NCBI RefSeq assembly: GCF_014696435.1
Contig: NZ_JACJQG010000061.1
Coordinates: 1 to 60,117, forward strand
Reading direction: 5' to 3'
Length of the DNA stretch: 60,117 nucleotides
DNA from: Calothrix anomala FACHB-343
GTDB lineage: Bacteria; Cyanobacteriota; Cyanobacteriia; Cyanobacteriales; Nostocaceae
In this document: positions 1 to 60,117 of the stretch, one piece after another
Layout of the letters: every line of letters starts with the position of its first letter
Position numbering within the stretch: position 1 is the first letter of the stretch
Position numbers and translations under genes: made by a program
The notes under the pieces: generated by a model
The model's database searches: none
Seen by the model: only the letters and a program-made list of their open reading frames with translations
Told to the model about the DNA's origin: nothing

Positions 1-43
1 TAATTCAGCAGCTAAAACGTCCAGATGTTCCCATGTTTATCGT

Positions 44-364
44 TTAGTTTTTGGGGATTCGGCAAGAGTGCCGTAGGCGATCGCCTGTGCCAGTTGCGTA
101 AGTCCTGTCTAGGATGCTTGGAATATCCACTCCAATAACAAAAGCTTCTTCATAGCGTTTTTGAAATTTTTTCTCACAGGAATAAAAAATATTTCTGGGA
201 AGGGATGGGATATGTCTGGAATTACTCTCTCCTTTAAAATATTGCTGCATTACTTCATAGCAATCTTGCAATTGACCTTGTGTAATATTAAAAACTTTAG
301 ATAATTCTTTATGTAAAGCTTCAAACTCATTCCTGTGAAATTGAGAAAATAAATACTCTGGCAT
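44..364 (-). CDS. Small hypothetical protein, possibly 3'-truncated
   Basis: This 106-residue protein matches no family I recognise. The first ~85 residues read as a normal soluble, mostly helical, charged protein. The last ~18 residues (from TYATGTGDRL) are encoded by a stretch containing an AGGCGATCGCCT palindrome that looks like intergenic repeat sequence, so the original C-terminus may have been replaced by read-through into a repeat. It lies on the same strand as xisI but about 240 bases beyond its end, with a terminator-like hairpin between them, so it is probably transcribed separately. It may be a decayed gene. The start is the only ATG in the frame. Confidence 0.45.
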   Translation of the reverse strand: MPEYLFSQFHRNEFEALHKELSKVFNITQGQLQDCYEVMQQYFKGESNSRHIPSLPRNIFYSCEKKFQKRYEEAFVIGVDIPSILDRTYATGTGDRLRHSCRIPKN

Positions 365-516
365 ATACTAAAAGCTATTTATGATGCACTATAAATATAG
401 TTTGCCCATAACCATCCACAGAATCACAAATCCGCTCTAAGTATTATCGACGGTTCTGCTAATGGTTAATATTTATTAGGCTGGACAATTAGATTGGACA
501 GTAGTAACACAAAAAA

Positions 517-541
517 TGGGATACGCAACTTGCTTATCCCA
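517..541 (-). terminator. Rho-independent terminator of xisHI (repeat copy 1)
   Basis: Read on the minus strand, GGGATAAGCA and TGCGTATCCC form a ten-pair stem with one mismatch around a short AGT loop, followed by ATTTTTTG. It lies about 65 bases after the xisI stop. A related hairpin with the same flanking sequence lies after ahcY (1676-1700). Confidence 0.65.
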
Positions 542-604
542 ATAAAAAATTAAGTTATATCTGCAACTTTCAATTATCAAAGAAAGATTAAATTTCCTGA
601 AACC

Positions 605-940
605 CTAAGTAACAGCGTATTCTGTAAACTTACGCATAAATGGTGAATGAAATCCGATGACAATATCTTGTTTTGGTACACCATTTTTAATTAATTCTTC
701 TGCGAAGTCAATTTCTGTACCATTATATTGCAGCCATATTTTATTATTTTTAATATCAAAATGCAGCACACAACCATAAACGCGATGGCGATTGCGCCAA
801 CCTACATTTACTAATTGGTAATGGTCATGTTCTGTATCAAAAATCATTTGTCTTTCTACATCATCTTTGGTTGTAGCTTCAGTAACATAATCTACAATCA
901 ATTTTTTAATAATCTCCCGATATTCGACTATTTTATCCAT
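605..940 (-). CDS. xisI: XisI family protein
   Basis: The 111-residue protein fits the XisI family (fdxN element excision controlling factor) in length and in motifs such as VNVGWRNRHRVYGCVLHFDI, IWLQYNGTE and IVIGFHSPFMRKFTEYA near the C-terminus. In Anabaena PCC 7120, XisI and XisH are needed together with the recombinase XisF to excise the fdxN element. Many cyanobacteria carry extra xisH-xisI pairs with no element nearby, and their role is unknown. Here its start overlaps the end of xisH by 13 bases, which implies translational coupling. No xisF-type recombinase is visible nearby, so an excision role is not supported by context. Confidence 0.88.
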   Translation of the reverse strand: MDKIVEYREIIKKLIVDYVTEATTKDDVERQMIFDTEHDHYQLVNVGWRNRHRVYGCVLHFDIKNNKIWLQYNGTEIDFAEELIKNGVPKQDIVIGFHSPFMRKFTEYAVT

Positions 941-1344
941 CGTTCAATCACTTCCTGTTCTGGTTCGTAAATCAGCAGCTTGAGGTTTTGAGACTGGATA
1001 ACGATTTGCACTAACTCAAGTTTAAAAAACGTTTCATAAGTGATGCTGGGAATAGCTAAATATAATTCTCTGTCTGGTTCCTCTTGACTCAACGCAGTTC
1101 GGTAATTAATAAACTGTCCCAAAGCTGTGTGAAATTGAGAAATTGCCGAACCGCCAATAAAACTTTTGATTTCAACGGCTATTTTTTCTCCTTCTCTCTC
1201 AGCTGCAATTAATTTTTCTGCACCTAAATCGATATAAATTTCAACTCCACCAAAATTTAAATATATGGGATCTTCTGTAATTATCCATCCATCTTTTTCA
1301 AGTGCATTTTTAACTGCATCGTGAAAGATATCTTTTGCTGGCAT
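928..1344 (-). CDS. xisH: XisH family protein
   Basis: The 138-residue protein has the typical XisH start (MPAKDIFHDAVKNALEKDGW) and length. A run around Asp39, Glu58 and Lys60 (IDLGAEK, then AVEIKSF) looks like the PD-(D/E)XK nuclease core. That is an inference from the motif, and it would suggest a nuclease-like or DNA-binding role. It is the first gene of a two-gene operon and overlaps xisI by 13 bases. XisH was defined as a helper of fdxN element excision, but paralogous pairs are common in cyanobacteria and may have another role, for example as a small defence or toxin-antitoxin-like unit. Confidence 0.88.
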   Translation of the reverse strand: MPAKDIFHDAVKNALEKDGWIITEDPIYLNFGGVEIYIDLGAEKLIAAEREGEKIAVEIKSFIGGSAISQFHTALGQFINYRTALSQEEPDRELYLAIPSITYETFFKLELVQIVIQSQNLKLLIYEPEQEVIERWIK

Positions 1345-1486
1345 AGCAATATTTAGTTTAATTTAACTGCAACGCTGTGCATAATTATTAGCCATATTAT
1401 TCCAATTATATCTCAAAGCTAGAATCAGCAAGGCTTCAATACCTAACAACCATCTATAGGAATCATATTTGATTTCTGAAAAACAC

Positions 1487-1566
1487 GTAGGGTGTGTTAC
1501 CGCGAAGCGTAACGCACCGTTTTTCAGAGGTTTGGTGCGTTAGCCTGAAGTCATAACGCACCCTAC
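1487..1566. repeat. Inverted repeat in the 1345-1746 gap
   Basis: The outer arms GTAGGGTGTGTTA and TAACGCACCCTAC are near-perfect inverted copies. Inside them is a second inverted pair around CGTAACGCACC and GGTGCGTTA. This is the GTAGGGTG...CACCCTAC type of dispersed cyanobacterial repeat. The rest of the gap between xisH and ahcY holds no convincing gene. Confidence 0.7.
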
Positions 1567-1675
1567 AAGTACCTAATTTTATTCAAAATTCAAACCGGAT
1601 TCCTATACAAAGGGATAGAGTATTCGACTAGATTTTTTCAACAACTGATAAATGACACTCGAAACGCCATAAAAA

Positions 1676-1700
1676 TGGGATAGGCAACTTGCCCATCCCA
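1676..1700 (-). terminator. Rho-independent terminator of ahcY (repeat copy 2)
   Basis: On the minus strand, GGGATGGGCA and TGCCTATCCC pair around an AGT loop and are followed by ATTTTTATG, about 45 bases after the ahcY stop. The loop, lower stem and a flanking TATAACTTA-TTTTT run match the terminator at 517-541. Confidence 0.7.
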
Positions 1701-1746
1701 ATCAAAAACTAAGTTATATTTGCCACCCTAAATTTTTAGGGTAAGC

Positions 1747-3036
<1,290 letters not shown>

Positions 3037-3053
3037 CTAAAAAGTCAAAAAAG

Positions 3054-3072
3054 GTACGTAACCTTTACGTAC
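3054..3072. promoter_or_regulatory. Inverted repeat upstream of ahcY
   Basis: A perfect 8+3+8 inverted repeat, GTACGTAA-CCT-TTACGTAC, lies 30 bases upstream of the ahcY start codon. It could be an operator or a leader hairpin. Nothing in the sequence identifies the factor. Confidence 0.35.
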
Positions 3073-3513
3073 TCTAATAGATTATTCCACGACTCGCAAT
3101 TTTTGGTTGTCATCACCAAACACTAGTCGAGGGTTCTCTGAACTAGCTTGACGTTTGATTGGGTTTCTGTCAACTGAAAACAGATGTAGCAAGATGAATT
3201 TATCAACTACTAAATATGAATTTTTGAATTAGGAAGCTATTGCCAGTTATGAGTATATGTACTGGATATTTAATTTATACTTTTTTCATTTTTCCTTTAT
3301 CCTGGATCGGAGTAATATCCAAAATTCCTGTAGTTATTGCCCACAGTAAACAAAGTATGATGTCATCTGCCTAAAGATACATTTTCCTGAAATTCAAAAA
3401 TATCTCATCCCAAGAGACAAATTCAACTTTAGATAGGTACATTTACTTAAAATTATTGTGGAGGATAACTGGGCGGGTATTCCATAGAAGATGTTTAGCA
3501 AGGAGGTTTTGGA
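3073..3513. other. Intergenic region between divergent ahcY and the MscS-type gene
   Basis: This AT-rich stretch between divergent genes must hold both promoters, but no promoter stands out. AAGGAGG at 3500-3506 is a strong ribosome binding site for the GTG at 3514. No gene or repeat is evident. Confidence 0.5.
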
Positions 3514-5130
3514 GTGCGCTTGAAATTTTTGGCGCTGATGAGTTCAATGGCGATCGCTGTTGTCTCAGTCCCCAAAGCTACAGCTCAAATTCCCTTTTTA
3601 CCGAACTTGCCAACTCCTAGTAGTGTAAGTAAAGATTCAAACAATCAAATTGTCAGTGGCTGGATCTATTTAGACGGTCGCAGGTTGTTTCAGATAGCAG
3701 CAACAAGAACCAATTTCCCAGAGCGATCGCAAAATATTCAACAAAACTTGAATGAAATTAGCCAAAGTTATCTGCGTTCCTCGGCACAGTCAATTAATGT
3801 CCAGGTAGAAAATACCAACAATGTGCCTGTAATTACCATTAACGGTCAATATCTCATGACTGTCACTTCCGAAGACGCCAGACTGCGAGAGGAAGATGCA
3901 ACTCTGAGCGCCAATCAAATTGCAGATACATTGCAAGATGCTTTTCAAAGGGCAAAGCAAGAGCGGAACACGCAATTTTTAATTGACCAAGGTAAAATAG
4001 CAGCTGCGATCGCCTTAGCAATGATGGCTGCTAGTTGGGGTGTATATCGTTGGCAGCGTCGGTCGCAAAAAAATGCCATACATTTGAGCCTTCCGGCTTC
4101 GCGTCAAACGCAACAAATTACCACACAACTAAATCAACAACAATATCGGCATTTAGACGAAGTTAAAAAACGTCTGTTTCAGCTAACCCAAGCGGGAATT
4201 TGGGGCGGTGGTACATTCACAATTTTGGGTTTATTTCCCTACACCAGAATTCTGCAGTTAGGAATTCTCTCAGCAGCCCAAATTCCCCTGAGATTGGGGA
4301 TTGTGGCGCTAGGAACTTATGTAGTAATTCGTTTTAGTTATGCGCTAATTGACCGCTTTACCTCCACCCTCATTAACAGTGGTGCTTTATTTAATTCGGA
4401 CACTTCCGAACGCTTGCAATTACGTGTTTCTACCTTTTCCGGTGTAACTAAAAGTATTGCCACTATTACCTGTGTAATCGTTGGTTTTTTCCTCGCCTTA
4501 GTCGCCTTGGGAATAGATGTAGTTCCCTTATTAGCAGGTGCAAGTTTAGTGGGTGTAGCAGTTTCTCTAGCTTCGCAAAACCTAATTAAAGATGCGATTA
4601 ACGGCTTTTTGATTATCCTAGAAGACCAATATGCCTTAGGCGATGTGATTAACGTCGGTACTGTTGGCGGCTTAGTCGAGAATTTGAATTTGCGGATGAC
4701 TCAAGTCCGCGATTCAGAAGGAAGATTAATCACCATTCCCAATAGTGAAATTAAAATCGTCGCCAATCTTTCTAGCCGTTGGTCTAGAGCCGATTTAACC
4801 ATTCCTGTAGACTACCAAGCCAATATTGACGAGGTTTTGCAGTTAATTAGTACTGTTGCTATGGATATGGATGAAGATCCGATATGGCAACATCAAATTG
4901 TCGAGACACCAAAAGTTTTAGGGGTTGATAATTTTGGCGATCGCGGTTTAATTATTCGTGTATGGATTAAAACCCAGCCTCTCAAACAATGGGATGTAGC
5001 CAGAGAATACCGTCGCCGTCTCAAAATCGCCTTTGATGAAGCTGGAATTACGATTCCTGTACCTCAACAAGCAATTTGGATTAACGATGTGCAATTGCAG
5101 CAACTTCAGGAGAATGGCAAAGTAAATTAA
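3514..5130 (+). CDS. MscS-family mechanosensitive ion channel
   Basis: A 538-residue small-conductance mechanosensitive channel family protein, expected in the inner membrane or possibly a thylakoid membrane. A likely signal peptide covers residues 1-25, followed by an extracytoplasmic part to ~160. About five hydrophobic segments follow between 165 and 365. The MscS pore helix and beta domain are recognisable in GASLVGVAVSLASQNLIKD, GFLIILEDQYALGDVINVG and RDSEGRLITIPNS. The GTG start at 3514 follows AAGGAGG. MscS-like proteins release solutes on hypo-osmotic shock, but cyanobacteria have many paralogues and the stimulus here is not known. The long N-terminal region sets it apart from minimal MscS. 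Confidence 0.9.
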   Translation: MRLKFLALMSSMAIAVVSVPKATAQIPFLPNLPTPSSVSKDSNNQIVSGWIYLDGRRLFQIAATRTNFPERSQNIQQNLNEISQSYLRSSAQSINVQVENTNNVPVITINGQYLMTVTSEDARLREEDATLSANQIADTLQDAFQRAKQERNTQFLIDQGKIAAAIALAMMAASWGVYRWQRRSQKNAIHLSLPASRQTQQITTQLNQQQYRHLDEVKKRLFQLTQAGIWGGGTFTILGLFPYTRILQLGILSAAQIPLRLGIVALGTYVVIRFSYALIDRFTSTLINSGALFNSDTSERLQLRVSTFSGVTKSIATITCVIVGFFLALVALGIDVVPLLAGASLVGVAVSLASQNLIKDAINGFLIILEDQYALGDVINVGTVGGLVENLNLRMTQVRDSEGRLITIPNSEIKIVANLSSRWSRADLTIPVDYQANIDEVLQLISTVAMDMDEDPIWQHQIVETPKVLGVDNFGDRGLIIRVWIKTQPLKQWDVAREYRRRLKIAFDEAGITIPVPQQAIWINDVQLQQLQENGKVN

Positions 5131-5442
5131 CTATTTCTGGTAAAGGTACAAAATCTTGTACCCTGATTGTCTTTAATTCATCCCCCTTATACCAATTCAC
5201 GAAATTACTGATACAAATCACTTCCTCTGCCCCTCTGCTTCCTCTGCCCCTCTGCTTGCCTATGTGTATCATTTTTAAAGTGAAGCGGTATTACTCCCTG
5301 CTCCCCTAATGTTTCAAGTTAGCCCCTAGCCCCTATTTTTAAGCTAGGTGGCAGTTTTCTTCTTCCTTAAGAAGGATGGCAGAGATACAGAAGAGCCGAC
5401 AAATTATAAATACAAAAAGTCGTTTGAAATTCAAAATCGCAA
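5131..5442. other. Gap with CT-rich low-complexity repeats
   Basis: Between the channel gene and the response regulator, 5217-5260 repeats CCTCTGCCCC/CCTCTGCTTC units of the kind seen at many junctions in this window, and 5290-5340 has GCCCCTAGCCCCT runs. No gene is supported. Confidence 0.5.
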
Positions 5443-5820
5443 ATGCCACATGTCTTACTCGTGGATGATGAAGCTGCTCTGCGCGACAGTCTCACATATA
5501 CATTACAAAAAGAAGGCTACACAGTGAGTACAGCCGTTGATGGGCATAATGCAATCAAACAGTTCCACAAGCAAGTACCAGATATCATTTTGTTAGATCT
5601 GATGCTTCCTGAAGTTAGTGGTATGGAAGTTTGTTGGCGAATTCGTGCCTTCTCTAATGTGCCTATTGTTATGCTCACAGCTAAAGATCAGGATGTAGAT
5701 AAAGTTTGGGGTTTGGAAGCTGGAGCTGATGATTATGTGACTAAGCCCTTCAATACTCGCGAATTGCTAGCACGCATCAAAGCCGTGTTGCGTCGTCGTT
5801 CAGACGAGGACAAGCCTTAA
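5443..5820 (+). CDS. Receiver-domain response regulator
   Basis: A 125-residue protein that is only a CheY-like receiver domain. The acidic pocket (DDE near residues 8-10), phosphoacceptor Asp52 (IILLDLMLPEVSG), Thr79 (MLTAKD) and Lys101 (VTKPFNTRELLARI) are all present. The C-terminal RELLARIKAVLRRR run is what normally joins an OmpR-class receiver to its winged helix, but the protein stops there. It is therefore either a genuine single-domain regulator or an OmpR-type regulator that lost its DNA-binding domain. Its stop codon overlaps the start of the histidine kinase gene (TAATG), so the two form a coupled cognate pair. Confidence 0.88.
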   Translation: MPHVLLVDDEAALRDSLTYTLQKEGYTVSTAVDGHNAIKQFHKQVPDIILLDLMLPEVSGMEVCWRIRAFSNVPIVMLTAKDQDVDKVWGLEAGADDYVTKPFNTRELLARIKAVLRRRSDEDKP

Positions 5821-7241
5821 TGAAGGGCTTCTTTTCCCGAATTAAGTTAAACACCATTCATGCCAAGCTGTTAGGCACATACTTGATGCTGACAGCTTTT
5901 GGTACATCGCTGCTAGCCGGTTATATTCTCTGGTCATTCGCTGATTATTTTATGCGAATGCGACAAGTTGATTTGGATAACTGGACGGGTGCTTTAAGTG
6001 AAAGTGTTGCAGATGCACTCACAGAAAAAGATATTAATCGAGTGCAGTTGTTAGTCAAGCGGTATGGCGCACCGCAAAATGTTACTCTGCGTGTTTTCAC
6101 TCAAGAAGGCAAGCTAATTGCTACATCCGATCCAAAGCTCGACTCTCAAGTGAAAGATTGGGATCGGGTTCCAGGAATGCGCGTAGCTCTCCAAAATCGC
6201 GTAGATCAAGGAATCGCCAAAGGAGTTTTATCCAATCAAGACAGACTCTATATTGCTCGACCAATTGAACGCAACGGTCAATTTTTAGGTGTATTGCGCA
6301 TGTCGATGACGCTGGAGCAATTTCAGCGACAGTTTGCGCGGGTATTTTGGAGTGTTTTAGGTACGCTAGGAATCACCATTTTACTATGTGCTTTTATTAG
6401 CAGTCGCTTCGCGCGTAGTCTCGCCAAACCGATTGAGATTATGCAGCACTTTGCTATTCGCTTAGGTGGCGGACATTTTGGCGATAAACTCACGATTCAT
6501 GAGAATAATGAGTTAGATCAATTAGCCGCCGAACTTAATCGCATGAGCGAGCGGTTAGCGTCTTTAGATCAAGAACGGCGAGTGTTTTTAGCCAATGTTT
6601 CCCATGAACTGCGTACCCCGATAAGTAATGTTCAGGTAACAGTAGACGCACTCAAAGGGGGAGCGTATGAAGAACCAGAATTACGCGATCGCTTTTTTCT
6701 CACTATCGACAGCGAAATCAAACGTTTAGCTCGTTTAATTCACGATCTCCTCGATTTAGGACGTTTAGAAGCAGGAGTTACCAAACTCGAACAGCAAATC
6801 ATCCCCCTGGGGGGATTAATTAACCGTGCGGTCAATGCAATCGAACCGCGAATGCAAACTGCGAGAATTTCTTTGGAAGTGAAGGTAGAAAATTTACCGA
6901 TCGAAGCCGATCCAGAGCGATTATTACAAGCGATTCTTAATTTATTGGATAATGCGATTAAACATTCACCCCCTAACTCTCAAGTCTTGATTTCTGGATA
7001 CAGCAAAGGAAAACAAGCGATTATTCAAATTCAAGACCAAGGAAAAGGGATTAAAGAAAACGATTTACCCCGAATTTTTGAGCAATTTTATACTACAGAC
7101 CCTTCTCGTAAAAGTAGCGGTAATGGTTTGGGGTTAGCAATTACTAAAAGAATTATCGCAGCTCATCAAGGTAGTATTACAGCTAGTAGCATTCCTAATC
7201 AAGGGGCAACTTTTACGATTTATTTGCCTTTAAAAGGCTAA
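5820..7241 (+). CDS. Membrane sensor histidine kinase
   Basis: A 473-residue two-component kinase. It has a transmembrane helix near residues 15-38, an extracytoplasmic sensor region to ~172, a second helix near 175-198, then a HAMP linker. The HisKA domain carries phosphoacceptor His262 (FLANVSHELRTPISN). The ATPase domain shows the N box (NLLDNAIKHSPP), the G1 box (DQGKGIKENDLPRIFEQFY) and the G2 box (GNGLGLAITKRI). The ATG overlaps the stop of the receiver gene by one base, so it should phosphorylate that protein. The signal sensed cannot be told from sequence. Confidence 0.93.
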   Translation: MKGFFSRIKLNTIHAKLLGTYLMLTAFGTSLLAGYILWSFADYFMRMRQVDLDNWTGALSESVADALTEKDINRVQLLVKRYGAPQNVTLRVFTQEGKLIATSDPKLDSQVKDWDRVPGMRVALQNRVDQGIAKGVLSNQDRLYIARPIERNGQFLGVLRMSMTLEQFQRQFARVFWSVLGTLGITILLCAFISSRFARSLAKPIEIMQHFAIRLGGGHFGDKLTIHENNELDQLAAELNRMSERLASLDQERRVFLANVSHELRTPISNVQVTVDALKGGAYEEPELRDRFFLTIDSEIKRLARLIHDLLDLGRLEAGVTKLEQQIIPLGGLINRAVNAIEPRMQTARISLEVKVENLPIEADPERLLQAILNLLDNAIKHSPPNSQVLISGYSKGKQAIIQIQDQGKGIKENDLPRIFEQFYTTDPSRKSSGNGLGLAITKRIIAAHQGSITASSIPNQGATFTIYLPLKG

Positions 7242-7602
7242 AAATCAGAGATTTACACACACACATATATATATATATATAATTAGTTATATAGCAATCT
7301 TAAATGAATTATAAATACTTATACCAATTCAAATAATCTTGCGACATATCAAAATATTCTAAAGGGCATGGCAGTGCCAGTGCCCCTACCATTTGTCGCC
7401 TTCTTTTTTCCAATTGGTATTATCTTCCTTGTCCCTTTTGTTTGCATATCAAATAGGATTGCTATATGTAAGGTGAGCAACGCTTACCTAGATATACTAT
7501 TGCTGAGTTTGCTAATAGTTGAGGCAAAAGAACAGTAGTATAACTATTGACCGTTGGGAAATCTTGACTTATGAAAGTAGCTACATAAATAAGTCAATAA
7601 TT
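7242..7602. repeat. Gap with a TA microsatellite and a GGCATGGCAGTGCC hairpin repeat
   Basis: The gap between the kinase and the EamA gene holds a CA/TA microsatellite at about 7255-7281. A hairpin repeat at 7363-7387 pairs AGGGCATGGCA with TGCCAGTGCCCCT. The same repeat recurs at 8533-8557 and, as a half copy, at 22653-22667. No gene is seen. Confidence 0.55.
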
Positions 7603-8520
7603 ATGACGGTTTATAACTTGAAAAAATCTGCCTTCTGTTTCCGAGGTATCTTATCTGCATTGTTGGCTATTTTAATTTGGTCAACAATGGGTACAACTGT
7701 CAAATTAACGTTATCAAATGTTGATAGTTTCACCACGACATTCTATGTTACCTTATTATCTACTTGCATTCTTGGTATCTATATTGTTATGCAAAAAAAA
7801 CTGCCCATTCTCTACAAAGAATGGAAAAATCAGCAGTTTTTCTTCATAATTGCGGGAATTATGGGTTCAGGAATTCAACCAATCTCCTGCTTAAAAGGTT
7901 ATCAACTTTTACCGGCTTCCCAAGTAGTGGGGATATTTTATATATATCCACTGCTGATGACACTCTTTGCTGGTTTTTGGTTTCACGAACGCTTATCCTA
8001 CAAATCAATTTTGCTGCTAATGACTGGTTTTGTGGGAGTATATTTGTTGATTACCCAAAATCAATTATTAAGTATTCAACTAAATTTTGGGGCTTTCGCC
8101 ACCTTCATCGCTGCTGCAACTTGGGCTTTTTTCTGCGTGCTAATTCAGCATAAAAAATTTGATGCGCATGTAGGAATATTTCTGTTTAATGGCTTTGGTA
8201 TGTTGTTTTTACTCGGTTTAGTCCCAGCATTTGGGTTGACATGGACATTAAGCATAACTGAATGGTTGGGTATTATCTATTTAGCAGTATTTACTTCTAT
8301 TATTGCGACTTTACTTTGGAATCAAGCATTGCATCTCAATTCAACACAAATATGTTCAATGCTCGCATTATTAACTCCGCTATTTGCCCTCATTCTGAAT
8401 ATGACAATTCTCCATGAATCAATTGTACCTACTCAATTAATGGGATTTGTCATCTTAATTGGCTCAGTTGCTTTCAATCTTAGCGGCTGTTTACGATTAC
8501 AGCATATTTCAGGTAAATGA
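7603..8520 (+). CDS. EamA/DMT-family transporter
   Basis: A 305-residue drug/metabolite transporter superfamily membrane protein with about ten hydrophobic helices in two EamA-type repeats. The first repeat contains LLAILIWSTMGTTVKL, and PLLMTLFAGFWFHERLSYK closes its half. The second half repeats the pattern with AAATWAFFCVLI and TPLFALILNMTILHESIVP. Such proteins export amino acids, metabolites or toxic compounds. The substrate is unknown. I prefer the ATG at 7603, which puts the first helix about 20 residues in; a TTG some 85 bases upstream would add a 28-residue polar tail. It appears to be transcribed alone. Confidence 0.85.
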   Translation: MTVYNLKKSAFCFRGILSALLAILIWSTMGTTVKLTLSNVDSFTTTFYVTLLSTCILGIYIVMQKKLPILYKEWKNQQFFFIIAGIMGSGIQPISCLKGYQLLPASQVVGIFYIYPLLMTLFAGFWFHERLSYKSILLLMTGFVGVYLLITQNQLLSIQLNFGAFATFIAAATWAFFCVLIQHKKFDAHVGIFLFNGFGMLFLLGLVPAFGLTWTLSITEWLGIIYLAVFTSIIATLLWNQALHLNSTQICSMLALLTPLFALILNMTILHESIVPTQLMGFVILIGSVAFNLSGCLRLQHISGK

Positions 8521-8532
8521 GGTACGCGCTTC

Positions 8533-8557
8533 GGGGCATGGCAGTGCCAATGCCCCT
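8533..8557. repeat. GGGGCATGGCAGTGCC hairpin repeat in the 8521-8904 gap
   Basis: GGGGCATGGCA pairs with TGCCAATGCCCC. It is a second copy of the hairpin at 7363-7387, shortly after the EamA stop. The rest of this 384-base gap holds no supported gene, and short minus-strand reading frames there have no family features. Confidence 0.6.
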
Positions 8558-8904
8558 ACAATCAACGATTATCTGTACCTCACCAACTTGCAATTCGCTG
8601 TAAAATCTAGCTGTTAATTAAGTGAAGGTAAGAGAAAATGGTAGGCAAGCGTTGCTCGTCTACTATGACTTTTTTGATGATGAGCGTTTTTTGACGATTG
8701 CTGCAGATATAATTGCGCAATAAAAATGATCTTTGTGACCAATTCCATCGTCTCACAGCTTGGGAACGGGAGATGAGGAGATGGGGCTTCTCTGGAAGAC
8801 TTGAGGCGCTAAACAAAGCTATACCAAAGGCTGTCTAGCATTTTGCATAAGTTCCACCCCCCCGGAAATATCTAAGTTTCAGCAGCATTCCCCAGGATAA
8901 AAGA

Positions 8905-9189
8905 ATGTCTAATGAAACAAATATAAATAATAGTCCGATTGAGTTATCACCAGAAGAACTCGACGCAGTCTCAGGTGGAATCGATATTTATCTATCTGGC
9001 TCAACTTTTGAACAAAGAGATATATTTTCCGTTAACCGCAGGAGTTCTCGCAGAAACAGCAGGAATTCTCTTTTTAGCTCTTCTTATATATCTTCCTCAG
9101 CATTTCAATTTATCGGTTTGGGCTTTAGTTCCGTTAGCGATGCGCTGAGTTTTGTCAGTGGTTTCGCCAAGCTTTTTGGTAGGAAATGA
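8905..9189 (+). CDS. Double-glycine leader peptide, putative bacteriocin precursor
   Basis: A 94-residue precursor with a classic double-glycine leader. The motif ELSPEELDAVSGG ends at residue 25, the expected cut site for a C39 peptidase. The predicted 69-residue core is rich in serine and arginine (NRRSSRRNSRNSLFSSS), then hydrophobic with glycines, ending in FAKLFGRK. Two downstream genes encode an HlyD-like adaptor and a peptidase-containing ABC transporter of NHLP type, so this is their likely substrate. It resembles the short cyanobacterial precursors annotated as CTB-family bacteriocins. No radical SAM, LanM or cyclodehydratase gene is nearby, so the product may be an unmodified peptide. 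Activity is unknown. Confidence 0.78.
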   Translation: MSNETNINNSPIELSPEELDAVSGGIDIYLSGSTFEQRDIFSVNRRSSRRNSRNSLFSSSYISSSAFQFIGLGFSSVSDALSFVSGFAKLFGRK

Positions 9190-9196
9190 GAGGAGT

Positions 9197-9226
9197 GTTG
9201 ACGGTTGACTGTTGACTGTTGACTGT
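9197..9226. repeat. GTTGACTGTTGACT short tandem repeat
   Basis: About four copies of the heptamer GTTGACT/GTTGACG lie just after the precursor gene. This is a short tandemly repeated repetitive sequence typical of heterocystous cyanobacteria. Confidence 0.7.
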
Positions 9227-9227
9227 G

Positions 9228-9290
9228 GTAAGGGCGGGTTTACAAATATCTTCGCTTTTATAACCCGAATCTCGGTAAACCCGCCCCTAC
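9228..9290. repeat. GTAAGGGCGGGTT inverted repeat
   Basis: GTAAGGGCGGGTT and AACCCGCCCCTAC frame 37 bases. This MITE-like inverted repeat has a relative at 22752-22814 and a shorter one at 28305-28330. Confidence 0.65.
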
Positions 9291-9384
9291 ATAGTGTCGA
9301 AGTGTTGACGGTTGAGTAATGAGAAATTAGGGGTGAAGGTTGCAGAATTTTTCTCCCATTCGTTGATTTATAGGGAGTTTATCA

Positions 9385-10482
9385 ATGGCAGAGGATCTAT
9401 TAAAAGAACTTAGTAATGAAGATATAGATTGGATGTTGGCGGTAGGAAGTCAAGCAGAAATTGCGCCGGGAAAGGTTTTAATTCAACAAAATCAACCCTT
9501 GGATGCACTCCATATTCTCCTTGATGGTGCGTTGACAGTTTCACTAAATCAGTCGGATAATAATCCGTTGGGACGTGCTTTTGCAGTGCTAGAAGGTGGG
9601 ACTTTACCCGGAAGAGAAATTGCGCGGTTATCTAGTGGGGAGATGGTAGGGGAAATTCCCTTTATTGAAACTTATCTACCTGCAACTACTGTGAGCGCGA
9701 AAACCAAATCTTTGGTATTAACAATTCCCAAATTCCAGCTAATCCAAAAACTACAACAAGATTTGAGTTTTGCGGCGCATCTCTACCGCGCTAGTGCAGT
9801 GCTGTTAGCCAATCGTCTAGAGCAAATGATGAATCAACTGGGGAACAGTACGGTAGTTTTGAGTCAATCACAACTGCGGGAAGCGTTGATTGTGTTTGCA
9901 GAGTTACAGGATGCTGATATTGATTGGTTAATTGCGGCGGGAAGAGTCGAACAATTTGCGGCTGGTTCTATCTTAATTCGCGGCGGTAGACCTATAGAAG
10001 CGTTACATATTTTACTTGATGGGGCTGTGGCGTTAAATGCGGCGACAGGAGAAATTAACCCTTTAACGAGAGCTTTTTCTAATTTAGAAGATAGCCAAAA
10101 TCAAGTCTTAGAAAAGGAATTTGCCCGATTATGGCGGGGCGATATTGTGGGCGAAACCCCATTTATTGAAGTCCAACCGCCAGCAGTGACAGTGAGGACA
10201 ATACGGAATTCACGAGTATTATCAATTCCTAAGTGGCGATTGTCAGCAAAACTATTGCATGATGTCGGCTTTGCATCTCGATTTTACCGCGTGTTGGGGA
10301 TTTTGTTAGCGGATAAACAACAAGCGATCGCTCAACGCTTAGGATATGGGCGACTGACTTACAGTAGCGGACAATCCTTAGACCAATCCTACGCTAACGA
10401 ACTTAATCTTAATTCTCTCTCACAAGTGGCGTTAGCCGGAGCGCGGTTTGACTGGATGCTCAAACGGATTGGGATTGAGTGA
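9385..10482 (+). CDS. Tandem cyclic-nucleotide-binding-fold protein of the bacteriocin secretion locus
   Basis: A 365-residue soluble protein built of two similar halves, roughly residues 10-160 and 172-325. Each has the cNMP-binding beta-roll look: GKVLIQQNQPLDALHILLDG then GEIPFIETYLPATTV, and GSILIRGGRPIEALHILLDG then GETPFIEVQPPAVTV. The phosphate-binding RxxxxA/S arginine of true CRP-type domains is not evident, so binding of cAMP is doubtful. It sits between the double-glycine precursor and the HlyD-like gene on the same strand, so it probably helps peptide secretion, perhaps as a regulatory or docking subunit of the transporters. AGGGAG precedes the ATG. Confidence 0.72.
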   Translation: MAEDLLKELSNEDIDWMLAVGSQAEIAPGKVLIQQNQPLDALHILLDGALTVSLNQSDNNPLGRAFAVLEGGTLPGREIARLSSGEMVGEIPFIETYLPATTVSAKTKSLVLTIPKFQLIQKLQQDLSFAAHLYRASAVLLANRLEQMMNQLGNSTVVLSQSQLREALIVFAELQDADIDWLIAAGRVEQFAAGSILIRGGRPIEALHILLDGAVALNAATGEINPLTRAFSNLEDSQNQVLEKEFARLWRGDIVGETPFIEVQPPAVTVRTIRNSRVLSIPKWRLSAKLLHDVGFASRFYRVLGILLADKQQAIAQRLGYGRLTYSSGQSLDQSYANELNLNSLSQVALAGARFDWMLKRIGIE

Positions 10483-10483
10483 T

Positions 10484-10518
10484 GGGCATTGGGCATTGGG
10501 CATTGGGCATTGAGCATT
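10484..10518. repeat. GGGCATT tandem repeat
   Basis: About five copies of the heptamer GGGCATT follow the stop codon directly, then CCTCTGCC and CCCTAGCC runs. The same heptamer family is at 25784-25850 and, inverted, at 28361-28407. Confidence 0.75.
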
Positions 10519-10606
10519 TATTTTATTACTCCCTCTGCCCCCTCTGCCTCCTCTGCTTCCTCTGCACCCCTTCCCTAGCCCCTAGCCCCTAAATAAAGGT
10601 GAAAAA

Positions 10607-12058
10607 ATGGTAACACAGCAAGATACGCAGAAACGGAATATTTTTCGTCAGGAAGCTTTAGATAGGGTTGCTTCGCCGGAACAACTCGATCAATTAATTA
10701 AGGTAACAAATCCGAAACGCTGGTTTTCGCTGCTGGCGCTGGGTTCCTTGGTAGCGGTGGGAACTGCTTGGAGTGTGTTTGGGCGTATCCCGATAGTTGT
10801 CTCTGGAAGGGGGGTATTAATTTATCCCAGTAAGGTGGTGACTGTGCAAGCGGCTAACCCTGGAAGGATTTTAGCTTTAAATGTGCAAGTAGGCGATCGC
10901 GTCAGAAAAGGTCAAGTGATTGCAACTATCGATCAAGCTGAATTACGCAAGCAATTGCAACTAGCGCGAGAAAAATTAGCACAGTTACGTTTTCAAGATG
11001 AAACCGCCAATCAAGTGCAAACACAGCGTTCTAATTTAGAAGAGATAGCGATTCAGCAACAGCGTCAAACATTACAAAGAAGTTTAGAAATCGTCCAATC
11101 TCTCACCCCTGCGTTACGCGAACAAACACAAACTGTAATGAAACGCGAACGTCTCAATCTGCAACAACGTATCCACACCTTACAAGAATTATTACCGACT
11201 TACTATGAAAGATGGCAAAATCGGAAAAATCTCCTTAAAGAACGCGCTATTCCCCAAGATACAGCTTTACAAGCAGAGCAAGACTATAAAAATGCTCAAG
11301 CACAAATCAATGAAGCCAAATCCCAATTAAATCAATTGGAATTAAGGGAAACTGATACCGAACGTCAGTATATGAATAATCTCAATCAAATTAATGAGAT
11401 TCAAACCCAATTAAAAGCTTTAGAAAGTCGTCAAGCAACCCAAAAAGAACAAGATTTCACCACTGTTACTAACAGAAAAAAAGAGATTCAAGAAACGCAA
11501 CGTGTAATTGCTCAATTAGAATTACAATTACAAAACAGTAGTCAAATTGTCAGCGATTACACCGGAAGGATTCTAGAGATTACCGCCAAACCAGGACAAC
11601 AATTAGAACCAGGTGGAGGAATTGGGACAATAGCAGCTAATGAAGAATCTGCGAAATTAGTTAATGTGACTTTTTTACCTGTGAGTGAAGGTAAAAAAAT
11701 TAAACAGGGGATGTCTTTACAAGTTACACCTTCTACCGTGAAACGCGAAGAATTTGGGGGAATAGAAGCAAAGGTAACCAATATTTCTGCATTCCCCGTA
11801 ACACAGCAAGGTGTAGCCAGTTTAATTGGTAATCCTGATATTTTACCAGGTATATTGAGTCAAGGAGCGCAAATAGCAGTTTTTAGCGAACTTCAACCGG
11901 ATACTTCTACTAATAAAAGCTATCGTTGGTCTTCATCAAAAGGGCCTGACTTAGAAATTACAGCAGGAACCACAACTTCTGTAAGGATTACAGTTGAAGA
12001 ACGCGCACCGATTACCTTTGTATTACCTATTTTCAAATCTTTGACAGGATTGGGGTAA
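10607..12058 (+). CDS. HlyD-like NHLP bacteriocin secretion periplasmic adaptor
   Basis: A 483-residue membrane fusion protein. A cytoplasmic tail is followed by one helix near residues 43-60 (FSLLALGSLVAVGTAWSVF). The lipoyl/barrel-sandwich half motif is at 70-110 (NPGRILALNVQVGDRVRKGQ), then a long glutamine-rich coiled-coil hairpin at about 110-310. The second lipoyl half (TGRILEITAKPGQQLEPGG) and a beta-barrel domain follow. It should link the two ABC transporters encoded next to it across the periplasm and carry the processed peptide outward. It belongs to the same-strand run that starts at the double-glycine precursor. Confidence 0.85.
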   Translation: MVTQQDTQKRNIFRQEALDRVASPEQLDQLIKVTNPKRWFSLLALGSLVAVGTAWSVFGRIPIVVSGRGVLIYPSKVVTVQAANPGRILALNVQVGDRVRKGQVIATIDQAELRKQLQLAREKLAQLRFQDETANQVQTQRSNLEEIAIQQQRQTLQRSLEIVQSLTPALREQTQTVMKRERLNLQQRIHTLQELLPTYYERWQNRKNLLKERAIPQDTALQAEQDYKNAQAQINEAKSQLNQLELRETDTERQYMNNLNQINEIQTQLKALESRQATQKEQDFTTVTNRKKEIQETQRVIAQLELQLQNSSQIVSDYTGRILEITAKPGQQLEPGGGIGTIAANEESAKLVNVTFLPVSEGKKIKQGMSLQVTPSTVKREEFGGIEAKVTNISAFPVTQQGVASLIGNPDILPGILSQGAQIAVFSELQPDTSTNKSYRWSSSKGPDLEITAGTTTSVRITVEERAPITFVLPIFKSLTGLG

Positions 12059-12159
12059 TTCGTGATTTTCAAGAGGTTTAATCTTCTTATATTCCAAATA
12101 ATTAAACCTCTTGCATAATTTCTCTGCGTCTCTGCGTCTCTGCGTGAGATAAAAAAATG

Positions 12160-12195
12160 AATTGAACCGCCAAGAACGCCAAGTGCGCCAAGGAA
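12160..12195. repeat. AACCGCCAAGAACGCCAAG dispersed repeat
   Basis: A common cyanobacterial repeat of AACCGCCAAG-type sequence with nearby TCTCTGCGTCTCTGCG units. Related copies are at 14451-14520 (opposite orientation) and 48402-48435. Confidence 0.6.
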
Positions 12196-12234
12196 GAATA
12201 GATAGAAAGAGAGTTTGCATCACTTAGTTAAAAC

Positions 12235-14418
12235 ATGAAATTTTTATTTAATAAAATCCCTTCAATTCGCCGCACACCAACATTACTCCAAATGGAAGCA
12301 GTAGAATGTGGTGCAGCAGCTTTAGGAATGATTTTAGGTTACTATGGCAGAATTATACCCTTAGCAGAATTACGCCAAGCTTGTGGAATTTCTAGAGATG
12401 GAAGTAAGGCTTCAAATATTTTAAATGCGGCGCGGAGTTACGGATTACAAGCTAAAGGTTTTAAGGCAGATTTACCAGCGTTAGAACAAATTCAATGTCC
12501 CTATATAGTCTTTTGGAATTTCAACCATTTTTTAGTAGTTGAAGGCTTTAGTAAACAGCGCGTATATTTAAACGATCCAGCGACAGGAAGAAGGACGGTT
12601 TCTGTAGGGGAATTTAGCGAAGCTTTTACCGGGGTAGTTCTCGTATTTGAAAAGGGTACGGATTTTAAATCGGGGGGACATAAACCAAGTTTAGTTTTAG
12701 CTCTAACTTCACGATTACGCGGTTCAGGTTGGTCTTTAATTTATTGTGTATTGGCGGGATTTTTATTAGTAATACCTGGTTTAGCCATCCCCACATTTTC
12801 GCGAGTATTTGTAGATGAAGTATTAATTCAAGGTCGAGATGATTGGTTACGTCCGCTAATATTTGCGATGTTATTTACTGCTTTATTAAGTGGATTATTA
12901 ACACGCTTACAATTACAGTTATTGCGACGACTAAAAATTAAATTAGCAATGGGAATGTCGAGTAAATTTATTTGGCATCTGCTCCATCTTCCTGTAAGCT
13001 TTTACGATCAACGTTTTGCTGGGGAAATTAGCAGCAGAATTCAACTTAACGATCGCCTCGCCAATCTCCTCTCTGGTAAACTAGCAACAACGGTAATTTC
13101 TGCCGTGATGGTAATTTTTTATGCCATTGTTATGTGGCAATACGATCGCCTATTAACTCTGATTGGTATTGCCTTTGTGGTTGTCAATCTCCTAGCTTTG
13201 CAGTGGGTAGCTGGATTGCGGGTTGATACTAATATACGCCTCATGCAGGAACAAGGCAAAGTGAGCGGTGTTGCGATCGCAGGTTTGCAAAGTATGGAAA
13301 CCCTAAAAGCTTCCGGTTTAGAATCCGATTTTTTCACCCGTTGGGCTGGATATTACGCCAAAGCCATCAATGTGCGTCAAGATATGGACAATCTTAATCA
13401 GAGTTTGGGAATATTACCCAGCTTTTTATCTGGAATTACCTCCATGTTATTGCTGGTTGTCGGGGGATTCCAGGTTATCAATGGGGGGTTGAGTATTGGG
13501 ATGTTAATTGCATTTCAATCCTTAATGCAGCAATTTATGCAACCAGTGAGTCAACTCATCAGTTTAGGCGGTGATTTACAAGAACTGGAAGGCAATTTAA
13601 ATCGCCTAGATGATGTCTTACGCAACCCGGTGGAAGACAGCAGGGGAGCAGAGGAGCAGAGGAGCAGGGGGGATTGGTGTGTCGTTTCCCCTAAACTAGA
13701 AGGATATCTCGAACTGCGTAACATCACCTTTGGCTATAACCGAACTGCACCACCGTTAATTGAAAATTTTAGTCTTTCCCTCAAACCAGGACAACGTGTC
13801 GCCTTAGTTGGTGGTAGCGGTTCCGGTAAATCCACCATCGCCAAGCTAGTAGCCGGATTATATCAACCTTGGGCAGGGGAAATCTACTTCGATGGACAAC
13901 CTAAACAACAAATTCCGCCTCAGATATTGGTAAACTCCATCGCCACTATTGAACAAGACATTATGCTATTTGCTGGTAGCGTCCGCGATAACCTCACCTT
14001 GTGGGATACTACCATTCCTGATAGTAACTTAATCCAAGCTTGCCGCGATGCTGCTGTTCATGAAATTGTGCGATCGCTTCCTGGCGGTTATAATGCAGAC
14101 TTATTAGAAGGCGCAAGTAACTTAAGTGGGGGACAACGTCAAAGATTAGAAATCGCCCGCGCCTTAGTCAATAATCCCTCAATTTTATTAATGGATGAAG
14201 CCACCAGCGCTTTAGATGCAGAAACCGAAAAAATCATCGATCAAAACCTACGTTTACGCGGCTGTACCTGCGTAATTGTCGCCCATCGTTTGAGTACAAT
14301 TCGTGATTGCGATGAAATCATAGTTCTCAGTCGTGGTAAAGTCGTTCAACGCGGTACTCACGACGAATTAAGTCAAGTCGAAGGACATTATTTAGACTTA
14401 ATTAAAAGCGAAGGCTAA
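12235..14418 (+). CDS. NHLP-type peptidase-containing ABC transporter
   Basis: A 727-residue exporter that cuts the leader and exports the peptide. The N-terminal C39 cysteine peptidase has Gln20, catalytic Cys25 (QMEAVECGAAALGMILGYYG), His98 (NFNHFLVVEGF) and Asp114 (YLNDPATGRR). The membrane domain spans about 160-445. The ATPase domain has Walker A (LVGGSGSGKST), signature NLSGGQRQRLEIA and Walker B (ILLMDEATSALD). Between the membrane and ATPase domains the DNA carries a GCAGAGGAGCAGAGGAGCAG-like simple repeat, read in frame as EDSRGAEEQRSRGD, which looks like an intergenic repeat that entered a tolerant linker. The catalytic residues look intact. Confidence 0.93.
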   Translation: MKFLFNKIPSIRRTPTLLQMEAVECGAAALGMILGYYGRIIPLAELRQACGISRDGSKASNILNAARSYGLQAKGFKADLPALEQIQCPYIVFWNFNHFLVVEGFSKQRVYLNDPATGRRTVSVGEFSEAFTGVVLVFEKGTDFKSGGHKPSLVLALTSRLRGSGWSLIYCVLAGFLLVIPGLAIPTFSRVFVDEVLIQGRDDWLRPLIFAMLFTALLSGLLTRLQLQLLRRLKIKLAMGMSSKFIWHLLHLPVSFYDQRFAGEISSRIQLNDRLANLLSGKLATTVISAVMVIFYAIVMWQYDRLLTLIGIAFVVVNLLALQWVAGLRVDTNIRLMQEQGKVSGVAIAGLQSMETLKASGLESDFFTRWAGYYAKAINVRQDMDNLNQSLGILPSFLSGITSMLLLVVGGFQVINGGLSIGMLIAFQSLMQQFMQPVSQLISLGGDLQELEGNLNRLDDVLRNPVEDSRGAEEQRSRGDWCVVSPKLEGYLELRNITFGYNRTAPPLIENFSLSLKPGQRVALVGGSGSGKSTIAKLVAGLYQPWAGEIYFDGQPKQQIPPQILVNSIATIEQDIMLFAGSVRDNLTLWDTTIPDSNLIQACRDAAVHEIVRSLPGGYNADLLEGASNLSGGQRQRLEIARALVNNPSILLMDEATSALDAETEKIIDQNLRLRGCTCVIVAHRLSTIRDCDEIIVLSRGKVVQRGTHDELSQVEGHYLDLIKSEG

Positions 14419-14560
14419 ACCCAAAAACTCTCTACAACTCTCCTTTCTTGGCGTCCTTGGCGTCTTGGCGGTTCATTTTTTATTTTTTTCAACCACAGAG
14501 GCGCAGAGAACACAGAGGTAAGAGTTTAAAACATAAATTATTATCTAGATATTTAAACTT

Positions 14561-17467
14561 ATGCTATCTGAAGAAAATCAAACCAACCCACTCAGTGAAT
14601 CATATATATTCAAAAATAACGACCCCCTACTACTCGACAACCCAGAAACAATTTGGCTAGTCAAATCCGGTTCCCTCGCCATCTTCGCCATTAACTTCCA
14701 ACATGGTATACCCAAAGGAAGACGACGCTATCTATTTAGCGTCAAAGCTGGCGCAGCCATGTTTTCCGCTCAATTAAACTCCCCAAACGGACATTATCAA
14801 ATCCTCGCAGTTGCTTTAGAAGAAACCGAACTATTACAAATTACCAAATCCGAATTTTCTCCCACTTCCACACCCGAATTAATTGAAAATTGGGTACAAC
14901 TTCTTAGTTCATCCGTTGCTGAAATTATCTCCCCAAAAATCCCCACACCTGCGAACATTCCCGGATGTACTATATTAGGCGAAAAAGAAATATTTCAAGC
15001 ACCACACGACATGGTTGTGTGGGCGCAAATTCTCCAAGGAAAAGGTAATTTATTAGGCTTAGATAGCTTAGAAATCACTTCCGAAATTGGACGCATTCCT
15101 TTATATGGATATCTCTGGTTACAAGCCCAAGATGTAATTGAAATTGATGCTGTATCTACTACAGATTTAGCCGATACTCATACATTATTAACCGGATTAC
15201 ATCATTTACAAATATTTGTTTTACAAGCAATTTCCCAACTCGAACAACAAGCCAACACCGCAGAGTTAGCTAGATTTCAAGCCAGGGAACGGTTAAATAA
15301 TCAAGCGATCGCTTCTACTCTGGGTAACTTTGCTAACATCTTTGATGCTGACACAACGCCTACATCTCCCACAAAACCTGCAATCGACTCCGAAGAAGCA
15401 CTGTTATTTGCGACTGGGGCAGTAGCAAAAGTATTAGATATATCTATTCGTCCCCCAGCTAACTCAGAAGACTTGCGCCGAGTACGCGATCCCTTAGATG
15501 CGATCGCGCGGGCTTCCCGTATCCGCATCCGGCGCATCACTTTGCGGGATAATTGGTGGCAGCAGGATAGCGGCGCTTTACTGGCTTATACTGTAGCAGA
15601 TAACCGCCCGGTGGCACTGTTACCCATCTCAGAGACGCGCTATGAAATTATCGATCCGATAGAACAAAAGCGGATAAAATGCGATCGCCAAATAGCTGCA
15701 ACGATATCGCCTACCGCTTACATATTTTATCGTCCTTTACCAGCAAACCTCAAGGTGCTGAACTTAATACAGTTTGCCTTTAAAGGACGTTCTAAAGAAT
15801 TAGCGACAATTTTATTTACCGGAATTGCGATCGCTTTATTGGGGATGATTACACCCCAAGCCACCGCCATTCTCATCGATCAAGCCATTCCTGATGCCGA
15901 CAAATCGCTATTGTACCAAATCGCCTTTGGTTTAGTAGCCACAACTCTAGGCGCAACCCTATTTCAACTTACCCAAGGCGTAGCGATTATGCGCTTAGAA
16001 ACCTTTGCCGATACTTCTACCCAAGCGGCAATTTGGGATAAATTATTAAATCTCAAAGCTTCATTTTTCCGCCAATATTCCATCGGTGATTTAAGCGCCC
16101 GTGTTGCCGTTATTAGCCAAATTCGCCAAAAACTCAGCAATACATTACTCAAAACTTTATTTTCGAGCTTCTTTTCCCTGCTAAATTTAGGATTGCTGTT
16201 TTACTACAGTCCTTCCTTAGCCTTGATTGCTGTTTTTGTCGCCTTAATTAATATAGCTGTCACCATTATTTCCGGTATTCTCACCATCCGCAAAGTCCGC
16301 CCCTTACTAGAAATGCAAGGTAAACTCTTTGGGATGATGGTACAAATCATTAACGGTGTCGCCAAATTTCGGACTAATGGCGCACAACCGAGAGCATTTG
16401 CTTACTGGGGTGGGCAATATCGCCAGCAATTACGCTATATGCTCGACGCTCAAAGTATCGAAGATAATTTGGTAGTAGTGAACAATCTTCTTTCCGCCTT
16501 AACTCCGGTGATAATTTTTGCCTTCGCCACCAATTTACTGCAACAATCCCAGGCGCATGGTGGAACTTTTTCTACGGGAACATTCTTAGCCTTTAATGCA
16601 GCATTTGGTACATTTATTAGTGGAGCGACGAGCTTAAGTAGTACCGCCGTAGATATCTTAGAAGCTTTACCATTATGGGAACGCGCCCAACCTATCCTAC
16701 AAGCTACCCCAGAAGTTGACGGTAGCAAAACAGATCCAGGTAGATTATCAGGCAGAGTTGAGATTAGCCATGTAATTTTTCGCTACCGCCCAGATGGCGC
16801 ACTTACCTTAGATGATGTCAGCTTACGGGCAGAACCAGGAGAATTTATCGCCTTGGTGGGGCCTTCGGGGAGTGGTAAGTCTACTTTATTTAGATTGTTG
16901 TTAGGATTTGACACGCCAGAATCCGGTAGTATTAATTATGATGGGCAAGAACTGTCCGGATTAGATGTCAATGCTGTTCGCCGTCAATTAGGCGTAGTCT
17001 TGCAAAACAGCCGCTTAATGTCTGCATCCATCTTTGAAAACATTTCCAGTAATGCTGTTATCTCAATGGAAGAAGCATGGGAAGCTGCGAGAATGGCGGG
17101 TTTAGCCGATGATATCGCCACCATGCCAATGGGGATGCATACCGTAGTCAGCGAAGGCGGTACTAACCTTTCTGGCGGACAGCGACAACGGTTACTTATT
17201 GCCAGGGCGTTGGCATTACGTCCCCGAATTTTGGTGTTTGATGAAGCCACCAGCGCCTTAGATAACCGTACCCAAGCGATAGTTAGCGAAAGTTTAGAAA
17301 AGCTGAACGTTACCCGGATTGTTGTTGCTCATCGCCTAAGTACCATTCGCAACGCCGATCGCATTTATGTATTGGAAAATGGTAGGTTAGTCCAACAAGG
17401 TAACTTTGACCAACTCGCCCAGCAACCAGGATTATTTAGTCAATTGATTCAGAGACAGAGATTATGA
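14561..17467 (+). CDS. NHLP-type ABC transporter permease/ATPase subunit
   Basis: A 968-residue partner ABC transporter of the bacteriocin-secretion type. It lacks a C39 peptidase; in its place is a ~300-residue N-terminal region with a beta-rich part and a linker, followed by a segment near residues 270-400. The membrane domain is at about 410-710 (start LATILFTGIAIALLGMITPQ). The ATPase domain has Walker A (ALVGPSGSGKST), signature NLSGGQRQRLLIA and Walker B (ILVFDEATSALD). In NHLP systems this subunit accompanies the peptidase-containing transporter and the HlyD-like protein, as here. It is the last gene of the cluster, 142 bases after the previous gene with a dispersed repeat between. Confidence 0.88.
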   Translation: MLSEENQTNPLSESYIFKNNDPLLLDNPETIWLVKSGSLAIFAINFQHGIPKGRRRYLFSVKAGAAMFSAQLNSPNGHYQILAVALEETELLQITKSEFSPTSTPELIENWVQLLSSSVAEIISPKIPTPANIPGCTILGEKEIFQAPHDMVVWAQILQGKGNLLGLDSLEITSEIGRIPLYGYLWLQAQDVIEIDAVSTTDLADTHTLLTGLHHLQIFVLQAISQLEQQANTAELARFQARERLNNQAIASTLGNFANIFDADTTPTSPTKPAIDSEEALLFATGAVAKVLDISIRPPANSEDLRRVRDPLDAIARASRIRIRRITLRDNWWQQDSGALLAYTVADNRPVALLPISETRYEIIDPIEQKRIKCDRQIAATISPTAYIFYRPLPANLKVLNLIQFAFKGRSKELATILFTGIAIALLGMITPQATAILIDQAIPDADKSLLYQIAFGLVATTLGATLFQLTQGVAIMRLETFADTSTQAAIWDKLLNLKASFFRQYSIGDLSARVAVISQIRQKLSNTLLKTLFSSFFSLLNLGLLFYYSPSLALIAVFVALINIAVTIISGILTIRKVRPLLEMQGKLFGMMVQIINGVAKFRTNGAQPRAFAYWGGQYRQQLRYMLDAQSIEDNLVVVNNLLSALTPVIIFAFATNLLQQSQAHGGTFSTGTFLAFNAAFGTFISGATSLSSTAVDILEALPLWERAQPILQATPEVDGSKTDPGRLSGRVEISHVIFRYRPDGALTLDDVSLRAEPGEFIALVGPSGSGKSTLFRLLLGFDTPESGSINYDGQELSGLDVNAVRRQLGVVLQNSRLMSASIFENISSNAVISMEEAWEAARMAGLADDIATMPMGMHTVVSEGGTNLSGGQRQRLLIARALALRPRILVFDEATSALDNRTQAIVSESLEKLNVTRIVVAHRLSTIRNADRIYVLENGRLVQQGNFDQLAQQPGLFSQLIQRQRL

Positions 17468-17470
17468 TGA

Positions 17471-17510
17471 GTCAATGGTCAATGGTCAATGGTCAATAGT
17501 CAATGGTCAA
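17471..17510. repeat. GTCAATG tandem repeat
   Basis: Five to six copies of GTCAATG/GTCAATA directly follow the second ABC transporter gene, another heptamer-type tandem repeat at an operon end. Confidence 0.7.
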
Positions 17511-17671
17511 TATAGGACTTATATTTGATTTGGATAAAAAACTCAGTACACTTTTATTCCTTCTTACCTGTTCCCTGTTCCCTGTTCCCTCCCTACGCAA
17601 ATAATTTCAGTAATCAAAGCGGATTCCTATCAATGTAGTATGCACACATTGTCCCCTATTGGAAAGCCTGT

Positions 17672-18151
17672 ATGTCACAAGAAACAAGGCCGATAGCCAT
17701 CAATGCGGCTGATGTACCCGCAAGGACTAAAGCCTCTAACTATCCTGAACCATTCGCTTCCCGGATGCAAGGAAGAGAGAAACGTCCACTTGGCGACTTA
17801 TTTGGACTGACAAACTTTGGTGTAAATCTTACACGCTTAGTACCTAATGCTGTTTCCTCTCTCCGTCACGCTCATACCAAGCAAGACGAGTTCATTTACA
17901 TTTTACAGGGGTATCCCACACTACGCACAGATGAGGGAAATACTTTACTTGCTCCCGGTATGTGTGCAGGTTTCAAAGCTGGTACTGGTAATGCGCACCA
18001 TCTGATTAACGAAACTACTGAGGATGTTGTCTACCTAGAAGTAGGTGATAGAACTGCGGGAGACGAAGGACAATATCCTGATGATGATATTCAGGCTTTG
18101 CTTGTGGATGGTAAATGGAAATTCATCCACAAAGATGGAACGCCTTATTAG
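17672..18151 (+). CDS. Cupin-domain protein
   Basis: A 159-residue single-domain cupin. The first metal-site motif is recognisable in HAHTKQDEFIYILQGYPTL (two His, a Glu, and the glycine turn), and the second in GTGNAHHLINETTEDVVYLEVGDR. It should be a small soluble metal-binding beta barrel. Proteins of this type are often annotated as sugar- or acid-binding cupins, but no reaction can be assigned. It lies alone between two tandem-repeat tracts and is not obviously linked to the secretion locus upstream. Confidence 0.82.
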   Translation: MSQETRPIAINAADVPARTKASNYPEPFASRMQGREKRPLGDLFGLTNFGVNLTRLVPNAVSSLRHAHTKQDEFIYILQGYPTLRTDEGNTLLAPGMCAGFKAGTGNAHHLINETTEDVVYLEVGDRTAGDEGQYPDDDIQALLVDGKWKFIHKDGTPY

Positions 18152-18206
18152 TCAATAGTCAATAGTCATTGGTCATTTGTCATTTGTCATTAGTTATTAG
18201 TTATTA
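18151..18206. repeat. GTCAATA/GTCATTT tandem repeat
   Basis: Successive GTCAATA, GTCATTG, GTCATTT and GTTATTA heptamers, a gradually drifting tandem repeat, begin right at the cupin stop codon. Confidence 0.65.
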
Positions 18207-18349
18207 ATCTCCCTTGTCCTCCTTGTCCCCCTTGTCTCCCTTGTCCCTTTTTCCTGATTCTCTCCGCTTAAAATTAGTAAATACTTCGGTTGTTCCTAGA
18301 TTCAGGTTGATGATAAGTTGCTTACAGCATCTAATTTCAAGGTTATTGT

Positions 18350-18736
18350 ATGGCAAGCACAATCATTGATCCTGGCGATTTTAGTGACTATAGCAGTCGT
18401 CAAGTGACAATTGAAGTTACAGGGGGTTGTCATCGAGAGTTAATGCGGAAGGCACATTATACGAAGACAATTCCATATAATTGTCTGTCGCAAACGCTTA
18501 AAAGCATCAATCGTCAGGGTGGTAAAATTACCCGTGTCACTTTATCACCTTCCCATCATTCAGACGCAACAATTGATTCCCCTGAGTCACTAGTTAAAAT
18601 CGCTGACAGTGATTTGCTTTCTTCGGCACATGAAGAGATACCAACTTTAGCTCAAGTACAGTTGGAAGAAGCAGTTATTCCTGCGGTTAATGCAGTGTCT
18701 CACGCAGAAGAGTATACGTTTAAAGAAGAGTGGTAA
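18350..18736 (+). CDS. CpcD-domain phycobilisome linker-like protein
   Basis: A 128-residue protein with one CpcD-like linker domain at about residues 15-68. VTIEVTGGCHRE, then Y-T-K-TIPYNCLSQTLKSI and RQGGKITRVTL match the compact beta domain found in the core linker ApcC and rod linker CpcD. The remaining ~60 residues form an acidic tail with no known match. It is longer than ApcC (about 67 residues), so it is not a plain core linker. It may be an accessory linker or an assembly factor. It lies 1.2 kb from the ccaR/cpcL block, which fits a light-harvesting role. Confidence 0.65.
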   Translation: MASTIIDPGDFSDYSSRQVTIEVTGGCHRELMRKAHYTKTIPYNCLSQTLKSINRQGGKITRVTLSPSHHSDATIDSPESLVKIADSDLLSSAHEEIPTLAQVQLEEAVIPAVNAVSHAEEYTFKEEW

Positions 18737-18923
18737 GCGAGCGATTAATCAATTTTGGATTTTAGATTATCCACATAGTTAATTTGGGATTTTGGATTAG
18801 CTATACAATTAAATTACTGGCTATTGAAGCAATTGCAATTGTACAGCTTTCATCCAAAATCTTCAATTTTGAATTTTGAATTTAACAATTTTAATTTCAA
18901 TTTGCTGTATTACATAGGGTGTT

Positions 18924-18957
18924 AATTTCCCCTAATATCCAAATATTAGGGGAAATT
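18924..18957 (+). terminator. Perfect hairpin, possible terminator
   Basis: AATTTCCCCTAATAT and ATATTAGGGGAAATT form a perfect 15-pair stem with a CCAA loop. It is between the CpcD-domain gene and the small membrane protein gene. There is no strong T-run, so it may be a bidirectional terminator or another folded element. Confidence 0.55.
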
Positions 18958-19019
18958 TGCCATCTAAAAGTAATAAGATTTAGTCAGAATAAACATAGAT
19001 TCTCTAGCTTTATATAACT

Positions 19020-19388
19020 ATGCTTCAGATAGATAGAGGTGCATTAAAAGCCAGAAATACATTATTTATTATGTTTCTGGTGCTTTGTCTTTTAGATATT
19101 ACCCTAGTAACAATTGCCAGAGATAAATGGGCAATTGGACGTATCTTATTCACAATTGGCGTTATGTATTTTGTTTTCCAGGGACAGAAATGGGCGAAAT
19201 GGCTGATGATTGGTATTTGTAGTTTCCTGACTGTGATTTTAGTCACAATGGTGATAGCACTGATTTCAAAATTATCCAGTTTGCTCATTGTCGGTAGTTT
19301 GATAATGGCAGTTCTCAGCGCAGTTATTGCGATTTATATGGCTAATAGCAAAGATTTAAATCGTTACTTGGCGTGGAAACGTCAATAA
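19020..19388 (+). CDS. Small membrane protein
   Basis: A 122-residue protein with four predicted membrane helices: residues ~14-32 (LFIMFLVLCLLDITLV), 40-56, 60-85 and 90-110. I do not recognise a family. The tail is short and basic (NRYLAWKRQ). It stands alone, with a hairpin upstream at 18924-18957 and a terminator hairpin downstream at 19515-19554. Confidence 0.6.
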   Translation: MLQIDRGALKARNTLFIMFLVLCLLDITLVTIARDKWAIGRILFTIGVMYFVFQGQKWAKWLMIGICSFLTVILVTMVIALISKLSSLLIVGSLIMAVLSAVIAIYMANSKDLNRYLAWKRQ

Positions 19389-19514
19389 TTAGAAACAAAA
19401 TTTAGCTAAAACAAAAAGAAGCCTCTCGCTTACTGCGACAGCAGAAGCGATGAGATGAATTTTTGGGTGGCGACGAACTGACCCCTAAGCAATTCAAGCC
19501 GAAGGTTTGACAGG

Positions 19515-19554
19515 ACAAGGGGTCGGTGAGGAGTCACCATGATCCCTTGTTTTT
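19515..19554 (+). terminator. Terminator-like hairpin with T-run
   Basis: ACAAGGG and CCCTTGT close a stem with a nested GGTGA-GGAG-TCACC hairpin, followed by TTTTT. It lies 130 bases after the small membrane protein gene. Confidence 0.5.
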
Positions 19555-19935
19555 CTGGTAGAATTATTTTGGCTAACTTCGCCCGTATTGGTGTCTGATA
19601 AGCCTCTGCCCAGTGGCACTGCGATCATTGGTAAGCGACTCCGTTGCACAGCATAAAAGTAAGTAGGCACATCTTGATTAATACGAATTGCCTGAGGGTT
19701 TGTCCGATAGTGCGAACAAGCCAGCATCTCATCCAGGACAGTAAAATTCGTAGGGTACAAGGTAAGTCTTCGGCTTCGCTCAGACTTACACCGAGCGAAG
19801 CCGAGGTGTAAGAAATTGCATAGTCTGCGGAGGGGCTTCTCGTGGACTTAAAACAAAGCTCAGTTAATGTCCGCGGGATACCGGGAGTCGCTGAGAAGCC
19901 TACACTGTATTGCTTACAATCAGTGTAGGAGTATG
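19555..19935. repeat. Gap after ccaR with an inverted repeat; no convincing gene
   Basis: The gap between the membrane protein and ccaR holds TTCGGCTTCGCTC and GAGCGAAGCCGAG, an inverted pair at about 19769-19805. Minus-strand open frames run through here (19494-19760, 19625-19939), but they overlap each other in different frames and read partly through the inverted repeat. They look like decayed sequence and not like genes. Confidence 0.45.
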
Positions 19936-20625
19936 TCACACACCTGAGTAATTTTGTTGATTGAGGCGATAACCCATGCTGTGAATTGTCTCAATCAAGT
20001 CTTCATTCGCTCCAGCTGCTTTAAGCTTTTGACGCAAACCCCGAATGTGAACTTTAACTACATGTTCTTCTGGTGGTGATTCTAACGCCCAGACATGCTC
20101 AATCATCACACGGCGACTGAGAACGCGGCGACCATTGCGTAACAATAGTTCTAAGATTCCGTATTCTTTGGGTGTTAAATGAATCGGGGTTTGTCCGTAG
20201 CTAACTTCATAGGTGCTGGGATTAAGACGCAATTCGCCCCATTCTAAAATTGGTGGTGATGTTACACATCCGCGACGTAGCAAGGCGCGAATTCGTGCAA
20301 ACAGCTTTTGTAAATCGACTGGTTTGACTATATAGTCATCTGCTCCCATATCCAGCCCATTAATTTCATCGTTGATGGTGTCACAGGCGGTGAGCATGAG
20401 GATCGGCCAATTATAACCATGCGATCGCAATCGCTGGCAAAGACTCATACCATCTAATTCTGGTAACATCACATCCAGCAACAGCAAATCATAATCTAAG
20501 GTTTTCGCTTGATACCACCCGGCTTCTCCATCATGGACAACATCAACCACATATAGCTGATCGGTTAGAGCTTCTGCCAAGGTTTCTGCAAGGCGCACAT
20601 CATCTTCAACCAGGAGAATCCTCAT
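19936..20625 (-). CDS. ccaR: CcaR-like OmpR-family response regulator
   Basis: A 229-residue regulator with a receiver domain (Asp in LLLLDVMLPELDG, Lys in VKPVDL) and a C-terminal winged helix. It resembles Synechocystis CcaR as I remember it: the start MRILLVEDD-LAETLAEAL-DQLY, GADDY-VKPVDL, ALLRRGC, LEWG-RL-PSTYEVSY, and ESPPEE-VKVH-RGLRQKLK. CcaR is phosphorylated by the green/red sensor CcaS and activates the rod-linker gene cpcL (cpcG2). Here ccaR is divergent from a cpeR-like gene and cpcL, with ccaS 2.5 kb away. I chose the ATG at 20625 because it gives the usual MRILL start. RppA-type paralogues are the main alternative. Confidence 0.82.
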   Translation of the reverse strand: MRILLVEDDVRLAETLAEALTDQLYVVDVVHDGEAGWYQAKTLDYDLLLLDVMLPELDGMSLCQRLRSHGYNWPILMLTACDTINDEINGLDMGADDYIVKPVDLQKLFARIRALLRRGCVTSPPILEWGELRLNPSTYEVSYGQTPIHLTPKEYGILELLLRNGRRVLSRRVMIEHVWALESPPEEHVVKVHIRGLRQKLKAAGANEDLIETIHSMGYRLNQQNYSGV

Positions 20626-20871
20626 AAAAAATTGCAATTACGTTTGACTATTCTGCGTCTTTAGACCTGAGATCCCCTCCATAATTTTACTGCGCTTCGT
20701 GAGTCAATGGTTAGAGACGCGATGAATCGCGTCTGTACAATTGTCATTGTCTTCCTTGTCCCTTGGCCTTTTTTTCATACATCAAATAGGATTTTTACGT
20801 CTAGCATATTTCGTGACTAATTTTCTCAAATAAATATCACAGAATATTAATATTTATAGATTTTGGTGATT

Positions 20872-20905
20872 CTTTCCGATTTCTTTACCGTTTTCTTACC
20901 AGTTT
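20872..20905 (+). promoter_or_regulatory. Putative CcaR-binding G-box
   Basis: Two abutting 11-mers, CTTTCCGATTT (20872-20882) and CTTTACCGTTT (20883-20893), form a direct repeat. They fit the CTTTNCNATTT G-box pattern I remember for CcaR targets; the first is an exact match and the second is shifted by one base. A weaker third unit, CTTACCAGTTT, follows at 20895-20905. The site lies in the 635-base gap between divergent ccaR and cpeR-cpcL and reads in the cpeR-cpcL direction, leaving a leader of about 350 bases. The rest of the gap has AAAATCC heptamers at 21226-21256 and no gene. Confidence 0.65.
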
Positions 20906-21260
20906 CCTTACTAGCGGTATGTGATTATTTAGCAGAAGCCTGGAGGAAATAGTAATACAAATTCTTTGAAAGAGGAAAAAATCTCAACTCACAATTCCTA
21001 ATGAAATCTTACTTACTTAATTTTTAGTTTTGCATTGGTATAACTTATGCAATTGTCTTTGTCATACCAATTGCCAAAATGATGATACGAGATTGTTTCA
21101 GACAGTCTGAGTACAGACAGTCATAAATTCAACATCTCAAGTCTAAAATTTTCTGTTGAAAATTTCTCATTTCAGAAAACTCGATCTGAGATGATTCGCC
21201 AGATTCAAAATTTCCCAAGCAACGAAAATCCAAAATCCAAAATCCAAAATCCAAAATGGT

Positions 21261-21593
21261 ATGAGTCTCGCGATCGCTTCCGTTGGAATACTACCATCCA
21301 CTGCTGAAAAAAAGTTACAAAGCTGGATTCGTAGCCGCCATGTCATTTGTGCTGGAAATTTTTTTATCTTTGAAACTGTAGACTATACAGCGCTAGAAAG
21401 ATTTAGTAAATGTATTGCGGCTTTAGGGGGAACAGTAATTTCTGTAGACTCAATTGGTAAATTTTGGATCGGCGATCATCGTCAAGTCATTCTCTATCGA
21501 GTCAAAGCCAGTTTGCACACTCCTCATCATGACTTAAAAGAATACTGGATGAAATGCGGAAGTTTTCGGACGAGATTTACTCAACCAATATGA
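21261..21593 (+). CDS. cpeR: CpeR-like regulator of phycoerythrin genes
   Basis: A 110-residue soluble protein that resembles the small CpeR family: AEKKLQSWIRSRH-ICAGNFFIFETVDY, GGTVISV, IGDHRQVILYRVKAS, HTPHHDLKEYW and FRTRF. CpeR is needed for expression of phycoerythrin genes in chromatically acclimating strains, and in Nostoc punctiforme a cpeR gene is part of the CcaS/CcaR-controlled cpeC-cpcG2-cpeR1 operon. Here it comes before cpcL and no cpeC is seen. It was recognised from memory of the family, so the name is probable and not certain. Tandem AAAATCC heptamers lie immediately upstream of the start. Confidence 0.68.
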   Translation: MSLAIASVGILPSTAEKKLQSWIRSRHVICAGNFFIFETVDYTALERFSKCIAALGGTVISVDSIGKFWIGDHRQVILYRVKASLHTPHHDLKEYWMKCGSFRTRFTQPI

Positions 21594-21610
21594 GTTGATA
21601 GCAATTTGTA

Positions 21611-21640
21611 ATTCGTCATTCGTCATTCGTCATTCGTAAT
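21611..21640. repeat. ATTCGTC tandem repeat
   Basis: Four copies of the heptamer ATTCGTC lie between the cpeR-like gene and cpcL. Confidence 0.7.
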
Positions 21641-21856
21641 TAGGTAAATTAGATGCAGGCAAATTGATTAATTGATATCTGTTACCTAATCTGGGCTAAT
21701 TGGTATTAGCAATTTCAGATTAATAGTCTTGAATTGGTAAGAATAACCAGGGGAATTACTGAGTTTTAGTAACACTATCTTCAGACTTTTCGCTTCATCG
21801 AAAATCCTAAATCTCAAATCTAAACAAATCTAAAATTGTTTAACTGGAGCATCATT

Positions 21857-22612
21857 ATGTCAATTCCTCTGTTAGAGTATGCACCATTTTCGCAAAATCA
21901 GCGAGTACAGGGATTTGAAATTCCTGGTGATGAACAACCTAGAATTTACACCACGGATAATCTCTTAGGAAATTCCGAAATGGATCAGTTGATTATGGCA
22001 TCTTACCGCCAGGTATATAACGAGCAACAGATGCTAGATAGCCATCGTCAACGATTTTTAGAGTCTCAGTTACGGGCTGGTCAAATTACTGTTAGAGATT
22101 TTATTCGCGGATTGGTAATTTCTGATTCCTTTAGAAGACTCACTTTTGATAGTAACAATAACTATCGGTTTGCAGAGATTTGCATTCAGAGGCTTTTAGG
22201 TAGGAATGTCTATAGCGATCGCGAAAAAATTGCTTGGTCAATTGTCATTGCTACCAAGGGATTACAAGGCTTTATCGATGAATTAATTAGTACGGAAGAA
22301 TACCTAGCTAATTTTGGCTATGATATCGTCCCTTATCAACGTCGCCGCACTTTACCGCAGCACAGTCAAGGGGAATTACCCTTCGCCCGTATGGCGCGTT
22401 ATGGTGTAGAGTATCGCAATAAACTTCCCGTACCTTTTTATCCCAATCGTCCGCTTCCCACTGGACTTTTTGACCAATTTGAGCGGTTTACTTTCTATAA
22501 ATTCGTCAACCGCGCTAACTGGAATAATACCTTCGTTAGCCTTGCTTTAGCCCTAGTATTCATTATCCTGCTGCTGATGCTTGCTGAAGTTAACCACCAA
22601 GTTTGGGGTTAG
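21857..22612 (+). CDS. cpcL: CpcL-type membrane-anchored phycobilisome rod linker
   Basis: A 251-residue linker. The N-terminal ~190 residues are a PBS-linker (Pfam 00427-type) domain shared with the CpcG gene downstream ([47 protein letters not shown]-like block). In place of the CpcG tail it ends in a hydrophobic helix at about 228-245 (FVSLALALVFIILLLMLAEV). That tail is the hallmark of CpcL (CpcG2), which builds rod-shaped phycobilisomes without an allophycocyanin core and ties them to photosystem I. The ATG at 21857 is chosen over an in-frame ATG seven codons upstream because it gives the standard MSIPLLEY start. It is preceded by the cpeR-like gene and a putative CcaR site. Confidence 0.9.
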   Translation: MSIPLLEYAPFSQNQRVQGFEIPGDEQPRIYTTDNLLGNSEMDQLIMASYRQVYNEQQMLDSHRQRFLESQLRAGQITVRDFIRGLVISDSFRRLTFDSNNNYRFAEICIQRLLGRNVYSDREKIAWSIVIATKGLQGFIDELISTEEYLANFGYDIVPYQRRRTLPQHSQGELPFARMARYGVEYRNKLPVPFYPNRPLPTGLFDQFERFTFYKFVNRANWNNTFVSLALALVFIILLLMLAEVNHQVWG

Positions 22613-22652
22613 GGGCTGGGGAGAGATTGTCTCGCAATTTACCTCATTCTAG

Positions 22653-22894
22653 AGGGCATGGCAGTGCTATATGTGTCAACTTAAGCTAAAAATAGCCTCT
22701 GTTTTAGCTTTATCGCCCGCCTGAGAATGAATTCTCAGTCTCATAGCCCAAGTAGGGGCGGGTTAAGCGAGATAGTCGTAAATTATTGGAGCATATCTGT
22801 GAACCCGCCCCTACTGAAGTAGACTCAAGATTGTGAAAATATTTAGTCATCTTGAGATGACTTTTACTATTAGCAAGGAACTTCAGTTCCTTGC
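22653..22894. repeat. Repeat-rich gap between cpcL and ccaS
   Basis: This gap holds a half copy of the GGGCATGGCAGTGC hairpin (22653-22667). A MITE-like inverted repeat lies at 22752-22814 (GTAGGGGCGGGTT...AACCCGCCCCTAC). A perfect hairpin GCAAGGAAC-TTCA-GTTCCTTGC is at 22873-22894. No gene is seen between 22613 and 23138. Confidence 0.65.
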
Positions 22895-23138
22895 GGTAAC
22901 TGGGTTTCGCGTTAAATTAACACCTATGACGCGAAGCGCAATAAAAATCGCTTCATACCTACTTACCTTCTAGCTTGAAAATGCTTCTTAGATGAGTATC
23001 TATATAGGTAGTTCCAGATTGCATTTTCATTCATGGTGATGAAATTTTTTCATTGGGACTGCCCTCTGCCTTCTGCCCTCTGCCTTTATTCCCCCATTTC
23101 CCCGATAATAAAAGCATCTACTGGAATTTTGCGCCCTA

Positions 23139-25784
23139 ATGCTCTTTTTAAAGCAATTTGATGTCACTCATATTACCAAAATCCTCAGCTTTTATGGCTT
23201 TGGTATAGGGCTGACTATTTTATTGCTTTTAGGTATCTACCTGTTGCACCGACAAATTGTGCAGCGTCAACGGGTAGAGATTTTATTGCGACAACAAAGC
23301 GATCGCGAACGGTTAGTAACTCAAATTGCCCAGCAAATTAGGCAATCTCTAGATATTGATGAGGTGTTGGCGACAACTGTATCAGAAGTACAGCGTTTTC
23401 TCCAAGCCGATCGCGTTCTCATTTATCGGTTATGGAATGATGGCACAGGTAGCGCGATTCATGAAACTGCTTTAGCGCCTTACCCTAGAGTTTTAGGGCA
23501 TGTATTTCCGGAAGAAGTGTTTCCCCAAGAATACCATCAAGCCTATTCTCTAGGGAAAACCCTGACTATTGCTAACGTTGAGCAAGCGGAAATTCCCCCT
23601 TGTTTGGTGGAATTTGTTCAGCAGTTTGGCGTAAAAGCAAAATTGGTAGTGCCCATTATCCAAGAAAATCGAGAAAATTTGGATTCTGCGCCCTATCTTT
23701 GGGGTTTATTAATTGCCCATCAGTGCAGTCAACCCCGTCAATGGGAAGCTTGGGAAGTGGAATTGATGACGCAATTAGCAACGCAAGTGGCGATCGCAAT
23801 TCAACAATCGGAACTGTACAATCAACTCCAGCAACTCAACGCCCAACTAGAACAGCGAGTACAACAACGCACCGCCGAATTAGCGATCGCAAATACTTCT
23901 CTACGGGCAGAAATTGCCGAACGTCAGCGCACAGAAATCGCCTTGCGTCACACCAATGACACCTTGCAAGCCTTAATTAAAGCTTCCCCACGTGCGATTG
24001 TCATGTTAGATCGCCAAGGCAAAGTCAAGATTTGGAACCCAGCCGCCGAAAAAATGTTTGGCTGGACTGAAACTGAGGTACTTAATCGCTCCAATCCCAT
24101 CAGTTTAGAAGATTATCCCACCCTACAACAAAATGTTTTACAAGGTAAAACCTATTCTCAGTTAGAATTTCGCCAGCAGAAAAAAGATGGTACTCCCATT
24201 GATATCGTTTTTTCGGCTGCGCCTCTACTGGATACTGACGAACAAATCAACGGTATCGTCGCCGTCATAGCTGATATTACCGAACAAAAACGCCAAGCCG
24301 AGCAAGTAAGGTTACTGCAATCTGTGGTGTTAAATACCAACGATGCGATTTTGATTACCGAAGCCGACACAATTAACGAACCGGGGCCTCGCATTCTTTA
24401 CGTTAATGAAGCTTTTACCCGCATCACTGGTTATCAACCTGAGGAAGTGTTAGGTAAAACGCCGCGCATTTTGCAGGGGCCAAAAACCGATCGCCAAGAA
24501 TTGCAGAAAATTCGCGCCTCTCTGGCTAGGTGGGAACCTGTCACCGTTGAGGTGATTAATTATCGCAAGGATGGCACGGAATTTTGGAATGAATTTAGCA
24601 TTGTGCCTGTAGCTAATCATCAAGGCTGGTATACCCATTGGATTGCAGTGCAACGAGATACTACCAGCCGCAAACAGGTAGAACAGGCGCTACGACAGAG
24701 TGAAGAACGTTGGCGATCGCTAATTGAAAATGCTCTGGATATCATTATGATTCTCGATCCTGATGGTACGATTAGCTACGTTAGCCCCTCAGTGCAAAAA
24801 ATCTTAGGTTATGCCGTTGGCGATTTGCTGGGTAACAATGTCATGGCATTGGTGCATCCCGATGATATCGCGATGATTGGCGATCGCCTCACAAATACCA
24901 TCCCTAATCCTGAACTCACCCGCCCCATTGAGTTCCGCTACCGTCATCAAGATAACTCTTGGCGAATCTTAGAAGCCATCAGTCAACCCTTTGTGGATAG
25001 TGTCGCTACGCTGCGAATCATCGTGAACGCCCGCGATATTACCGAAAGAAAGCGACTCGATGAAATTCGCCTAGCGCTAGAAAGAGAAAAAGAACTCAGC
25101 GCGTTAAAAACCCGCTTTTTCTCAATGGCTTCCCATGAATTTCGCACTCCTCTCAGCATCGCCCTAGCAGCAGCGCAAGTTCTGGAAAACTGTCGCGATG
25201 AATGGGAGACTTCCGCCAAAAGACTGCGAAATTTGCAGCGAATTCAAGACTCTGTCAAACATATGGTGCAGCTACTTGATGATATTTTAACTATCAATCG
25301 CGCCGAAACTGGCAAGCTGGCATTTAATCCCCAAGCGTTAGATTTAGAACTCTATTGCCGTGATTTTCTCGACCAAATGCGCGAAAGTGTCGGTAGTCAG
25401 CACAATCTCCGCTTTAGCTGTCAAGGACAATCCGCCCTTGTCTGCATGGATGAGAAATTATTGCGCTCCATGCTGTCTAACTTACTTTCCAATGCCATTA
25501 AATATTCTCCCACAGGCGGGGTAGTACATCTAAGTTTAGAATTTCAGTCAGATCGGCTGATCCTCGCAGTGCAGGATCGGGGAATTGGCATGTCACCAGA
25601 GGATCAAAAGCAATTATTTGAACCCTTTCATCGCGGTAAAAATGTGCGCACTATTCCCGGTACAGGATTGGGACTAGTTGTTGTGAAAAAATGTGTAGAT
25701 TTACACCAAGGTACAATTAATATCACAAGTGAAGTAGGAATGGGTACTACCTGCTTAGTAACAATACCATTGCTTAGGAGTTAG
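23139..25784 (+). CDS. ccaS: CcaS-like cyanobacteriochrome histidine kinase
   Basis: An 881-residue sensor kinase. It has an N-terminal membrane helix (~18-36), a GAF domain at ~55-225, a coiled coil, three PAS domains (~270-385, 390-515, 520-640), then HisKA with His666 (FFSMASHEFRTP) and an ATPase domain (NLLSNAIKYSP, DRGIGMSPED, GTGLGLVVVKK). The GAF has a cyanobacteriochrome-type cysteine, Cys155 in IPPCLVEFVQQFGVKAKLVVPI-like context, followed by Leu where many such domains have His. The second cysteine of DXCF types is absent (EEVF). Membrane helix, single-Cys GAF and PAS array match CcaS, the green/red sensor for CcaR. The nearby ccaR and cpcL support this. Confidence 0.82.
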   Translation: MLFLKQFDVTHITKILSFYGFGIGLTILLLLGIYLLHRQIVQRQRVEILLRQQSDRERLVTQIAQQIRQSLDIDEVLATTVSEVQRFLQADRVLIYRLWNDGTGSAIHETALAPYPRVLGHVFPEEVFPQEYHQAYSLGKTLTIANVEQAEIPPCLVEFVQQFGVKAKLVVPIIQENRENLDSAPYLWGLLIAHQCSQPRQWEAWEVELMTQLATQVAIAIQQSELYNQLQQLNAQLEQRVQQRTAELAIANTSLRAEIAERQRTEIALRHTNDTLQALIKASPRAIVMLDRQGKVKIWNPAAEKMFGWTETEVLNRSNPISLEDYPTLQQNVLQGKTYSQLEFRQQKKDGTPIDIVFSAAPLLDTDEQINGIVAVIADITEQKRQAEQVRLLQSVVLNTNDAILITEADTINEPGPRILYVNEAFTRITGYQPEEVLGKTPRILQGPKTDRQELQKIRASLARWEPVTVEVINYRKDGTEFWNEFSIVPVANHQGWYTHWIAVQRDTTSRKQVEQALRQSEERWRSLIENALDIIMILDPDGTISYVSPSVQKILGYAVGDLLGNNVMALVHPDDIAMIGDRLTNTIPNPELTRPIEFRYRHQDNSWRILEAISQPFVDSVATLRIIVNARDITERKRLDEIRLALEREKELSALKTRFFSMASHEFRTPLSIALAAAQVLENCRDEWETSAKRLRNLQRIQDSVKHMVQLLDDILTINRAETGKLAFNPQALDLELYCRDFLDQMRESVGSQHNLRFSCQGQSALVCMDEKLLRSMLSNLLSNAIKYSPTGGVVHLSLEFQSDRLILAVQDRGIGMSPEDQKQLFEPFHRGKNVRTIPGTGLGLVVVKKCVDLHQGTINITSEVGMGTTCLVTIPLLRS

Positions 25785-25850
25785 GGGCATTGGGCATTGG
25801 GCATTGGGCATTGGGCATGGGGCATTGGGCATTGGGCATTGGGCATTGGG
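25784..25850. repeat. GGGCATT tandem repeat
   Basis: About nine copies of GGGCATT with one GGGCATG variant run from the ccaS stop codon. Further on, 25862-25892 is an inverted copy of the CCCACAACCAAACATG repeat, and 26235-26260 repeats GTCAACA. No gene is supported between here and cpcD at 26378. Confidence 0.75.
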
Positions 25851-26377
25851 GATAGATTTTCGTGGCAAGGTTTGTGGGTTTTTCCCATGAGGGAATAGCT
25901 TGAAAGAATGATTTGTTCCCGATCCTCCTTGTCCTCCTTATCTCCCTTGTCCCTATCTTTCAAGAAAACTAATCACGCTTTCCCATGCCCTATGCCCCAT
26001 GCCCATTTTCTATCTCAGTTAATTCCCACACACGCAAAACCGATACATTTGCTAGTTGCAATTTTTACTATCTTGGATAGAATGTTTACGAGTGATTTTA
26101 ATGACAAAATTTCTTGACTTTGTAGTCAGATACTGAATTTTTCCATACATCACTTGTAATTGCATCAGAGATAGATTTGCTCTGTCTCAGCTAATGCCCG
26201 TCTAGATTGCATAACTACTAATCAGGGCTGTTAACGGTCAACAGTCAACAGTCAACAGTCCTCACAATCAATTGTGCAACTTAAAAGCAGATCTGATTGT
26301 ATTTGTCTTGCTTTTAACCTTTGACTTTGCTGCAACTACCATTCCGCAAAACTTACCCAGGGGAGATAATAGAACTA

Positions 26378-26659
26378 ATGTTTGGTCAAACTCAACTTAG
26401 TACTGGTAAATTGTCTGCATCTGCCAGTCGGCTCTTTCGTTACGAAGTTGTTGGCTTACGGCAAACCTCAGAAACTGAAAATTATAAATTTGGTATTCGT
26501 AATAGTGGGAGCGTATTTATTACTGTGCCCTACAGTCGGATGAATGCAGAAATGCAACGTATTAGTCGGTTAGGCGGCAAAATTGTCAATATTGAGCCAT
26601 TGACTTTCGGCATTTACGATCCCTCTGTCATCCCATACCGTGGTGGTAGTAGGCGTTAA
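26378..26659 (+). CDS. cpcD: CpcD phycobilisome rod-capping linker
   Basis: A 93-residue small rod linker that caps the outer end of phycocyanin rods. It has the standard start MFGQTQLSTG and the CpcD domain, including ASRLFRYEVVGLRQ, NSGSVFITVPYSRMNAEMQR and RLGGKIVNIEPL. The ATG at 26378, preceded by GGGGAG, is preferred over an in-frame upstream start that would add a 19-residue tail. In many cyanobacteria cpcD sits in the cpcBACD operon, but here the phycocyanin subunit genes are absent and it precedes cpcG by 133 bases, so the two may be transcribed together. Confidence 0.92.
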   Translation: MFGQTQLSTGKLSASASRLFRYEVVGLRQTSETENYKFGIRNSGSVFITVPYSRMNAEMQRISRLGGKIVNIEPLTFGIYDPSVIPYRGGSRR

Positions 26660-26792
26660 GGTTTCTGGGTTTCTGAACTCATCAATTAAGTTATGTAATT
26701 TTTATTAAACTAAATCGAATAATGTCCCCCTTGTCCTTTATGATTATGAGAAATTTGTAAGATTTCATAAAGGAAAGGGAGATTTTGTATTC

Positions 26793-27548
26793 GTGGCAAT
26801 TCCTCTTTTAGAATATTCCCCTATTTCTCAAAACCAACGGGTAAAAGGTTTTGAAGTTCCTGGTGATGAACAACCCCGGATTTTCTCAACAGAGAACCTC
26901 CTCTCTGCAACAGACTTAGACATTCTCATTGAAGCTGCTTATCGTCAGATTTTCTTCCATGCTTTTGCAGCAGATCGCGAGCGGTTTCTAGAGTCTCAGC
27001 TACGCAATGGTCAAATTACAGTCCGTGACTTTATTCGCGGTTTGCTGTTATCTAACACCTACAAGCGTAGTTTCTACAACCTCAACAGCAACTACCGTTT
27101 TGTTGAACAGACTGTACAACGGGTTCTCGGTCGTGATGTTTACGACAATCGGGAAAAAATTGCTTGGTCAATTGTTGTAGCTACAAAGGGTATTCAAGGT
27201 TTTGTTGACGCTCTGCTCAACAGCGATGAATATCTTGCAGCGTTTGGCTATGACACCGTACCTTACCAACGTCGTCGGGTATTACCCGGTAGAAAAGAAG
27301 GTGAAACACCTTTCAACATCAAGTCTCCCCGCTACGATGCTTACTATCGTGGTAAATTAGGTTTCCCACAAGTTATTTGGCAAACCAGCGTTCGCCGCTT
27401 TACCCCACCCGAAAGGAAGCCTACAGCAGGTAACCCAGAGCTGTTCCTGGCAATGGCTCAGAGCATTAACCCAGTAGGTAACCCACCACAACGTCTCTCA
27501 GTACAAAATATTGATATCGAAAAATCAGTTCCCTATCGTCGTAAATAA
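26793..27548 (+). CDS. cpcG: CpcG phycobilisome rod-core linker
   Basis: A 251-residue rod-core linker that joins phycocyanin rods to the allophycocyanin core. It starts with GTG preceded by AAAGGGAG. The PBS-linker domain covers about residues 10-185 ([73 protein letters not shown]). The tail is soluble ([15 protein letters not shown]) and has no hydrophobic helix, in contrast to cpcL at 21857. It lies just downstream of cpcD. The pairing of a core-type and a membrane-type linker in one block suggests a strain that makes two kinds of phycobilisome. Confidence 0.93.
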
Positions 27549-27662
27549 GACGAATTAGAACGATTTAAGAAATTAAGTACAGCGTATGTCGCACCTGGAT
27601 TAAGATACGGCATACGCTATCTTGAAAGATTTACAAAAAAGATAAAAGGCGATCGCATTTAA

Positions 27663-28082
27663 TTAAGCACATTCATCACTTTCAGCCTGAAATCCTAGTT
27701 CCAGTAAAGCTTTGCGTAATTTTGCCTTAGAAGGACGGACTTTCGGCACAGCTAACCCCAATTCTCGCGCCGTTTCAAATAAATCCCGCATCAAAATATC
27801 CAGGGAAATATCATTTGCTTCTTCTGGGAGTTTTTCAATTCTCGCTTCGTAGGCTAAAGTATACAATTCCAAGTGATGTTTCCCCATGACTCTCGCCAGC
27901 TTTCTCAAGGTTTCCGGCGTCGGACAGGTTCCCTTAAAGCAAGCACCCCGCAGTCGAGGCTGAGGAACACCAGACAAATCCGCCAGACGATTCATACTGA
28001 TACCTTGTTCTTCTAAATATTGAAGAATGTATCGTCCGAGCGGTGAGCAATCTTCAGCTTTTATTTGCAACCTTGCTGGCAT
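27663..28082 (-). CDS. Helix-turn-helix protein
   Basis: A 139-residue protein with a likely XRE-type helix-turn-helix at about residues 15-65. YILQYLEEQGISMNRLADLS then GVPQPRLRGACF and ETLRKLARVMG look like the five-helix Cro/C1 fold. The second half (~75-139) is helical and charged, with no family I recognise. I prefer the ATG at 28082; a TTG three codons upstream is also possible. It converges on cpcG with a gap of about 115 bases. Its target is unknown. Confidence 0.68.
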   Translation of the reverse strand: MPARLQIKAEDCSPLGRYILQYLEEQGISMNRLADLSGVPQPRLRGACFKGTCPTPETLRKLARVMGKHHLELYTLAYEARIEKLPEEANDISLDILMRDLFETARELGLAVPKVRPSKAKLRKALLELGFQAESDECA

Positions 28083-28229
28083 TGTTCGCAATGAGGAAAA
28101 TCAGAATATTTACAATATAGCGGACTGCTAGATCCAACCTAGACCAAGTTAGAAATTACTTGACCTTTCCATACATAACTTATCGCATTTAGTACCAAAG
28201 GTTAACATAACTTTGTACAAAATCTGTAA

Positions 28230-28268
28230 GTCATTTGTCATTTGTCATTTGTCATTTGTCATTTGTCA
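28230..28268. repeat. GTCATTT tandem repeat
   Basis: Five to six copies of the heptamer GTCATTT. In the same 308-base gap are a GTAGGGGCGGGG/CCCGCCC hairpin at 28305-28330 and inverted GGGCATT-type heptamers (CCCAATG) at 28361-28407. No gene is seen. Confidence 0.75.
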
Positions 28269-28399
28269 TACAAATCCGCATTGTGATACGTAATTAAGAT
28301 TTTGGTAGGGGCGGGGTTTTCCCGCCCTTGTGTGGGTTTCAATCTAAAATTAATTAAAAAATGCCCAATGCCCAATGCCCCATGCCCAATGCCCAATGC

Positions 28400-30475
28400 C
28401 TAATGCCCCATCGCCTCAATTAAAGCTTGTGCTTTCAACATAGTTTCTTGAAACTCCATTTGCGGATCGGAAAGGGCGACAATTCCGCCACCGATACCAA
28501 TAGAAGTTTGCTGGGGCGTGAAAACCGCCGTCCTGATGACAATATTTAAATCAGCTGCACCATTTAAGCCCAAAAAACCGATCGCACCAGAGTAAACCCC
28601 CCGCGCTTGTTTTTCTAAGCGATCGATAATTTGCATAGTGCGAATTTTCGGTGCGCCAGTCATCGAACCGCCAGGGAAGGAAGCGCGAATACAATCGACA
28701 GCATGTAAATGAGATTGCAACTTCCCGCGAATTGTCGTCACTAACTGATGTACAGTGGCGTAGGTTTCTACATCCATTAATTTGGGTACGTGAACCGTAC
28801 CGACTTCACAAACTCGCCCCAAATCATTGCGTAATAAATCGACAATCATCAAATTTTCCGCCCTGTCTTTTTCGCTGTGACGTAGCTGTTCGCGTAATAA
28901 AAAATCGGCTTCGGGGGTTTCTCCACGCGGTAGGGTTCCCTTAATTGGCTTGGTTTCCACCCAACCTTGACAATCGATGCGGAGAAATCTTTCCGGCGAT
29001 GAACATGCGATCGCTAAATCGCCAAAGCGCAAAAATGCTGAATAAGGCGCAGGGTTGATTTTACGTAACTTACGGTAGAAATTCAACGGGTCGGGAGTCG
29101 CCTCAGTCTGTAGTTGATTTGTTAAACAAACTTGATAAGTTTCCCCTTCGTGAATTTCTCCCAAGCAATGATTAATATCTTGAATGTAAGCAGCGCGATC
29201 GCGATGTAAGCGAAATTCCAGAGGCTGTTGATTGTTCTGGGGTACAATCTCAGGCAGAGGCGCAAGATTTTCTAATTGTTGTTGAATATCATCAAACCAA
29301 GTTTCTGGCTGTTGGGTTTGTCCTTTTTTGACTAATTGCAGCAAATAAACGCACTTTTGTTGGTGATCGATCGCAATTACGCGATCGGCAAGTAAGAAAA
29401 TAGCATCAGCTAATGGTGAAGAATGTACTAATTGCGATCCACATTCTGCCTTCAATTCATAACCAAAATAACCAACAAATCCACAGTTAAAATCAAACGG
29501 TAATTCATTAGATTTACATCGCCGTTCATCAATTTCTCGCTGGAGATAATCAAATATACTTTCCTGGCGACGGGTAATAGTATTTGATTGAGTAATAATT
29601 AACTCTTGGGTTTGGGTATGATAGCGTACCAATAAACTATTTATACCGCTACCATCACCCATAAACGAAAATCGAGACAGACCAGATTCTACCAAGCTAC
29701 TATCTAACCAAAAAGCATTAACTGAATCTTGAAAAAGCTGTACAAATATTTGTTCTGTATCGGGAAATATATCTAACTTGCGCGTATACAATTCAAAATT
29801 TTGTGATTGTTTTGGCTGTGATTCATCAATTAAATTACTTACAGATCCATATCCTGACCAATAATATTTTTTTGGAATTATCGATGATTTAGGCGTAAAT
29901 TTTCGCGTAATTTCCCGAAAATTTCTCAGCAATATTTGTCCATATTCTGTACAGATAGATTCTGGATGAAATTGCACGCCCCAAAAAGGTAAATCTCGAT
30001 GACGCAATCCCATCACTAATCCATCTGCTGTCCAAGCAATTTTTTCTAAACAATCTGGTAGCTCATCAGCTACTAATAAAGAGTGATATCTAACCACAGA
30101 AAAATCATCGGGAATTCCTTGAAATAATACATCATGATTGTGATATGTCTTGCTAATTCTGCCATGTCTAACTTCTGGCGCATGAATCACCTTACCGCCA
30201 TAAAGATAACCCAATCCTTGATGACCAAGACATACTCCTAATAAAGGTACATCAACATTTTCAATTATTTGCCGACAAACCCCAAAATCTGCTGCTTTTT
30301 CTGGACGACCAGGCCCCGGAGAAATCACCACATTATCAAATGCAATTTCTTTTAATTCATCCCAGGAAACTTTATCGTTATAAATTACTAAAGGTAATTC
30401 GCCATTCACCTCAGCAATCATCTGGTAAAGATTGAAAGTATAAGAATCATAATTATCAATAATTAATGTACGCAT
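28400..30475 (-). CDS. pabB: Fused aminodeoxychorismate synthase (PabA-PabB)
   Basis: A 691-residue fusion making 4-amino-4-deoxychorismate from chorismate and glutamine, the first step to p-aminobenzoate and folate. The N-terminal glutamine amidotransferase has Cys82 (LLGVCLGHQGLGYLYGG) and His170/Glu172 (WGVQFHPES). The C-terminal chorismate-binding domain has ETKPIKGTLPRGE, HSEKDRAENLMIVDLLRNDLG, FPGGSMTGAPKIRTM and GAIGFLG. The lysine in PIKGT marks aminodeoxychorismate synthase; anthranilate synthase has PIAGT. The ATG at 30475 gives the usual MRTLIIDNYDSYT start; the frame stays open 21 codons further up with a non-homologous tail. aroC, which supplies chorismate, is 2.5 kb away on the other strand. 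Confidence 0.93.
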   Translation of the reverse strand: MRTLIIDNYDSYTFNLYQMIAEVNGELPLVIYNDKVSWDELKEIAFDNVVISPGPGRPEKAADFGVCRQIIENVDVPLLGVCLGHQGLGYLYGGKVIHAPEVRHGRISKTYHNHDVLFQGIPDDFSVVRYHSLLVADELPDCLEKIAWTADGLVMGLRHRDLPFWGVQFHPESICTEYGQILLRNFREITRKFTPKSSIIPKKYYWSGYGSVSNLIDESQPKQSQNFELYTRKLDIFPDTEQIFVQLFQDSVNAFWLDSSLVESGLSRFSFMGDGSGINSLLVRYHTQTQELIITQSNTITRRQESIFDYLQREIDERRCKSNELPFDFNCGFVGYFGYELKAECGSQLVHSSPLADAIFLLADRVIAIDHQQKCVYLLQLVKKGQTQQPETWFDDIQQQLENLAPLPEIVPQNNQQPLEFRLHRDRAAYIQDINHCLGEIHEGETYQVCLTNQLQTEATPDPLNFYRKLRKINPAPYSAFLRFGDLAIACSSPERFLRIDCQGWVETKPIKGTLPRGETPEADFLLREQLRHSEKDRAENLMIVDLLRNDLGRVCEVGTVHVPKLMDVETYATVHQLVTTIRGKLQSHLHAVDCIRASFPGGSMTGAPKIRTMQIIDRLEKQARGVYSGAIGFLGLNGAADLNIVIRTAVFTPQQTSIGIGGGIVALSDPQMEFQETMLKAQALIEAMGH

Positions 30476-30571
30476 AAAATTGGCATGACTTATATATAAA
30501 AATAACTTTACCAATCTGAGAGGATTAGCAGATAGCAAACCCCGATTTTATAAGGTATCAAGTAAAAATAA

Positions 30572-30615
30572 GTAGTGCGAGCATCTTGCTCGCGCGGGCA
30601 AGATGCCCGCACTAC
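30572..30615. repeat. GTAGTGCGAGCATCTTGCTC inverted repeat
   Basis: GTAGTGCGAGCATCTTGCTC and GGCAAGATGCCCGCACTAC are inverted partners around CGCGC, a familiar dispersed cyanobacterial repeat. It lies upstream of the fused pab gene. Confidence 0.75.
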
Positions 30616-30715
30616 AAATATTAAATTGTTCAACTTATTTTTACACGACTCCTAAGCTTGTTTTTGCCACTGAGCAAAAACTTAGGGAACATCCCAATAT
30701 TGCTATACGAATAAA

Positions 30716-30774
30716 GCCTGCAAAGGCAGGCTTCGTATTTATAGCCCCACCCTTCTAGGGTGAGGGCGTTTTTT
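30716..30774 (+). repeat. Double hairpin with T-run (repeat or terminator)
   Basis: GCCTGC-AAAG-GCAGGC (30716-30731) is followed by GCCCCACCC-TTCTA-GGGTGAGGGC (30744-30767) and TTTTTT. The second hairpin could act as a terminator for plus-strand transcripts, but no plus-strand gene precedes it, so it is more likely a transposon-derived or dispersed repeat. Confidence 0.5.
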
Positions 30775-30851
30775 AACTTAGCAAAACCAGATGAGGTTTC
30801 GCTTAACAATCTAGCACGGGCTTACCTATATATATTTCCACCCAAGCTAGT

Positions 30852-30926
30852 CCCTCATGGGAAAAGCCCACAACCAAACATGAAAATTTCTCTTAAGAGT
30901 CAACAGTCAACAGTCAACAGTCAACG
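30852..30926. repeat. CCCACAACCAAACATGAAAAT dispersed repeat, copy 1
   Basis: A stretch with CTCATGGGAAAAGCCCACAA, ACCAAACATGAAAATTTC, TCTTAAGAG and then GTCAACA heptamers. A second copy is at 34138-34197 and a shorter inverted one at 25862-25892. Confidence 0.65.
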
Positions 30927-30997
30927 CTATTTTCAAGCTTGACTATCTATTTTTCGGTAAAGATATTTTTATCGCCATTTTTTGAGGAATAACCCAC

Positions 30998-31362
30998 CTA
31001 AGCGCTGACTAAGGACACCAATACACCATTAATATCCCGAACCCGTGCAATTGTTTGTCCCCCAGGCTGACGTTTTGGCGCATCTAGTGGTTTTGCGCCT
31101 GCGCCTAATGCTTTCATATAAATGATATGTGGATTAATGCAGGCGCTTGTATAATATCGTTAGCATGAAAGCCCTGATGAAATAAACTTTGAGCTTCATT
31201 AATTGAGGAAAAAGCAATAGTAGTTTCGCCCGTTTCCATTTCCGCCCAAGTAAATTGGTTTTGTTCCTTAATAGCGCGTCGCACAATTCCAAAAGCTTTT
31301 TCGTAAAATTCAACGGTTTTAATTACATCATCTACCCAAATAACTGTATAACCAAATTTCAT
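30998..31362 (-). pseudogene. VOC (glyoxalase-like) protein, frameshifted remnant
   Basis: From the ATG at 31362 an 82-codon frame encodes a normal VOC N-terminal half (MKFGYTVIWVDDVIKTVEFY, TWAEMETGETTIAFSS) and stops at ALIHISFI. The C-terminal half continues in another frame downstream: MKALGAGAKPLDAPKR, then QPGGQTIARVRDINGVLVSL, to a stop at 30998-31000. About ten residues that normally link these parts (the start of the second beta-alpha unit) are missing. The pattern fits a small deletion plus frameshift in a once complete ~130-residue gene. The product is probably non-functional. Confidence 0.8.
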
Positions 31363-31403
31363 CGCGATCGCTCCTGAATTATAGTTGATGTAAATGCAAA
31401 TAT

Positions 31404-31868
31404 ATGTGGAAAAAACAGCGAAATCTATTATTACTTATTCCCTTAATTTTTCTGACTGGATGTTTAAGTTTAAAATTTGGCGATAATTACAATTCCGAAA
31501 AGCAACAAGTAGCTGATGTTAAGGTAATAGAAAAATGGCTAGGCGCGCCTTTACCTAATAATTATTCAGGTTTAAAGTATGAAATTATAGCTGATACTCC
31601 CGATCCCCAAGTCAAAATAGCTGTAAATGTTCCCCAGGAATATTTTCAAACATTGGTGAAACAGAATAATTTAGTTAAATATGACGAAGTTAAAAACAAA
31701 CTACCTAACGATCTAAAGCCTAGAGAATGGCAAGAAAGTAATCAACCTAGCGATTTCATCGACAAGCCACTTCCCACTACAACAATCTGGATAATGAAAA
31801 CCGAGTTTTATCCTAAATATCTTTGGTATCAGCAACAAAGATTATATCTAGTTTATGCGTCACGCTAA
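31404..31868 (+). CDS. Putative lipoprotein
   Basis: A 154-residue protein with a lipoprotein signal: basic MWKKQR, hydrophobic LLLLIPLIFLTGC, and lipobox LTGC with Cys20. The mature part is hydrophilic with no family I recognise. It is divergent from the broken VOC gene, only about 40 bases away. It is probably exported and lipid-anchored. The role is unknown. Confidence 0.65.
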   Translation: MWKKQRNLLLLIPLIFLTGCLSLKFGDNYNSEKQQVADVKVIEKWLGAPLPNNYSGLKYEIIADTPDPQVKIAVNVPQEYFQTLVKQNNLVKYDEVKNKLPNDLKPREWQESNQPSDFIDKPLPTTTIWIMKTEFYPKYLWYQQQRLYLVYASR

Positions 31869-31944
31869 TTATGTAAGTGGGTCGGCGTAAATAAACCATG
31901 AAAATATTTTTCCCTAGCCCCTAACCCCTAACCCCTAGCCCCTA

Positions 31945-32484
31945 TTAACTCTCCACTATACAATGGGCTGTTGCCATATTTTTCGCGGCTTGCTGCATTT
32001 GTTCAATATCTGATGACGACCAATAGCGAGGTGCTTGACAGTTATGAGCAATTAATAATCCCCACAATCCCCTAGCTACCAAAACTGGTACTACCAAGCT
32101 GGCGCGAACTTGCAAACTACGCAAAAATTCACGATGACAATCATGTATCGCTTCTAATTCAATATCAGGGATGACTCGGACTCTTCCTGCTAAATATAAA
32201 CTGGCATATTCTTGATTAAAACAATTATCTGGCCCTGTAGAACCGAAAATTGAATATTCGCTATTAATTACAGATTCACAAGTGACTTGTCCCTGCCAAG
32301 AACCATAAAAGTAATATAAAACTACGCGATCGGTTTCAAGAGATTCTCTCAGTTGATTGATCGTTTGCCGAATCAATGCATCACGTTGCATGGTGATTAC
32401 CAAACGGTCAAGCACCTTGCGTAACCCCTGCTCGTAATTCCTTGGGGGGCTGGGGTCAAATTCTGAATAAGAGTGAATTTGCAC
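31945..32484 (-). CDS. Free-standing GAF protein with DXCF cyanobacteriochrome signature
   Basis: A 179-residue protein that is a single GAF domain (~25-175) and no output domain. It has the two cysteines of DXCF-type cyanobacteriochromes: Cys88 in GPDNCFNQEY (Asp-Xaa-Cys-Phe) and Cys116 in AIHDCHREFLRSLQVRASLV, followed by His117. They are 28 residues apart, the spacing I recall between the two cysteines of TePixJ. The context ETDRVVLYYF and LWGLLIAHNCQAPRYW also fits. By analogy it could bind phycocyanobilin and sense blue-to-green light, perhaps acting by protein contact. Whether it binds a chromophore is not shown, since related GAF proteins may keep these residues without doing so. Confidence 0.68.
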   Translation of the reverse strand: MQIHSYSEFDPSPPRNYEQGLRKVLDRLVITMQRDALIRQTINQLRESLETDRVVLYYFYGSWQGQVTCESVINSEYSIFGSTGPDNCFNQEYASLYLAGRVRVIPDIELEAIHDCHREFLRSLQVRASLVVPVLVARGLWGLLIAHNCQAPRYWSSSDIEQMQQAAKNMATAHCIVES

Positions 32485-32983
32485 AGGCCTAAAATGACAA
32501 CTGGGTAAATACTTTCGGCTTTCTATCCTAACTTATCAGACTGCAATAATTAAAAACTACTATAAATTGCAGAATTTAACCATAAGAATAATAACATTTA
32601 ATTCCTGATATCCGGCTGAAAATCAAGATTTATTTTTGCTTTATTTCCGGTATTTGCATCTCAATTTTTTTATTTTTCCGGAAAAATATCTTGATTTAAT
32701 TAAAAAATATTGACTATTTTTTAATAATTAAAAATAAGTTTTAACTTTTATTAAAATTTATTAATAAATCGACCAAAAATGTAGGATCTGATTAGACAGA
32801 TATTGCGGAACAGACTTGAGCTTGAAGAGCTAAATATTAATTTTTGTAAAGATAAAGACGCGATCGCTATTTAACAAACCGCTTCACATCCAGCCTTCCC
32901 GACTAGCGCGATCGCTATAAATTCCGTACAGCATGTCACCCTAGCAGGTAAAATACATAAGCCTGGTCTATTTCCTCAACATC
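32485..32983. other. AT-rich gap upstream of aroC
   Basis: This gap is very AT-rich between 32520 and 32790, with two HIP1-type GCGATCGC sites near 32870 and 32910. It lies between divergent genes and should hold their promoters, but no motif stands out and no gene is seen. Confidence 0.5.
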
Positions 32984-34072
32984 ATGGGCAACACTTTTGG
33001 TCATTTATTCAGCATTACTACTTTTGGTGAGTCCCACGGCGGTGGTGTGGGGGTTGTGATTGATGGTTGTCCCCCGCGCCTAGAAATTTCTGCAGAGGAA
33101 ATTCAGGTAGAACTAGATAGAAGACGGCCGGGACAAAGTAAAATTACAACGCCGCGTAAAGAAGCAGATACCTGCGAGATATTATCTGGGGTGTTTGAAG
33201 GCAAAACCTTAGGTACACCGATCGCAATTTTAGTCCGCAACAAAGATACTCGTCCCCAAGATTATGACGAGATGGCGCAAAAGTACCGCCCATCTCATGC
33301 TGACGCCACCTATGATGCTAAATATGGAATTCGTAATTGGCAAGGTGGGGGTAGGTCATCAGCGCGTGAGACAATTGGTAGAGTAGCCGCAGGTGCGATC
33401 GCTAAAAAGATTCTCCGTCAATTCGCCAATGTCGAAATTATTGGTTACGTCAAGCGCATCAAAGATTTAGAAGGCGTTATCGATCCCAACACTGTCACCT
33501 TAGAACAAGTAGAAAGCAACATCGTTCGCTGTCCCGATAGTGAATTAGCAGAACGCATGATTGAATTAATTGAGCAAACTGGTAGACAAGGTGATTCTAT
33601 CGGTGGTGTAGTCGAATGCGTAGCCCGCAACGTCCCCAAAGGTTTAGGCGAACCAGTCTTTGATAAATTAGAAGCCGATATCGCTAAGGCTGTCATGTCT
33701 CTTCCCGCTAGCAAAGGTTTTGAAATCGGTTCCGGTTTTGCGGGAACCTTGTTAACTGGATTTGAACATAACGACGAATTTTATATTGATGAACAAGGTG
33801 AAATTCGCACCGTCACCAACCGTTCCGGTGGGATTCAAGGGGGAATTTCTAACGGCGAAAATATTATTTTGCGCGTTGCTTTCAAGCCAACCGCCACAAT
33901 TAGAAAAGAACAAAAAACCGTCACTCGCGAAGGCGAAGAAACCCTATTAGCAGCCAAGGGAAGACACGATCCTTGCGTATTACCTCGTGCTGTGCCAATG
34001 GTAGAAGCGATGGTAGCTTTAGTTTTGTGCGACCATCTTTTACGAAATCACGGACAGTGTAAATTACTGTAG
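32984..34072 (+). CDS. aroC: Chorismate synthase
   Basis: A 362-residue enzyme that converts 5-enolpyruvylshikimate-3-phosphate to chorismate with reduced FMN, the last shikimate-pathway step. The family signatures are all present: [17 protein letters not shown] near the N-terminus, [20 protein letters not shown] in the middle, and [18 protein letters not shown] near the C-terminus. Length is normal. The gene is alone on its strand and is followed by a dispersed repeat (34138-34197). Confidence 0.97.
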
Positions 34073-34137
34073 GGAAGGGAAGGGAAAGAGGACAAGGGGG
34101 ACAAGGGAGAAATAACTCTTTCAAGTCACCCCTTATA

Positions 34138-34197
34138 GAAAAAACCCACAACCAAACATGAAAATCTCTCTTAAGAGTCAATAGTCAACAGTCAACT
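34138..34197. repeat. CCCACAACCAAACATGAAAAT dispersed repeat, copy 2
   Basis: Nearly identical to 30852-30926, including TCTTAAGAGTCAA and trailing GTCAACA heptamers. It lies between aroC and the vWA-like lipoprotein gene. Confidence 0.65.
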
Positions 34198-34261
34198 AGT
34201 AAAAACTAATTATAACCTTCTGCCCTCTGCCCTCTGCCTCCTGCCTTCTTCACTCACTTAA

Positions 34262-35701
34262 TCAATTCTTCTGCATAGCAAAACAAAAACGTCCAACTAC
34301 AACTGGACTCTTGCTCATAAAGTTTTCTGTATTATCTTTTAAACCTTCCATGAATGGTTGTAAATTATAAGTTTTCCAGTCATTACTACTATTACTATAG
34401 GTATTCCACTCAACCCACCAAGGTTGAGTTTGTACTCTTTTAGCTAACGCTTCAACCGTAAATAAGTAAATTTCTCTTTGGGGAAATAAGCTAGGTTTAA
34501 TAGTAGTTTGAAAACTTAAATTATTGCCATTTATTTGCCATTGATTCAGAGCTAATGCTGTTTGCAATTGAGAATCTGAAGCTACTTCTTGTAGAGTTTT
34601 TGATGCTGTAGCAGCACCCGGAGATAAAGCCGAAGTGTCTACCTTCATTTTTGTTTCTATAGAAGTTGGATCTACTTGCAAGGTATGATTATCAGTCTTC
34701 AGGGGAACTTGATAATTTACTGTTATATCTTGATTGGCTTTTTGATCTATAGCAAATAGCTCATTTTTAGGATTCTTATTGACTTTTATTTCTTCTTTTA
34801 AAGACTGCCTAAATTTTAAGTCTTTATGCGGTTTATCTGAACCTTTATTTTGAGAATCTTTTGACAGTCTTTGCAGATAAGCTACTTCAGTGACTAAATT
34901 ACTAGGAGAAAAAATCGTTACCTGGCTATTTTCGGGAATTTTTTGACTTTCACTTAATTTATTCAAATAATCTGCAATATCACTATAACGACCCAAAAAA
35001 ATTACATAAAATGGTCGTAACTCTTTACCATTAATTACATTACCCTGACTATTGTTAGTTGTGTAAGTAAATTTTTTATCTGTACCATCTTCTAGATAAA
35101 CATCGCCATTAAACTCGCTTTTAATAGCCAGAATCCCCACTGCATAACCAGGTTGGCTAGGATTAAAGTAATTCTCACTCAATAGCTTTTGCTTAAGTTT
35201 GGTGACATCTGCACCTTTTTGATATAAATCTGTCACAATAACTGTGAGTTTATTATCTTGTGCTGGGGTAATAGCATTATCAATGTTGCTAACTTTTAAT
35301 AGGGGGAATTTCTGCGGAACTTTACCATCATAAAATTTCGCCTGTCTTGCTAGCAGGTAATCATCTCGATTAATTTTTTGATAATTTTCTCCTAACCGAA
35401 AATATTGAACTTGCGATTGATTTCGTGATTGCGGTGTCCAGCCAGTTAATAATGTTTGATCCAGTAAATCAATTGTTTCAATATAGCGAGTTCTTGTATT
35501 CTGCGGATGGGTGACATACCCCTGCATAGATGGCGTACCATCTACATACATTTGAATATTTAAATTTTGAGATAGGTTGGGAGTACTACTAACTGAGGAA
35601 TTATCACAGTTAAACTCTACTTGTTTGAGTGTATCGCAACCCATCACTAATAAAGGCATCGTAGTTGCGATCGCCAATCTTAACCATTTTACTCTGATCA
35701 T
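34262..35701 (-). CDS. Lipoprotein with vWA-like fold
   Basis: A 479-residue exported protein. The ATG at 35701 follows AAGGA and gives a lipoprotein signal with Cys22 (MPLLVMGC). The segment LNIQMYVDGTPSMQGYV resembles a von Willebrand A metal-site strand (D-x-T/S-x-S), and LTVIVTDLYQKGADVTKLKQ resembles its next conserved Asp strand. The rest includes a beta-rich second half with no family I know. It is divergent from the trypsin-led operon, 485 bases away. It may be the extracytoplasmic partner of that system, but the link is by position only. Confidence 0.6.
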   Translation of the reverse strand: MIRVKWLRLAIATTMPLLVMGCDTLKQVEFNCDNSSVSSTPNLSQNLNIQMYVDGTPSMQGYVTHPQNTRTRYIETIDLLDQTLLTGWTPQSRNQSQVQYFRLGENYQKINRDDYLLARQAKFYDGKVPQKFPLLKVSNIDNAITPAQDNKLTVIVTDLYQKGADVTKLKQKLLSENYFNPSQPGYAVGILAIKSEFNGDVYLEDGTDKKFTYTTNNSQGNVINGKELRPFYVIFLGRYSDIADYLNKLSESQKIPENSQVTIFSPSNLVTEVAYLQRLSKDSQNKGSDKPHKDLKFRQSLKEEIKVNKNPKNELFAIDQKANQDITVNYQVPLKTDNHTLQVDPTSIETKMKVDTSALSPGAATASKTLQEVASDSQLQTALALNQWQINGNNLSFQTTIKPSLFPQREIYLFTVEALAKRVQTQPWWVEWNTYSNSSNDWKTYNLQPFMEGLKDNTENFMSKSPVVVGRFCFAMQKN

Positions 35702-36185
35702 GCTTTCCTTAAGCACAAAAGCGGATATTTCATAGATTATCGCAATAAACTACACCTAACTTTGATTTTTTGTCTATATTGCAATTTTGAACAAAATGTA
35801 AAAATTATTACTACAATTTATACTTTAGTGTATCAAATGTTTGATAAACTTATACTAAGTAGTACAGGATTAGGCAAAATTAAGCATTTTAGTGGTAAAT
35901 ATCACTGAAATAAGCTGGATTTAGATACCTGATTTCTGGTAGGATACATCTGGTGAATAAGGAGTTTCGACTATTATTTGCGTAAATTATGTAACAGCTA
36001 AAAATACTTAAGGTAAATAACAATTGATTGTATTAATAATTTTAAAGAATTCCAGGACATAGTGTACAAATTGCTGAAGTTACTAAAGAATCATTTTTAA
36101 AATTTAGTAGTACATGCTCAGAGGATGTTTATCCAGTCAAAATGTATACTCGTAACCTTTCTCCTCGGAGGAGAGAAATTTTCAA
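35702..36185. other. AT-rich divergent promoter region of the accessory locus
   Basis: This gap between the vWA-like lipoprotein and the leader ORF is AT-rich without simple repeats. CTCCTCGGAGGAG at 36161-36173 is a near-palindrome that ends in the Shine-Dalgarno sequence of the 35-codon ORF, so it could mask that site by pairing. Confidence 0.4.
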
Positions 36186-36293
36186 ATGACCATACTGAAT
36201 AAAAGAATGAGCTTAGTAGGGTTAGGTTTTCGGAGTTTTGGTGTTAGCAATAATACTTTTAAAACTGTACCAATAATGTTTACAGCGAAATAG
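36186..36293 (+). CDS. 35-residue leader ORF ahead of the trypsin gene
   Basis: A short ORF starts at ATG 36186 after GGAGGAGAG (36167-36175) and ends at TAG 36291-36293, 12 bases before the protease start. The product begins MTILNKRMSLVGLGFRSFG and ends TVPIMFTAK. It is small, basic and partly hydrophobic. It may be a real microprotein, a leader peptide controlling the operon by translation, or chance. The strong ribosome site and the tight spacing argue for translation. I know no family. Confidence 0.35.
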   Translation: MTILNKRMSLVGLGFRSFGVSNNTFKTVPIMFTAK

Positions 36294-36305
36294 TCTATCA
36301 GGAGA

Positions 36306-37430
36306 TTGACTGTGAAGGGATTACCATCCGATCTGAATCAACGATGTTTTAATTTATTTCTAGATTGTGAATATTTTGATAGTTTTGAAACCTTGCGTAG
36401 TTTTTGTGAAAGTTTTCAAGAATTAACAGCTTTATCACGTCAACTGAAAAAAGCAGATAGTAAATGGGATTTAGTAGACAGAAATTTATCTACTATAAGT
36501 AATAATTATCATGATATATACAATTGGATCTTACCAATTTTTATTGAAAAGTTGCAAGAACGTTACAAAATAAGGCAAGATCCTTTATGGCGTAAATTCC
36601 AAAATTTACATAGTGAAATTATTAATCTCAGTATTGTAGAAACTTCACCTCAATCTGATTTAAAACCCGAAGCAAACCCCAAGGGTGAGCCATTTTATTA
36701 TCTTGCAGCAGATGAGAAAGTTCTGAATAGTGCCCGTGCAGTTGCTCGTGTAAGTACGCTCAGGAATAGCAACAAAAGCCCAGACAAAGTTTTAACAGAG
36801 ACAGGAACAGCATGGTTAGTAACTCCTAATCTTGTATTAACTTGTCGGCACGTAATTGAATCTGTATATCCGCAATGGGAGTGTAACAGATTTCATGATT
36901 GTGATGTCGATATTAAAGAGGAAATTCAAAATAAAATTAAAAAAAATGTAGTGTTAACTTTTAACTACAAACAACCCAGTCAAGGTATTGAATATGGAGT
37001 TGAGCAGTTAGAAGATGACAACATTGATTTAGATTATGCTGTTTTACGTTTATGCGATCGCAAAGATCATCCTTTGAAAAATATGGGTTTCTTGCAACTA
37101 GATATAAATGCACCTTTAACATCACAATTAAAACTACATGTAATTCAGCATCCAAAAGGACAACCTCAGCAACGCTCAGTAGGAGATTTTGTTAAGTATG
37201 CATCAAACAACAAACAAATACTTCATAATGCACCTACTGAGGGAGGAACCTCTGGCGCACCCGTATTAAACCTCACCAACTGTCAAGTAGTAGCACTACA
37301 CATCGGAGAAAATGAAAATAAAGCATTGCGGACAGCCACATTAATCAGTGCCATTTTATCTGATATGGAACAAAATAACTCCACACTGTATCAGGAAATT
37401 TTAGCAGTCCAATCAACACATCAACATTAA
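36306..37430 (+). CDS. Trypsin-like serine protease with N-terminal effector-associated domain
   Basis: A 374-residue intracellular protease. Residues 1-105 form a helical domain (GLPSDLNQRCFNLFLDCEYF) that recurs at the start of the iSTAND-like protein two genes downstream, and looks like an effector-associated domain (EAD). Residues ~140-370 are a trypsin-fold protease with His182 (NLVLTCRHVIES), Asp243 (NIDLDYAVLRL) and Ser316 (GGTSGAPVLN). There is no signal peptide. EADs in conflict systems are thought to join effectors to their ATPase hubs by like-with-like contact, so this is the probable effector. The start is TTG after GGAGA, as in the paralogue; the GTG two codons on is possible. 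Confidence 0.8.
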   Translation: MTVKGLPSDLNQRCFNLFLDCEYFDSFETLRSFCESFQELTALSRQLKKADSKWDLVDRNLSTISNNYHDIYNWILPIFIEKLQERYKIRQDPLWRKFQNLHSEIINLSIVETSPQSDLKPEANPKGEPFYYLAADEKVLNSARAVARVSTLRNSNKSPDKVLTETGTAWLVTPNLVLTCRHVIESVYPQWECNRFHDCDVDIKEEIQNKIKKNVVLTFNYKQPSQGIEYGVEQLEDDNIDLDYAVLRLCDRKDHPLKNMGFLQLDINAPLTSQLKLHVIQHPKGQPQQRSVGDFVKYASNNKQILHNAPTEGGTSGAPVLNLTNCQVVALHIGENENKALRTATLISAILSDMEQNNSTLYQEILAVQSTHQH

Positions 37431-37441
37431 GGAATAAATAT

Positions 37442-38542
37442 ATGTCAACAGGTGTTACTCCTTTTTATTACCCAGAACAACCAGATCCTTCATTTCAATT
37501 GCAGTTAGAAGACAGCTACTTTTTGGTAAAGCTACACGATACCCAAGCATTTTTTGAAGTTGATTGGCTGAGAAACCCGCTGAATAAACTTAGTTATCTT
37601 ACCTTAAGTTCCTCTATTAAAAGCTCTTTTAAAGAAAATTTTTCTACTGAAAGCTTGCATAAAATATCTACAATCCAAAATAATATTCCCTGTCGTTTGG
37701 GCATTGGTTCTAACTTAACTGAGTGGTTACCAGTCCGCGCTAGTGGCTCATTGGAGATACAAATCACCTACACAGCATTGCAAGATACACCTATTAAGAA
37801 TTTGATCGCTCAAATTGAGCCAGCTGATTTGATTGCCAAGTTGTCATTAAAACCAGATTTGGCAGTAGCTCTTAAGGTTAGTAAATTTGTAGGCAAATTA
37901 TTGAGCTACTTAGTACAAGAAGGTAAGCAACATCAGATTTTTTCCTTAACTAGTACTTTAAATATACATGAGTTAAAAACAGGTTACTACGTTGCCATTG
38001 GCTCTCACAAAGATGAAGATTTACCCTCACCACAATTTTTGCAAATTGATAAAGATGGACGTTTAAGAGATAAAAGTGCAGAGAGTCTGCTTTCACGTTT
38101 GTCATACGTTGTAATTGAAGTACAAGGAATTTCAAAACTTGGAGCAGAAAGTTTCCGTGAGCAACCTTGGTGGGAACTGTTGACAACAGCGAAAAACATT
38201 ATATCTAATACTCCTTTTGACTCTGAATCAGATCGGCGAAAATTAAACAATGAATGGTTGGTGACACTGAAGTATGTGCAAACGTTAGCGAGCCAACAAA
38301 AAAGTGAAGTTTTAAAGTCAGAAATTCAAGGAGTAATTGCATCTGCTCAAGTTGAAGTAGATAACAAACTAAAACCACAAACAATAGCTGAGTCTACTAG
38401 AGGTGATGAATTACAAGATGAGTTGCAAGATATTTTAGGTATTGAAACCAAGCAAGAACTTCAAGATTTAGCAAGAAATTATCAAGAAGCATTGAAAATA
38501 TCTCAGCAATTGCTGAAACAGTATAATTTATCGGGAGATTGA
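37442..38542 (+). CDS. Unknown protein of the conflict-like operon
   Basis: A 366-residue soluble protein with no family I recognise. The first ~110 residues look beta-rich (FYYPEQPDPSFQLQLEDSYF, QAFFEVDWLRNPLNKLSYL, LGIGSNLTEWLPVRA), and the last ~130 are helical with a coiled-coil tail (DELQDELQDILGIETKQELQ). It has an ATG after AAGGA, 12 bases after the protease stop, and ends directly against the next gene. It is thus coupled to the protease and the iSTAND-like ATPase. It could be an adaptor or a vWA-MoxR-associated protein, but this is position-based inference only. Confidence 0.65.
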   Translation: MSTGVTPFYYPEQPDPSFQLQLEDSYFLVKLHDTQAFFEVDWLRNPLNKLSYLTLSSSIKSSFKENFSTESLHKISTIQNNIPCRLGIGSNLTEWLPVRASGSLEIQITYTALQDTPIKNLIAQIEPADLIAKLSLKPDLAVALKVSKFVGKLLSYLVQEGKQHQIFSLTSTLNIHELKTGYYVAIGSHKDEDLPSPQFLQIDKDGRLRDKSAESLLSRLSYVVIEVQGISKLGAESFREQPWWELLTTAKNIISNTPFDSESDRRKLNNEWLVTLKYVQTLASQQKSEVLKSEIQGVIASAQVEVDNKLKPQTIAESTRGDELQDELQDILGIETKQELQDLARNYQEALKISQQLLKQYNLSGD

Positions 38543-39718
38543 TTGACGGTGCAGGGGTTACCATCTGAGCTTAATAAATTATGTTTTGATGTATTTTTAG
38601 AGTGTGAAGAGTATTTTGATGACTATAGAAAATTGCGTGAATTGTGTAAAAGTTTAACGGAGGTATATGGTTTACACTATCAAATACAAACCGGAAGTAG
38701 TATTCATGAAGTAGTAGAAAATAATTTGTCTGTTATTATTAAATTCAGTCATCCTAAACATGGTTGGGCGTTAATAATTATTGTTAGGGTATTGCAAGAG
38801 CGTTACAAAAGCTTAAAAAATCCCTTATCGGTTAAATTAGATGATTTACACAATAAGTTACAAGAGTATGAAACAAAACAAAGTCATTCATACACGCAGA
38901 ATGAAAATAATATATTTGTATTAGAGAGTAAACTGTTTAAATTGATTAGTCAAATTGACTTTAATAAACAAGAAGAGGCATTTCATGAAGCAATAACTGT
39001 GCAAGCTCCTAAAGATAAAGATAGAGCGGCAGCTTTTTTGATTCATGGCCCTGAAAAACATGGACAAAAAGTTTTATTTGAAAGACTGGTTAAATTATTA
39101 TTTAAATTAGTAAATTATAGAGAGTATAGAGAAATACCATTAGGTGGAATTAGCAGTACTTTTGATGTTTGGAGTACAGTTGCTAGATACTTGGTTGATT
39201 CTCAACAACTAGATGATTTGTCACGACAAGACATTATGAATAAAGTTTTAGAATGTTTGCAAACTAAGCATATAATTTTTAGAGTTGATGACGTTCACAG
39301 TACTAATCCTAAATTTTTAAATGATTTGATTGATAATTTTTGGACACCTATTATTAATCACAGAAGAAATATAATAAATGGAAAGACAAATCAAAAATAT
39401 TCTTATAAAGAACCATGCTTTTTAGTTATGTTTTGGATTGATAATAATACACAAGTTTGTAATTGGGAAATTCCAAAGATAGACAACCATGAAGATTCAA
39501 AATATCCTCAGCATCCTTTAATATTAGCTGAAGCAAGTCCATTTTTAGATCAGGACTTAAACAAATGGTTAAGAATAGCAGACGACGAGATAATTAGTAA
39601 TTATAATATATCAGTTGATACTTTAAAGACTTTTTTAGCATCTTCACAATCAGGTGTTCCTGAGCTAGTGTATAAAACAATTTATGAACACTGTGGTCAT
39701 TTTTGGGAAGGGAGATAA
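38543..39718 (+). CDS. iSTAND-like ATPase-fold protein with N-terminal EAD
   Basis: A 391-residue protein. Residues 1-105 are the same effector-associated domain as in the protease (GLPSELNKLCFDVFLECEEY). The rest has a STAND NTPase look with a damaged P-loop: FLIHGPEKHGQKVLFERL near residue 170 lacks the Lys-Ser/Thr of Walker A. A Walker B-like strand IIFRVDDVHS follows near 250. This fits the inactive STAND (iSTAND) class from conflict systems, expected to act as a hub or sensor that recruits the EAD-protease. The TTG start follows GGGAGA and immediately abuts the previous stop. Confidence 0.7.
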   Translation: MTVQGLPSELNKLCFDVFLECEEYFDDYRKLRELCKSLTEVYGLHYQIQTGSSIHEVVENNLSVIIKFSHPKHGWALIIIVRVLQERYKSLKNPLSVKLDDLHNKLQEYETKQSHSYTQNENNIFVLESKLFKLISQIDFNKQEEAFHEAITVQAPKDKDRAAAFLIHGPEKHGQKVLFERLVKLLFKLVNYREYREIPLGGISSTFDVWSTVARYLVDSQQLDDLSRQDIMNKVLECLQTKHIIFRVDDVHSTNPKFLNDLIDNFWTPIINHRRNIINGKTNQKYSYKEPCFLVMFWIDNNTQVCNWEIPKIDNHEDSKYPQHPLILAEASPFLDQDLNKWLRIADDEIISNYNISVDTLKTFLASSQSGVPELVYKTIYEHCGHFWEGR

Positions 39719-39723
39719 TTACA

Positions 39724-40623
39724 ATGGTTGAATCAGCCAAATCTCTTGTTTATACAGGTAAAAAGCATCCTGATTTAGAGGAACAAACTGATTGGGGCAA
39801 ACCTTACAAACCCTCAGAAGAATTAATTAAAGCTGTAAATATTACTATTTCTTTAAAGAAACGTCCTTTATTACTCAAAGGAGAACCTGGTTGTGGTAAA
39901 ACTTGCCTAGCGAAAGCTGTAGCTTATGAACTAGGTTTACCTTACAAACCTTGGTACATCAAATCCACCACTAAGGCAAAAGATGGTTTTTATTCTTACG
40001 ATGCGGTGCGTCGCCTCCGCGATGCACAATTACGTGAACAGCAAAAATATAATGTTGATGACCTAGCAAATTACATTACAAAAGGCCCTTTATATGAAGC
40101 TTTTGAAAATACAAAGCAGCGTACTGTGGTGTTAATCGACGAAATTGATAAAGCTGATCTTGATTTTCCGAATGATTTGCTACAAGAACTAGATGAAAAG
40201 AGATTTTTTATTCAAGAAACAGGACAGATAATTACAGCCGTACAGCCACCTATTATATTTATTACTAGTAATAATGAAAAAGATTTACCTGATGCTTTTT
40301 TACGTCGTTGCTTGTTTCATTATATTGAGTTTCCCAAGGATAAACAATTAGAAGATATTGTTCAGTTTCACTTTCCAGAGTCACCAAAGGAGTATAGAAA
40401 AAAAGCCGTTGAAAGATTTACTAGGTTACGAGAACAAATGGAAAAAGGTAGTGGCAAAACTGGTAAAAAAGTTAGCACCAGTGAGTTAATTGATTGGTTT
40501 AAATTGTTACTTCTATATCCAGAGGAATTTGCAAACCTTGAAAGAAAGCTGCCTTTTCCAGAAGCGTTGCTAAAATATGAGAAGGATTATCAGCAATATA
40601 TTCCCAAAGAGGAGAAAAAGTGA
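39724..40623 (+). CDS. MoxR-type AAA+ ATPase
   Basis: A 299-residue AAA+ protein. Walker A GEPGCGKT is at residues 53-60, Walker B follows in TVVLIDEIDKADLDFPNDLL, then sensor 1 (FITSNNEKDLPDAFLRRC) and the arginine finger region. Of the two possible starts, ATG 39724 has GGGAAGGGAG ten bases upstream; the TTG at 39703 lies inside the previous gene. MoxR ATPases work with vWA proteins to remodel target proteins, and the very next gene, overlapping by 4 bases, encodes one. The pair is the likely motor of this system. Confidence 0.9.
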   Translation: MVESAKSLVYTGKKHPDLEEQTDWGKPYKPSEELIKAVNITISLKKRPLLLKGEPGCGKTCLAKAVAYELGLPYKPWYIKSTTKAKDGFYSYDAVRRLRDAQLREQQKYNVDDLANYITKGPLYEAFENTKQRTVVLIDEIDKADLDFPNDLLQELDEKRFFIQETGQIITAVQPPIIFITSNNEKDLPDAFLRRCLFHYIEFPKDKQLEDIVQFHFPESPKEYRKKAVERFTRLREQMEKGSGKTGKKVSTSELIDWFKLLLLYPEEFANLERKLPFPEALLKYEKDYQQYIPKEEKK

Positions 40624-41828
40624 ATTCCACTGAAATTCCTTTAGTAAATCTTTTGCTGAAGCTTTTTAAGAGTTTGCGTGAAGAATACCATTTTCCGCTT
40701 GGAGTTGATGACTATCTTTTGGCACTAGAGGCATTGCAAGCAGGATTTGGTATTGGCGATCCCCAAGCTTTAGAATTTCTATGTTGTACACTGTGGGCAA
40801 AATCTCCAAAAGATGCAAAGACTTTACATGAACAGCTAAATAAACTGCTAAAAAAAGCACAGATTGAAACAGAAAAATCCTTTACTATTGATAATTCTAC
40901 TATTAATAATAATGAATCGATAATTGATGCATTTTTGCCAGAAGCTCCATTAGTTGAGCCTGAATTACCTGTTGATTCTTCGACTGTACCACCTATTCCA
41001 GAAACATCCAGCACTTCCAAGTTTGGAGAGTTTGGAAATCAAGGTACTTTGTCTTCATCTACCGAACCACCTTTAGAACTAAAAGAACCTCAGAAGGTAA
41101 TTCAAGCTATCCGCCAGCATGAACCTAATCTTAGAATTAAGATTTACCCTCGGCAAGATCCAACCAAAGAATACTTACCTGTAACTAGTCGCCACATTAT
41201 CCAGAGTTGGCGTTTGCTCCGTCATCTTGTACGTAAAGGTACACTAGATAAATTGGATACAGTAGGTACAATAGATGAGGTTTCTCGACAAGGCGTTTTA
41301 CTTGATGCAATGATGATGCCACGTTATGTAAATCAGGCTCTACTTATCTTATTAGTTGACCAAGATGGCTCAATGGTGCCTTTTCATCATCTGTATCGTC
41401 AATTAATTGATAAAGCTCAACATGGTGGAAACATCAATAAAACCCTTATTTACTACTTTCATAATTATCCAGAAAAATATCTTTATGGTGATTCAACACG
41501 GATAAAGGGTAATCTAATAAAAGAAGTCTTGGAATCTTTTGATGACAAAGCAGCAGTGTTAATTATTAGTGATGCAGGTGCAGCACGCGGTTACTATAAT
41601 GAAGAGCGAGTTGAGGGTACTAAAAAGTTTATCGAACAGCTTCAAAAGTCAGTTCGTTATTTTGCTTGGCTCAATCCCGTACCTGATGATAGCTGGCAGA
41701 ATACTAGTGCTGAAGAGATTGCTTCTTTTGTACCAATGTTTGAAATGAGTCGTGACGGACTAATTGCAGCTATTGATATCTTGCGTGGTCGCTATGTTTT
41801 TTGCCCCGATCAATCAACATCATCATAA
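40620..41828 (+). CDS. vWA-like protein partner of MoxR
   Basis: A 402-residue soluble protein. The N-terminal ~85 residues are helical (LLLKLFKSLREEYHFPLGVDD, similar to N-terminal domains of vWA proteins in MoxR operons). A Pro/Ser/Thr-rich linker at ~100-150 follows. The C-terminal half, from about 200, is vWA-like: LLVDQDGSMVPFHHLYR is the DxDGS variant of the metal site, and AVLIISDAGAARGYYNEERV carries the later conserved Asp. The GTG start overlaps the MoxR stop (GTGA), so the two are translationally coupled. In vWA-MoxR systems this protein is the adaptor for the motor. Confidence 0.8.
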   Translation: MNSTEIPLVNLLLKLFKSLREEYHFPLGVDDYLLALEALQAGFGIGDPQALEFLCCTLWAKSPKDAKTLHEQLNKLLKKAQIETEKSFTIDNSTINNNESIIDAFLPEAPLVEPELPVDSSTVPPIPETSSTSKFGEFGNQGTLSSSTEPPLELKEPQKVIQAIRQHEPNLRIKIYPRQDPTKEYLPVTSRHIIQSWRLLRHLVRKGTLDKLDTVGTIDEVSRQGVLLDAMMMPRYVNQALLILLVDQDGSMVPFHHLYRQLIDKAQHGGNINKTLIYYFHNYPEKYLYGDSTRIKGNLIKEVLESFDDKAAVLIISDAGAARGYYNEERVEGTKKFIEQLQKSVRYFAWLNPVPDDSWQNTSAEEIASFVPMFEMSRDGLIAAIDILRGRYVFCPDQSTSS

Positions 41829-41831
41829 ATC

Positions 41832-44800
41832 ATGCAAAGTAACAGTGATACAGCTAAATCGAATGCTATTGACCGAGTTGTCAGATTTGCCCAAAAATTT
41901 GACAGTTCACACATCGACTTAGCTTGTCACGCTGCTTTTCCATTAGTACTTACACCAGATCTCCTTTACCAAATTTGGCTTCGCTTCCAACCCTCCGCCC
42001 CTTGGATAGCAGTTTCTCGCGTACTTTTATCTCCTTTATGTCGTGAAGTAGGTTATGAACTTTACGAAATGGATCTCGATGTTCGCAACTTCTTGTTAAA
42101 AGAACTTAAGGAAGATAAAAATTTTGGTTCACAGCGATTGCAAGAGTTAGCAGATTTTCTCATCGACTATGTGGGACAACAGCTTAAAGGTGAAGATTCT
42201 GATGCCAAAGACTTAGCCGAAGCCCAGCACTGGACAGCCCTTGCTTACACTAAGCCCGATAAAGCTATTGATAAGTTAGTCGAGGCTATTGACCGGAGGT
42301 TAAAGGAAGAAAATTGGGAAGAGCTTTTTCGTTTAACATCATTAGTAGAAACTTTTGCCGAGCCATTAGCAGAATTTGCTCCACCTTTAATTACATATGC
42401 TCGGGGAATGCGGAGTTTCATACGTTGGGATAAAGAAGAAGCAGAAAGACAATTTAGCAAGTTACAAAGGCAAGGAAATCTGGTTGATATTGCTGGAGTA
42501 AATTTGTCAATTCCCTTAAAAGTTCGTCTCGAAAATCTCAACAGTGAAAACAAGAAGCGATTTACTTTTTTACTGCCCCGATTAAAGCCTGATGCTGATC
42601 TTAGAGCGATCGCTCAAGCAGGAAAATGGCAACCTTATCAAAGCCGAGCTTTTAAAGATGTGGCTTTTAGCCTAGAATACAAAGCCCCAAGAGAAGTAAA
42701 AAACGCTCATTTGCTGCCAACAATGTGGGCACGTCCTTTGTTAGTAGAGATGGCACTGCATAGCAATGATTATCCTATCCACAACCAAATAGTTGAGCAG
42801 TGGCAGGGGATGTTAGCAGCATTAGCTTTAGCCGAAGTGCGTGGTTTTCCGTTAACGGCGCAACTGTTGGAATTGCGAAATTTTAGACATGAAGAATTTG
42901 CACGTTCCTTGTGGGAACTTTTACCTAGCGATAGTAATAGTCTTTACACCCTAGAAAATAAGCATCCTTGGGAAGATATCTACATATTTTTATGGAATGG
43001 TCAAGCCGTAGGGATGAGTTCACCAAGTACTCTGCTTTGTCCCTCTCAGGATGGAAAATGGGTAGGATTGCCTTGGTGGCAAAATAGCAGATTGCACTCT
43101 CCAATTCGGCATCTCAACAACTTTGAAAAATCATTACTTTGGCGTTGGTTAGGAAATCTCCGCAAAGAGTTAATGAACCATAACGGTAAAAAACCAGCTA
43201 TCAACGCGATTGGTGGATTGATAGACCAATTCCGCAGCGACTTGAATGCAGATACACAACCAGCCCTAAAATTAACAGAAGATCCACAGTTTTTTGGAGT
43301 TAATCTTAATCGTGGTGTACTCGTTGCTTTTAACAAGCCCGTAAAATCTCTGGAAAGACCTTCTAATGTTCGCTTAATTCCCAGTCCAGAAAAAGGAAAA
43401 GTACTCGACTTACTAATTATCGACTTAGACATTGCCAAGGCATGGAATGAAGCACCACAACATATTTGGGTGCATGACGGCAAAACATTAGCATCTTTAA
43501 AAATAGAAGATCTGCGGAATAAAAACCTTATTTGGCGGAATGTAAAATGGATAGAATCAAAGGATTTATTTTTACCAGAATTCAGTTTTATTGATGTGGA
43601 AGACGCTTTTTCTGGTGCTTTTCTGCCGAAAGAAACTGTACCTTTAACTTTTGAGGGTGAACGAATTACACCACTGATTCCACTCAATTCTATACTGTTA
43701 GACTATTTAACACCTGAAGATATCATTCGTCGTCTACAACTACAACCATTAAATAGTGCTGGTACTCCTCAAGTTCGGGTAATTTTAGATTTACCTCTGG
43801 CAGGTGGTAATTATCGCATATTTAAAGATTATCTTCTCAAAAAAGATAATGCCTTGGCGGATGTGCCAGTTCTAGAAATCTGGCCGAATTTCCGAGCAGA
43901 AGGTTGGAAATCATATTATGTTTTCTACTATGATGGTAAGAATGAAAATGATACCTTTCAAGTTCATATACCGGAAGCAAAGCTAACTCATATTTTTCAA
44001 GATGGTAGGGGTTCCTACCAAATGGACTATCTCGAACAATTTCCATCTTTTATTAATTATCAGACCAAAGCTCGAAAACTATTAGGCTTAATTTTACTGC
44101 ACGCCCCAGATGAAATTATTTCTCGCGGTGCATGGACTATTGGGGTAGATTTCGGCACTTCTTTCACTAACATCTATGTAAATAAAAAAAATGTTGTGGA
44201 ACCCTTGAAGCTGGAAAATCTGCTTGTTCAAGTAACAGAATATAATCCTGAAACCAGATTACCAGTTTTATTTGAATACTTTATTCCTGAAAATTTTACT
44301 CCCAGAGAAAAGCCATTACCCCTAAGAAGCATACTGACGATTAGGGGACACTCAGCATTCAGTCAGGAAAAATGGCAGCCAATTTTTGATGGTCGGATTT
44401 ATTGCCCTAACTTCAGCAAATTTCAGCCTCAAGAAGACTGGCTTAAAACTAATTTGAAATGGGAAAAATCACAAAACATTACTTACAATAGGCTGTTTAT
44501 TGAACATTTAGCTTTACACATTTCAGCTATAGCAGCTAAGAACCATGTCAAAGAAATTCAATGGTCATTATCTTTTCCATCAGCTTTTTCTCGTGGTGAC
44601 AAAAATAGATATGCTAAGAGATGGCAAAATGTAACAAAGGAATTACAAGCGAAGACAGGAATTATTCACAACTCTCCACAAATAGATAATTTAGAATATT
44701 TTCGTTCCGAAAGTTTAGCAGTAGCTCAATATTTTGCCGATTGGGAAGGACATGATCTAGTTAACACGACCTGTATTGATGTGGGTGGTACTACTTCTGA

Positions 44801-45776
44801 CATATCAATTTGGGAAAAAGAAAATTTAGTTCATCAATGTTCAGTAATACTAGCAGGGCAGGATTTATTTTCGCAATTTTTAGAACTCAATCCTAAGTTT
44901 ATAGAAAGTCGGTTTGAGATTGCAACCGCTAACTTAAAAGGACTCAAAGGTACAGAATTTAATTACAGATTGGATAATTGGCTACGATTGGAAGGCGATA
45001 ATTGGTTAAATAATAAACGCGAAGTTATCTCCGAGCAGCCAGATTTTCAAGGATTGATCCAACTGACAGCAATTGGAACAGCCGGATTGTACTATTATGT
45101 AGGCATTTTATTAAAAGTTCTGCACGCAGAAGGCAAATATAGCCGCGATGAAATCACCCCTGTATATATAGGTGGGAATGGTGGTAGATTTTTACACTGG
45201 CTAGCTGAAGGTGGAAGATTTGATCGCAACTCGGAAATTAACGAATTACTCAGCCGAATTTTGAGTAAAGCTTCTGGCTTTGAAGATACAGAAGTATCCA
45301 CACAATTAAGTCAAAATCTTAAAGATGAAGTGGCTTGCGGTTTAGTGCTGAATCAAACTAAGTTGCAAGGATTGAAGAAGAAAGTTAAAGATCCATTAAT
45401 TGCTGGAGAATATTCGGAAATTAATGGTAGACAAATGAACTGGAATCAGCGCTTGGAACTGTTAGACGAAGAAGATGGGATTGAGCAATTTAAAATCCCT
45501 ACATTGGAAATTTTACCGAAATTCCTTTATGACTTCCATATGACTTTAAAGGAACTGGAGATTGAAGGAATCAAACCTTTAGAAGGATATAAAAGAAGTC
45601 CAGATCCGCAAAGCAACGACAAATTATGGCGTGAAACCAACCGCGAATTGACTAATATTTTACTCAACATTAAGGGACAATCAGATGAAATTCGCTTAGA
45701 ACCTCCTTATATATTAGGGCTAAAGGCTCTGTTAAAAGTTCTAGGTAAGCAGTGGGCTGATAAATGGTCTAAGTAA
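41832..45776 (+). CDS. Giant Hsp70/actin-fold protein 1 with extra N-terminal domain
   Basis: A 1314-residue protein starting 4 bases after the vWA gene. Residues 1-~240 are a helical domain (IDLACHAAFPLVLTPDLLYQ, VGYELYEMDLDVRNFLLKEL) that I recall from other large cyanobacterial conflict-type proteins. A middle region of ~500 residues is unassigned. Near 770 an Hsp70/actin ATPase begins: phosphate-1 VDFGTSFTNIYV (~773), phosphate-2 DVGGTTSDISIW (~982), and adenosine motif YIGGNGGRFLHW (~1111). The usual DxGGGT reads GGTT here. The gene is duplicated at 48612 without its N-terminal domain. It may be a chaperone-like ATPase that responds to the MoxR-vWA pair. Confidence 0.78.
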   Translation: MQSNSDTAKSNAIDRVVRFAQKFDSSHIDLACHAAFPLVLTPDLLYQIWLRFQPSAPWIAVSRVLLSPLCREVGYELYEMDLDVRNFLLKELKEDKNFGSQRLQELADFLIDYVGQQLKGEDSDAKDLAEAQHWTALAYTKPDKAIDKLVEAIDRRLKEENWEELFRLTSLVETFAEPLAEFAPPLITYARGMRSFIRWDKEEAERQFSKLQRQGNLVDIAGVNLSIPLKVRLENLNSENKKRFTFLLPRLKPDADLRAIAQAGKWQPYQSRAFKDVAFSLEYKAPREVKNAHLLPTMWARPLLVEMALHSNDYPIHNQIVEQWQGMLAALALAEVRGFPLTAQLLELRNFRHEEFARSLWELLPSDSNSLYTLENKHPWEDIYIFLWNGQAVGMSSPSTLLCPSQDGKWVGLPWWQNSRLHSPIRHLNNFEKSLLWRWLGNLRKELMNHNGKKPAINAIGGLIDQFRSDLNADTQPALKLTEDPQFFGVNLNRGVLVAFNKPVKSLERPSNVRLIPSPEKGKVLDLLIIDLDIAKAWNEAPQHIWVHDGKTLASLKIEDLRNKNLIWRNVKWIESKDLFLPEFSFIDVEDAFSGAFLPKETVPLTFEGERITPLIPLNSILLDYLTPEDIIRRLQLQPLNSAGTPQVRVILDLPLAGGNYRIFKDYLLKKDNALADVPVLEIWPNFRAEGWKSYYVFYYDGKNENDTFQVHIPEAKLTHIFQDGRGSYQMDYLEQFPSFINYQTKARKLLGLILLHAPDEIISRGAWTIGVDFGTSFTNIYVNKKNVVEPLKLENLLVQVTEYNPETRLPVLFEYFIPENFTPREKPLPLRSILTIRGHSAFSQEKWQPIFDGRIYCPNFSKFQPQEDWLKTNLKWEKSQNITYNRLFIEHLALHISAIAAKNHVKEIQWSLSFPSAFSRGDKNRYAKRWQNVTKELQAKTGIIHNSPQIDNLEYFRSESLAVAQYFADWEGHDLVNTTCIDVGGTTSDISIWEKENLVHQCSVILAGQDLFSQFLELNPKFIESRFEIATANLKGLKGTEFNYRLDNWLRLEGDNWLNNKREVISEQPDFQGLIQLTAIGTAGLYYYVGILLKVLHAEGKYSRDEITPVYIGGNGGRFLHWLAEGGRFDRNSEINELLSRILSKASGFEDTEVSTQLSQNLKDEVACGLVLNQTKLQGLKKKVKDPLIAGEYSEINGRQMNWNQRLELLDEEDGIEQFKIPTLEILPKFLYDFHMTLKELEIEGIKPLEGYKRSPDPQSNDKLWRETNRELTNILLNIKGQSDEIRLEPPYILGLKALLKVLGKQWADKWSK

Positions 45777-46254
45777 AAATCCTCAAGTCTCTTTAGCTAT
45801 TTAAGTTGGCGCATAATTTAAGTAGTCATGCAAAATTAAATATACGTTGTCATCAAAAGCATAGCTAAGTGAAAGATAGAGGTGTAGCGGCTTGCTGGAG
45901 GGTAGGAATCACAAAGGTTTAAGATTACTTGACTTTGTAACGTCCAGGAAGACTTCGCCTACGCAATCACATAAATATTTTGCCTATCCATTTATATTCA
46001 AACACAATATTACACACCAGTGAAAACTATTAAGTCATCAGTAGTATCTAATCACTCCATCGGGTGCAATACTTTAGAGTATTTATACTAAGTTACAGAA
46101 GTAAGTTTAGTTACATTTTTTAACATAACTTTTCAAATACATACATAGATTATTTTACTTGCAAAGCTCACTGTGTCAAATAATTGATAGATTTATAATA
46201 AACCATAACGAAGAATACCTAAATGGCTGCGTTCGTAATTATTCAGGAGGACGC
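45777..46254. other. Gap between the two halves of the accessory locus
   Basis: This AT-rich gap has no tandem repeats and no terminator that I can identify with confidence. An in-frame upstream ATG at 46159 exists for the next gene, but it lacks a ribosome site. A separate promoter for the membrane protein/tubulin pair probably lies here. Confidence 0.4.
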
Positions 46255-46734
46255 ATGAGAGCGAGCGAGGTAATTCGCATCATAGTTTTCAGTCTCGTCG
46301 GTGGGGTTGTCATGTTTTTGCTTCAACCCTGGATATACCAAAGGGAATTTCCTTTTGTCCGCATGGAAAACTTACCCGACATTGAAGTTTGGATTAGTCA
46401 ATCTTACGTTGTTGGGGCAAGTATTGTATTTATTGTTGCTGTTATTTCTACGATTGTATGGTATTGGATGGCGGCGAAAGCATCATTTAGAGGTGGACAA
46501 GATATCCAAAGATGGTCTGTGATTTGGTGGGTAATATTATTATTTCCTGTCCTGAGTGTATGTATTGCTATTGCTTTTTTTCGCGGAACCGATGAAGCAC
46601 TTTTATCTTTAACTTGCTTTTTTGTCATTGATATTTTGTTTCTTTATTGGTTTACTACCGCTAGTAGTTCTCCTGGTGGGTTACAGTTTGTTCCTCCTGG
46701 TGCTTTTTTCATCCGGCGTCTATTTAGGAAATAA
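46255..46734 (+). CDS. Membrane protein paired with the tubulin-like gene
   Basis: A 159-residue protein with four predicted membrane helices (about residues 7-25, 45-72, 88-108, 115-135), containing IIVFSLVGGVVMFLLQPWIY, VGASIVFIVAVIST and WVILLFPVLSVCIAIAFF. The start at 46255 follows AGGAGG by four bases, which decides it over the frame's longer 191-residue form. The tail LQFVPPGAFFIRRLFRK is basic and likely cytoplasmic. It ends 3 bases before the tubulin-like gene, so it may anchor or regulate that protein at the membrane. No family is recognised. Confidence 0.72.
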   Translation: MRASEVIRIIVFSLVGGVVMFLLQPWIYQREFPFVRMENLPDIEVWISQSYVVGASIVFIVAVISTIVWYWMAAKASFRGGQDIQRWSVIWWVILLFPVLSVCIAIAFFRGTDEALLSLTCFFVIDILFLYWFTTASSSPGGLQFVPPGAFFIRRLFRK

Positions 46735-46737
46735 ATC

Positions 46738-48258
46738 ATGTCACTGTATATTATTGGCATTGGTGGTACAGGTGCTAAATGCATGGAATCTGTGATTCAT
46801 CTGGCTGCTGTTGGTTTATTTGCCGACGAACCTATTAAACTTTTGTTTATCGATGCAGATGAAAGTAATGGTAATTTAGAACGTGCTAACACGAGTCTTA
46901 ATATTTATCAAAGATGCTACAAATTAGTAGAAGGAGAAAAACAGCAGTCTCCTTGGATGAAAACACCAATTGAAGCATTTGAAGTCTGGTCGCCGTTTAG
47001 CGAAAAATCTATCAATAAAAATCTCGGTTCATTTTTTGGTTACAACAACCTCAAGCAGAATTATCAGACATTGGGTAATCTTTTTGATGTTTTATATACA
47101 CAAGAAGAACGCGAAGTTGAATTAGATGTAGGTTTTCGGGGACGACCGGCTATTGGTTCGGCAATTATGAGTCAAGTAGATTTAGATACTCTAGATCAAG
47201 AACCTTGGCGAGGCATAATTAATCAAATTAACAGCGATGTAGCTGGTGGTAAGCCAGTCAAGATTTTTCTGTGTGGTTCAATTTTTGGCGGTACAGGCGC
47301 TTCCGGTTTACCAACGATTGGTAAGTTAATTGCGAATAAATTGAAAAAAATTAGTGTCCGCGATCGCGTCAAAATTGCTTGTTTATTTGTTCTCCCCTAT
47401 TTTAACTTCTCAGCACCTACTGGAGAAGATCCAAATGCTGTTTATGCCCAATCTGATTTATTCTTGCTGAACACAGAAGCCGCACTCCGTTACTACGAAA
47501 GTCAAGCCCAAGAAATGTTCGACACAGTGTATCTGTTGGGTAATTCCAACTCCACACCAGTTAAATTCAGTATTGGCAAAAAAACTCAACGCAATCACTC
47601 ACACTTTCTCGAATTATATGCAGCCACCGCCGCCAGACAATTTTTATTCAATTCTCCGCCAACTGGGACAGTAGTGTTAATTGGAAGGGAAGGAGAAAAA
47701 CAACTAAATTGGAGCGATATTCCCGAAGAAAATGTAATTAAATCAGCCTTGGTAAATGCTACACGCTTCGCCTATGCTTGGCTATCCAACACTGCTGTAG
47801 AGTTAACTAGTGCTAAAGATAAAGGAGTTGATTGGGCGCAGAGATACATTAATTGGTTTAGTCGATTTTATCGTCCTAACCCAGGAATGCTAGGCAAAAT
47901 TTTTGATAAAAAAGGCGAAGAATTACCCGATTTTGCCGATCCAAAAGAACAGGAAGCTATCAGAATTATCAATTATTGGTGTCAGGATTATCTGCGCTGG
48001 TTATATGAATTACATCAATGTCAAGGTGACGCAGTAAATCTGTTTACAGCTAATTCCTTTAGCAATCCCGCAGGACAACTCAAGCAAGAAGAATTTTCTC
48101 AGCTTGTCAAAAGCGATAGTCGAGATGAAGGTAAAAAAAACCAAGACACAGTGCAGAGATTACACGTATCCCTGACATCTGAACCCAGAGTTCTCAATCC
48201 ACCCAACCAAGGTACAGCCGGATTAGCCAAGGCTTTATACATACTTTGTCGGCTGTAA
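46738..48258 (+). CDS. Tubulin-like GTPase-fold protein
   Basis: A 506-residue member of the bacterial tubulin-like family (Tubulin_2 type). The N-terminal nucleotide loop is IIGIGGTGAKCMESVIH, and the tubulin signature appears as CGSIFGGTGASGLPTIGKL near residue 185. Both match the GGTG(S/A)G pattern of FtsZ/TubZ relatives. LLFIDADESNGN and LLNTEAALRYYESQAQEM are also conserved-looking. It is much longer than FtsZ's GTPase core and has an unassigned C-terminal part. It starts 3 bases after the membrane protein. Whether it polymerises is unknown. Its location between two Hsp70/actin-fold genes is unusual. Confidence 0.85.
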   Translation: MSLYIIGIGGTGAKCMESVIHLAAVGLFADEPIKLLFIDADESNGNLERANTSLNIYQRCYKLVEGEKQQSPWMKTPIEAFEVWSPFSEKSINKNLGSFFGYNNLKQNYQTLGNLFDVLYTQEEREVELDVGFRGRPAIGSAIMSQVDLDTLDQEPWRGIINQINSDVAGGKPVKIFLCGSIFGGTGASGLPTIGKLIANKLKKISVRDRVKIACLFVLPYFNFSAPTGEDPNAVYAQSDLFLLNTEAALRYYESQAQEMFDTVYLLGNSNSTPVKFSIGKKTQRNHSHFLELYAATAARQFLFNSPPTGTVVLIGREGEKQLNWSDIPEENVIKSALVNATRFAYAWLSNTAVELTSAKDKGVDWAQRYINWFSRFYRPNPGMLGKIFDKKGEELPDFADPKEQEAIRIINYWCQDYLRWLYELHQCQGDAVNLFTANSFSNPAGQLKQEEFSQLVKSDSRDEGKKNQDTVQRLHVSLTSEPRVLNPPNQGTAGLAKALYILCRL

Positions 48259-48611
48259 CTGAAGGATGAAGACTGAAGGATGAAGGATGAAATTATTCCA
48301 TCGATAAAGCTAAAAGTTGAGTCACTTCTCACTTCATTCTTTCTGGTGTCAATTTGGTTTAGTTAAGGTTACAACTTGGCGAACAAAGTCAATTTTTTAA
48401 TGAACCGCCAAGACGCAGAGAATGCAGAGAGAGGAAAGAAATACTTCAACTAACTCAGCGATTTCTAGGACAAAAAACTCCGCGTCTACAAACAAAACTA
48501 TATTTACCAATGACAAATGACAAATGACCAATGACCAATAACAAATGACAGCCTTCTCCTGTCGGAGACACTACGCGAACACCAGTTATTTTTAATTGCG
48601 CCTACCTACTT
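48259..48611. repeat. Repeat-rich gap before the second Hsp70-like gene
   Basis: This gap has GAAGGATGAA repeats at 48261-48290, an AACCGCCAAGACGCAGAGAA dispersed repeat at 48402-48435, and TGACAAA/TGACCAA heptamers at 48509-48550. It contains no remnant of the N-terminal domain present in paralogue 1. Confidence 0.6.
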
Positions 48612-51600
48612 ATGACTAATGCACAACCAAGTAAAAAGCAGTTGCATTTTTTTCTCCCCACATTAAAGCCAGATTCTGATGTCAAACCAATTGATGAGTC
48701 AGGAAAATGGCAAGCGCAAAGAAACAAAGTCTTTCAAGATGTCGCCTCTAGTTTAGAGTATAAAGCCCCAAGAGCAGTCAAAAGCGTTAGTTCTGTACCG
48801 ACAATGTGGGCGCGTCCCCTATCAATGGAAATGGCGCTGCATAATGGTAAGTACCCTATCCGCGATCAAATGATCGAACAATGGCGGGGGATGTTAGCCG
48901 CGATCGCCCTCGCAGAAGTCCGTGGTTTTCCCATCACCGCACAACTACTGCAACTGCGAGATTTTAAACACGAAGAATTCGCCCGTTCTTTAACCGAACT
49001 TTTACCTAGCGATCGTAATAGTCTTTATACATTAGATAATAAACATCCTTGGGAAGATATTTATATATTTTTATGGGATGGTAAACCGGTTGGTATTACA
49101 ACACCAAGTACCTTAGTTTGTCCCTCAGAGGAAGGCAGATGGATCGGATTACCTTGGTGGGAAGATGGGATATTAAAATCCCCAATTCGCCATCTCAATA
49201 GCACAGAAAAATCACTCCTGTGGCGCTGGTTAGAAAATCTCCGCAAAGAGTTAGGTAACTATCAAGGTAAGAAACAAGCTATTAACATGATTGGGGGATT
49301 GATCGATCAATTCCGCACCGATTTAAATGCAGATACTCAACCAGCCATAAGTTTAACAGAAGATCCCCAATTTTTTGGCGTACCCCTCAATCGCGGTGTA
49401 CTCAACGCATTAAATAAACCTCTCAAAGCACTGGAGAAACCTTCTAATGTCCGGTTAATTCCCAGTCCCGAAAAAGGTGTATTACCTGACTTATTAATTA
49501 TCGATCCAGAAATTGCCAAAGCTTGGAATGAATCACCACAACATATCTGGGTACATGGAGGGAAAACCCTAGCATCTTTAAAAATAGAAGATTTGCGGAC
49601 TAAAAAACTGGTTTGGCAAACTGTGCAATGGATTGAATCGAAAGATTTATTCTTACCGGAATTCTCTTTTATCAATCAAGAAGAAGCCTTACCTGGCGCT
49701 TATCTTCCCAAAGAAACAGTACCTTTAACCTTTGAAGGCGAACGAATTACCCCCCTAATTCCTCTCAATCCCAAACTGCTAGAGTATTTAACACCAGAAG
49801 AGATAAATCGGCGGATTCAATTCCAGCCATTTAATGGTGATGAGGGGCCGCAAGTTAGAGTAATTTTGGATTTACCTCTAGCAGGGTTAAACGATGGCAA
49901 TCCACCTGCTAATTATCGCATATCTAAAGATTATCCCCTCAAACAAGATAACGCTTTAGCAGAAGTGCCGGTTTTAGAAGTTTGGCCTAATTTTCGTGCC
50001 AAAGGCTGGAAAACATATTATGCCTTCTATTACGATGGTGAACACGAAAATGATACTTTTCAAGTCTTTCTACCAGAAGCCAAACAACCACATATTTTCA
50101 AAGATGGTAGGGGTTCCTACCAAATGGCTTATTTAGAACAATTTCCATCCGTTATTATTTGCCAAGGTAAAGACAGAAAACTCTTAGGTTTAATGTTGCT
50201 CCAAGCTCCAGATGAAATTGAACTGAGAAGTTCCTGGACAGTTGGTGTAGATTTCGGCACTTCTTTTACCAATATTTATGTGAATAGAACTGATGTAGCC
50301 GAACCATTAAAACTAGAAAATTTACATCTCAAAGTTACAGAATTTAACCCAGAAACTCGGTTACCACTGTTGTATGAATACTTCATACCTGAGAATTTTA
50401 TTCCTGTAGAAAAGCCATTACCTTTATCTAGTGTACTCACCATTAGAGGTAACTCAGGAGCCAGTCAAGAAAAATGGCAACCGATTTTTGACGGTCGAAT
50501 TTATGTACCCGATCGCAACCGATTTAAGCCTCAAGAAGACTGGATTAAAACCAATCTTAAGTGGGAAGAATCGCAGAACTTGAGTTACAATCAATTGTTT
50601 CTCAAACACCTAGCTTTACACATTTCCGCCTTAGCCGCTAAGAACCGTGTTAAAGAAATTCAGTGGTCGTTATCTTTCCCATCAGCATTTTCTAAGGGTG
50701 ATAAAAATAGATATGCTAAGACATGGCAAGATTTAACCAAAGAATTACAAGCCAAGACAGGAATTATTCATAAATCACCACAAATAGATAATGCAGATTA
50801 TTTCCGTTCCGAAAGTTTAGCAGTAGCTCAATATTTTGCCGATCAAGAAGGACACGATCTAGTTAATACTACCTGTATTGATGTGGGAGGTGGAACTTCT
50901 GACATCTCAATTTGGGAAGAAGAAAATCTCGTTCATCAATGTTCAGTGCTATTCGCCGGACGCGATTTATTTTCTCAATTTTTAGAACTTAATCCTAAGT
51001 TTATGGAAACTAGATTTGGGATTGCTGCTGCTGAAGTCAAAGGATTAAAAGGTACTGCATTTAATCCCAAGCTAGATGTGTGGTTGAGATTGGAAGGCGA
51101 TAATTGGCTCAATAATAAACGCGAATATATTGCAGATCAACCCGATTTTCAAGGATTGATCCAACTCACAGCAATTGGCACGGCGGGATTGTACTATTAT
51201 GTGGGTATTTTATTAAAAGTTCTGCACAAAGAAGGCAAATATAGCCGTGATGAAATCACCCCTGTATATATAGGTGGAAATGGCGGGAGATTTTTACACT
51301 GGCTAGCTGAAGGTGGAAGATTTGATCGCTACTCGGAAATTAACGAATTACTCAGCCGAATTTTGAGTAAAGCTTCTGGCTTTGAAGATACAGAAGTATC
51401 CACACAATTAAGTCAAAATCTCAAAGATGAAGTAGCTTGCGGTTTAGTGCTGAATCAAACTAAGTTGCAAGGATTGAAGAAGAAAGCTAAAGATCCATTA
51501 ATTGCTGGAGAATATTCGGAAATTAATGGTAGACAAATGAACTGGAATCAGCGCTTGGAACTGTTAGACGAAGAAGATGGAATTGAGCAATTTAAAATCC

Positions 51601-51878
51601 CTACATTGGAAATTTTACCGAAATTCCTTTATGACTTCCATATGACTTTAAAGGAACTGGAGATTGAAGGAATCAAATCTTTAGAAGGATATAAAAGAAG
51701 TCCAGATCCGCAAAGCAACGACAAATTATGGCGTGAAACCAACCGCGAATTGACTAATGTTTTACTCAAAATCAAAGGTAAATCAGATGAAATTCGCTTA
51801 GAACCTCCCTATATACTCGGTTTGAAAGCGCTGTTGAAGGTTTTAGGTAAGCAGTGGGCCGATAAATGGTCTAAGTAA
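48612..51878 (+). CDS. Giant Hsp70/actin-fold protein 2 (paralogue lacking the N-terminal domain)
   Basis: A 1088-residue paralogue of the 1314-residue protein; it aligns from about residue 245 of that protein to the end. Phosphate-1 is VDFGTSFTNIYV (~547), phosphate-2 is the canonical DVGGGTSDISIW, and YIGGNGGRFLHW follows. It has a short insert (GLNDGNPPANYR) that paralogue 1 lacks. The middle part differs at many positions, but the last ~230 residues are nearly identical to the paralogue even at the DNA level. It follows the tubulin-like gene after a repeat-rich gap, so it may be transcribed separately. A hairpin at 51884-51914 follows the stop. Confidence 0.78.
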   Translation: MTNAQPSKKQLHFFLPTLKPDSDVKPIDESGKWQAQRNKVFQDVASSLEYKAPRAVKSVSSVPTMWARPLSMEMALHNGKYPIRDQMIEQWRGMLAAIALAEVRGFPITAQLLQLRDFKHEEFARSLTELLPSDRNSLYTLDNKHPWEDIYIFLWDGKPVGITTPSTLVCPSEEGRWIGLPWWEDGILKSPIRHLNSTEKSLLWRWLENLRKELGNYQGKKQAINMIGGLIDQFRTDLNADTQPAISLTEDPQFFGVPLNRGVLNALNKPLKALEKPSNVRLIPSPEKGVLPDLLIIDPEIAKAWNESPQHIWVHGGKTLASLKIEDLRTKKLVWQTVQWIESKDLFLPEFSFINQEEALPGAYLPKETVPLTFEGERITPLIPLNPKLLEYLTPEEINRRIQFQPFNGDEGPQVRVILDLPLAGLNDGNPPANYRISKDYPLKQDNALAEVPVLEVWPNFRAKGWKTYYAFYYDGEHENDTFQVFLPEAKQPHIFKDGRGSYQMAYLEQFPSVIICQGKDRKLLGLMLLQAPDEIELRSSWTVGVDFGTSFTNIYVNRTDVAEPLKLENLHLKVTEFNPETRLPLLYEYFIPENFIPVEKPLPLSSVLTIRGNSGASQEKWQPIFDGRIYVPDRNRFKPQEDWIKTNLKWEESQNLSYNQLFLKHLALHISALAAKNRVKEIQWSLSFPSAFSKGDKNRYAKTWQDLTKELQAKTGIIHKSPQIDNADYFRSESLAVAQYFADQEGHDLVNTTCIDVGGGTSDISIWEEENLVHQCSVLFAGRDLFSQFLELNPKFMETRFGIAAAEVKGLKGTAFNPKLDVWLRLEGDNWLNNKREYIADQPDFQGLIQLTAIGTAGLYYYVGILLKVLHKEGKYSRDEITPVYIGGNGGRFLHWLAEGGRFDRYSEINELLSRILSKASGFEDTEVSTQLSQNLKDEVACGLVLNQTKLQGLKKKAKDPLIAGEYSEINGRQMNWNQRLELLDEEDGIEQFKIPTLEILPKFLYDFHMTLKELEIEGIKSLEGYKRSPDPQSNDKLWRETNRELTNVLLKIKGKSDEIRLEPPYILGLKALLKVLGKQWADKWSK

Positions 51879-51883
51879 AAAAT

Positions 51884-51914
51884 CCTCAAATCCATAGTGC
51901 GTTTGGATTTGAGG
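51884..51914 (+). terminator. Hairpin after the second Hsp70-like gene
   Basis: CCTCAAATCCA and TGGATTTGAGG form a perfect 11-pair stem with a nine-base loop, 6 bases after the stop codon. It lacks a T-run, so it may be a weak terminator or an RNA-stabilising element. Its distal arm is also the first part of the upstream region duplicated at 53263-53423. Confidence 0.5.
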
Positions 51915-52056
51915 TCAAATTATGTTATGTGCTGACAGTTATTTGAGGTAGTAAGCCATATCATATTTTTCTCCATTACTTGCAGCCTATCTCAAATAAA
52001 TTTATACTAACCAGCCATTAAGCGATCGCAGAATTTCTAGGAGAGCAATAATACTT
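51904..52056. repeat. Duplicated upstream region, copy 1
   Basis: This ~150-base block before the first seven-copy-domain gene recurs at 53263-53423. Shared blocks are GTCAAATTATGTTA, TGCTGACAGTTATTTG, AAATTTATACTAA, a GCGATCGCA site near 52022, and GAG-GA--ATACTTATGTCA at the start codon. It presumably holds the promoter and leader. Confidence 0.75.
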
Positions 52057-53163
52057 ATGTCACAATCCCCATTTGACCATATTCATCCTAAATCAACTCC
52101 ACACCCTTCAACAACTGAGACTTATAACACATTTATGGATGATTCTGAAGCGCAAGATACAGAAGAAATCCGCCAACAACAAAACTTAAAAAATGCTTTG
52201 GAAGAAATGCTGTCTACATTTGAGAAACTAAGCAAAAAACTTCCAGATACTATTCGTATTAGTAATATAGAAAGATTAGATAAGACAGAACTCAAGAAGT
52301 TAGAAGATGGGAATCATAAAATAGAGCAATTCCGTCAAGATTTTTGGAATTTTTATAAACCTAGTCTCAAATATGAGCTAGGAATAACTACTGCAACTCA
52401 GTCAGAAAAACCTCCTTCTACTTCAACATCTACTTCTAAACAAAATAGTCAGCATCAAGAAATTTCAGAGCATTCAGCCCAATCCTATCAGGAGCAATTA
52501 CAACTCCAGCCTATTCTTCTAGAAAAATTAATACAAATAGCTTCAGATATCCAATCTATATGCTCACAAATTGAGAAACAATCAGCTTATATAAACGATA
52601 ACTTAAAAACCGCAATAGTAACAGAGGTAATCACAGAAATTAAAAAATATTTTGTCGCTAATCCTCAAGAAAATTTATTAGAAAAAGATACTGTGCCAGA
52701 TGAAAAGCCAGACAAGCATCGTTCTGAAATAACCCAGACACGGGAAACTCAATCTCAACAAGTATTTAGCCAATCTTCTAATGAATACCAGTTACCTTGG
52801 GTGTCAAAGTATAATCAAAATCCAGATTATTTTGCAACATTCGCGCTGGAAGTTTCAGCAACAGAAGAAAGTATTAATCAACGTCGCCTTGGTACTAATC
52901 AAGCAGTAATTATTGAAAAAGTGAAAAAAGGTAGAGGAAATTATTGGCTACTAGCTGATACCAATGAACATTACTTAGTGCCTAAAGGAGAATTAAAAAT
53001 TAATCAGTATAATTTACCAACAATTGCAGCCCTATTTCAATGTACTGGAGAATCTCCAGAAAATTCTCAGAAGTTTACACTCGTGAGACCTGCGATGGTT
53101 TTTCCTATAGAATCCGAAAAATGGCAACTTGAAACAGTTGGTATGTTAAAATTTGAAGCCTAG
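52057..53163 (+). CDS. Array gene 1: coiled-coil protein with C-terminal repeat domain
   Basis: A 368-residue soluble protein. The N-terminal ~245 residues are glutamine/serine-rich and partly coiled coil (ALEEMLSTFEKLSKKLPDT, ILLEKLIQIASDIQSICSQI). Residues 247-368 are copy A of a ~120-residue domain that occurs seven times in five adjacent genes: YNQNP, EVSATEESINQRRLG, GRGNYWLLAD, HYLVPKGELKINQYN, FTLVRPAMV and a W-L-G-L-F ending. The pattern of alternating short strands suggests a beta-rich fold. I know no name for it. The gene is downstream of the Hsp70/tubulin block. Confidence 0.72.
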   Translation: MSQSPFDHIHPKSTPHPSTTETYNTFMDDSEAQDTEEIRQQQNLKNALEEMLSTFEKLSKKLPDTIRISNIERLDKTELKKLEDGNHKIEQFRQDFWNFYKPSLKYELGITTATQSEKPPSTSTSTSKQNSQHQEISEHSAQSYQEQLQLQPILLEKLIQIASDIQSICSQIEKQSAYINDNLKTAIVTEVITEIKKYFVANPQENLLEKDTVPDEKPDKHRSEITQTRETQSQQVFSQSSNEYQLPWVSKYNQNPDYFATFALEVSATEESINQRRLGTNQAVIIEKVKKGRGNYWLLADTNEHYLVPKGELKINQYNLPTIAALFQCTGESPENSQKFTLVRPAMVFPIESEKWQLETVGMLKFEA

Positions 53164-53262
53164 ATATTTACATAACCAACGAATATTCTTCATCGAGCAA
53201 TATTGCACCCTGAGATTATTTAAAATGGTGCAAAGTGTAAATAAGAAATCCTAAAAACCTTT

Positions 53263-53423
53263 TCAGTTTAGATTTGATGTCAAATTATGTTAGATGCTGA
53301 CAGTTATTTGGGTTAGTAGGCGTTATCATAAGTTTTCTAAATTACCTGCAGCACAAATTCAAAAAAATTTATACTAATGAGCTATCAGGCGATCGCATAA
53401 TTTCTCAACGAGAGATCATACTT
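53263..53423. repeat. Duplicated upstream region, copy 2
   Basis: This repeats the upstream block of array gene 1 (51904-52056) with about 75-80% identity by eye, including the HIP1-like GCGATCGCA site and the ATACTTATGTCA start context. It shows that gene 2 arose by tandem duplication that included the control region. Confidence 0.75.
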
Positions 53424-54647
53424 ATGTCAACCTACCCATGTCCAATTTGTGGCAACCCAAACTACAGCAATCAGCAATATTGTTCGCAGTGCGAATTTCC
53501 CGTAGCACATCTTGCTTCTGCTTTTCCTATAGTAAAGGAAGAACAAGTAGTGAAATGGTCACAGGACAAATATTGGGAAATACAAAAACTCTCACAAAAA
53601 CATTCTTCAGTAAATGATAGTTTAGACCGAACAACTGATAAGCCAGAGTCGCCAGACTATGCAAAATTGCAGGACAGAATTAAACAATTAGAGAAAGAGA
53701 AAGCCGAAATAGAATCCAGATTTCATCTCATGGATGAGAAATTGACTGAACTCGAAAAGAAACTTCCACAAGCTATTATTGTTGACGCAACTACTGAACA
53801 AAAGCTAAATGATTGGGGAAGTAATCTGGCTGCTAAAATCGATAAATGGAATAACGAACAGCAATCAGAATGTAAAAACGTATTTCATAATTTACGCTCT
53901 GAGTTAAAACGGTCAAAGTGTGAATTAAAAATTCAAACACCACAAGATACACAAAAAAGTAACGTCTCTGTAACAACTCCAACAAAGTTGCAAAATCACG
54001 ATGAAATACAACAGCAGCCTCGTTTAGAACAATTGCAACCGCTATTCTCAGAACTATTTTCACCAATCGAAAAACATTTTATTGACAATATACAATCTCT
54101 CAAAACTGAGGTCATAGCGGAAATCAAAAATTATTTAGATTCTAGAGATCAGGAAAATTTACTAAAAACTAATATCCCCCCAGAAGAGACAATAAGAAAT
54201 CCTGAACCAGAAGTAATCCAACTAGTAGAAATTCAACCGCAAGAAGTAACTCATCACCCACTACCTTCTGCTGAGTCCCAGATCCCTTGGGTATCAGCTT
54301 ATAATCACAACCCAGAAAAGTTTTCCAAATTCGCCCTAGAAGTTTCAGTCACAGAAGAAAGTATTAATCGACGAGGTTTTGGTAACAACCAACCAATAAT
54401 TATTGAAAAAGTCCGCAAGGGTAGAGGAAATTATTGGCTACTAACTGATGCCAATGAACATTATTTAGTACCTAAAGGAGATTTAAAAATTAATCAGTAT
54501 AATTTTCCAACAATTGAGGCCTTATTTCAAAGTATTGGAGATTCACCCGAAAACTCTCAGAAATTTACACTTGTAAAACCTGCTATGGTTTTTCCTTTAG
54601 AATCCGAAAAATGGCAGCTTCAAGAACGGGGTCTACTGCAATTCTAA
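53424..54647 (+). CDS. Array gene 2: zinc-ribbon coiled-coil protein with repeat domain
   Basis: A 407-residue protein. Residues ~6-26 form a zinc ribbon with two Cys pairs (CPICG, then CSQCE). A charged coiled coil follows at about 75-115 (LQDRIKQLEKEKAEIESRF). Residues 288-407 are copy B of the shared domain (PWVSAYNHNP, TEESINRRGFG, NYWLLTDANEHYLVPKGDLK, QERGLLQF). The middle has a VIAEIKNYLDSRDQENLLK segment also present in array genes 1 and 4. Its upstream region is a duplicate of that of gene 1. The role is unknown; the zinc ribbon suggests a binding or scaffold function. Confidence 0.72.
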   Translation: MSTYPCPICGNPNYSNQQYCSQCEFPVAHLASAFPIVKEEQVVKWSQDKYWEIQKLSQKHSSVNDSLDRTTDKPESPDYAKLQDRIKQLEKEKAEIESRFHLMDEKLTELEKKLPQAIIVDATTEQKLNDWGSNLAAKIDKWNNEQQSECKNVFHNLRSELKRSKCELKIQTPQDTQKSNVSVTTPTKLQNHDEIQQQPRLEQLQPLFSELFSPIEKHFIDNIQSLKTEVIAEIKNYLDSRDQENLLKTNIPPEETIRNPEPEVIQLVEIQPQEVTHHPLPSAESQIPWVSAYNHNPEKFSKFALEVSVTEESINRRGFGNNQPIIIEKVRKGRGNYWLLTDANEHYLVPKGDLKINQYNFPTIEALFQSIGDSPENSQKFTLVKPAMVFPLESEKWQLQERGLLQF

Positions 54648-54708
54648 CTTAGATTTAGCAGCATTGGTTACAACTATTAGCTTTAGGTAAAACCACGATT
54701 GCTTGCTT

Positions 54709-56043
54709 ATGAAAAAGGTGAAAATTAAGAAATCATTACCAGCTTTATTAATAGTCTCATATCTATTAATAACCTGTCAAGCTGTAATCGCATTTGCTCA
54801 TGAAAAACATAGTAATTCCTATTTCCTCAGCCAGCAAAATCCAACCGTTAATAGTGCAGAAATTACAGAAATAACACAGGCTTATAATGAATTTGATAAT
54901 TCTCTAAAAATTCTGCTAAACCAACTCCAAGATGTAATTGACAACAAGCTTAACTCCAAATCTCTCGATTTTAAAACACCAAATGCACAACTAAAAAAAC
55001 TGCGCCAAGTCAACAATAATTTGCTGGAAATAGAAAAATCTAATTTAAGCGATACCTTCAGTAATATCAACAATACTATCACTGAAATTTCAAAAGTAAT
55101 TGAGCCTTTATCCCAGGGGTTGACATCTAAAAATGTCACGCAAATTCAAAATTATCTTGATCTTCCTGATAAAGATCCGCAAGTTAAGAGAAATTTAGGT
55201 AGTTTTGGGGAAATCACCCAAAAAAATATACAAGAATTTTTAATTAATCGGCATCAAAAGTTAGCTGAATATATGCAATTATTAACAAATAATAGCCCAA
55301 GTGAATCAGCTAATTTATTAGATGAAAATAAACAGCTAAAAGCAGAAATTAATAATTTTACTTGGAAATATAACTTATCTGTTATCGCTGCATTTGTCGC
55401 AGGTATATGTGTGGGATTTTTCAGGAAACTTCCCAGACAAAAAATCCGCAATCAACGCACACATCTTAAGCCAAATACTCCTCCTTATATCGAGGAAGCC
55501 GATCCAGATTATTCTCCAAATCCCGACGATCAAAATTATCCTTCACAAACTGCGATCGCATCACCGTCACCCCAACCCCCAACAGAAACAAATCCACCAC
55601 CAAGAGAAAATCCTGCTAATAGCCAAGCAGAAAATACCAACAGGTCTATTAGTAGAATAATTCATAATGCATCTGTAAATGAATTAATAACAATTTATAA
55701 TCAAAATCGCAATTCATTATCTAAATATTCTACAGAAGTTTCCGAAACCGAGGAAAGCATTAATCAACGTCGTTTAGGTAGTCATCAAGCAGCAATCCTA
55801 GAAAAAGTCAGTAAAGGTAAAGGTAGTTATTGGATAATCAATAAAGAAGGACTAGATTATCTTGTTCCCAAAGGAAGTATCAAAATCAATGAATTTAATT
55901 ATAAAACAGTTGAATCTTTATTTGATTGTCAAGGCTATCAACCAAATATCTCCAGTGATTTTGTACTGCTTAAACCAGCACAAGTTACCTCAATTTCTCA
56001 ACAAATGTGGCAAATTGTTGATTACGGTGTGCTAAGATTTTAA
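54709..56043 (+). CDS. Array gene 3: membrane-anchored protein with repeat domain
   Basis: A 444-residue protein, read from the ATG at 54709. It starts with a signal or membrane segment (~9-30, ALLIVSYLLITCQAVIAFAH), then a helical region of ~200 residues that should be extracytoplasmic. A second helix at about residue 225 (LSVIAAFVAGICVGFF) precedes a basic stop-transfer patch (RKLPRQKIRNQR) and a Pro-rich linker. Residues ~324-444 are copy C of the shared domain, predicted to be cytoplasmic. It would tether the domain family to the membrane. It starts 61 bases after array gene 2. Confidence 0.7.
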   Translation: MKKVKIKKSLPALLIVSYLLITCQAVIAFAHEKHSNSYFLSQQNPTVNSAEITEITQAYNEFDNSLKILLNQLQDVIDNKLNSKSLDFKTPNAQLKKLRQVNNNLLEIEKSNLSDTFSNINNTITEISKVIEPLSQGLTSKNVTQIQNYLDLPDKDPQVKRNLGSFGEITQKNIQEFLINRHQKLAEYMQLLTNNSPSESANLLDENKQLKAEINNFTWKYNLSVIAAFVAGICVGFFRKLPRQKIRNQRTHLKPNTPPYIEEADPDYSPNPDDQNYPSQTAIASPSPQPPTETNPPPRENPANSQAENTNRSISRIIHNASVNELITIYNQNRNSLSKYSTEVSETEESINQRRLGSHQAAILEKVSKGKGSYWIINKEGLDYLVPKGSIKINEFNYKTVESLFDCQGYQPNISSDFVLLKPAQVTSISQQMWQIVDYGVLRF

Positions 56044-56115
56044 TAAATCAACATCATTTTATAAATAAATAAATAAATTAATCTATAGTAATTCTAAATA
56101 ATTCCTGAACAACAA

Positions 56116-56144
56116 GATCCCCTACATCTTAAAAGTAGGGGATC
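56116..56144 (+). terminator. Hairpin between array genes 3 and 4
   Basis: GATCCCCTAC and GTAGGGGATC form a perfect ten-pair stem with a nine-base loop. There is no T-run. It could stop or attenuate transcription between array genes 3 and 4. Confidence 0.5.
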
Positions 56145-56167
56145 TGAAACCTTATTAATTGTCACCA

Positions 56168-57352
56168 ATGAAAATTGAATTTTTTAACATAAACCTTTCG
56201 GAATTAATTCAAATTTATAATCATGTACCTAATCTCCTTTCAAGAAAAGCAATCAAAGTTTCCTTGACAGAAGATAGCCTCATCACCCAAAACAATCAAC
56301 TAATTTTTCTAGAAAATGCGAGAAATGGTAACTATTGGGTAATCGCTACTGAAGATAGCAACTATTGGCTTTTACCAAAAACCAATCTCAAAATAGATTC
56401 ATTTAAATATGAAACACTGAAATCTTTATTTCATTGTGATGGATATCAACCAGAAAATACTAGTAAATTTTCCCTACTACATCCAGCTAGAGTTTCTCTT
56501 ACACCGAGTAGTTTGAAGTGGAAACTTGAAGAAAGGGGAAGATTAGATTTTTTAGATGTTGCTAAAACTGCGGAATTATCTCAATTACAAGCTGAACTGG
56601 AATCGATGTATGAAGAAAATAACAAACTCCAATTTCAATTAGAGTCATTAACTCAATATCCTCATCTACTTCAATCTCAGTTAAAACACTTAAGTGAACA
56701 GATTCAAGCCCAAAAGCAGCAGTTTAACCAAAAAATACAGCAAACTGCACAGGAAAGCCAATCTCTGTTAAATATTTTGAACAATAATCTTAATAAGATA
56801 GATACAGAGCTAAAAGAAATCAAAAATTATTTAGTCTCAAATCATAAACAAAATTTATCAAAAAGTAACATTGACTCAAATCAAAACACAATAAATTACG
56901 AATATCAAGTAATCCAACAACCAGTAGATCAATATCAAATACCATCTTCCAGTCAACCTTCTGGTGAGTCCCAGTTCCCTTGGGTATCAGCTTATAATCA
57001 CAACCCAGATAATTTTTCAAAATTTGCTCTGGAAGTTGCCGATACAGAAGACAGTATTAATCAACGCCGCCTTGGGAATAACCAAGCAGTAATTTTTGAA
57101 AAAGTTCGTAGGGGTAGAGGAAATTATTGGCTACTAACTGTAAAAAATGAAAATTATTTAGTCCCTAGAGGAGATTTAAAAATTAATCAATATAATTTAC
57201 AAACAATTACAGCTTTATTTCATTTTATTGGAGATTTTACAGAAAATTCTCCAAAATTTACACTTGTAAAACCTGCTATGGTTTTTCCTTTAGAAGCCGA
57301 AAAATGGCAACTTCAAGAACGTGGTGTACTTAAATTTGAATTTTTTCTATGA
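56168..57352 (+). CDS. Array gene 4: protein with two copies of the repeat domain
   Basis: A 394-residue protein from the ATG at 56168. It has copy D1 at residues ~11-128 (SELIQIYNHVPN, TEDSLITQNNQ, NYWVIATEDSNYWLLPKTNL) and copy D2 at 271-394 (PWVSAYNHNPDNF, TEDSINQRRLGNNQ, QERGVLKF). Between them is a coiled coil (~135-215, LQAELESMYEENNKLQFQL). D2 is closest to copies A and B; D1 is closest to E1 of the next gene. This suggests domain shuffling between neighbours. Two like domains joined by a coiled coil could cross-link partners. Confidence 0.72.
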   Translation: MKIEFFNINLSELIQIYNHVPNLLSRKAIKVSLTEDSLITQNNQLIFLENARNGNYWVIATEDSNYWLLPKTNLKIDSFKYETLKSLFHCDGYQPENTSKFSLLHPARVSLTPSSLKWKLEERGRLDFLDVAKTAELSQLQAELESMYEENNKLQFQLESLTQYPHLLQSQLKHLSEQIQAQKQQFNQKIQQTAQESQSLLNILNNNLNKIDTELKEIKNYLVSNHKQNLSKSNIDSNQNTINYEYQVIQQPVDQYQIPSSSQPSGESQFPWVSAYNHNPDNFSKFALEVADTEDSINQRRLGNNQAVIFEKVRRGRGNYWLLTVKNENYLVPRGDLKINQYNLQTITALFHFIGDFTENSPKFTLVKPAMVFPLEAEKWQLQERGVLKFEFFL

Positions 57353-57385
57353 ATCTTTTAAGAAATTTAATATTAATTATTTAAT

Positions 57386-58498
57386 ATGCTCAATCCAGAA
57401 GATTTTGAAGAAATTTTCACAAAACTTAATTATATATTTGATAAGGTTAGTGAATTAGATCGGAGATTGGTTTTTTTAGAGAATTCTTTGGGAAATCTAA
57501 ATAAACCCACTCTTATAGACTCAGGAATAAAGGTAGCTGAGGCTATGGAAATTCCGACAATTAACAAAGTCAATTTTTCCAAAAATGAGTTACTAGAAAT
57601 TTATAATAGTGACTTCCGGCAGCTAACTACTTATGTCATAAAAGTATCAGTAACAGAAGATAGCTTGTCTCAACAAAATTTTCAGAAAATTTTATTAGAA
57701 AAAAGAAGAAATGCTAACTATTGGATTATAGTTACTGAAGAGGATGATTACTATCTTTTACCAAAAGGTAATCTAAAAATTGATCGATATAATTATCAAA
57801 TCATAGAATCTTTGTTTCAGTGTCATGGATACCAGCCTGATGTACATAACAAATTTATCCTGAATCAGCCTGCTATCGTTGAGCTAACATCAAATGGGCA
57901 ACAATGGATGTTAGCTCAAAGAGGAGTATTGCAATTTACAACTGCTTTGGATGGTTCAGAGGTAGTAGATATTAAAAATTTGGCTGAAAATCCTGCTGAT
58001 AACAGCAATATCAAAGGTCAGTTAGACGCTTCTATTTCTATATTTAAACATATATCAATATACCCAGAAGAGCGTCTGCGATCGCCTGGAGAAATATCAT
58101 TAGTTAATGACTATAATCAAAATCCTAATCTCTTTACTTCGCTATATTCTGTCATCGAAGTTCGAGAATCTGAAGAAAGCATTAATAGAGTCTTTTTTAT
58201 TAACAACGAACCTAAAATTCAACTTGTCAAACTTCACCCAGGTCATTACTGGATCGTAGTTGCCGAAAACATAAGTTATCTATTTCCTAAGTTTAATATT
58301 ATAATTACTCAGGAAAATTTAGACATAGTGCAAGATATATTTGAATGCCAAAACTATCACGATAATCATTCTCATCCATTCACCTTAATCCAGCCAGGAA
58401 AATTATCTCCTTTGTTCCCAGAGGATACCGACTCAGTGCTGACCTCAGTAGATCGGTGGATCTTGTTAGAACGGGGAGTACTGCGATTTAAATTTTAA
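57386..58498 (+). CDS. Array gene 5: protein with two divergent copies of the repeat domain
   Basis: A 370-residue protein, 33 bases after array gene 4. A short N-terminal coiled coil (LNYIFDKVSELDRRLVFLEN) is followed by copy E1 at ~67-185 (NELLEIYNSDFRQ, TEDSLSQQNFQ, YYLLPKGNLKIDRYNYQ, AQRGVLQF). Copy E2 is at ~246-370 (SLVNDYNQNPN, ESEESINRVFF, ERGVLRFKF). E2 is the most divergent copy and has lost the GRGNYW block's form (HPGHYWIVV). It is the last gene of the array. Confidence 0.7.
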   Translation: MLNPEDFEEIFTKLNYIFDKVSELDRRLVFLENSLGNLNKPTLIDSGIKVAEAMEIPTINKVNFSKNELLEIYNSDFRQLTTYVIKVSVTEDSLSQQNFQKILLEKRRNANYWIIVTEEDDYYLLPKGNLKIDRYNYQIIESLFQCHGYQPDVHNKFILNQPAIVELTSNGQQWMLAQRGVLQFTTALDGSEVVDIKNLAENPADNSNIKGQLDASISIFKHISIYPEERLRSPGEISLVNDYNQNPNLFTSLYSVIEVRESEESINRVFFINNEPKIQLVKLHPGHYWIVVAENISYLFPKFNIIITQENLDIVQDIFECQNYHDNHSHPFTLIQPGKLSPLFPEDTDSVLTSVDRWILLERGVLRFKF

Positions 58499-58916
58499 AG
58501 TAAACAATCGACATTTGCTATTTATCACAATATACTGTAAACTCTTTTACCGGCAGGCATAACCCACATCATCTTTTTGCGGGTGAACTTCTGATACAAC
58601 CTGCTCGTTATGACTGCCAAATTGTAGTCAATTCACTCCTGACAACCTTAGCCTTGATTTACTGTGCTAACTGCGTAGAGCCAATGAATCAATAAATTAA
58701 GGGTCTCAGTGATTGTGCATAACTTTATTAAGCGATATTGACATATATCTTAAGGAATATTCTTGCTATTACACATATTAAATAGCTAAAACTAGCAATT
58801 ATTCTTTAAAGACTAAAGATTCCTTTAATTTAAGCGTTGTAACTCCCGTTTTTTAAGGATAACATGGTAAATATTGTGTACTGACGACTCATACCAGATT
58901 TGGTATCCGATTTTCT
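58499..58916. other. Gap before remA
   Basis: No gene, tandem repeat or clear terminator is seen. GATTTGGTATCCGAT sits close to the remA start. This gap divides the accessory locus from the housekeeping remA-gmk pair. Confidence 0.45.
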
Positions 58917-59183
58917 ATGGAAATTCAATTAATCAATATAGGTTTTGGCAACATCGTGTCTGCTAATCGAGTAGTTGCCATTGTTAGTCCAGAATCTGCG
59001 CCAATCAAGCGGATCATTACCGATGCAAGGGACAGGGGCCAACTTGTTGATGCGACTTACGGGCGTCGGACTAGGGCGGTAATTATTACCGATTCCAGCC
59101 ACGTAATTCTCTCAGCGATTCAACCGGAAACTGTAGCCAATCGCTTCGTGATTTCTCGGGAGCATCAAGTTGTAGATAATTAA
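58917..59183 (+). CDS. RemA-like regulatory protein (DUF370)
   Basis: An 88-residue DUF370/RemA family protein: [59 protein letters not shown] and QPETVANRF cover nearly the whole domain. In Bacillus subtilis RemA is a DNA-binding activator of biofilm matrix genes; the cyanobacterial role is not established. It precedes gmk by 172 bases; remA-like genes next to gmk are a widespread arrangement, which supports the identification. Confidence 0.9.
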
Positions 59184-59355
59184 CTAAAGATGGACTAACA
59201 TCCCTACACTATTTACCCCGTATCAGCAGTACTATGTGAATTAGACGATTTTTCTGTCACCCTTGTGACCAATTCCTTAGTCAAGAGTTACACAGCTAAC
59301 AGATACTAGACTAATGAATTTAGCTCTATCGATTAATTCACAGGTTTAGCTGATA

Positions 59356-59955
59356 ATGCAAGTTCTACCCATTCAGAGTGGTGCTACTACTACCAAAGAG
59401 TTCCCGTCTTCCGGACGGCTAATTGTTTTAACCGGGCCTAGTGGGGTTGGCAAAGGCACTTTGCTACGTGCTTTGTTGCAACGTCATCCAGAACTTTACT
59501 ATTCGGTTTCGATGACAACCCGTTCTCCTCGCCCAGGAGAAATTAACGGCAAACACTATTACTTTGTGAGCCGCGCTAAATTTGAACAATTGGTTGCCCA
59601 AAGGGAATTCTTAGAATGGGCAGAATTTGCAGGTAATTATTACGGTACGCCCCGAGAAGCTGTGCTTAACCAAGTTGGGTCTGGAAAATTGGTTGTACTA
59701 GAAATTGAGCTGGAAGGGGCAAGACAAATTCGCACTTCTTTCCCTAGTGCCCATAGTATTTTTATCTTGCCACCTTCATTTGATGAGTTAGAGAAGCGGA
59801 TTCGCGGTCGCGCCCAAGATTCAGAAGCTGCGATCGCCCGTCGTCTCCAACGCGCTCAAGAAGAAATAAAAGCAGCTGATGAGTTTGACATTAAAATCGT
59901 TAATGACGATTTTGAAACCACTGTAAAAGCTCTAGAAGCGGATTTATTTGGCTAA
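59356..59955 (+). CDS. gmk: Guanylate kinase
   Basis: A 199-residue enzyme that phosphorylates GMP to GDP using ATP, essential for guanine nucleotide synthesis. The P-loop is GPSGVGKGT near residue 30. The GMP-binding region follows in [20 protein letters not shown] and [17 protein letters not shown], then [14 protein letters not shown] and the lid region [20 protein letters not shown]. Length is normal. It lies downstream of the RemA-like gene and upstream of a transposon end. Confidence 0.97.
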
Positions 59956-60016
59956 TTCCCATTCAAGTTCAAAAGTTAGTGGGCAGAAGCGAAAATTAAT
60001 TAAAGCCTTGTTTGAC

Positions 60017-60042
60017 ACTCCCCGCCCTAAAGGGTCGGGGAT
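60017..60042 (-). mobile_element. IS200/IS605-type right-end hairpin
   Basis: ACTCCCCGCCCTAAAGGG and TCGGGGAT form a stem-loop (CCCCG with CGGGG, then CCCT with AGGG) that overlaps the TnpB stop. Such GTGTCAAAC-plus-hairpin ends are typical of IS605-group elements in cyanobacteria. The element's right end would then be at about 60000-60015, with a guide RNA possibly transcribed across it. Confidence 0.5.
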
Positions 60043-60117
60043 TCTACATTCACCCTAGTTACTTGCTCTACCAGGGTTTCCCCAAGCAGAGTAGAGGTTA
60101 CTAGTCCTGTAGCGTTA
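60027..60117 (-). CDS. TnpB-like transposase C-terminus, partial
   Basis: Reading the minus strand from the window edge, an open frame of about 30 codons ends NATGLVTST, then GETLVEQVTRVNVESPTL before a TAG at 60027-60029. This resembles the tail of IS200/IS605-group TnpB proteins, which often end in ...VESPTL followed by a hairpin. The rest of the gene lies outside the window. The stop codon is inside the CCCCGCCC/GGGTCGGGG hairpin. Confidence 0.55.
   Translation of the reverse strand, partial: NATGLVTSTLLGETLVEQVTRVNVESPTL

Follow-up and report, generated by a model that had tools for sequence, protein, structure and literature searches.

The window, that is the whole analysed stretch of 60,117 nucleotides from Calothrix anomala FACHB-343, contains two systems joined in one locus. 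A predicted bDLD1-trypsin / unknown / iSTAND / MoxR / vWA / vWA-L cassette is inserted between the lipoprotein and membrane-protein genes of a conserved tubulin/ATPase operon, and its vWA-L domain is fused to what the sequence identifies as a duplicate of the neighbouring operon ATPase, a protein of the ASKHA class. We tentatively read the fused copy as a bait or sensor of an immune-receptor-like module, comparable to an integrated decoy, and give this reading a little less than an even chance. A sequence-only reading had described the 24 kb from 34262 on as a single system with a possible defence role. This unified system was rejected, since the operon occurred without the cassette almost everywhere examined. 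The minus-strand gene at 34262, for a lipoprotein-like protein, had been left undescribed but belongs to the conserved operon. The features, with coordinates in the window, strand and main evidence, are:

34262..35716, minus strand: vWA-like lipoprotein of 484 aa with a DGTPSM motif; the operon begins with this gene, which is divergent (open reading frame and motif)
36306..37430, plus strand: bDLD1 (EAD)-trypsin-like protease (PF20689 3.3e-7; PF13365, Trypsin_2, 1.3e-13)
37442..38542, plus strand: unknown 366-aa protein (57% identical homologue in the same slot of a stand-alone cassette, locus L278 of genome G257)
38543..39718, plus strand: iSTAND third component with an N-terminal sub-threshold bDLD1 (PF19995 2.9e-17; PF20689 0.0058)
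39703..40623, plus strand: MoxR-type AAA+ ATPase (AAA_5 8e-13; Walker A GEPGCGKT)
40620..41828, plus strand: CoxE-type vWA protein (VWA_CoxE 4.4e-9; DxDGS at the presumed MIDAS position)
41832..42557, plus strand: vWA-L domain, aa 1-242 of the 1314-aa fusion (cassette context in other genomes)
42549..45776, plus strand: full-length ASKHA duplicate fused C-terminally to vWA-L (part of the 1314-aa open reading frame 41832-45776)
45069..45608, plus strand: gene-conversion tract in the fusion copy, codons 1080-1259 (codon comparison of the two copies)
46159..46734, plus strand: small membrane protein of the operon (homologue in 46/53 cyanobacterial loci)
46738..48258, plus strand: Tubulin_2 / FtsZl1-type GTPase, 506 aa (PF13809 7.5e-9, above cut-off)
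48612..51878, plus strand: original ASKHA ATPase of the operon, 1088 aa (tubulin gene directly upstream in 47/53 cyanobacterial loci)
51171..51710, plus strand: gene-conversion tract in the original ATPase (codon comparison, position from the alignment)
52057..53163, plus strand: array gene a1, one domain copy (52792-53157)
53424..54647, plus strand: array gene a2, one domain copy (54279-54644) and an N-terminal zinc-ribbon-like Cys4
54703..56043, plus strand: array gene a3, one domain copy (55675-56040)
56159..57352, plus strand: array gene a4, two domain copies (56198-56551 and 56972-57340)
57386..58498, plus strand: array gene a5, two domain copies (57578-57937 and 58094-58489)

All genes named in the sequence-only reading were recovered as uninterrupted plus-strand open reading frames, and Pfam supported the EAD-trypsin, iSTAND, MoxR, vWA and tubulin assignments. 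The trypsin-like protease contains the catalytic motifs CRHV (His) and GTSGAP (Ser), the Asp being assigned by eye. Its bDLD1 domain scores above the cut-off, which is 25 bits, whereas the iSTAND protein's stays below it at 17.3 bits; the N-terminus of the trypsin protein also matches that of the iSTAND-protein homologue in L278 (9e-14). The 366-aa protein had no match in Pfam, PADLOC or NCBIfam. The name vWA-L was given from the layout in PMC8195603 rather than from a profile match.

This first part of the locus belongs, as had been proposed, to the EAD/iSTAND/MoxR/vWA systems of the kind treated by Kaur and colleagues. The iSTAND MoxR-vWA ternary systems, as described in passages of Kaur et al. 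2020 (PMC7159879), share with the window a bDLD1-trypsin, an iSTAND protein, whose bDLD1 is sub-threshold here, MoxR and a CoxE-type vWA protein. They also have a vWA-L with a variable C-terminal domain as a separate gene, as here, a layout given in passages of PMC8195603 (2021); the invader-triggered response of these systems is presented there and in passages of PMC7159879 as a prediction. The window differs on two counts: its variable domain copies the ASKHA ATPase of the adjoining operon in full, and the cassette sits inside that operon. An ASKHA/Hsp70 protein in the vWA-L-linked position is unmentioned in the ternary-system passages of both papers, and we found no description of such a domain fused to vWA-L in the main texts of the open-licence papers searched.

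Together with the vWA-like lipoprotein and the small membrane protein, the genes for tubulin, ASKHA and the array make up a conserved operon that is separate from the cassette. The tubulin gene, whose product contains the GTP-binding loop GGTGAS, was present in 48/53 cyanobacterial loci. A lipoprotein homologue was found in 36/53; where the tubulin gene was also seen, it lay on the opposite strand in 31 and on the same strand in 4. The lipoprotein of the window had no Pfam match, vWA models included, despite its vWA-like motif. The homologous start of the small membrane protein is probably at 46255. The array genes confirmed the earlier claim of one domain common to five proteins in seven copies: with a model built on 66 of 158 copies, and with at most 15 first-look candidates scored per genome (here 15 of 40), all seven matches in the genome fell within the five genes at 52057-58498. 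The Cys4 of a2 was seen by eye (the Pfam match is weak), as were N-terminal and internal hydrophobic segments in a3. The count of 24 includes the domain matches in genomes G083 and G117, although these are weak and of short length.

In the sister genome G001 (protein identity 100% for aroC and 98% for gmk) the gap between these two genes is 2.5 kb long and holds decayed array remnants. These were read as a sign of loss, and a recent acquisition of the whole locus was rejected. A tubulin match in the same genome (7e-4) was taken as spurious.

Matched by gene order and domains via the sequence of Synechocystis salina, sll0443-sll0449 appears to be the Synechocystis version of this operon. The order in S. 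salina (L177) is lipoprotein, membrane protein, Tubulin_2 and FtsA-type ASKHA, the same core as here; the PCC 6803 operon includes Sll0445 (Tubulin_2), Sll0446 (FtsA-type) and Sll0447. The ATPase was found in 5/5 Synechocystis genomes searched. In contrast to the window, the cassette is absent from the Synechocystis operon, and L177 has extra small genes between tubulin and ASKHA. Mutants in sll0443-sll0449 of Synechocystis sp. PCC 6803 were impaired in phototaxis, according to passages of PMC9880817. The host operon is an envelope- or cytoskeleton-like one and likely the counterpart of the Synechocystis phototaxis operon; since that counterpart is linked to phototactic motility, the proposed defence role is unsupported for the tubulin part.

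Two described families resemble the operon. Passages on FtsZl1 operons in Makarova and Koonin 2010 (PMC2875224) combine a Tubulin_2-type GTPase with vWA and membrane proteins and include cyanobacterial members; the P-loop GTPase / OmpA gene, frequent but not universal there, was not among the Pfam matches of the locus. A term search of the text of that paper returned neither Hsp70 nor DnaK, and actin solely in other contexts. DO-GTPase conflict systems, in passages of PMC7159879, bring together a tubulin and an Hsp70-fold protein as here. Membership in them was rejected: unlike in those systems, neither a TRAFAC GTPase nor an FNIII gene was among the Pfam matches of the locus, and the ASKHA protein is not a Pfam HSP70.

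The two large proteins, at 41832-45776 and 48612-51878, contain distant ASKHA (actin/FtsA/MreB/Hsp70-fold) ATPases. Both had been called Hsp70/actin-fold proteins, and the fold holds. Neither protein had a Pfam HSP70 match at E 0.1, and both gave just weak FtsA/MreB matches (E 0.03-0.07). A 47-row profile, from which L132 was excluded because of an internal stop, recovered MreB (best 2e-5) and FtsA from the PDB. The AlphaFold model of the ATPase (mean pLDDT 87) matched MreB, DnaK, BeeR and actin (E 1e-7 to 3e-6), and the phosphate and adenosine motifs and the actin/Hsp70 fold are present. Since the fold resembles actin-type proteins and Hsp70 alike and the Pfam match is lacking, assignment to the Hsp70 (DnaK) family proper was rejected.

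To define the relation between cassette and operon we compared their occurrence. The cassette stood near the operon in 1/79 loci, 1/21 contexts (the same genome), 0/50 and 0/7. The 79 loci come from the best 80 of 91 stretches, several of which end at contig ends, and some genomes contribute more than one locus. A scripted iSTAND search overlooks distant members, so absence of the cassette elsewhere was judged on MoxR, vWA and vWA-L. In locus L149, for instance, the overlooked iSTAND was recovered by Pfam (1.8e-14; no EAD match in Pfam), and MoxR adjoins a CoxE-type vWA gene as in the window. The vWA-L domain was present in 26/292 genomes of the phylum and inside this operon in just two of the 26. 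Among 29 loci fetched out of 34 other places found, 26 had a vWA gene like 40620..41828 within 1 kb upstream of vWA-L. The region after vWA-L was assigned by eye in 28 printed proteins: it was FGS-like in 18, and TPR, NACHT, FHA, pentapeptide or other in the rest. G257 has the same six-part cassette with TPR-like repeats and, within a 19-kb stretch, no operon genes. In L163 and L166 the operon encloses STAND/WD40-type genes. The gene combination is, as had been supposed, unusual: among the other loci examined, MoxR, vWA and vWA-L occurred with the operon in one genome. As other tubulin loci lack the cassette, the tubulin, ASKHA and array genes lie mostly apart from the MoxR-vWA core, an outcome that the sequence-only reading would have ascribed to chance proximity. 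Their closeness is nevertheless not chance, because vWA-L is fused to a duplicate of the operon ATPase, and Phormidium sp. OSCR has gained a fusion of this kind independently.

In the window the duplicate is 81% identical to the original overall and 75-80% ahead of the conversion tract, and is its sister in a tree of 28 of the 47 aligned ATPases obtained by a short search (SH-aLRT 99). Its end branch is 0.25 long compared with 0.075 for the original, and positions 1-900 hold 83 lineage-unique residues compared with 23. The dN/dS between the copies is 0.06-0.11, a rough value because dS is near or above 1 outside the tract. By these measures the duplicate is under constraint, yet evolves faster than the original. 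The tract shows 12 codon differences in 176 codons for identical residues, whereas other blocks show 20-57%, which points to a recent homogenisation of the C-terminal part. The fused copy retains the nucleotide motifs with one change, GGTTSD for GGGTSD; as two relatives also vary at this site, the change is insufficient to call the copy inactive.

In Phormidium sp. OSCR a second vWA-L-ASKHA fusion, the only other one found, has iSTAND, MoxR and vWA genes upstream. A single clade of the two fused ATPases was rejected (p-AU 2.3e-6), and P. willei represents the empty site of the OSCR fusion, with flanks 87.6% and 88.3% identical. By this evidence the fusion arose twice independently. In OSCR the fused ATPase was the sole ASKHA copy found, with at most two first-look candidates scored per genome. 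Microcystis viridis has a shorter ASKHA copy fused to a caspase domain (5.7e-13), which reads as an executioner joined to ASKHA in a receptor-like arrangement.

From what the sequence establishes, namely both anatomies, two independent fusions, the duplication, the duplicate's constraint and the conversion tract, we infer a physical interaction, a direction of signalling and an outcome. The fused copy would enter the tubulin/ASKHA complex or mimic part of it, and an invader that disturbs this complex or binds the fused copy would be the trigger. MoxR-vWA would then remodel the assembly, and the bDLD1 of the iSTAND protein would bring in the bDLD1-trypsin; proteolysis may follow, and probably arrest or death of the cell. 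The FGS-like, TPR, NACHT, FHA and pentapeptide regions after vWA-L in related cassettes support a bait or sensor in this position, and homogenisation of the C-terminus is expected if a shared surface must persist in both copies. Several points weaken this reading: the vWA-L-ASKHA fusion was found just twice, conversion between near repeats requires no function, faster evolution could reflect relaxed constraint, and the sole copy in OSCR leaves no spare decoy there. A pattern scan of viral contigs confirmed no ASKHA relative, so a phage partner for ASKHA is not in sight.

The effector label given to the vWA-L-linked position also weakens the bait or sensor reading and leads to an alternative that we consider unlikely but serious. 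Passages of Kaur et al. 2020 (PMC7159879) term the position after vWA effector and list FtsZ/tubulin among the cell-division domains that rarely occupy it; in favour of the bait or sensor reading, they also suggest that effector copies without activity act as decoys. In the effector reading the cassette could free or activate the fused ASKHA on infection, which would poison or re-route the tubulin/ASKHA machine, e.g. by shutdown of motility or pili, and an uninterrupted, constrained copy fits this. Against it, the same position elsewhere mostly bears the FGS-like or repeat/binding regions, the caspase fusion puts the likely executioner in another domain, and the OSCR copy presumably also has its normal function. 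Somewhat less probable again is a non-immune role, with MoxR-vWA as a dedicated assembly chaperone or regulator of the machine and trypsin/iSTAND tuning its turnover. Such pairs aid complex assembly in several contexts in passages of PMC7159879, and the OSCR cassette is fused to the sole ASKHA found. A predicted CRP site and a rise of sll0443-0445 and sll0448 of about 4-6 fold in a lexA mutant indicate that the Synechocystis operon is under regulation. However, in nearly all places examined the operon occurs without the cassette, the same cassette elsewhere bears other C-terminal domains, and death-like domains with trypsin are typical of predicted conflict systems. That an accessory cassette simply landed in the operon is very improbable: it would fit the scarcity of the combination and the STAND/WD40-type genes in L163 and L166, but not two independent in-frame fusions to the same ATPase family, a constrained duplicate and a conversion tract.

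Plant NLR receptors with integrated decoys are immune modules that carry a copy of a host protein. Their proteins are unrelated to those of the window, and the likeness is one of architecture alone. A wider form of the bait or sensor reading, in which MoxR-vWA/iSTAND death modules have more than once taken up the ASKHA of a tubulin/actin-like motility machine and use the fused copy to guard this machine from invaders, with caspase-ASKHA as a parallel solution, is possible but rather doubtful. For DGR-diversified ternary systems, passages of Dore et al. 2024 (PMC10907252) propose that the variable domain linked to vWA acts as a sensor; such a domain is shared with the window, but here the variable part is a copy of a host protein. 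Taken together, one group regards this domain as an effector and another as a sensor, and the locus makes the question directly testable through the fused host-ATPase copy, the known partner operon, the reported phenotype in a model strain and the natural empty-site pair. If true, the bait or sensor reading would connect a bacterial immune module with an identified cytoskeleton-like machine.

In the 9.24-Mb genome that holds the window contig, the locus comprises 15 genes, flanked by those for chorismate synthase (32984-34072) and for guanylate kinase (59356), of which the lipoprotein gene (34262-35716) lies on the minus strand and 14 lie on the plus strand. All proteins listed by the sequence-only reading were found, each uninterrupted, as were the seven copies of the domain shared by the last five genes (array domain), which within this genome are confined to this locus. 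The predicted structure of the array domain (pLDDT 86) gave no match in the PDB. The two proteins labelled Hsp70-like matched no HSP70 models; searches by profile and by fold identify them as distant ATPases of the actin/FtsA/MreB/Hsp70 fold (ASKHA), with a shared part of about 1090 residues. Many intergenic stretches of the window contain short tandem repeats with 7-base units, which are typical of filamentous cyanobacteria. The proposal of a single system for the whole locus held for one part: a conflict-type cassette with a vWA-L layout (B) is present, and the lipoprotein, membrane protein, tubulin, ASKHA ATPase and array genes (A) form a separate, motility- or envelope-linked unit.

The distribution of A was analyzed by an ATPase scan of named genomes using a ten-row alignment. 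The best 80 of 91 stretches, some ended by contig ends, contained 79 ATPase loci, 53 cyanobacterial, 25 from Selenomonadales/Selenomonadaceae and one from Calditrichia. Within this set, 48 of the 53 cyanobacterial loci contain tubulin (same strand and directly upstream in 47), 46 the membrane protein, 45 the array domain and 36 the lipoprotein; tubulin was directly upstream also in 4 of the 26 non-cyanobacterial loci. Among 292 genomes of the phylum the ATPase was found in 22, tubulin in 21 and the array domain in 24 (two weak); tubulin and ATPase occurred together in 20 and all three in 19, overlaps tallied by eye among related genomes that are not independent. Within the order, 69 of 388 genomes contain the ATPase. 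These counts show A to be a genuine multi-gene unit with a patchy distribution. Array and ATPase are further tied together by fusions of the array domain to a shorter second ATPase copy in Lyngbya confervoides L156 (15395-18379) and in G214 (G214:C1, around 4127122-4129725). Since ATPase relatives sit on five plasmid records of 47-253 kb, Gloeothece verrucosa PCC 7822 among these, the operon may travel. In the tubulin/ASKHA operon of the Calditrichia locus L205 a true HSP70 gene (13483-15063, 4.5e-80) immediately follows the ATPase; in that of L229 (G570) the ASKHA match ends after about 76 residues, followed by transposase-like ORFs (by eye) and a shorter ASKHA copy beyond.

All five Synechocystis genomes searched contain the ATPase. 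In Synechocystis salina the genes for lipoprotein, membrane protein and tubulin come in this order, and other small genes separate tubulin from the FtsA-type ATPase that follows. Judging by the genus, the domain names and the order of the genes, we infer that sll0443-sll0449 of PCC 6803 are the counterparts of the A genes. In the available text of the respective publications, these genes form one unit (PMC2633013), in which Sll0445 carries a Tubulin_2 domain and Sll0446 an FtsA domain, and mutants are reported to be impaired in phototaxis (PMC9880817). Loss of lexA raises sll0443-0445 and sll0448 about 4-6 fold (PMC4759255), and a comFB mutant shows deregulation of Sll0445 and Sll0446 (PMC12313861). 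By these data A is a machine linked to motility or the envelope rather than a defence system.

The first five genes of B are as follows:

36306-41828, plus strand: bDLD1-trypsin, a protein without known family, iSTAND with a sub-threshold bDLD1, MoxR ATPase, CoxE-type vWA

The sixth part, vWA-L, is a separate domain forming the first 242 residues of the 1314-aa protein at 41832-45776 and occurs in 26 of the 292 genomes. A vWA gene resembling 40620-41828 lies at most 1 kb upstream of vWA-L in 26 of 29 fetched loci, and in 29 of 34 places outside the window. Judged by eye, 18 of 28 inspected vWA-L proteins continue with FGS-like regions and most others with regions of the TPR, NACHT, FHA, pentapeptide, P-loop or unknown type; the 28 include the ASKHA fusion of Phormidium sp. 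OSCR and two short fragments. Genome G257 contains all six parts in unchanged order, the iSTAND protein at 32% and the others at 43-59% identity; repeats follow vWA-L, and the 19-kb stretch contains no A genes. Because of this cassette and the vWA-L/vWA pairing elsewhere, B is an independent module. Its vWA-L arrangement is the layout described in the available text of Kaur et al. (PMC8195603).

In the window B separates the lipoprotein gene from the membrane-protein gene; in most other loci the two adjoin. Genes of the STAND/WD40 type (AAA_35, WD40) lie inside the operon also in L163 (two genes between lipoprotein and membrane protein, 3922-7797) and L166 (between membrane protein and tubulin, 1005-6748), which may be chance. 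Following vWA-L, the window protein carries a full copy of the ATPase of A (48612-51878), 81% identical overall and 75-80% before codons 1080-1259 of the fusion. This segment is a conversion tract, since differences affect just 12 of 176 codons with identical residues, versus 20-57% in other blocks. A 28-row tree without the tract joined fusion and original as sisters (SH-aLRT 99), with the fusion branch about three times longer (0.25 versus 0.075). Their dN/dS is 0.06-0.11, a rough value with dS near or over 1 outside the tract, and over positions 1-900, with two relatives as reference, 83 changes are unique to the fusion and 23 to the original. The low dN/dS, longer branch and more numerous unique changes mark the fusion as a maintained yet faster-evolving gene. 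It reads GGTTSD versus GGGTSD in the original; of the 45 scanned relatives, 32 share GGGTSD, L138 and L140 carry a different residue at this position, and 11 fell outside the search pattern. The aroC-gmk gap of the sister genome G001 measures 2.5 kb (L289, 15741-18296) versus 25 kb in the window, and contains decayed array-gene remnants along with short fragments that match either the lipoprotein end or the post-ATPase region. As these remnants remain, the locus was probably lost there.

Phormidium sp. OSCR represents a second case: an iSTAND protein (1.8e-14), MoxR and vWA separate tubulin from the ATPase, to which vWA-L is joined in frame. This ATPase is the sole copy found in the OSCR genome. 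The neighbourhood in Phormidium willei is the same (87.6% and 88.3% identical), except that the cassette of about 5 kb is absent and the ATPase is unfused. The P. willei ATPase is sister to that of OSCR (support 100; 28-row tree), and a single clade of both fused ATPases was rejected (p-AU 2.3e-6). The empty site, this sisterhood and the rejected clade indicate that A and B were joined at least two times, at different places of the operon and with the same kind of fusion. Apart from the window, MoxR, vWA and vWA-L were found in A only in OSCR among the 79 loci (best 80 of 91 stretches) and among 21 contexts, and in none of 7 contexts (six with tubulin) or 50 stretches (41 with tubulin), sets that overlap. 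Only in the window and OSCR genomes, two of the 26 with vWA-L, does this domain lie inside A. Among the matches listed in the order, three ATPase frames exceed 1250 aa: those of the window, OSCR and Microcystis viridis, the last being a different fusion:

L096, 14784-18647, minus strand: caspase-ASKHA fusion, 1287 aa, of Microcystis viridis FACHB-1342, with caspase (5.7e-13), sub-threshold HATPase_c_4 and a shorter ASKHA copy

Its neighbours are a lipoprotein-like gene that includes an array domain and a 141-aa protein in which one segment is hydrophobic.

The reading that we consider best supported is that B would contact A or an invader through the fused ATPase, as bait or sensor. This is suggested by the mostly FGS-like, repeat or binding regions at the vWA-L-linked position elsewhere, the coupling of an executioner, caspase, with ASKHA in M. 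viridis, the shared surface kept by the conversion tract, the fast change of the fused copy under constraint, and the proposal of a sensor role for the variable vWA-linked position in the available text of Dore et al. (PMC10907252). Against it, the accessible part of Kaur et al. (PMC7159879) names this slot the effector position, no second ATPase copy was found in OSCR, and relaxed constraint may account for the faster evolution. That the fused ATPase acts as effector is a serious though less likely rival, and a role as assembly chaperone is another, slightly less likely still. Chance closeness of A and B is very improbable, as it leaves two in-frame fusions unexplained. The bait or sensor reading is testable and potentially important.
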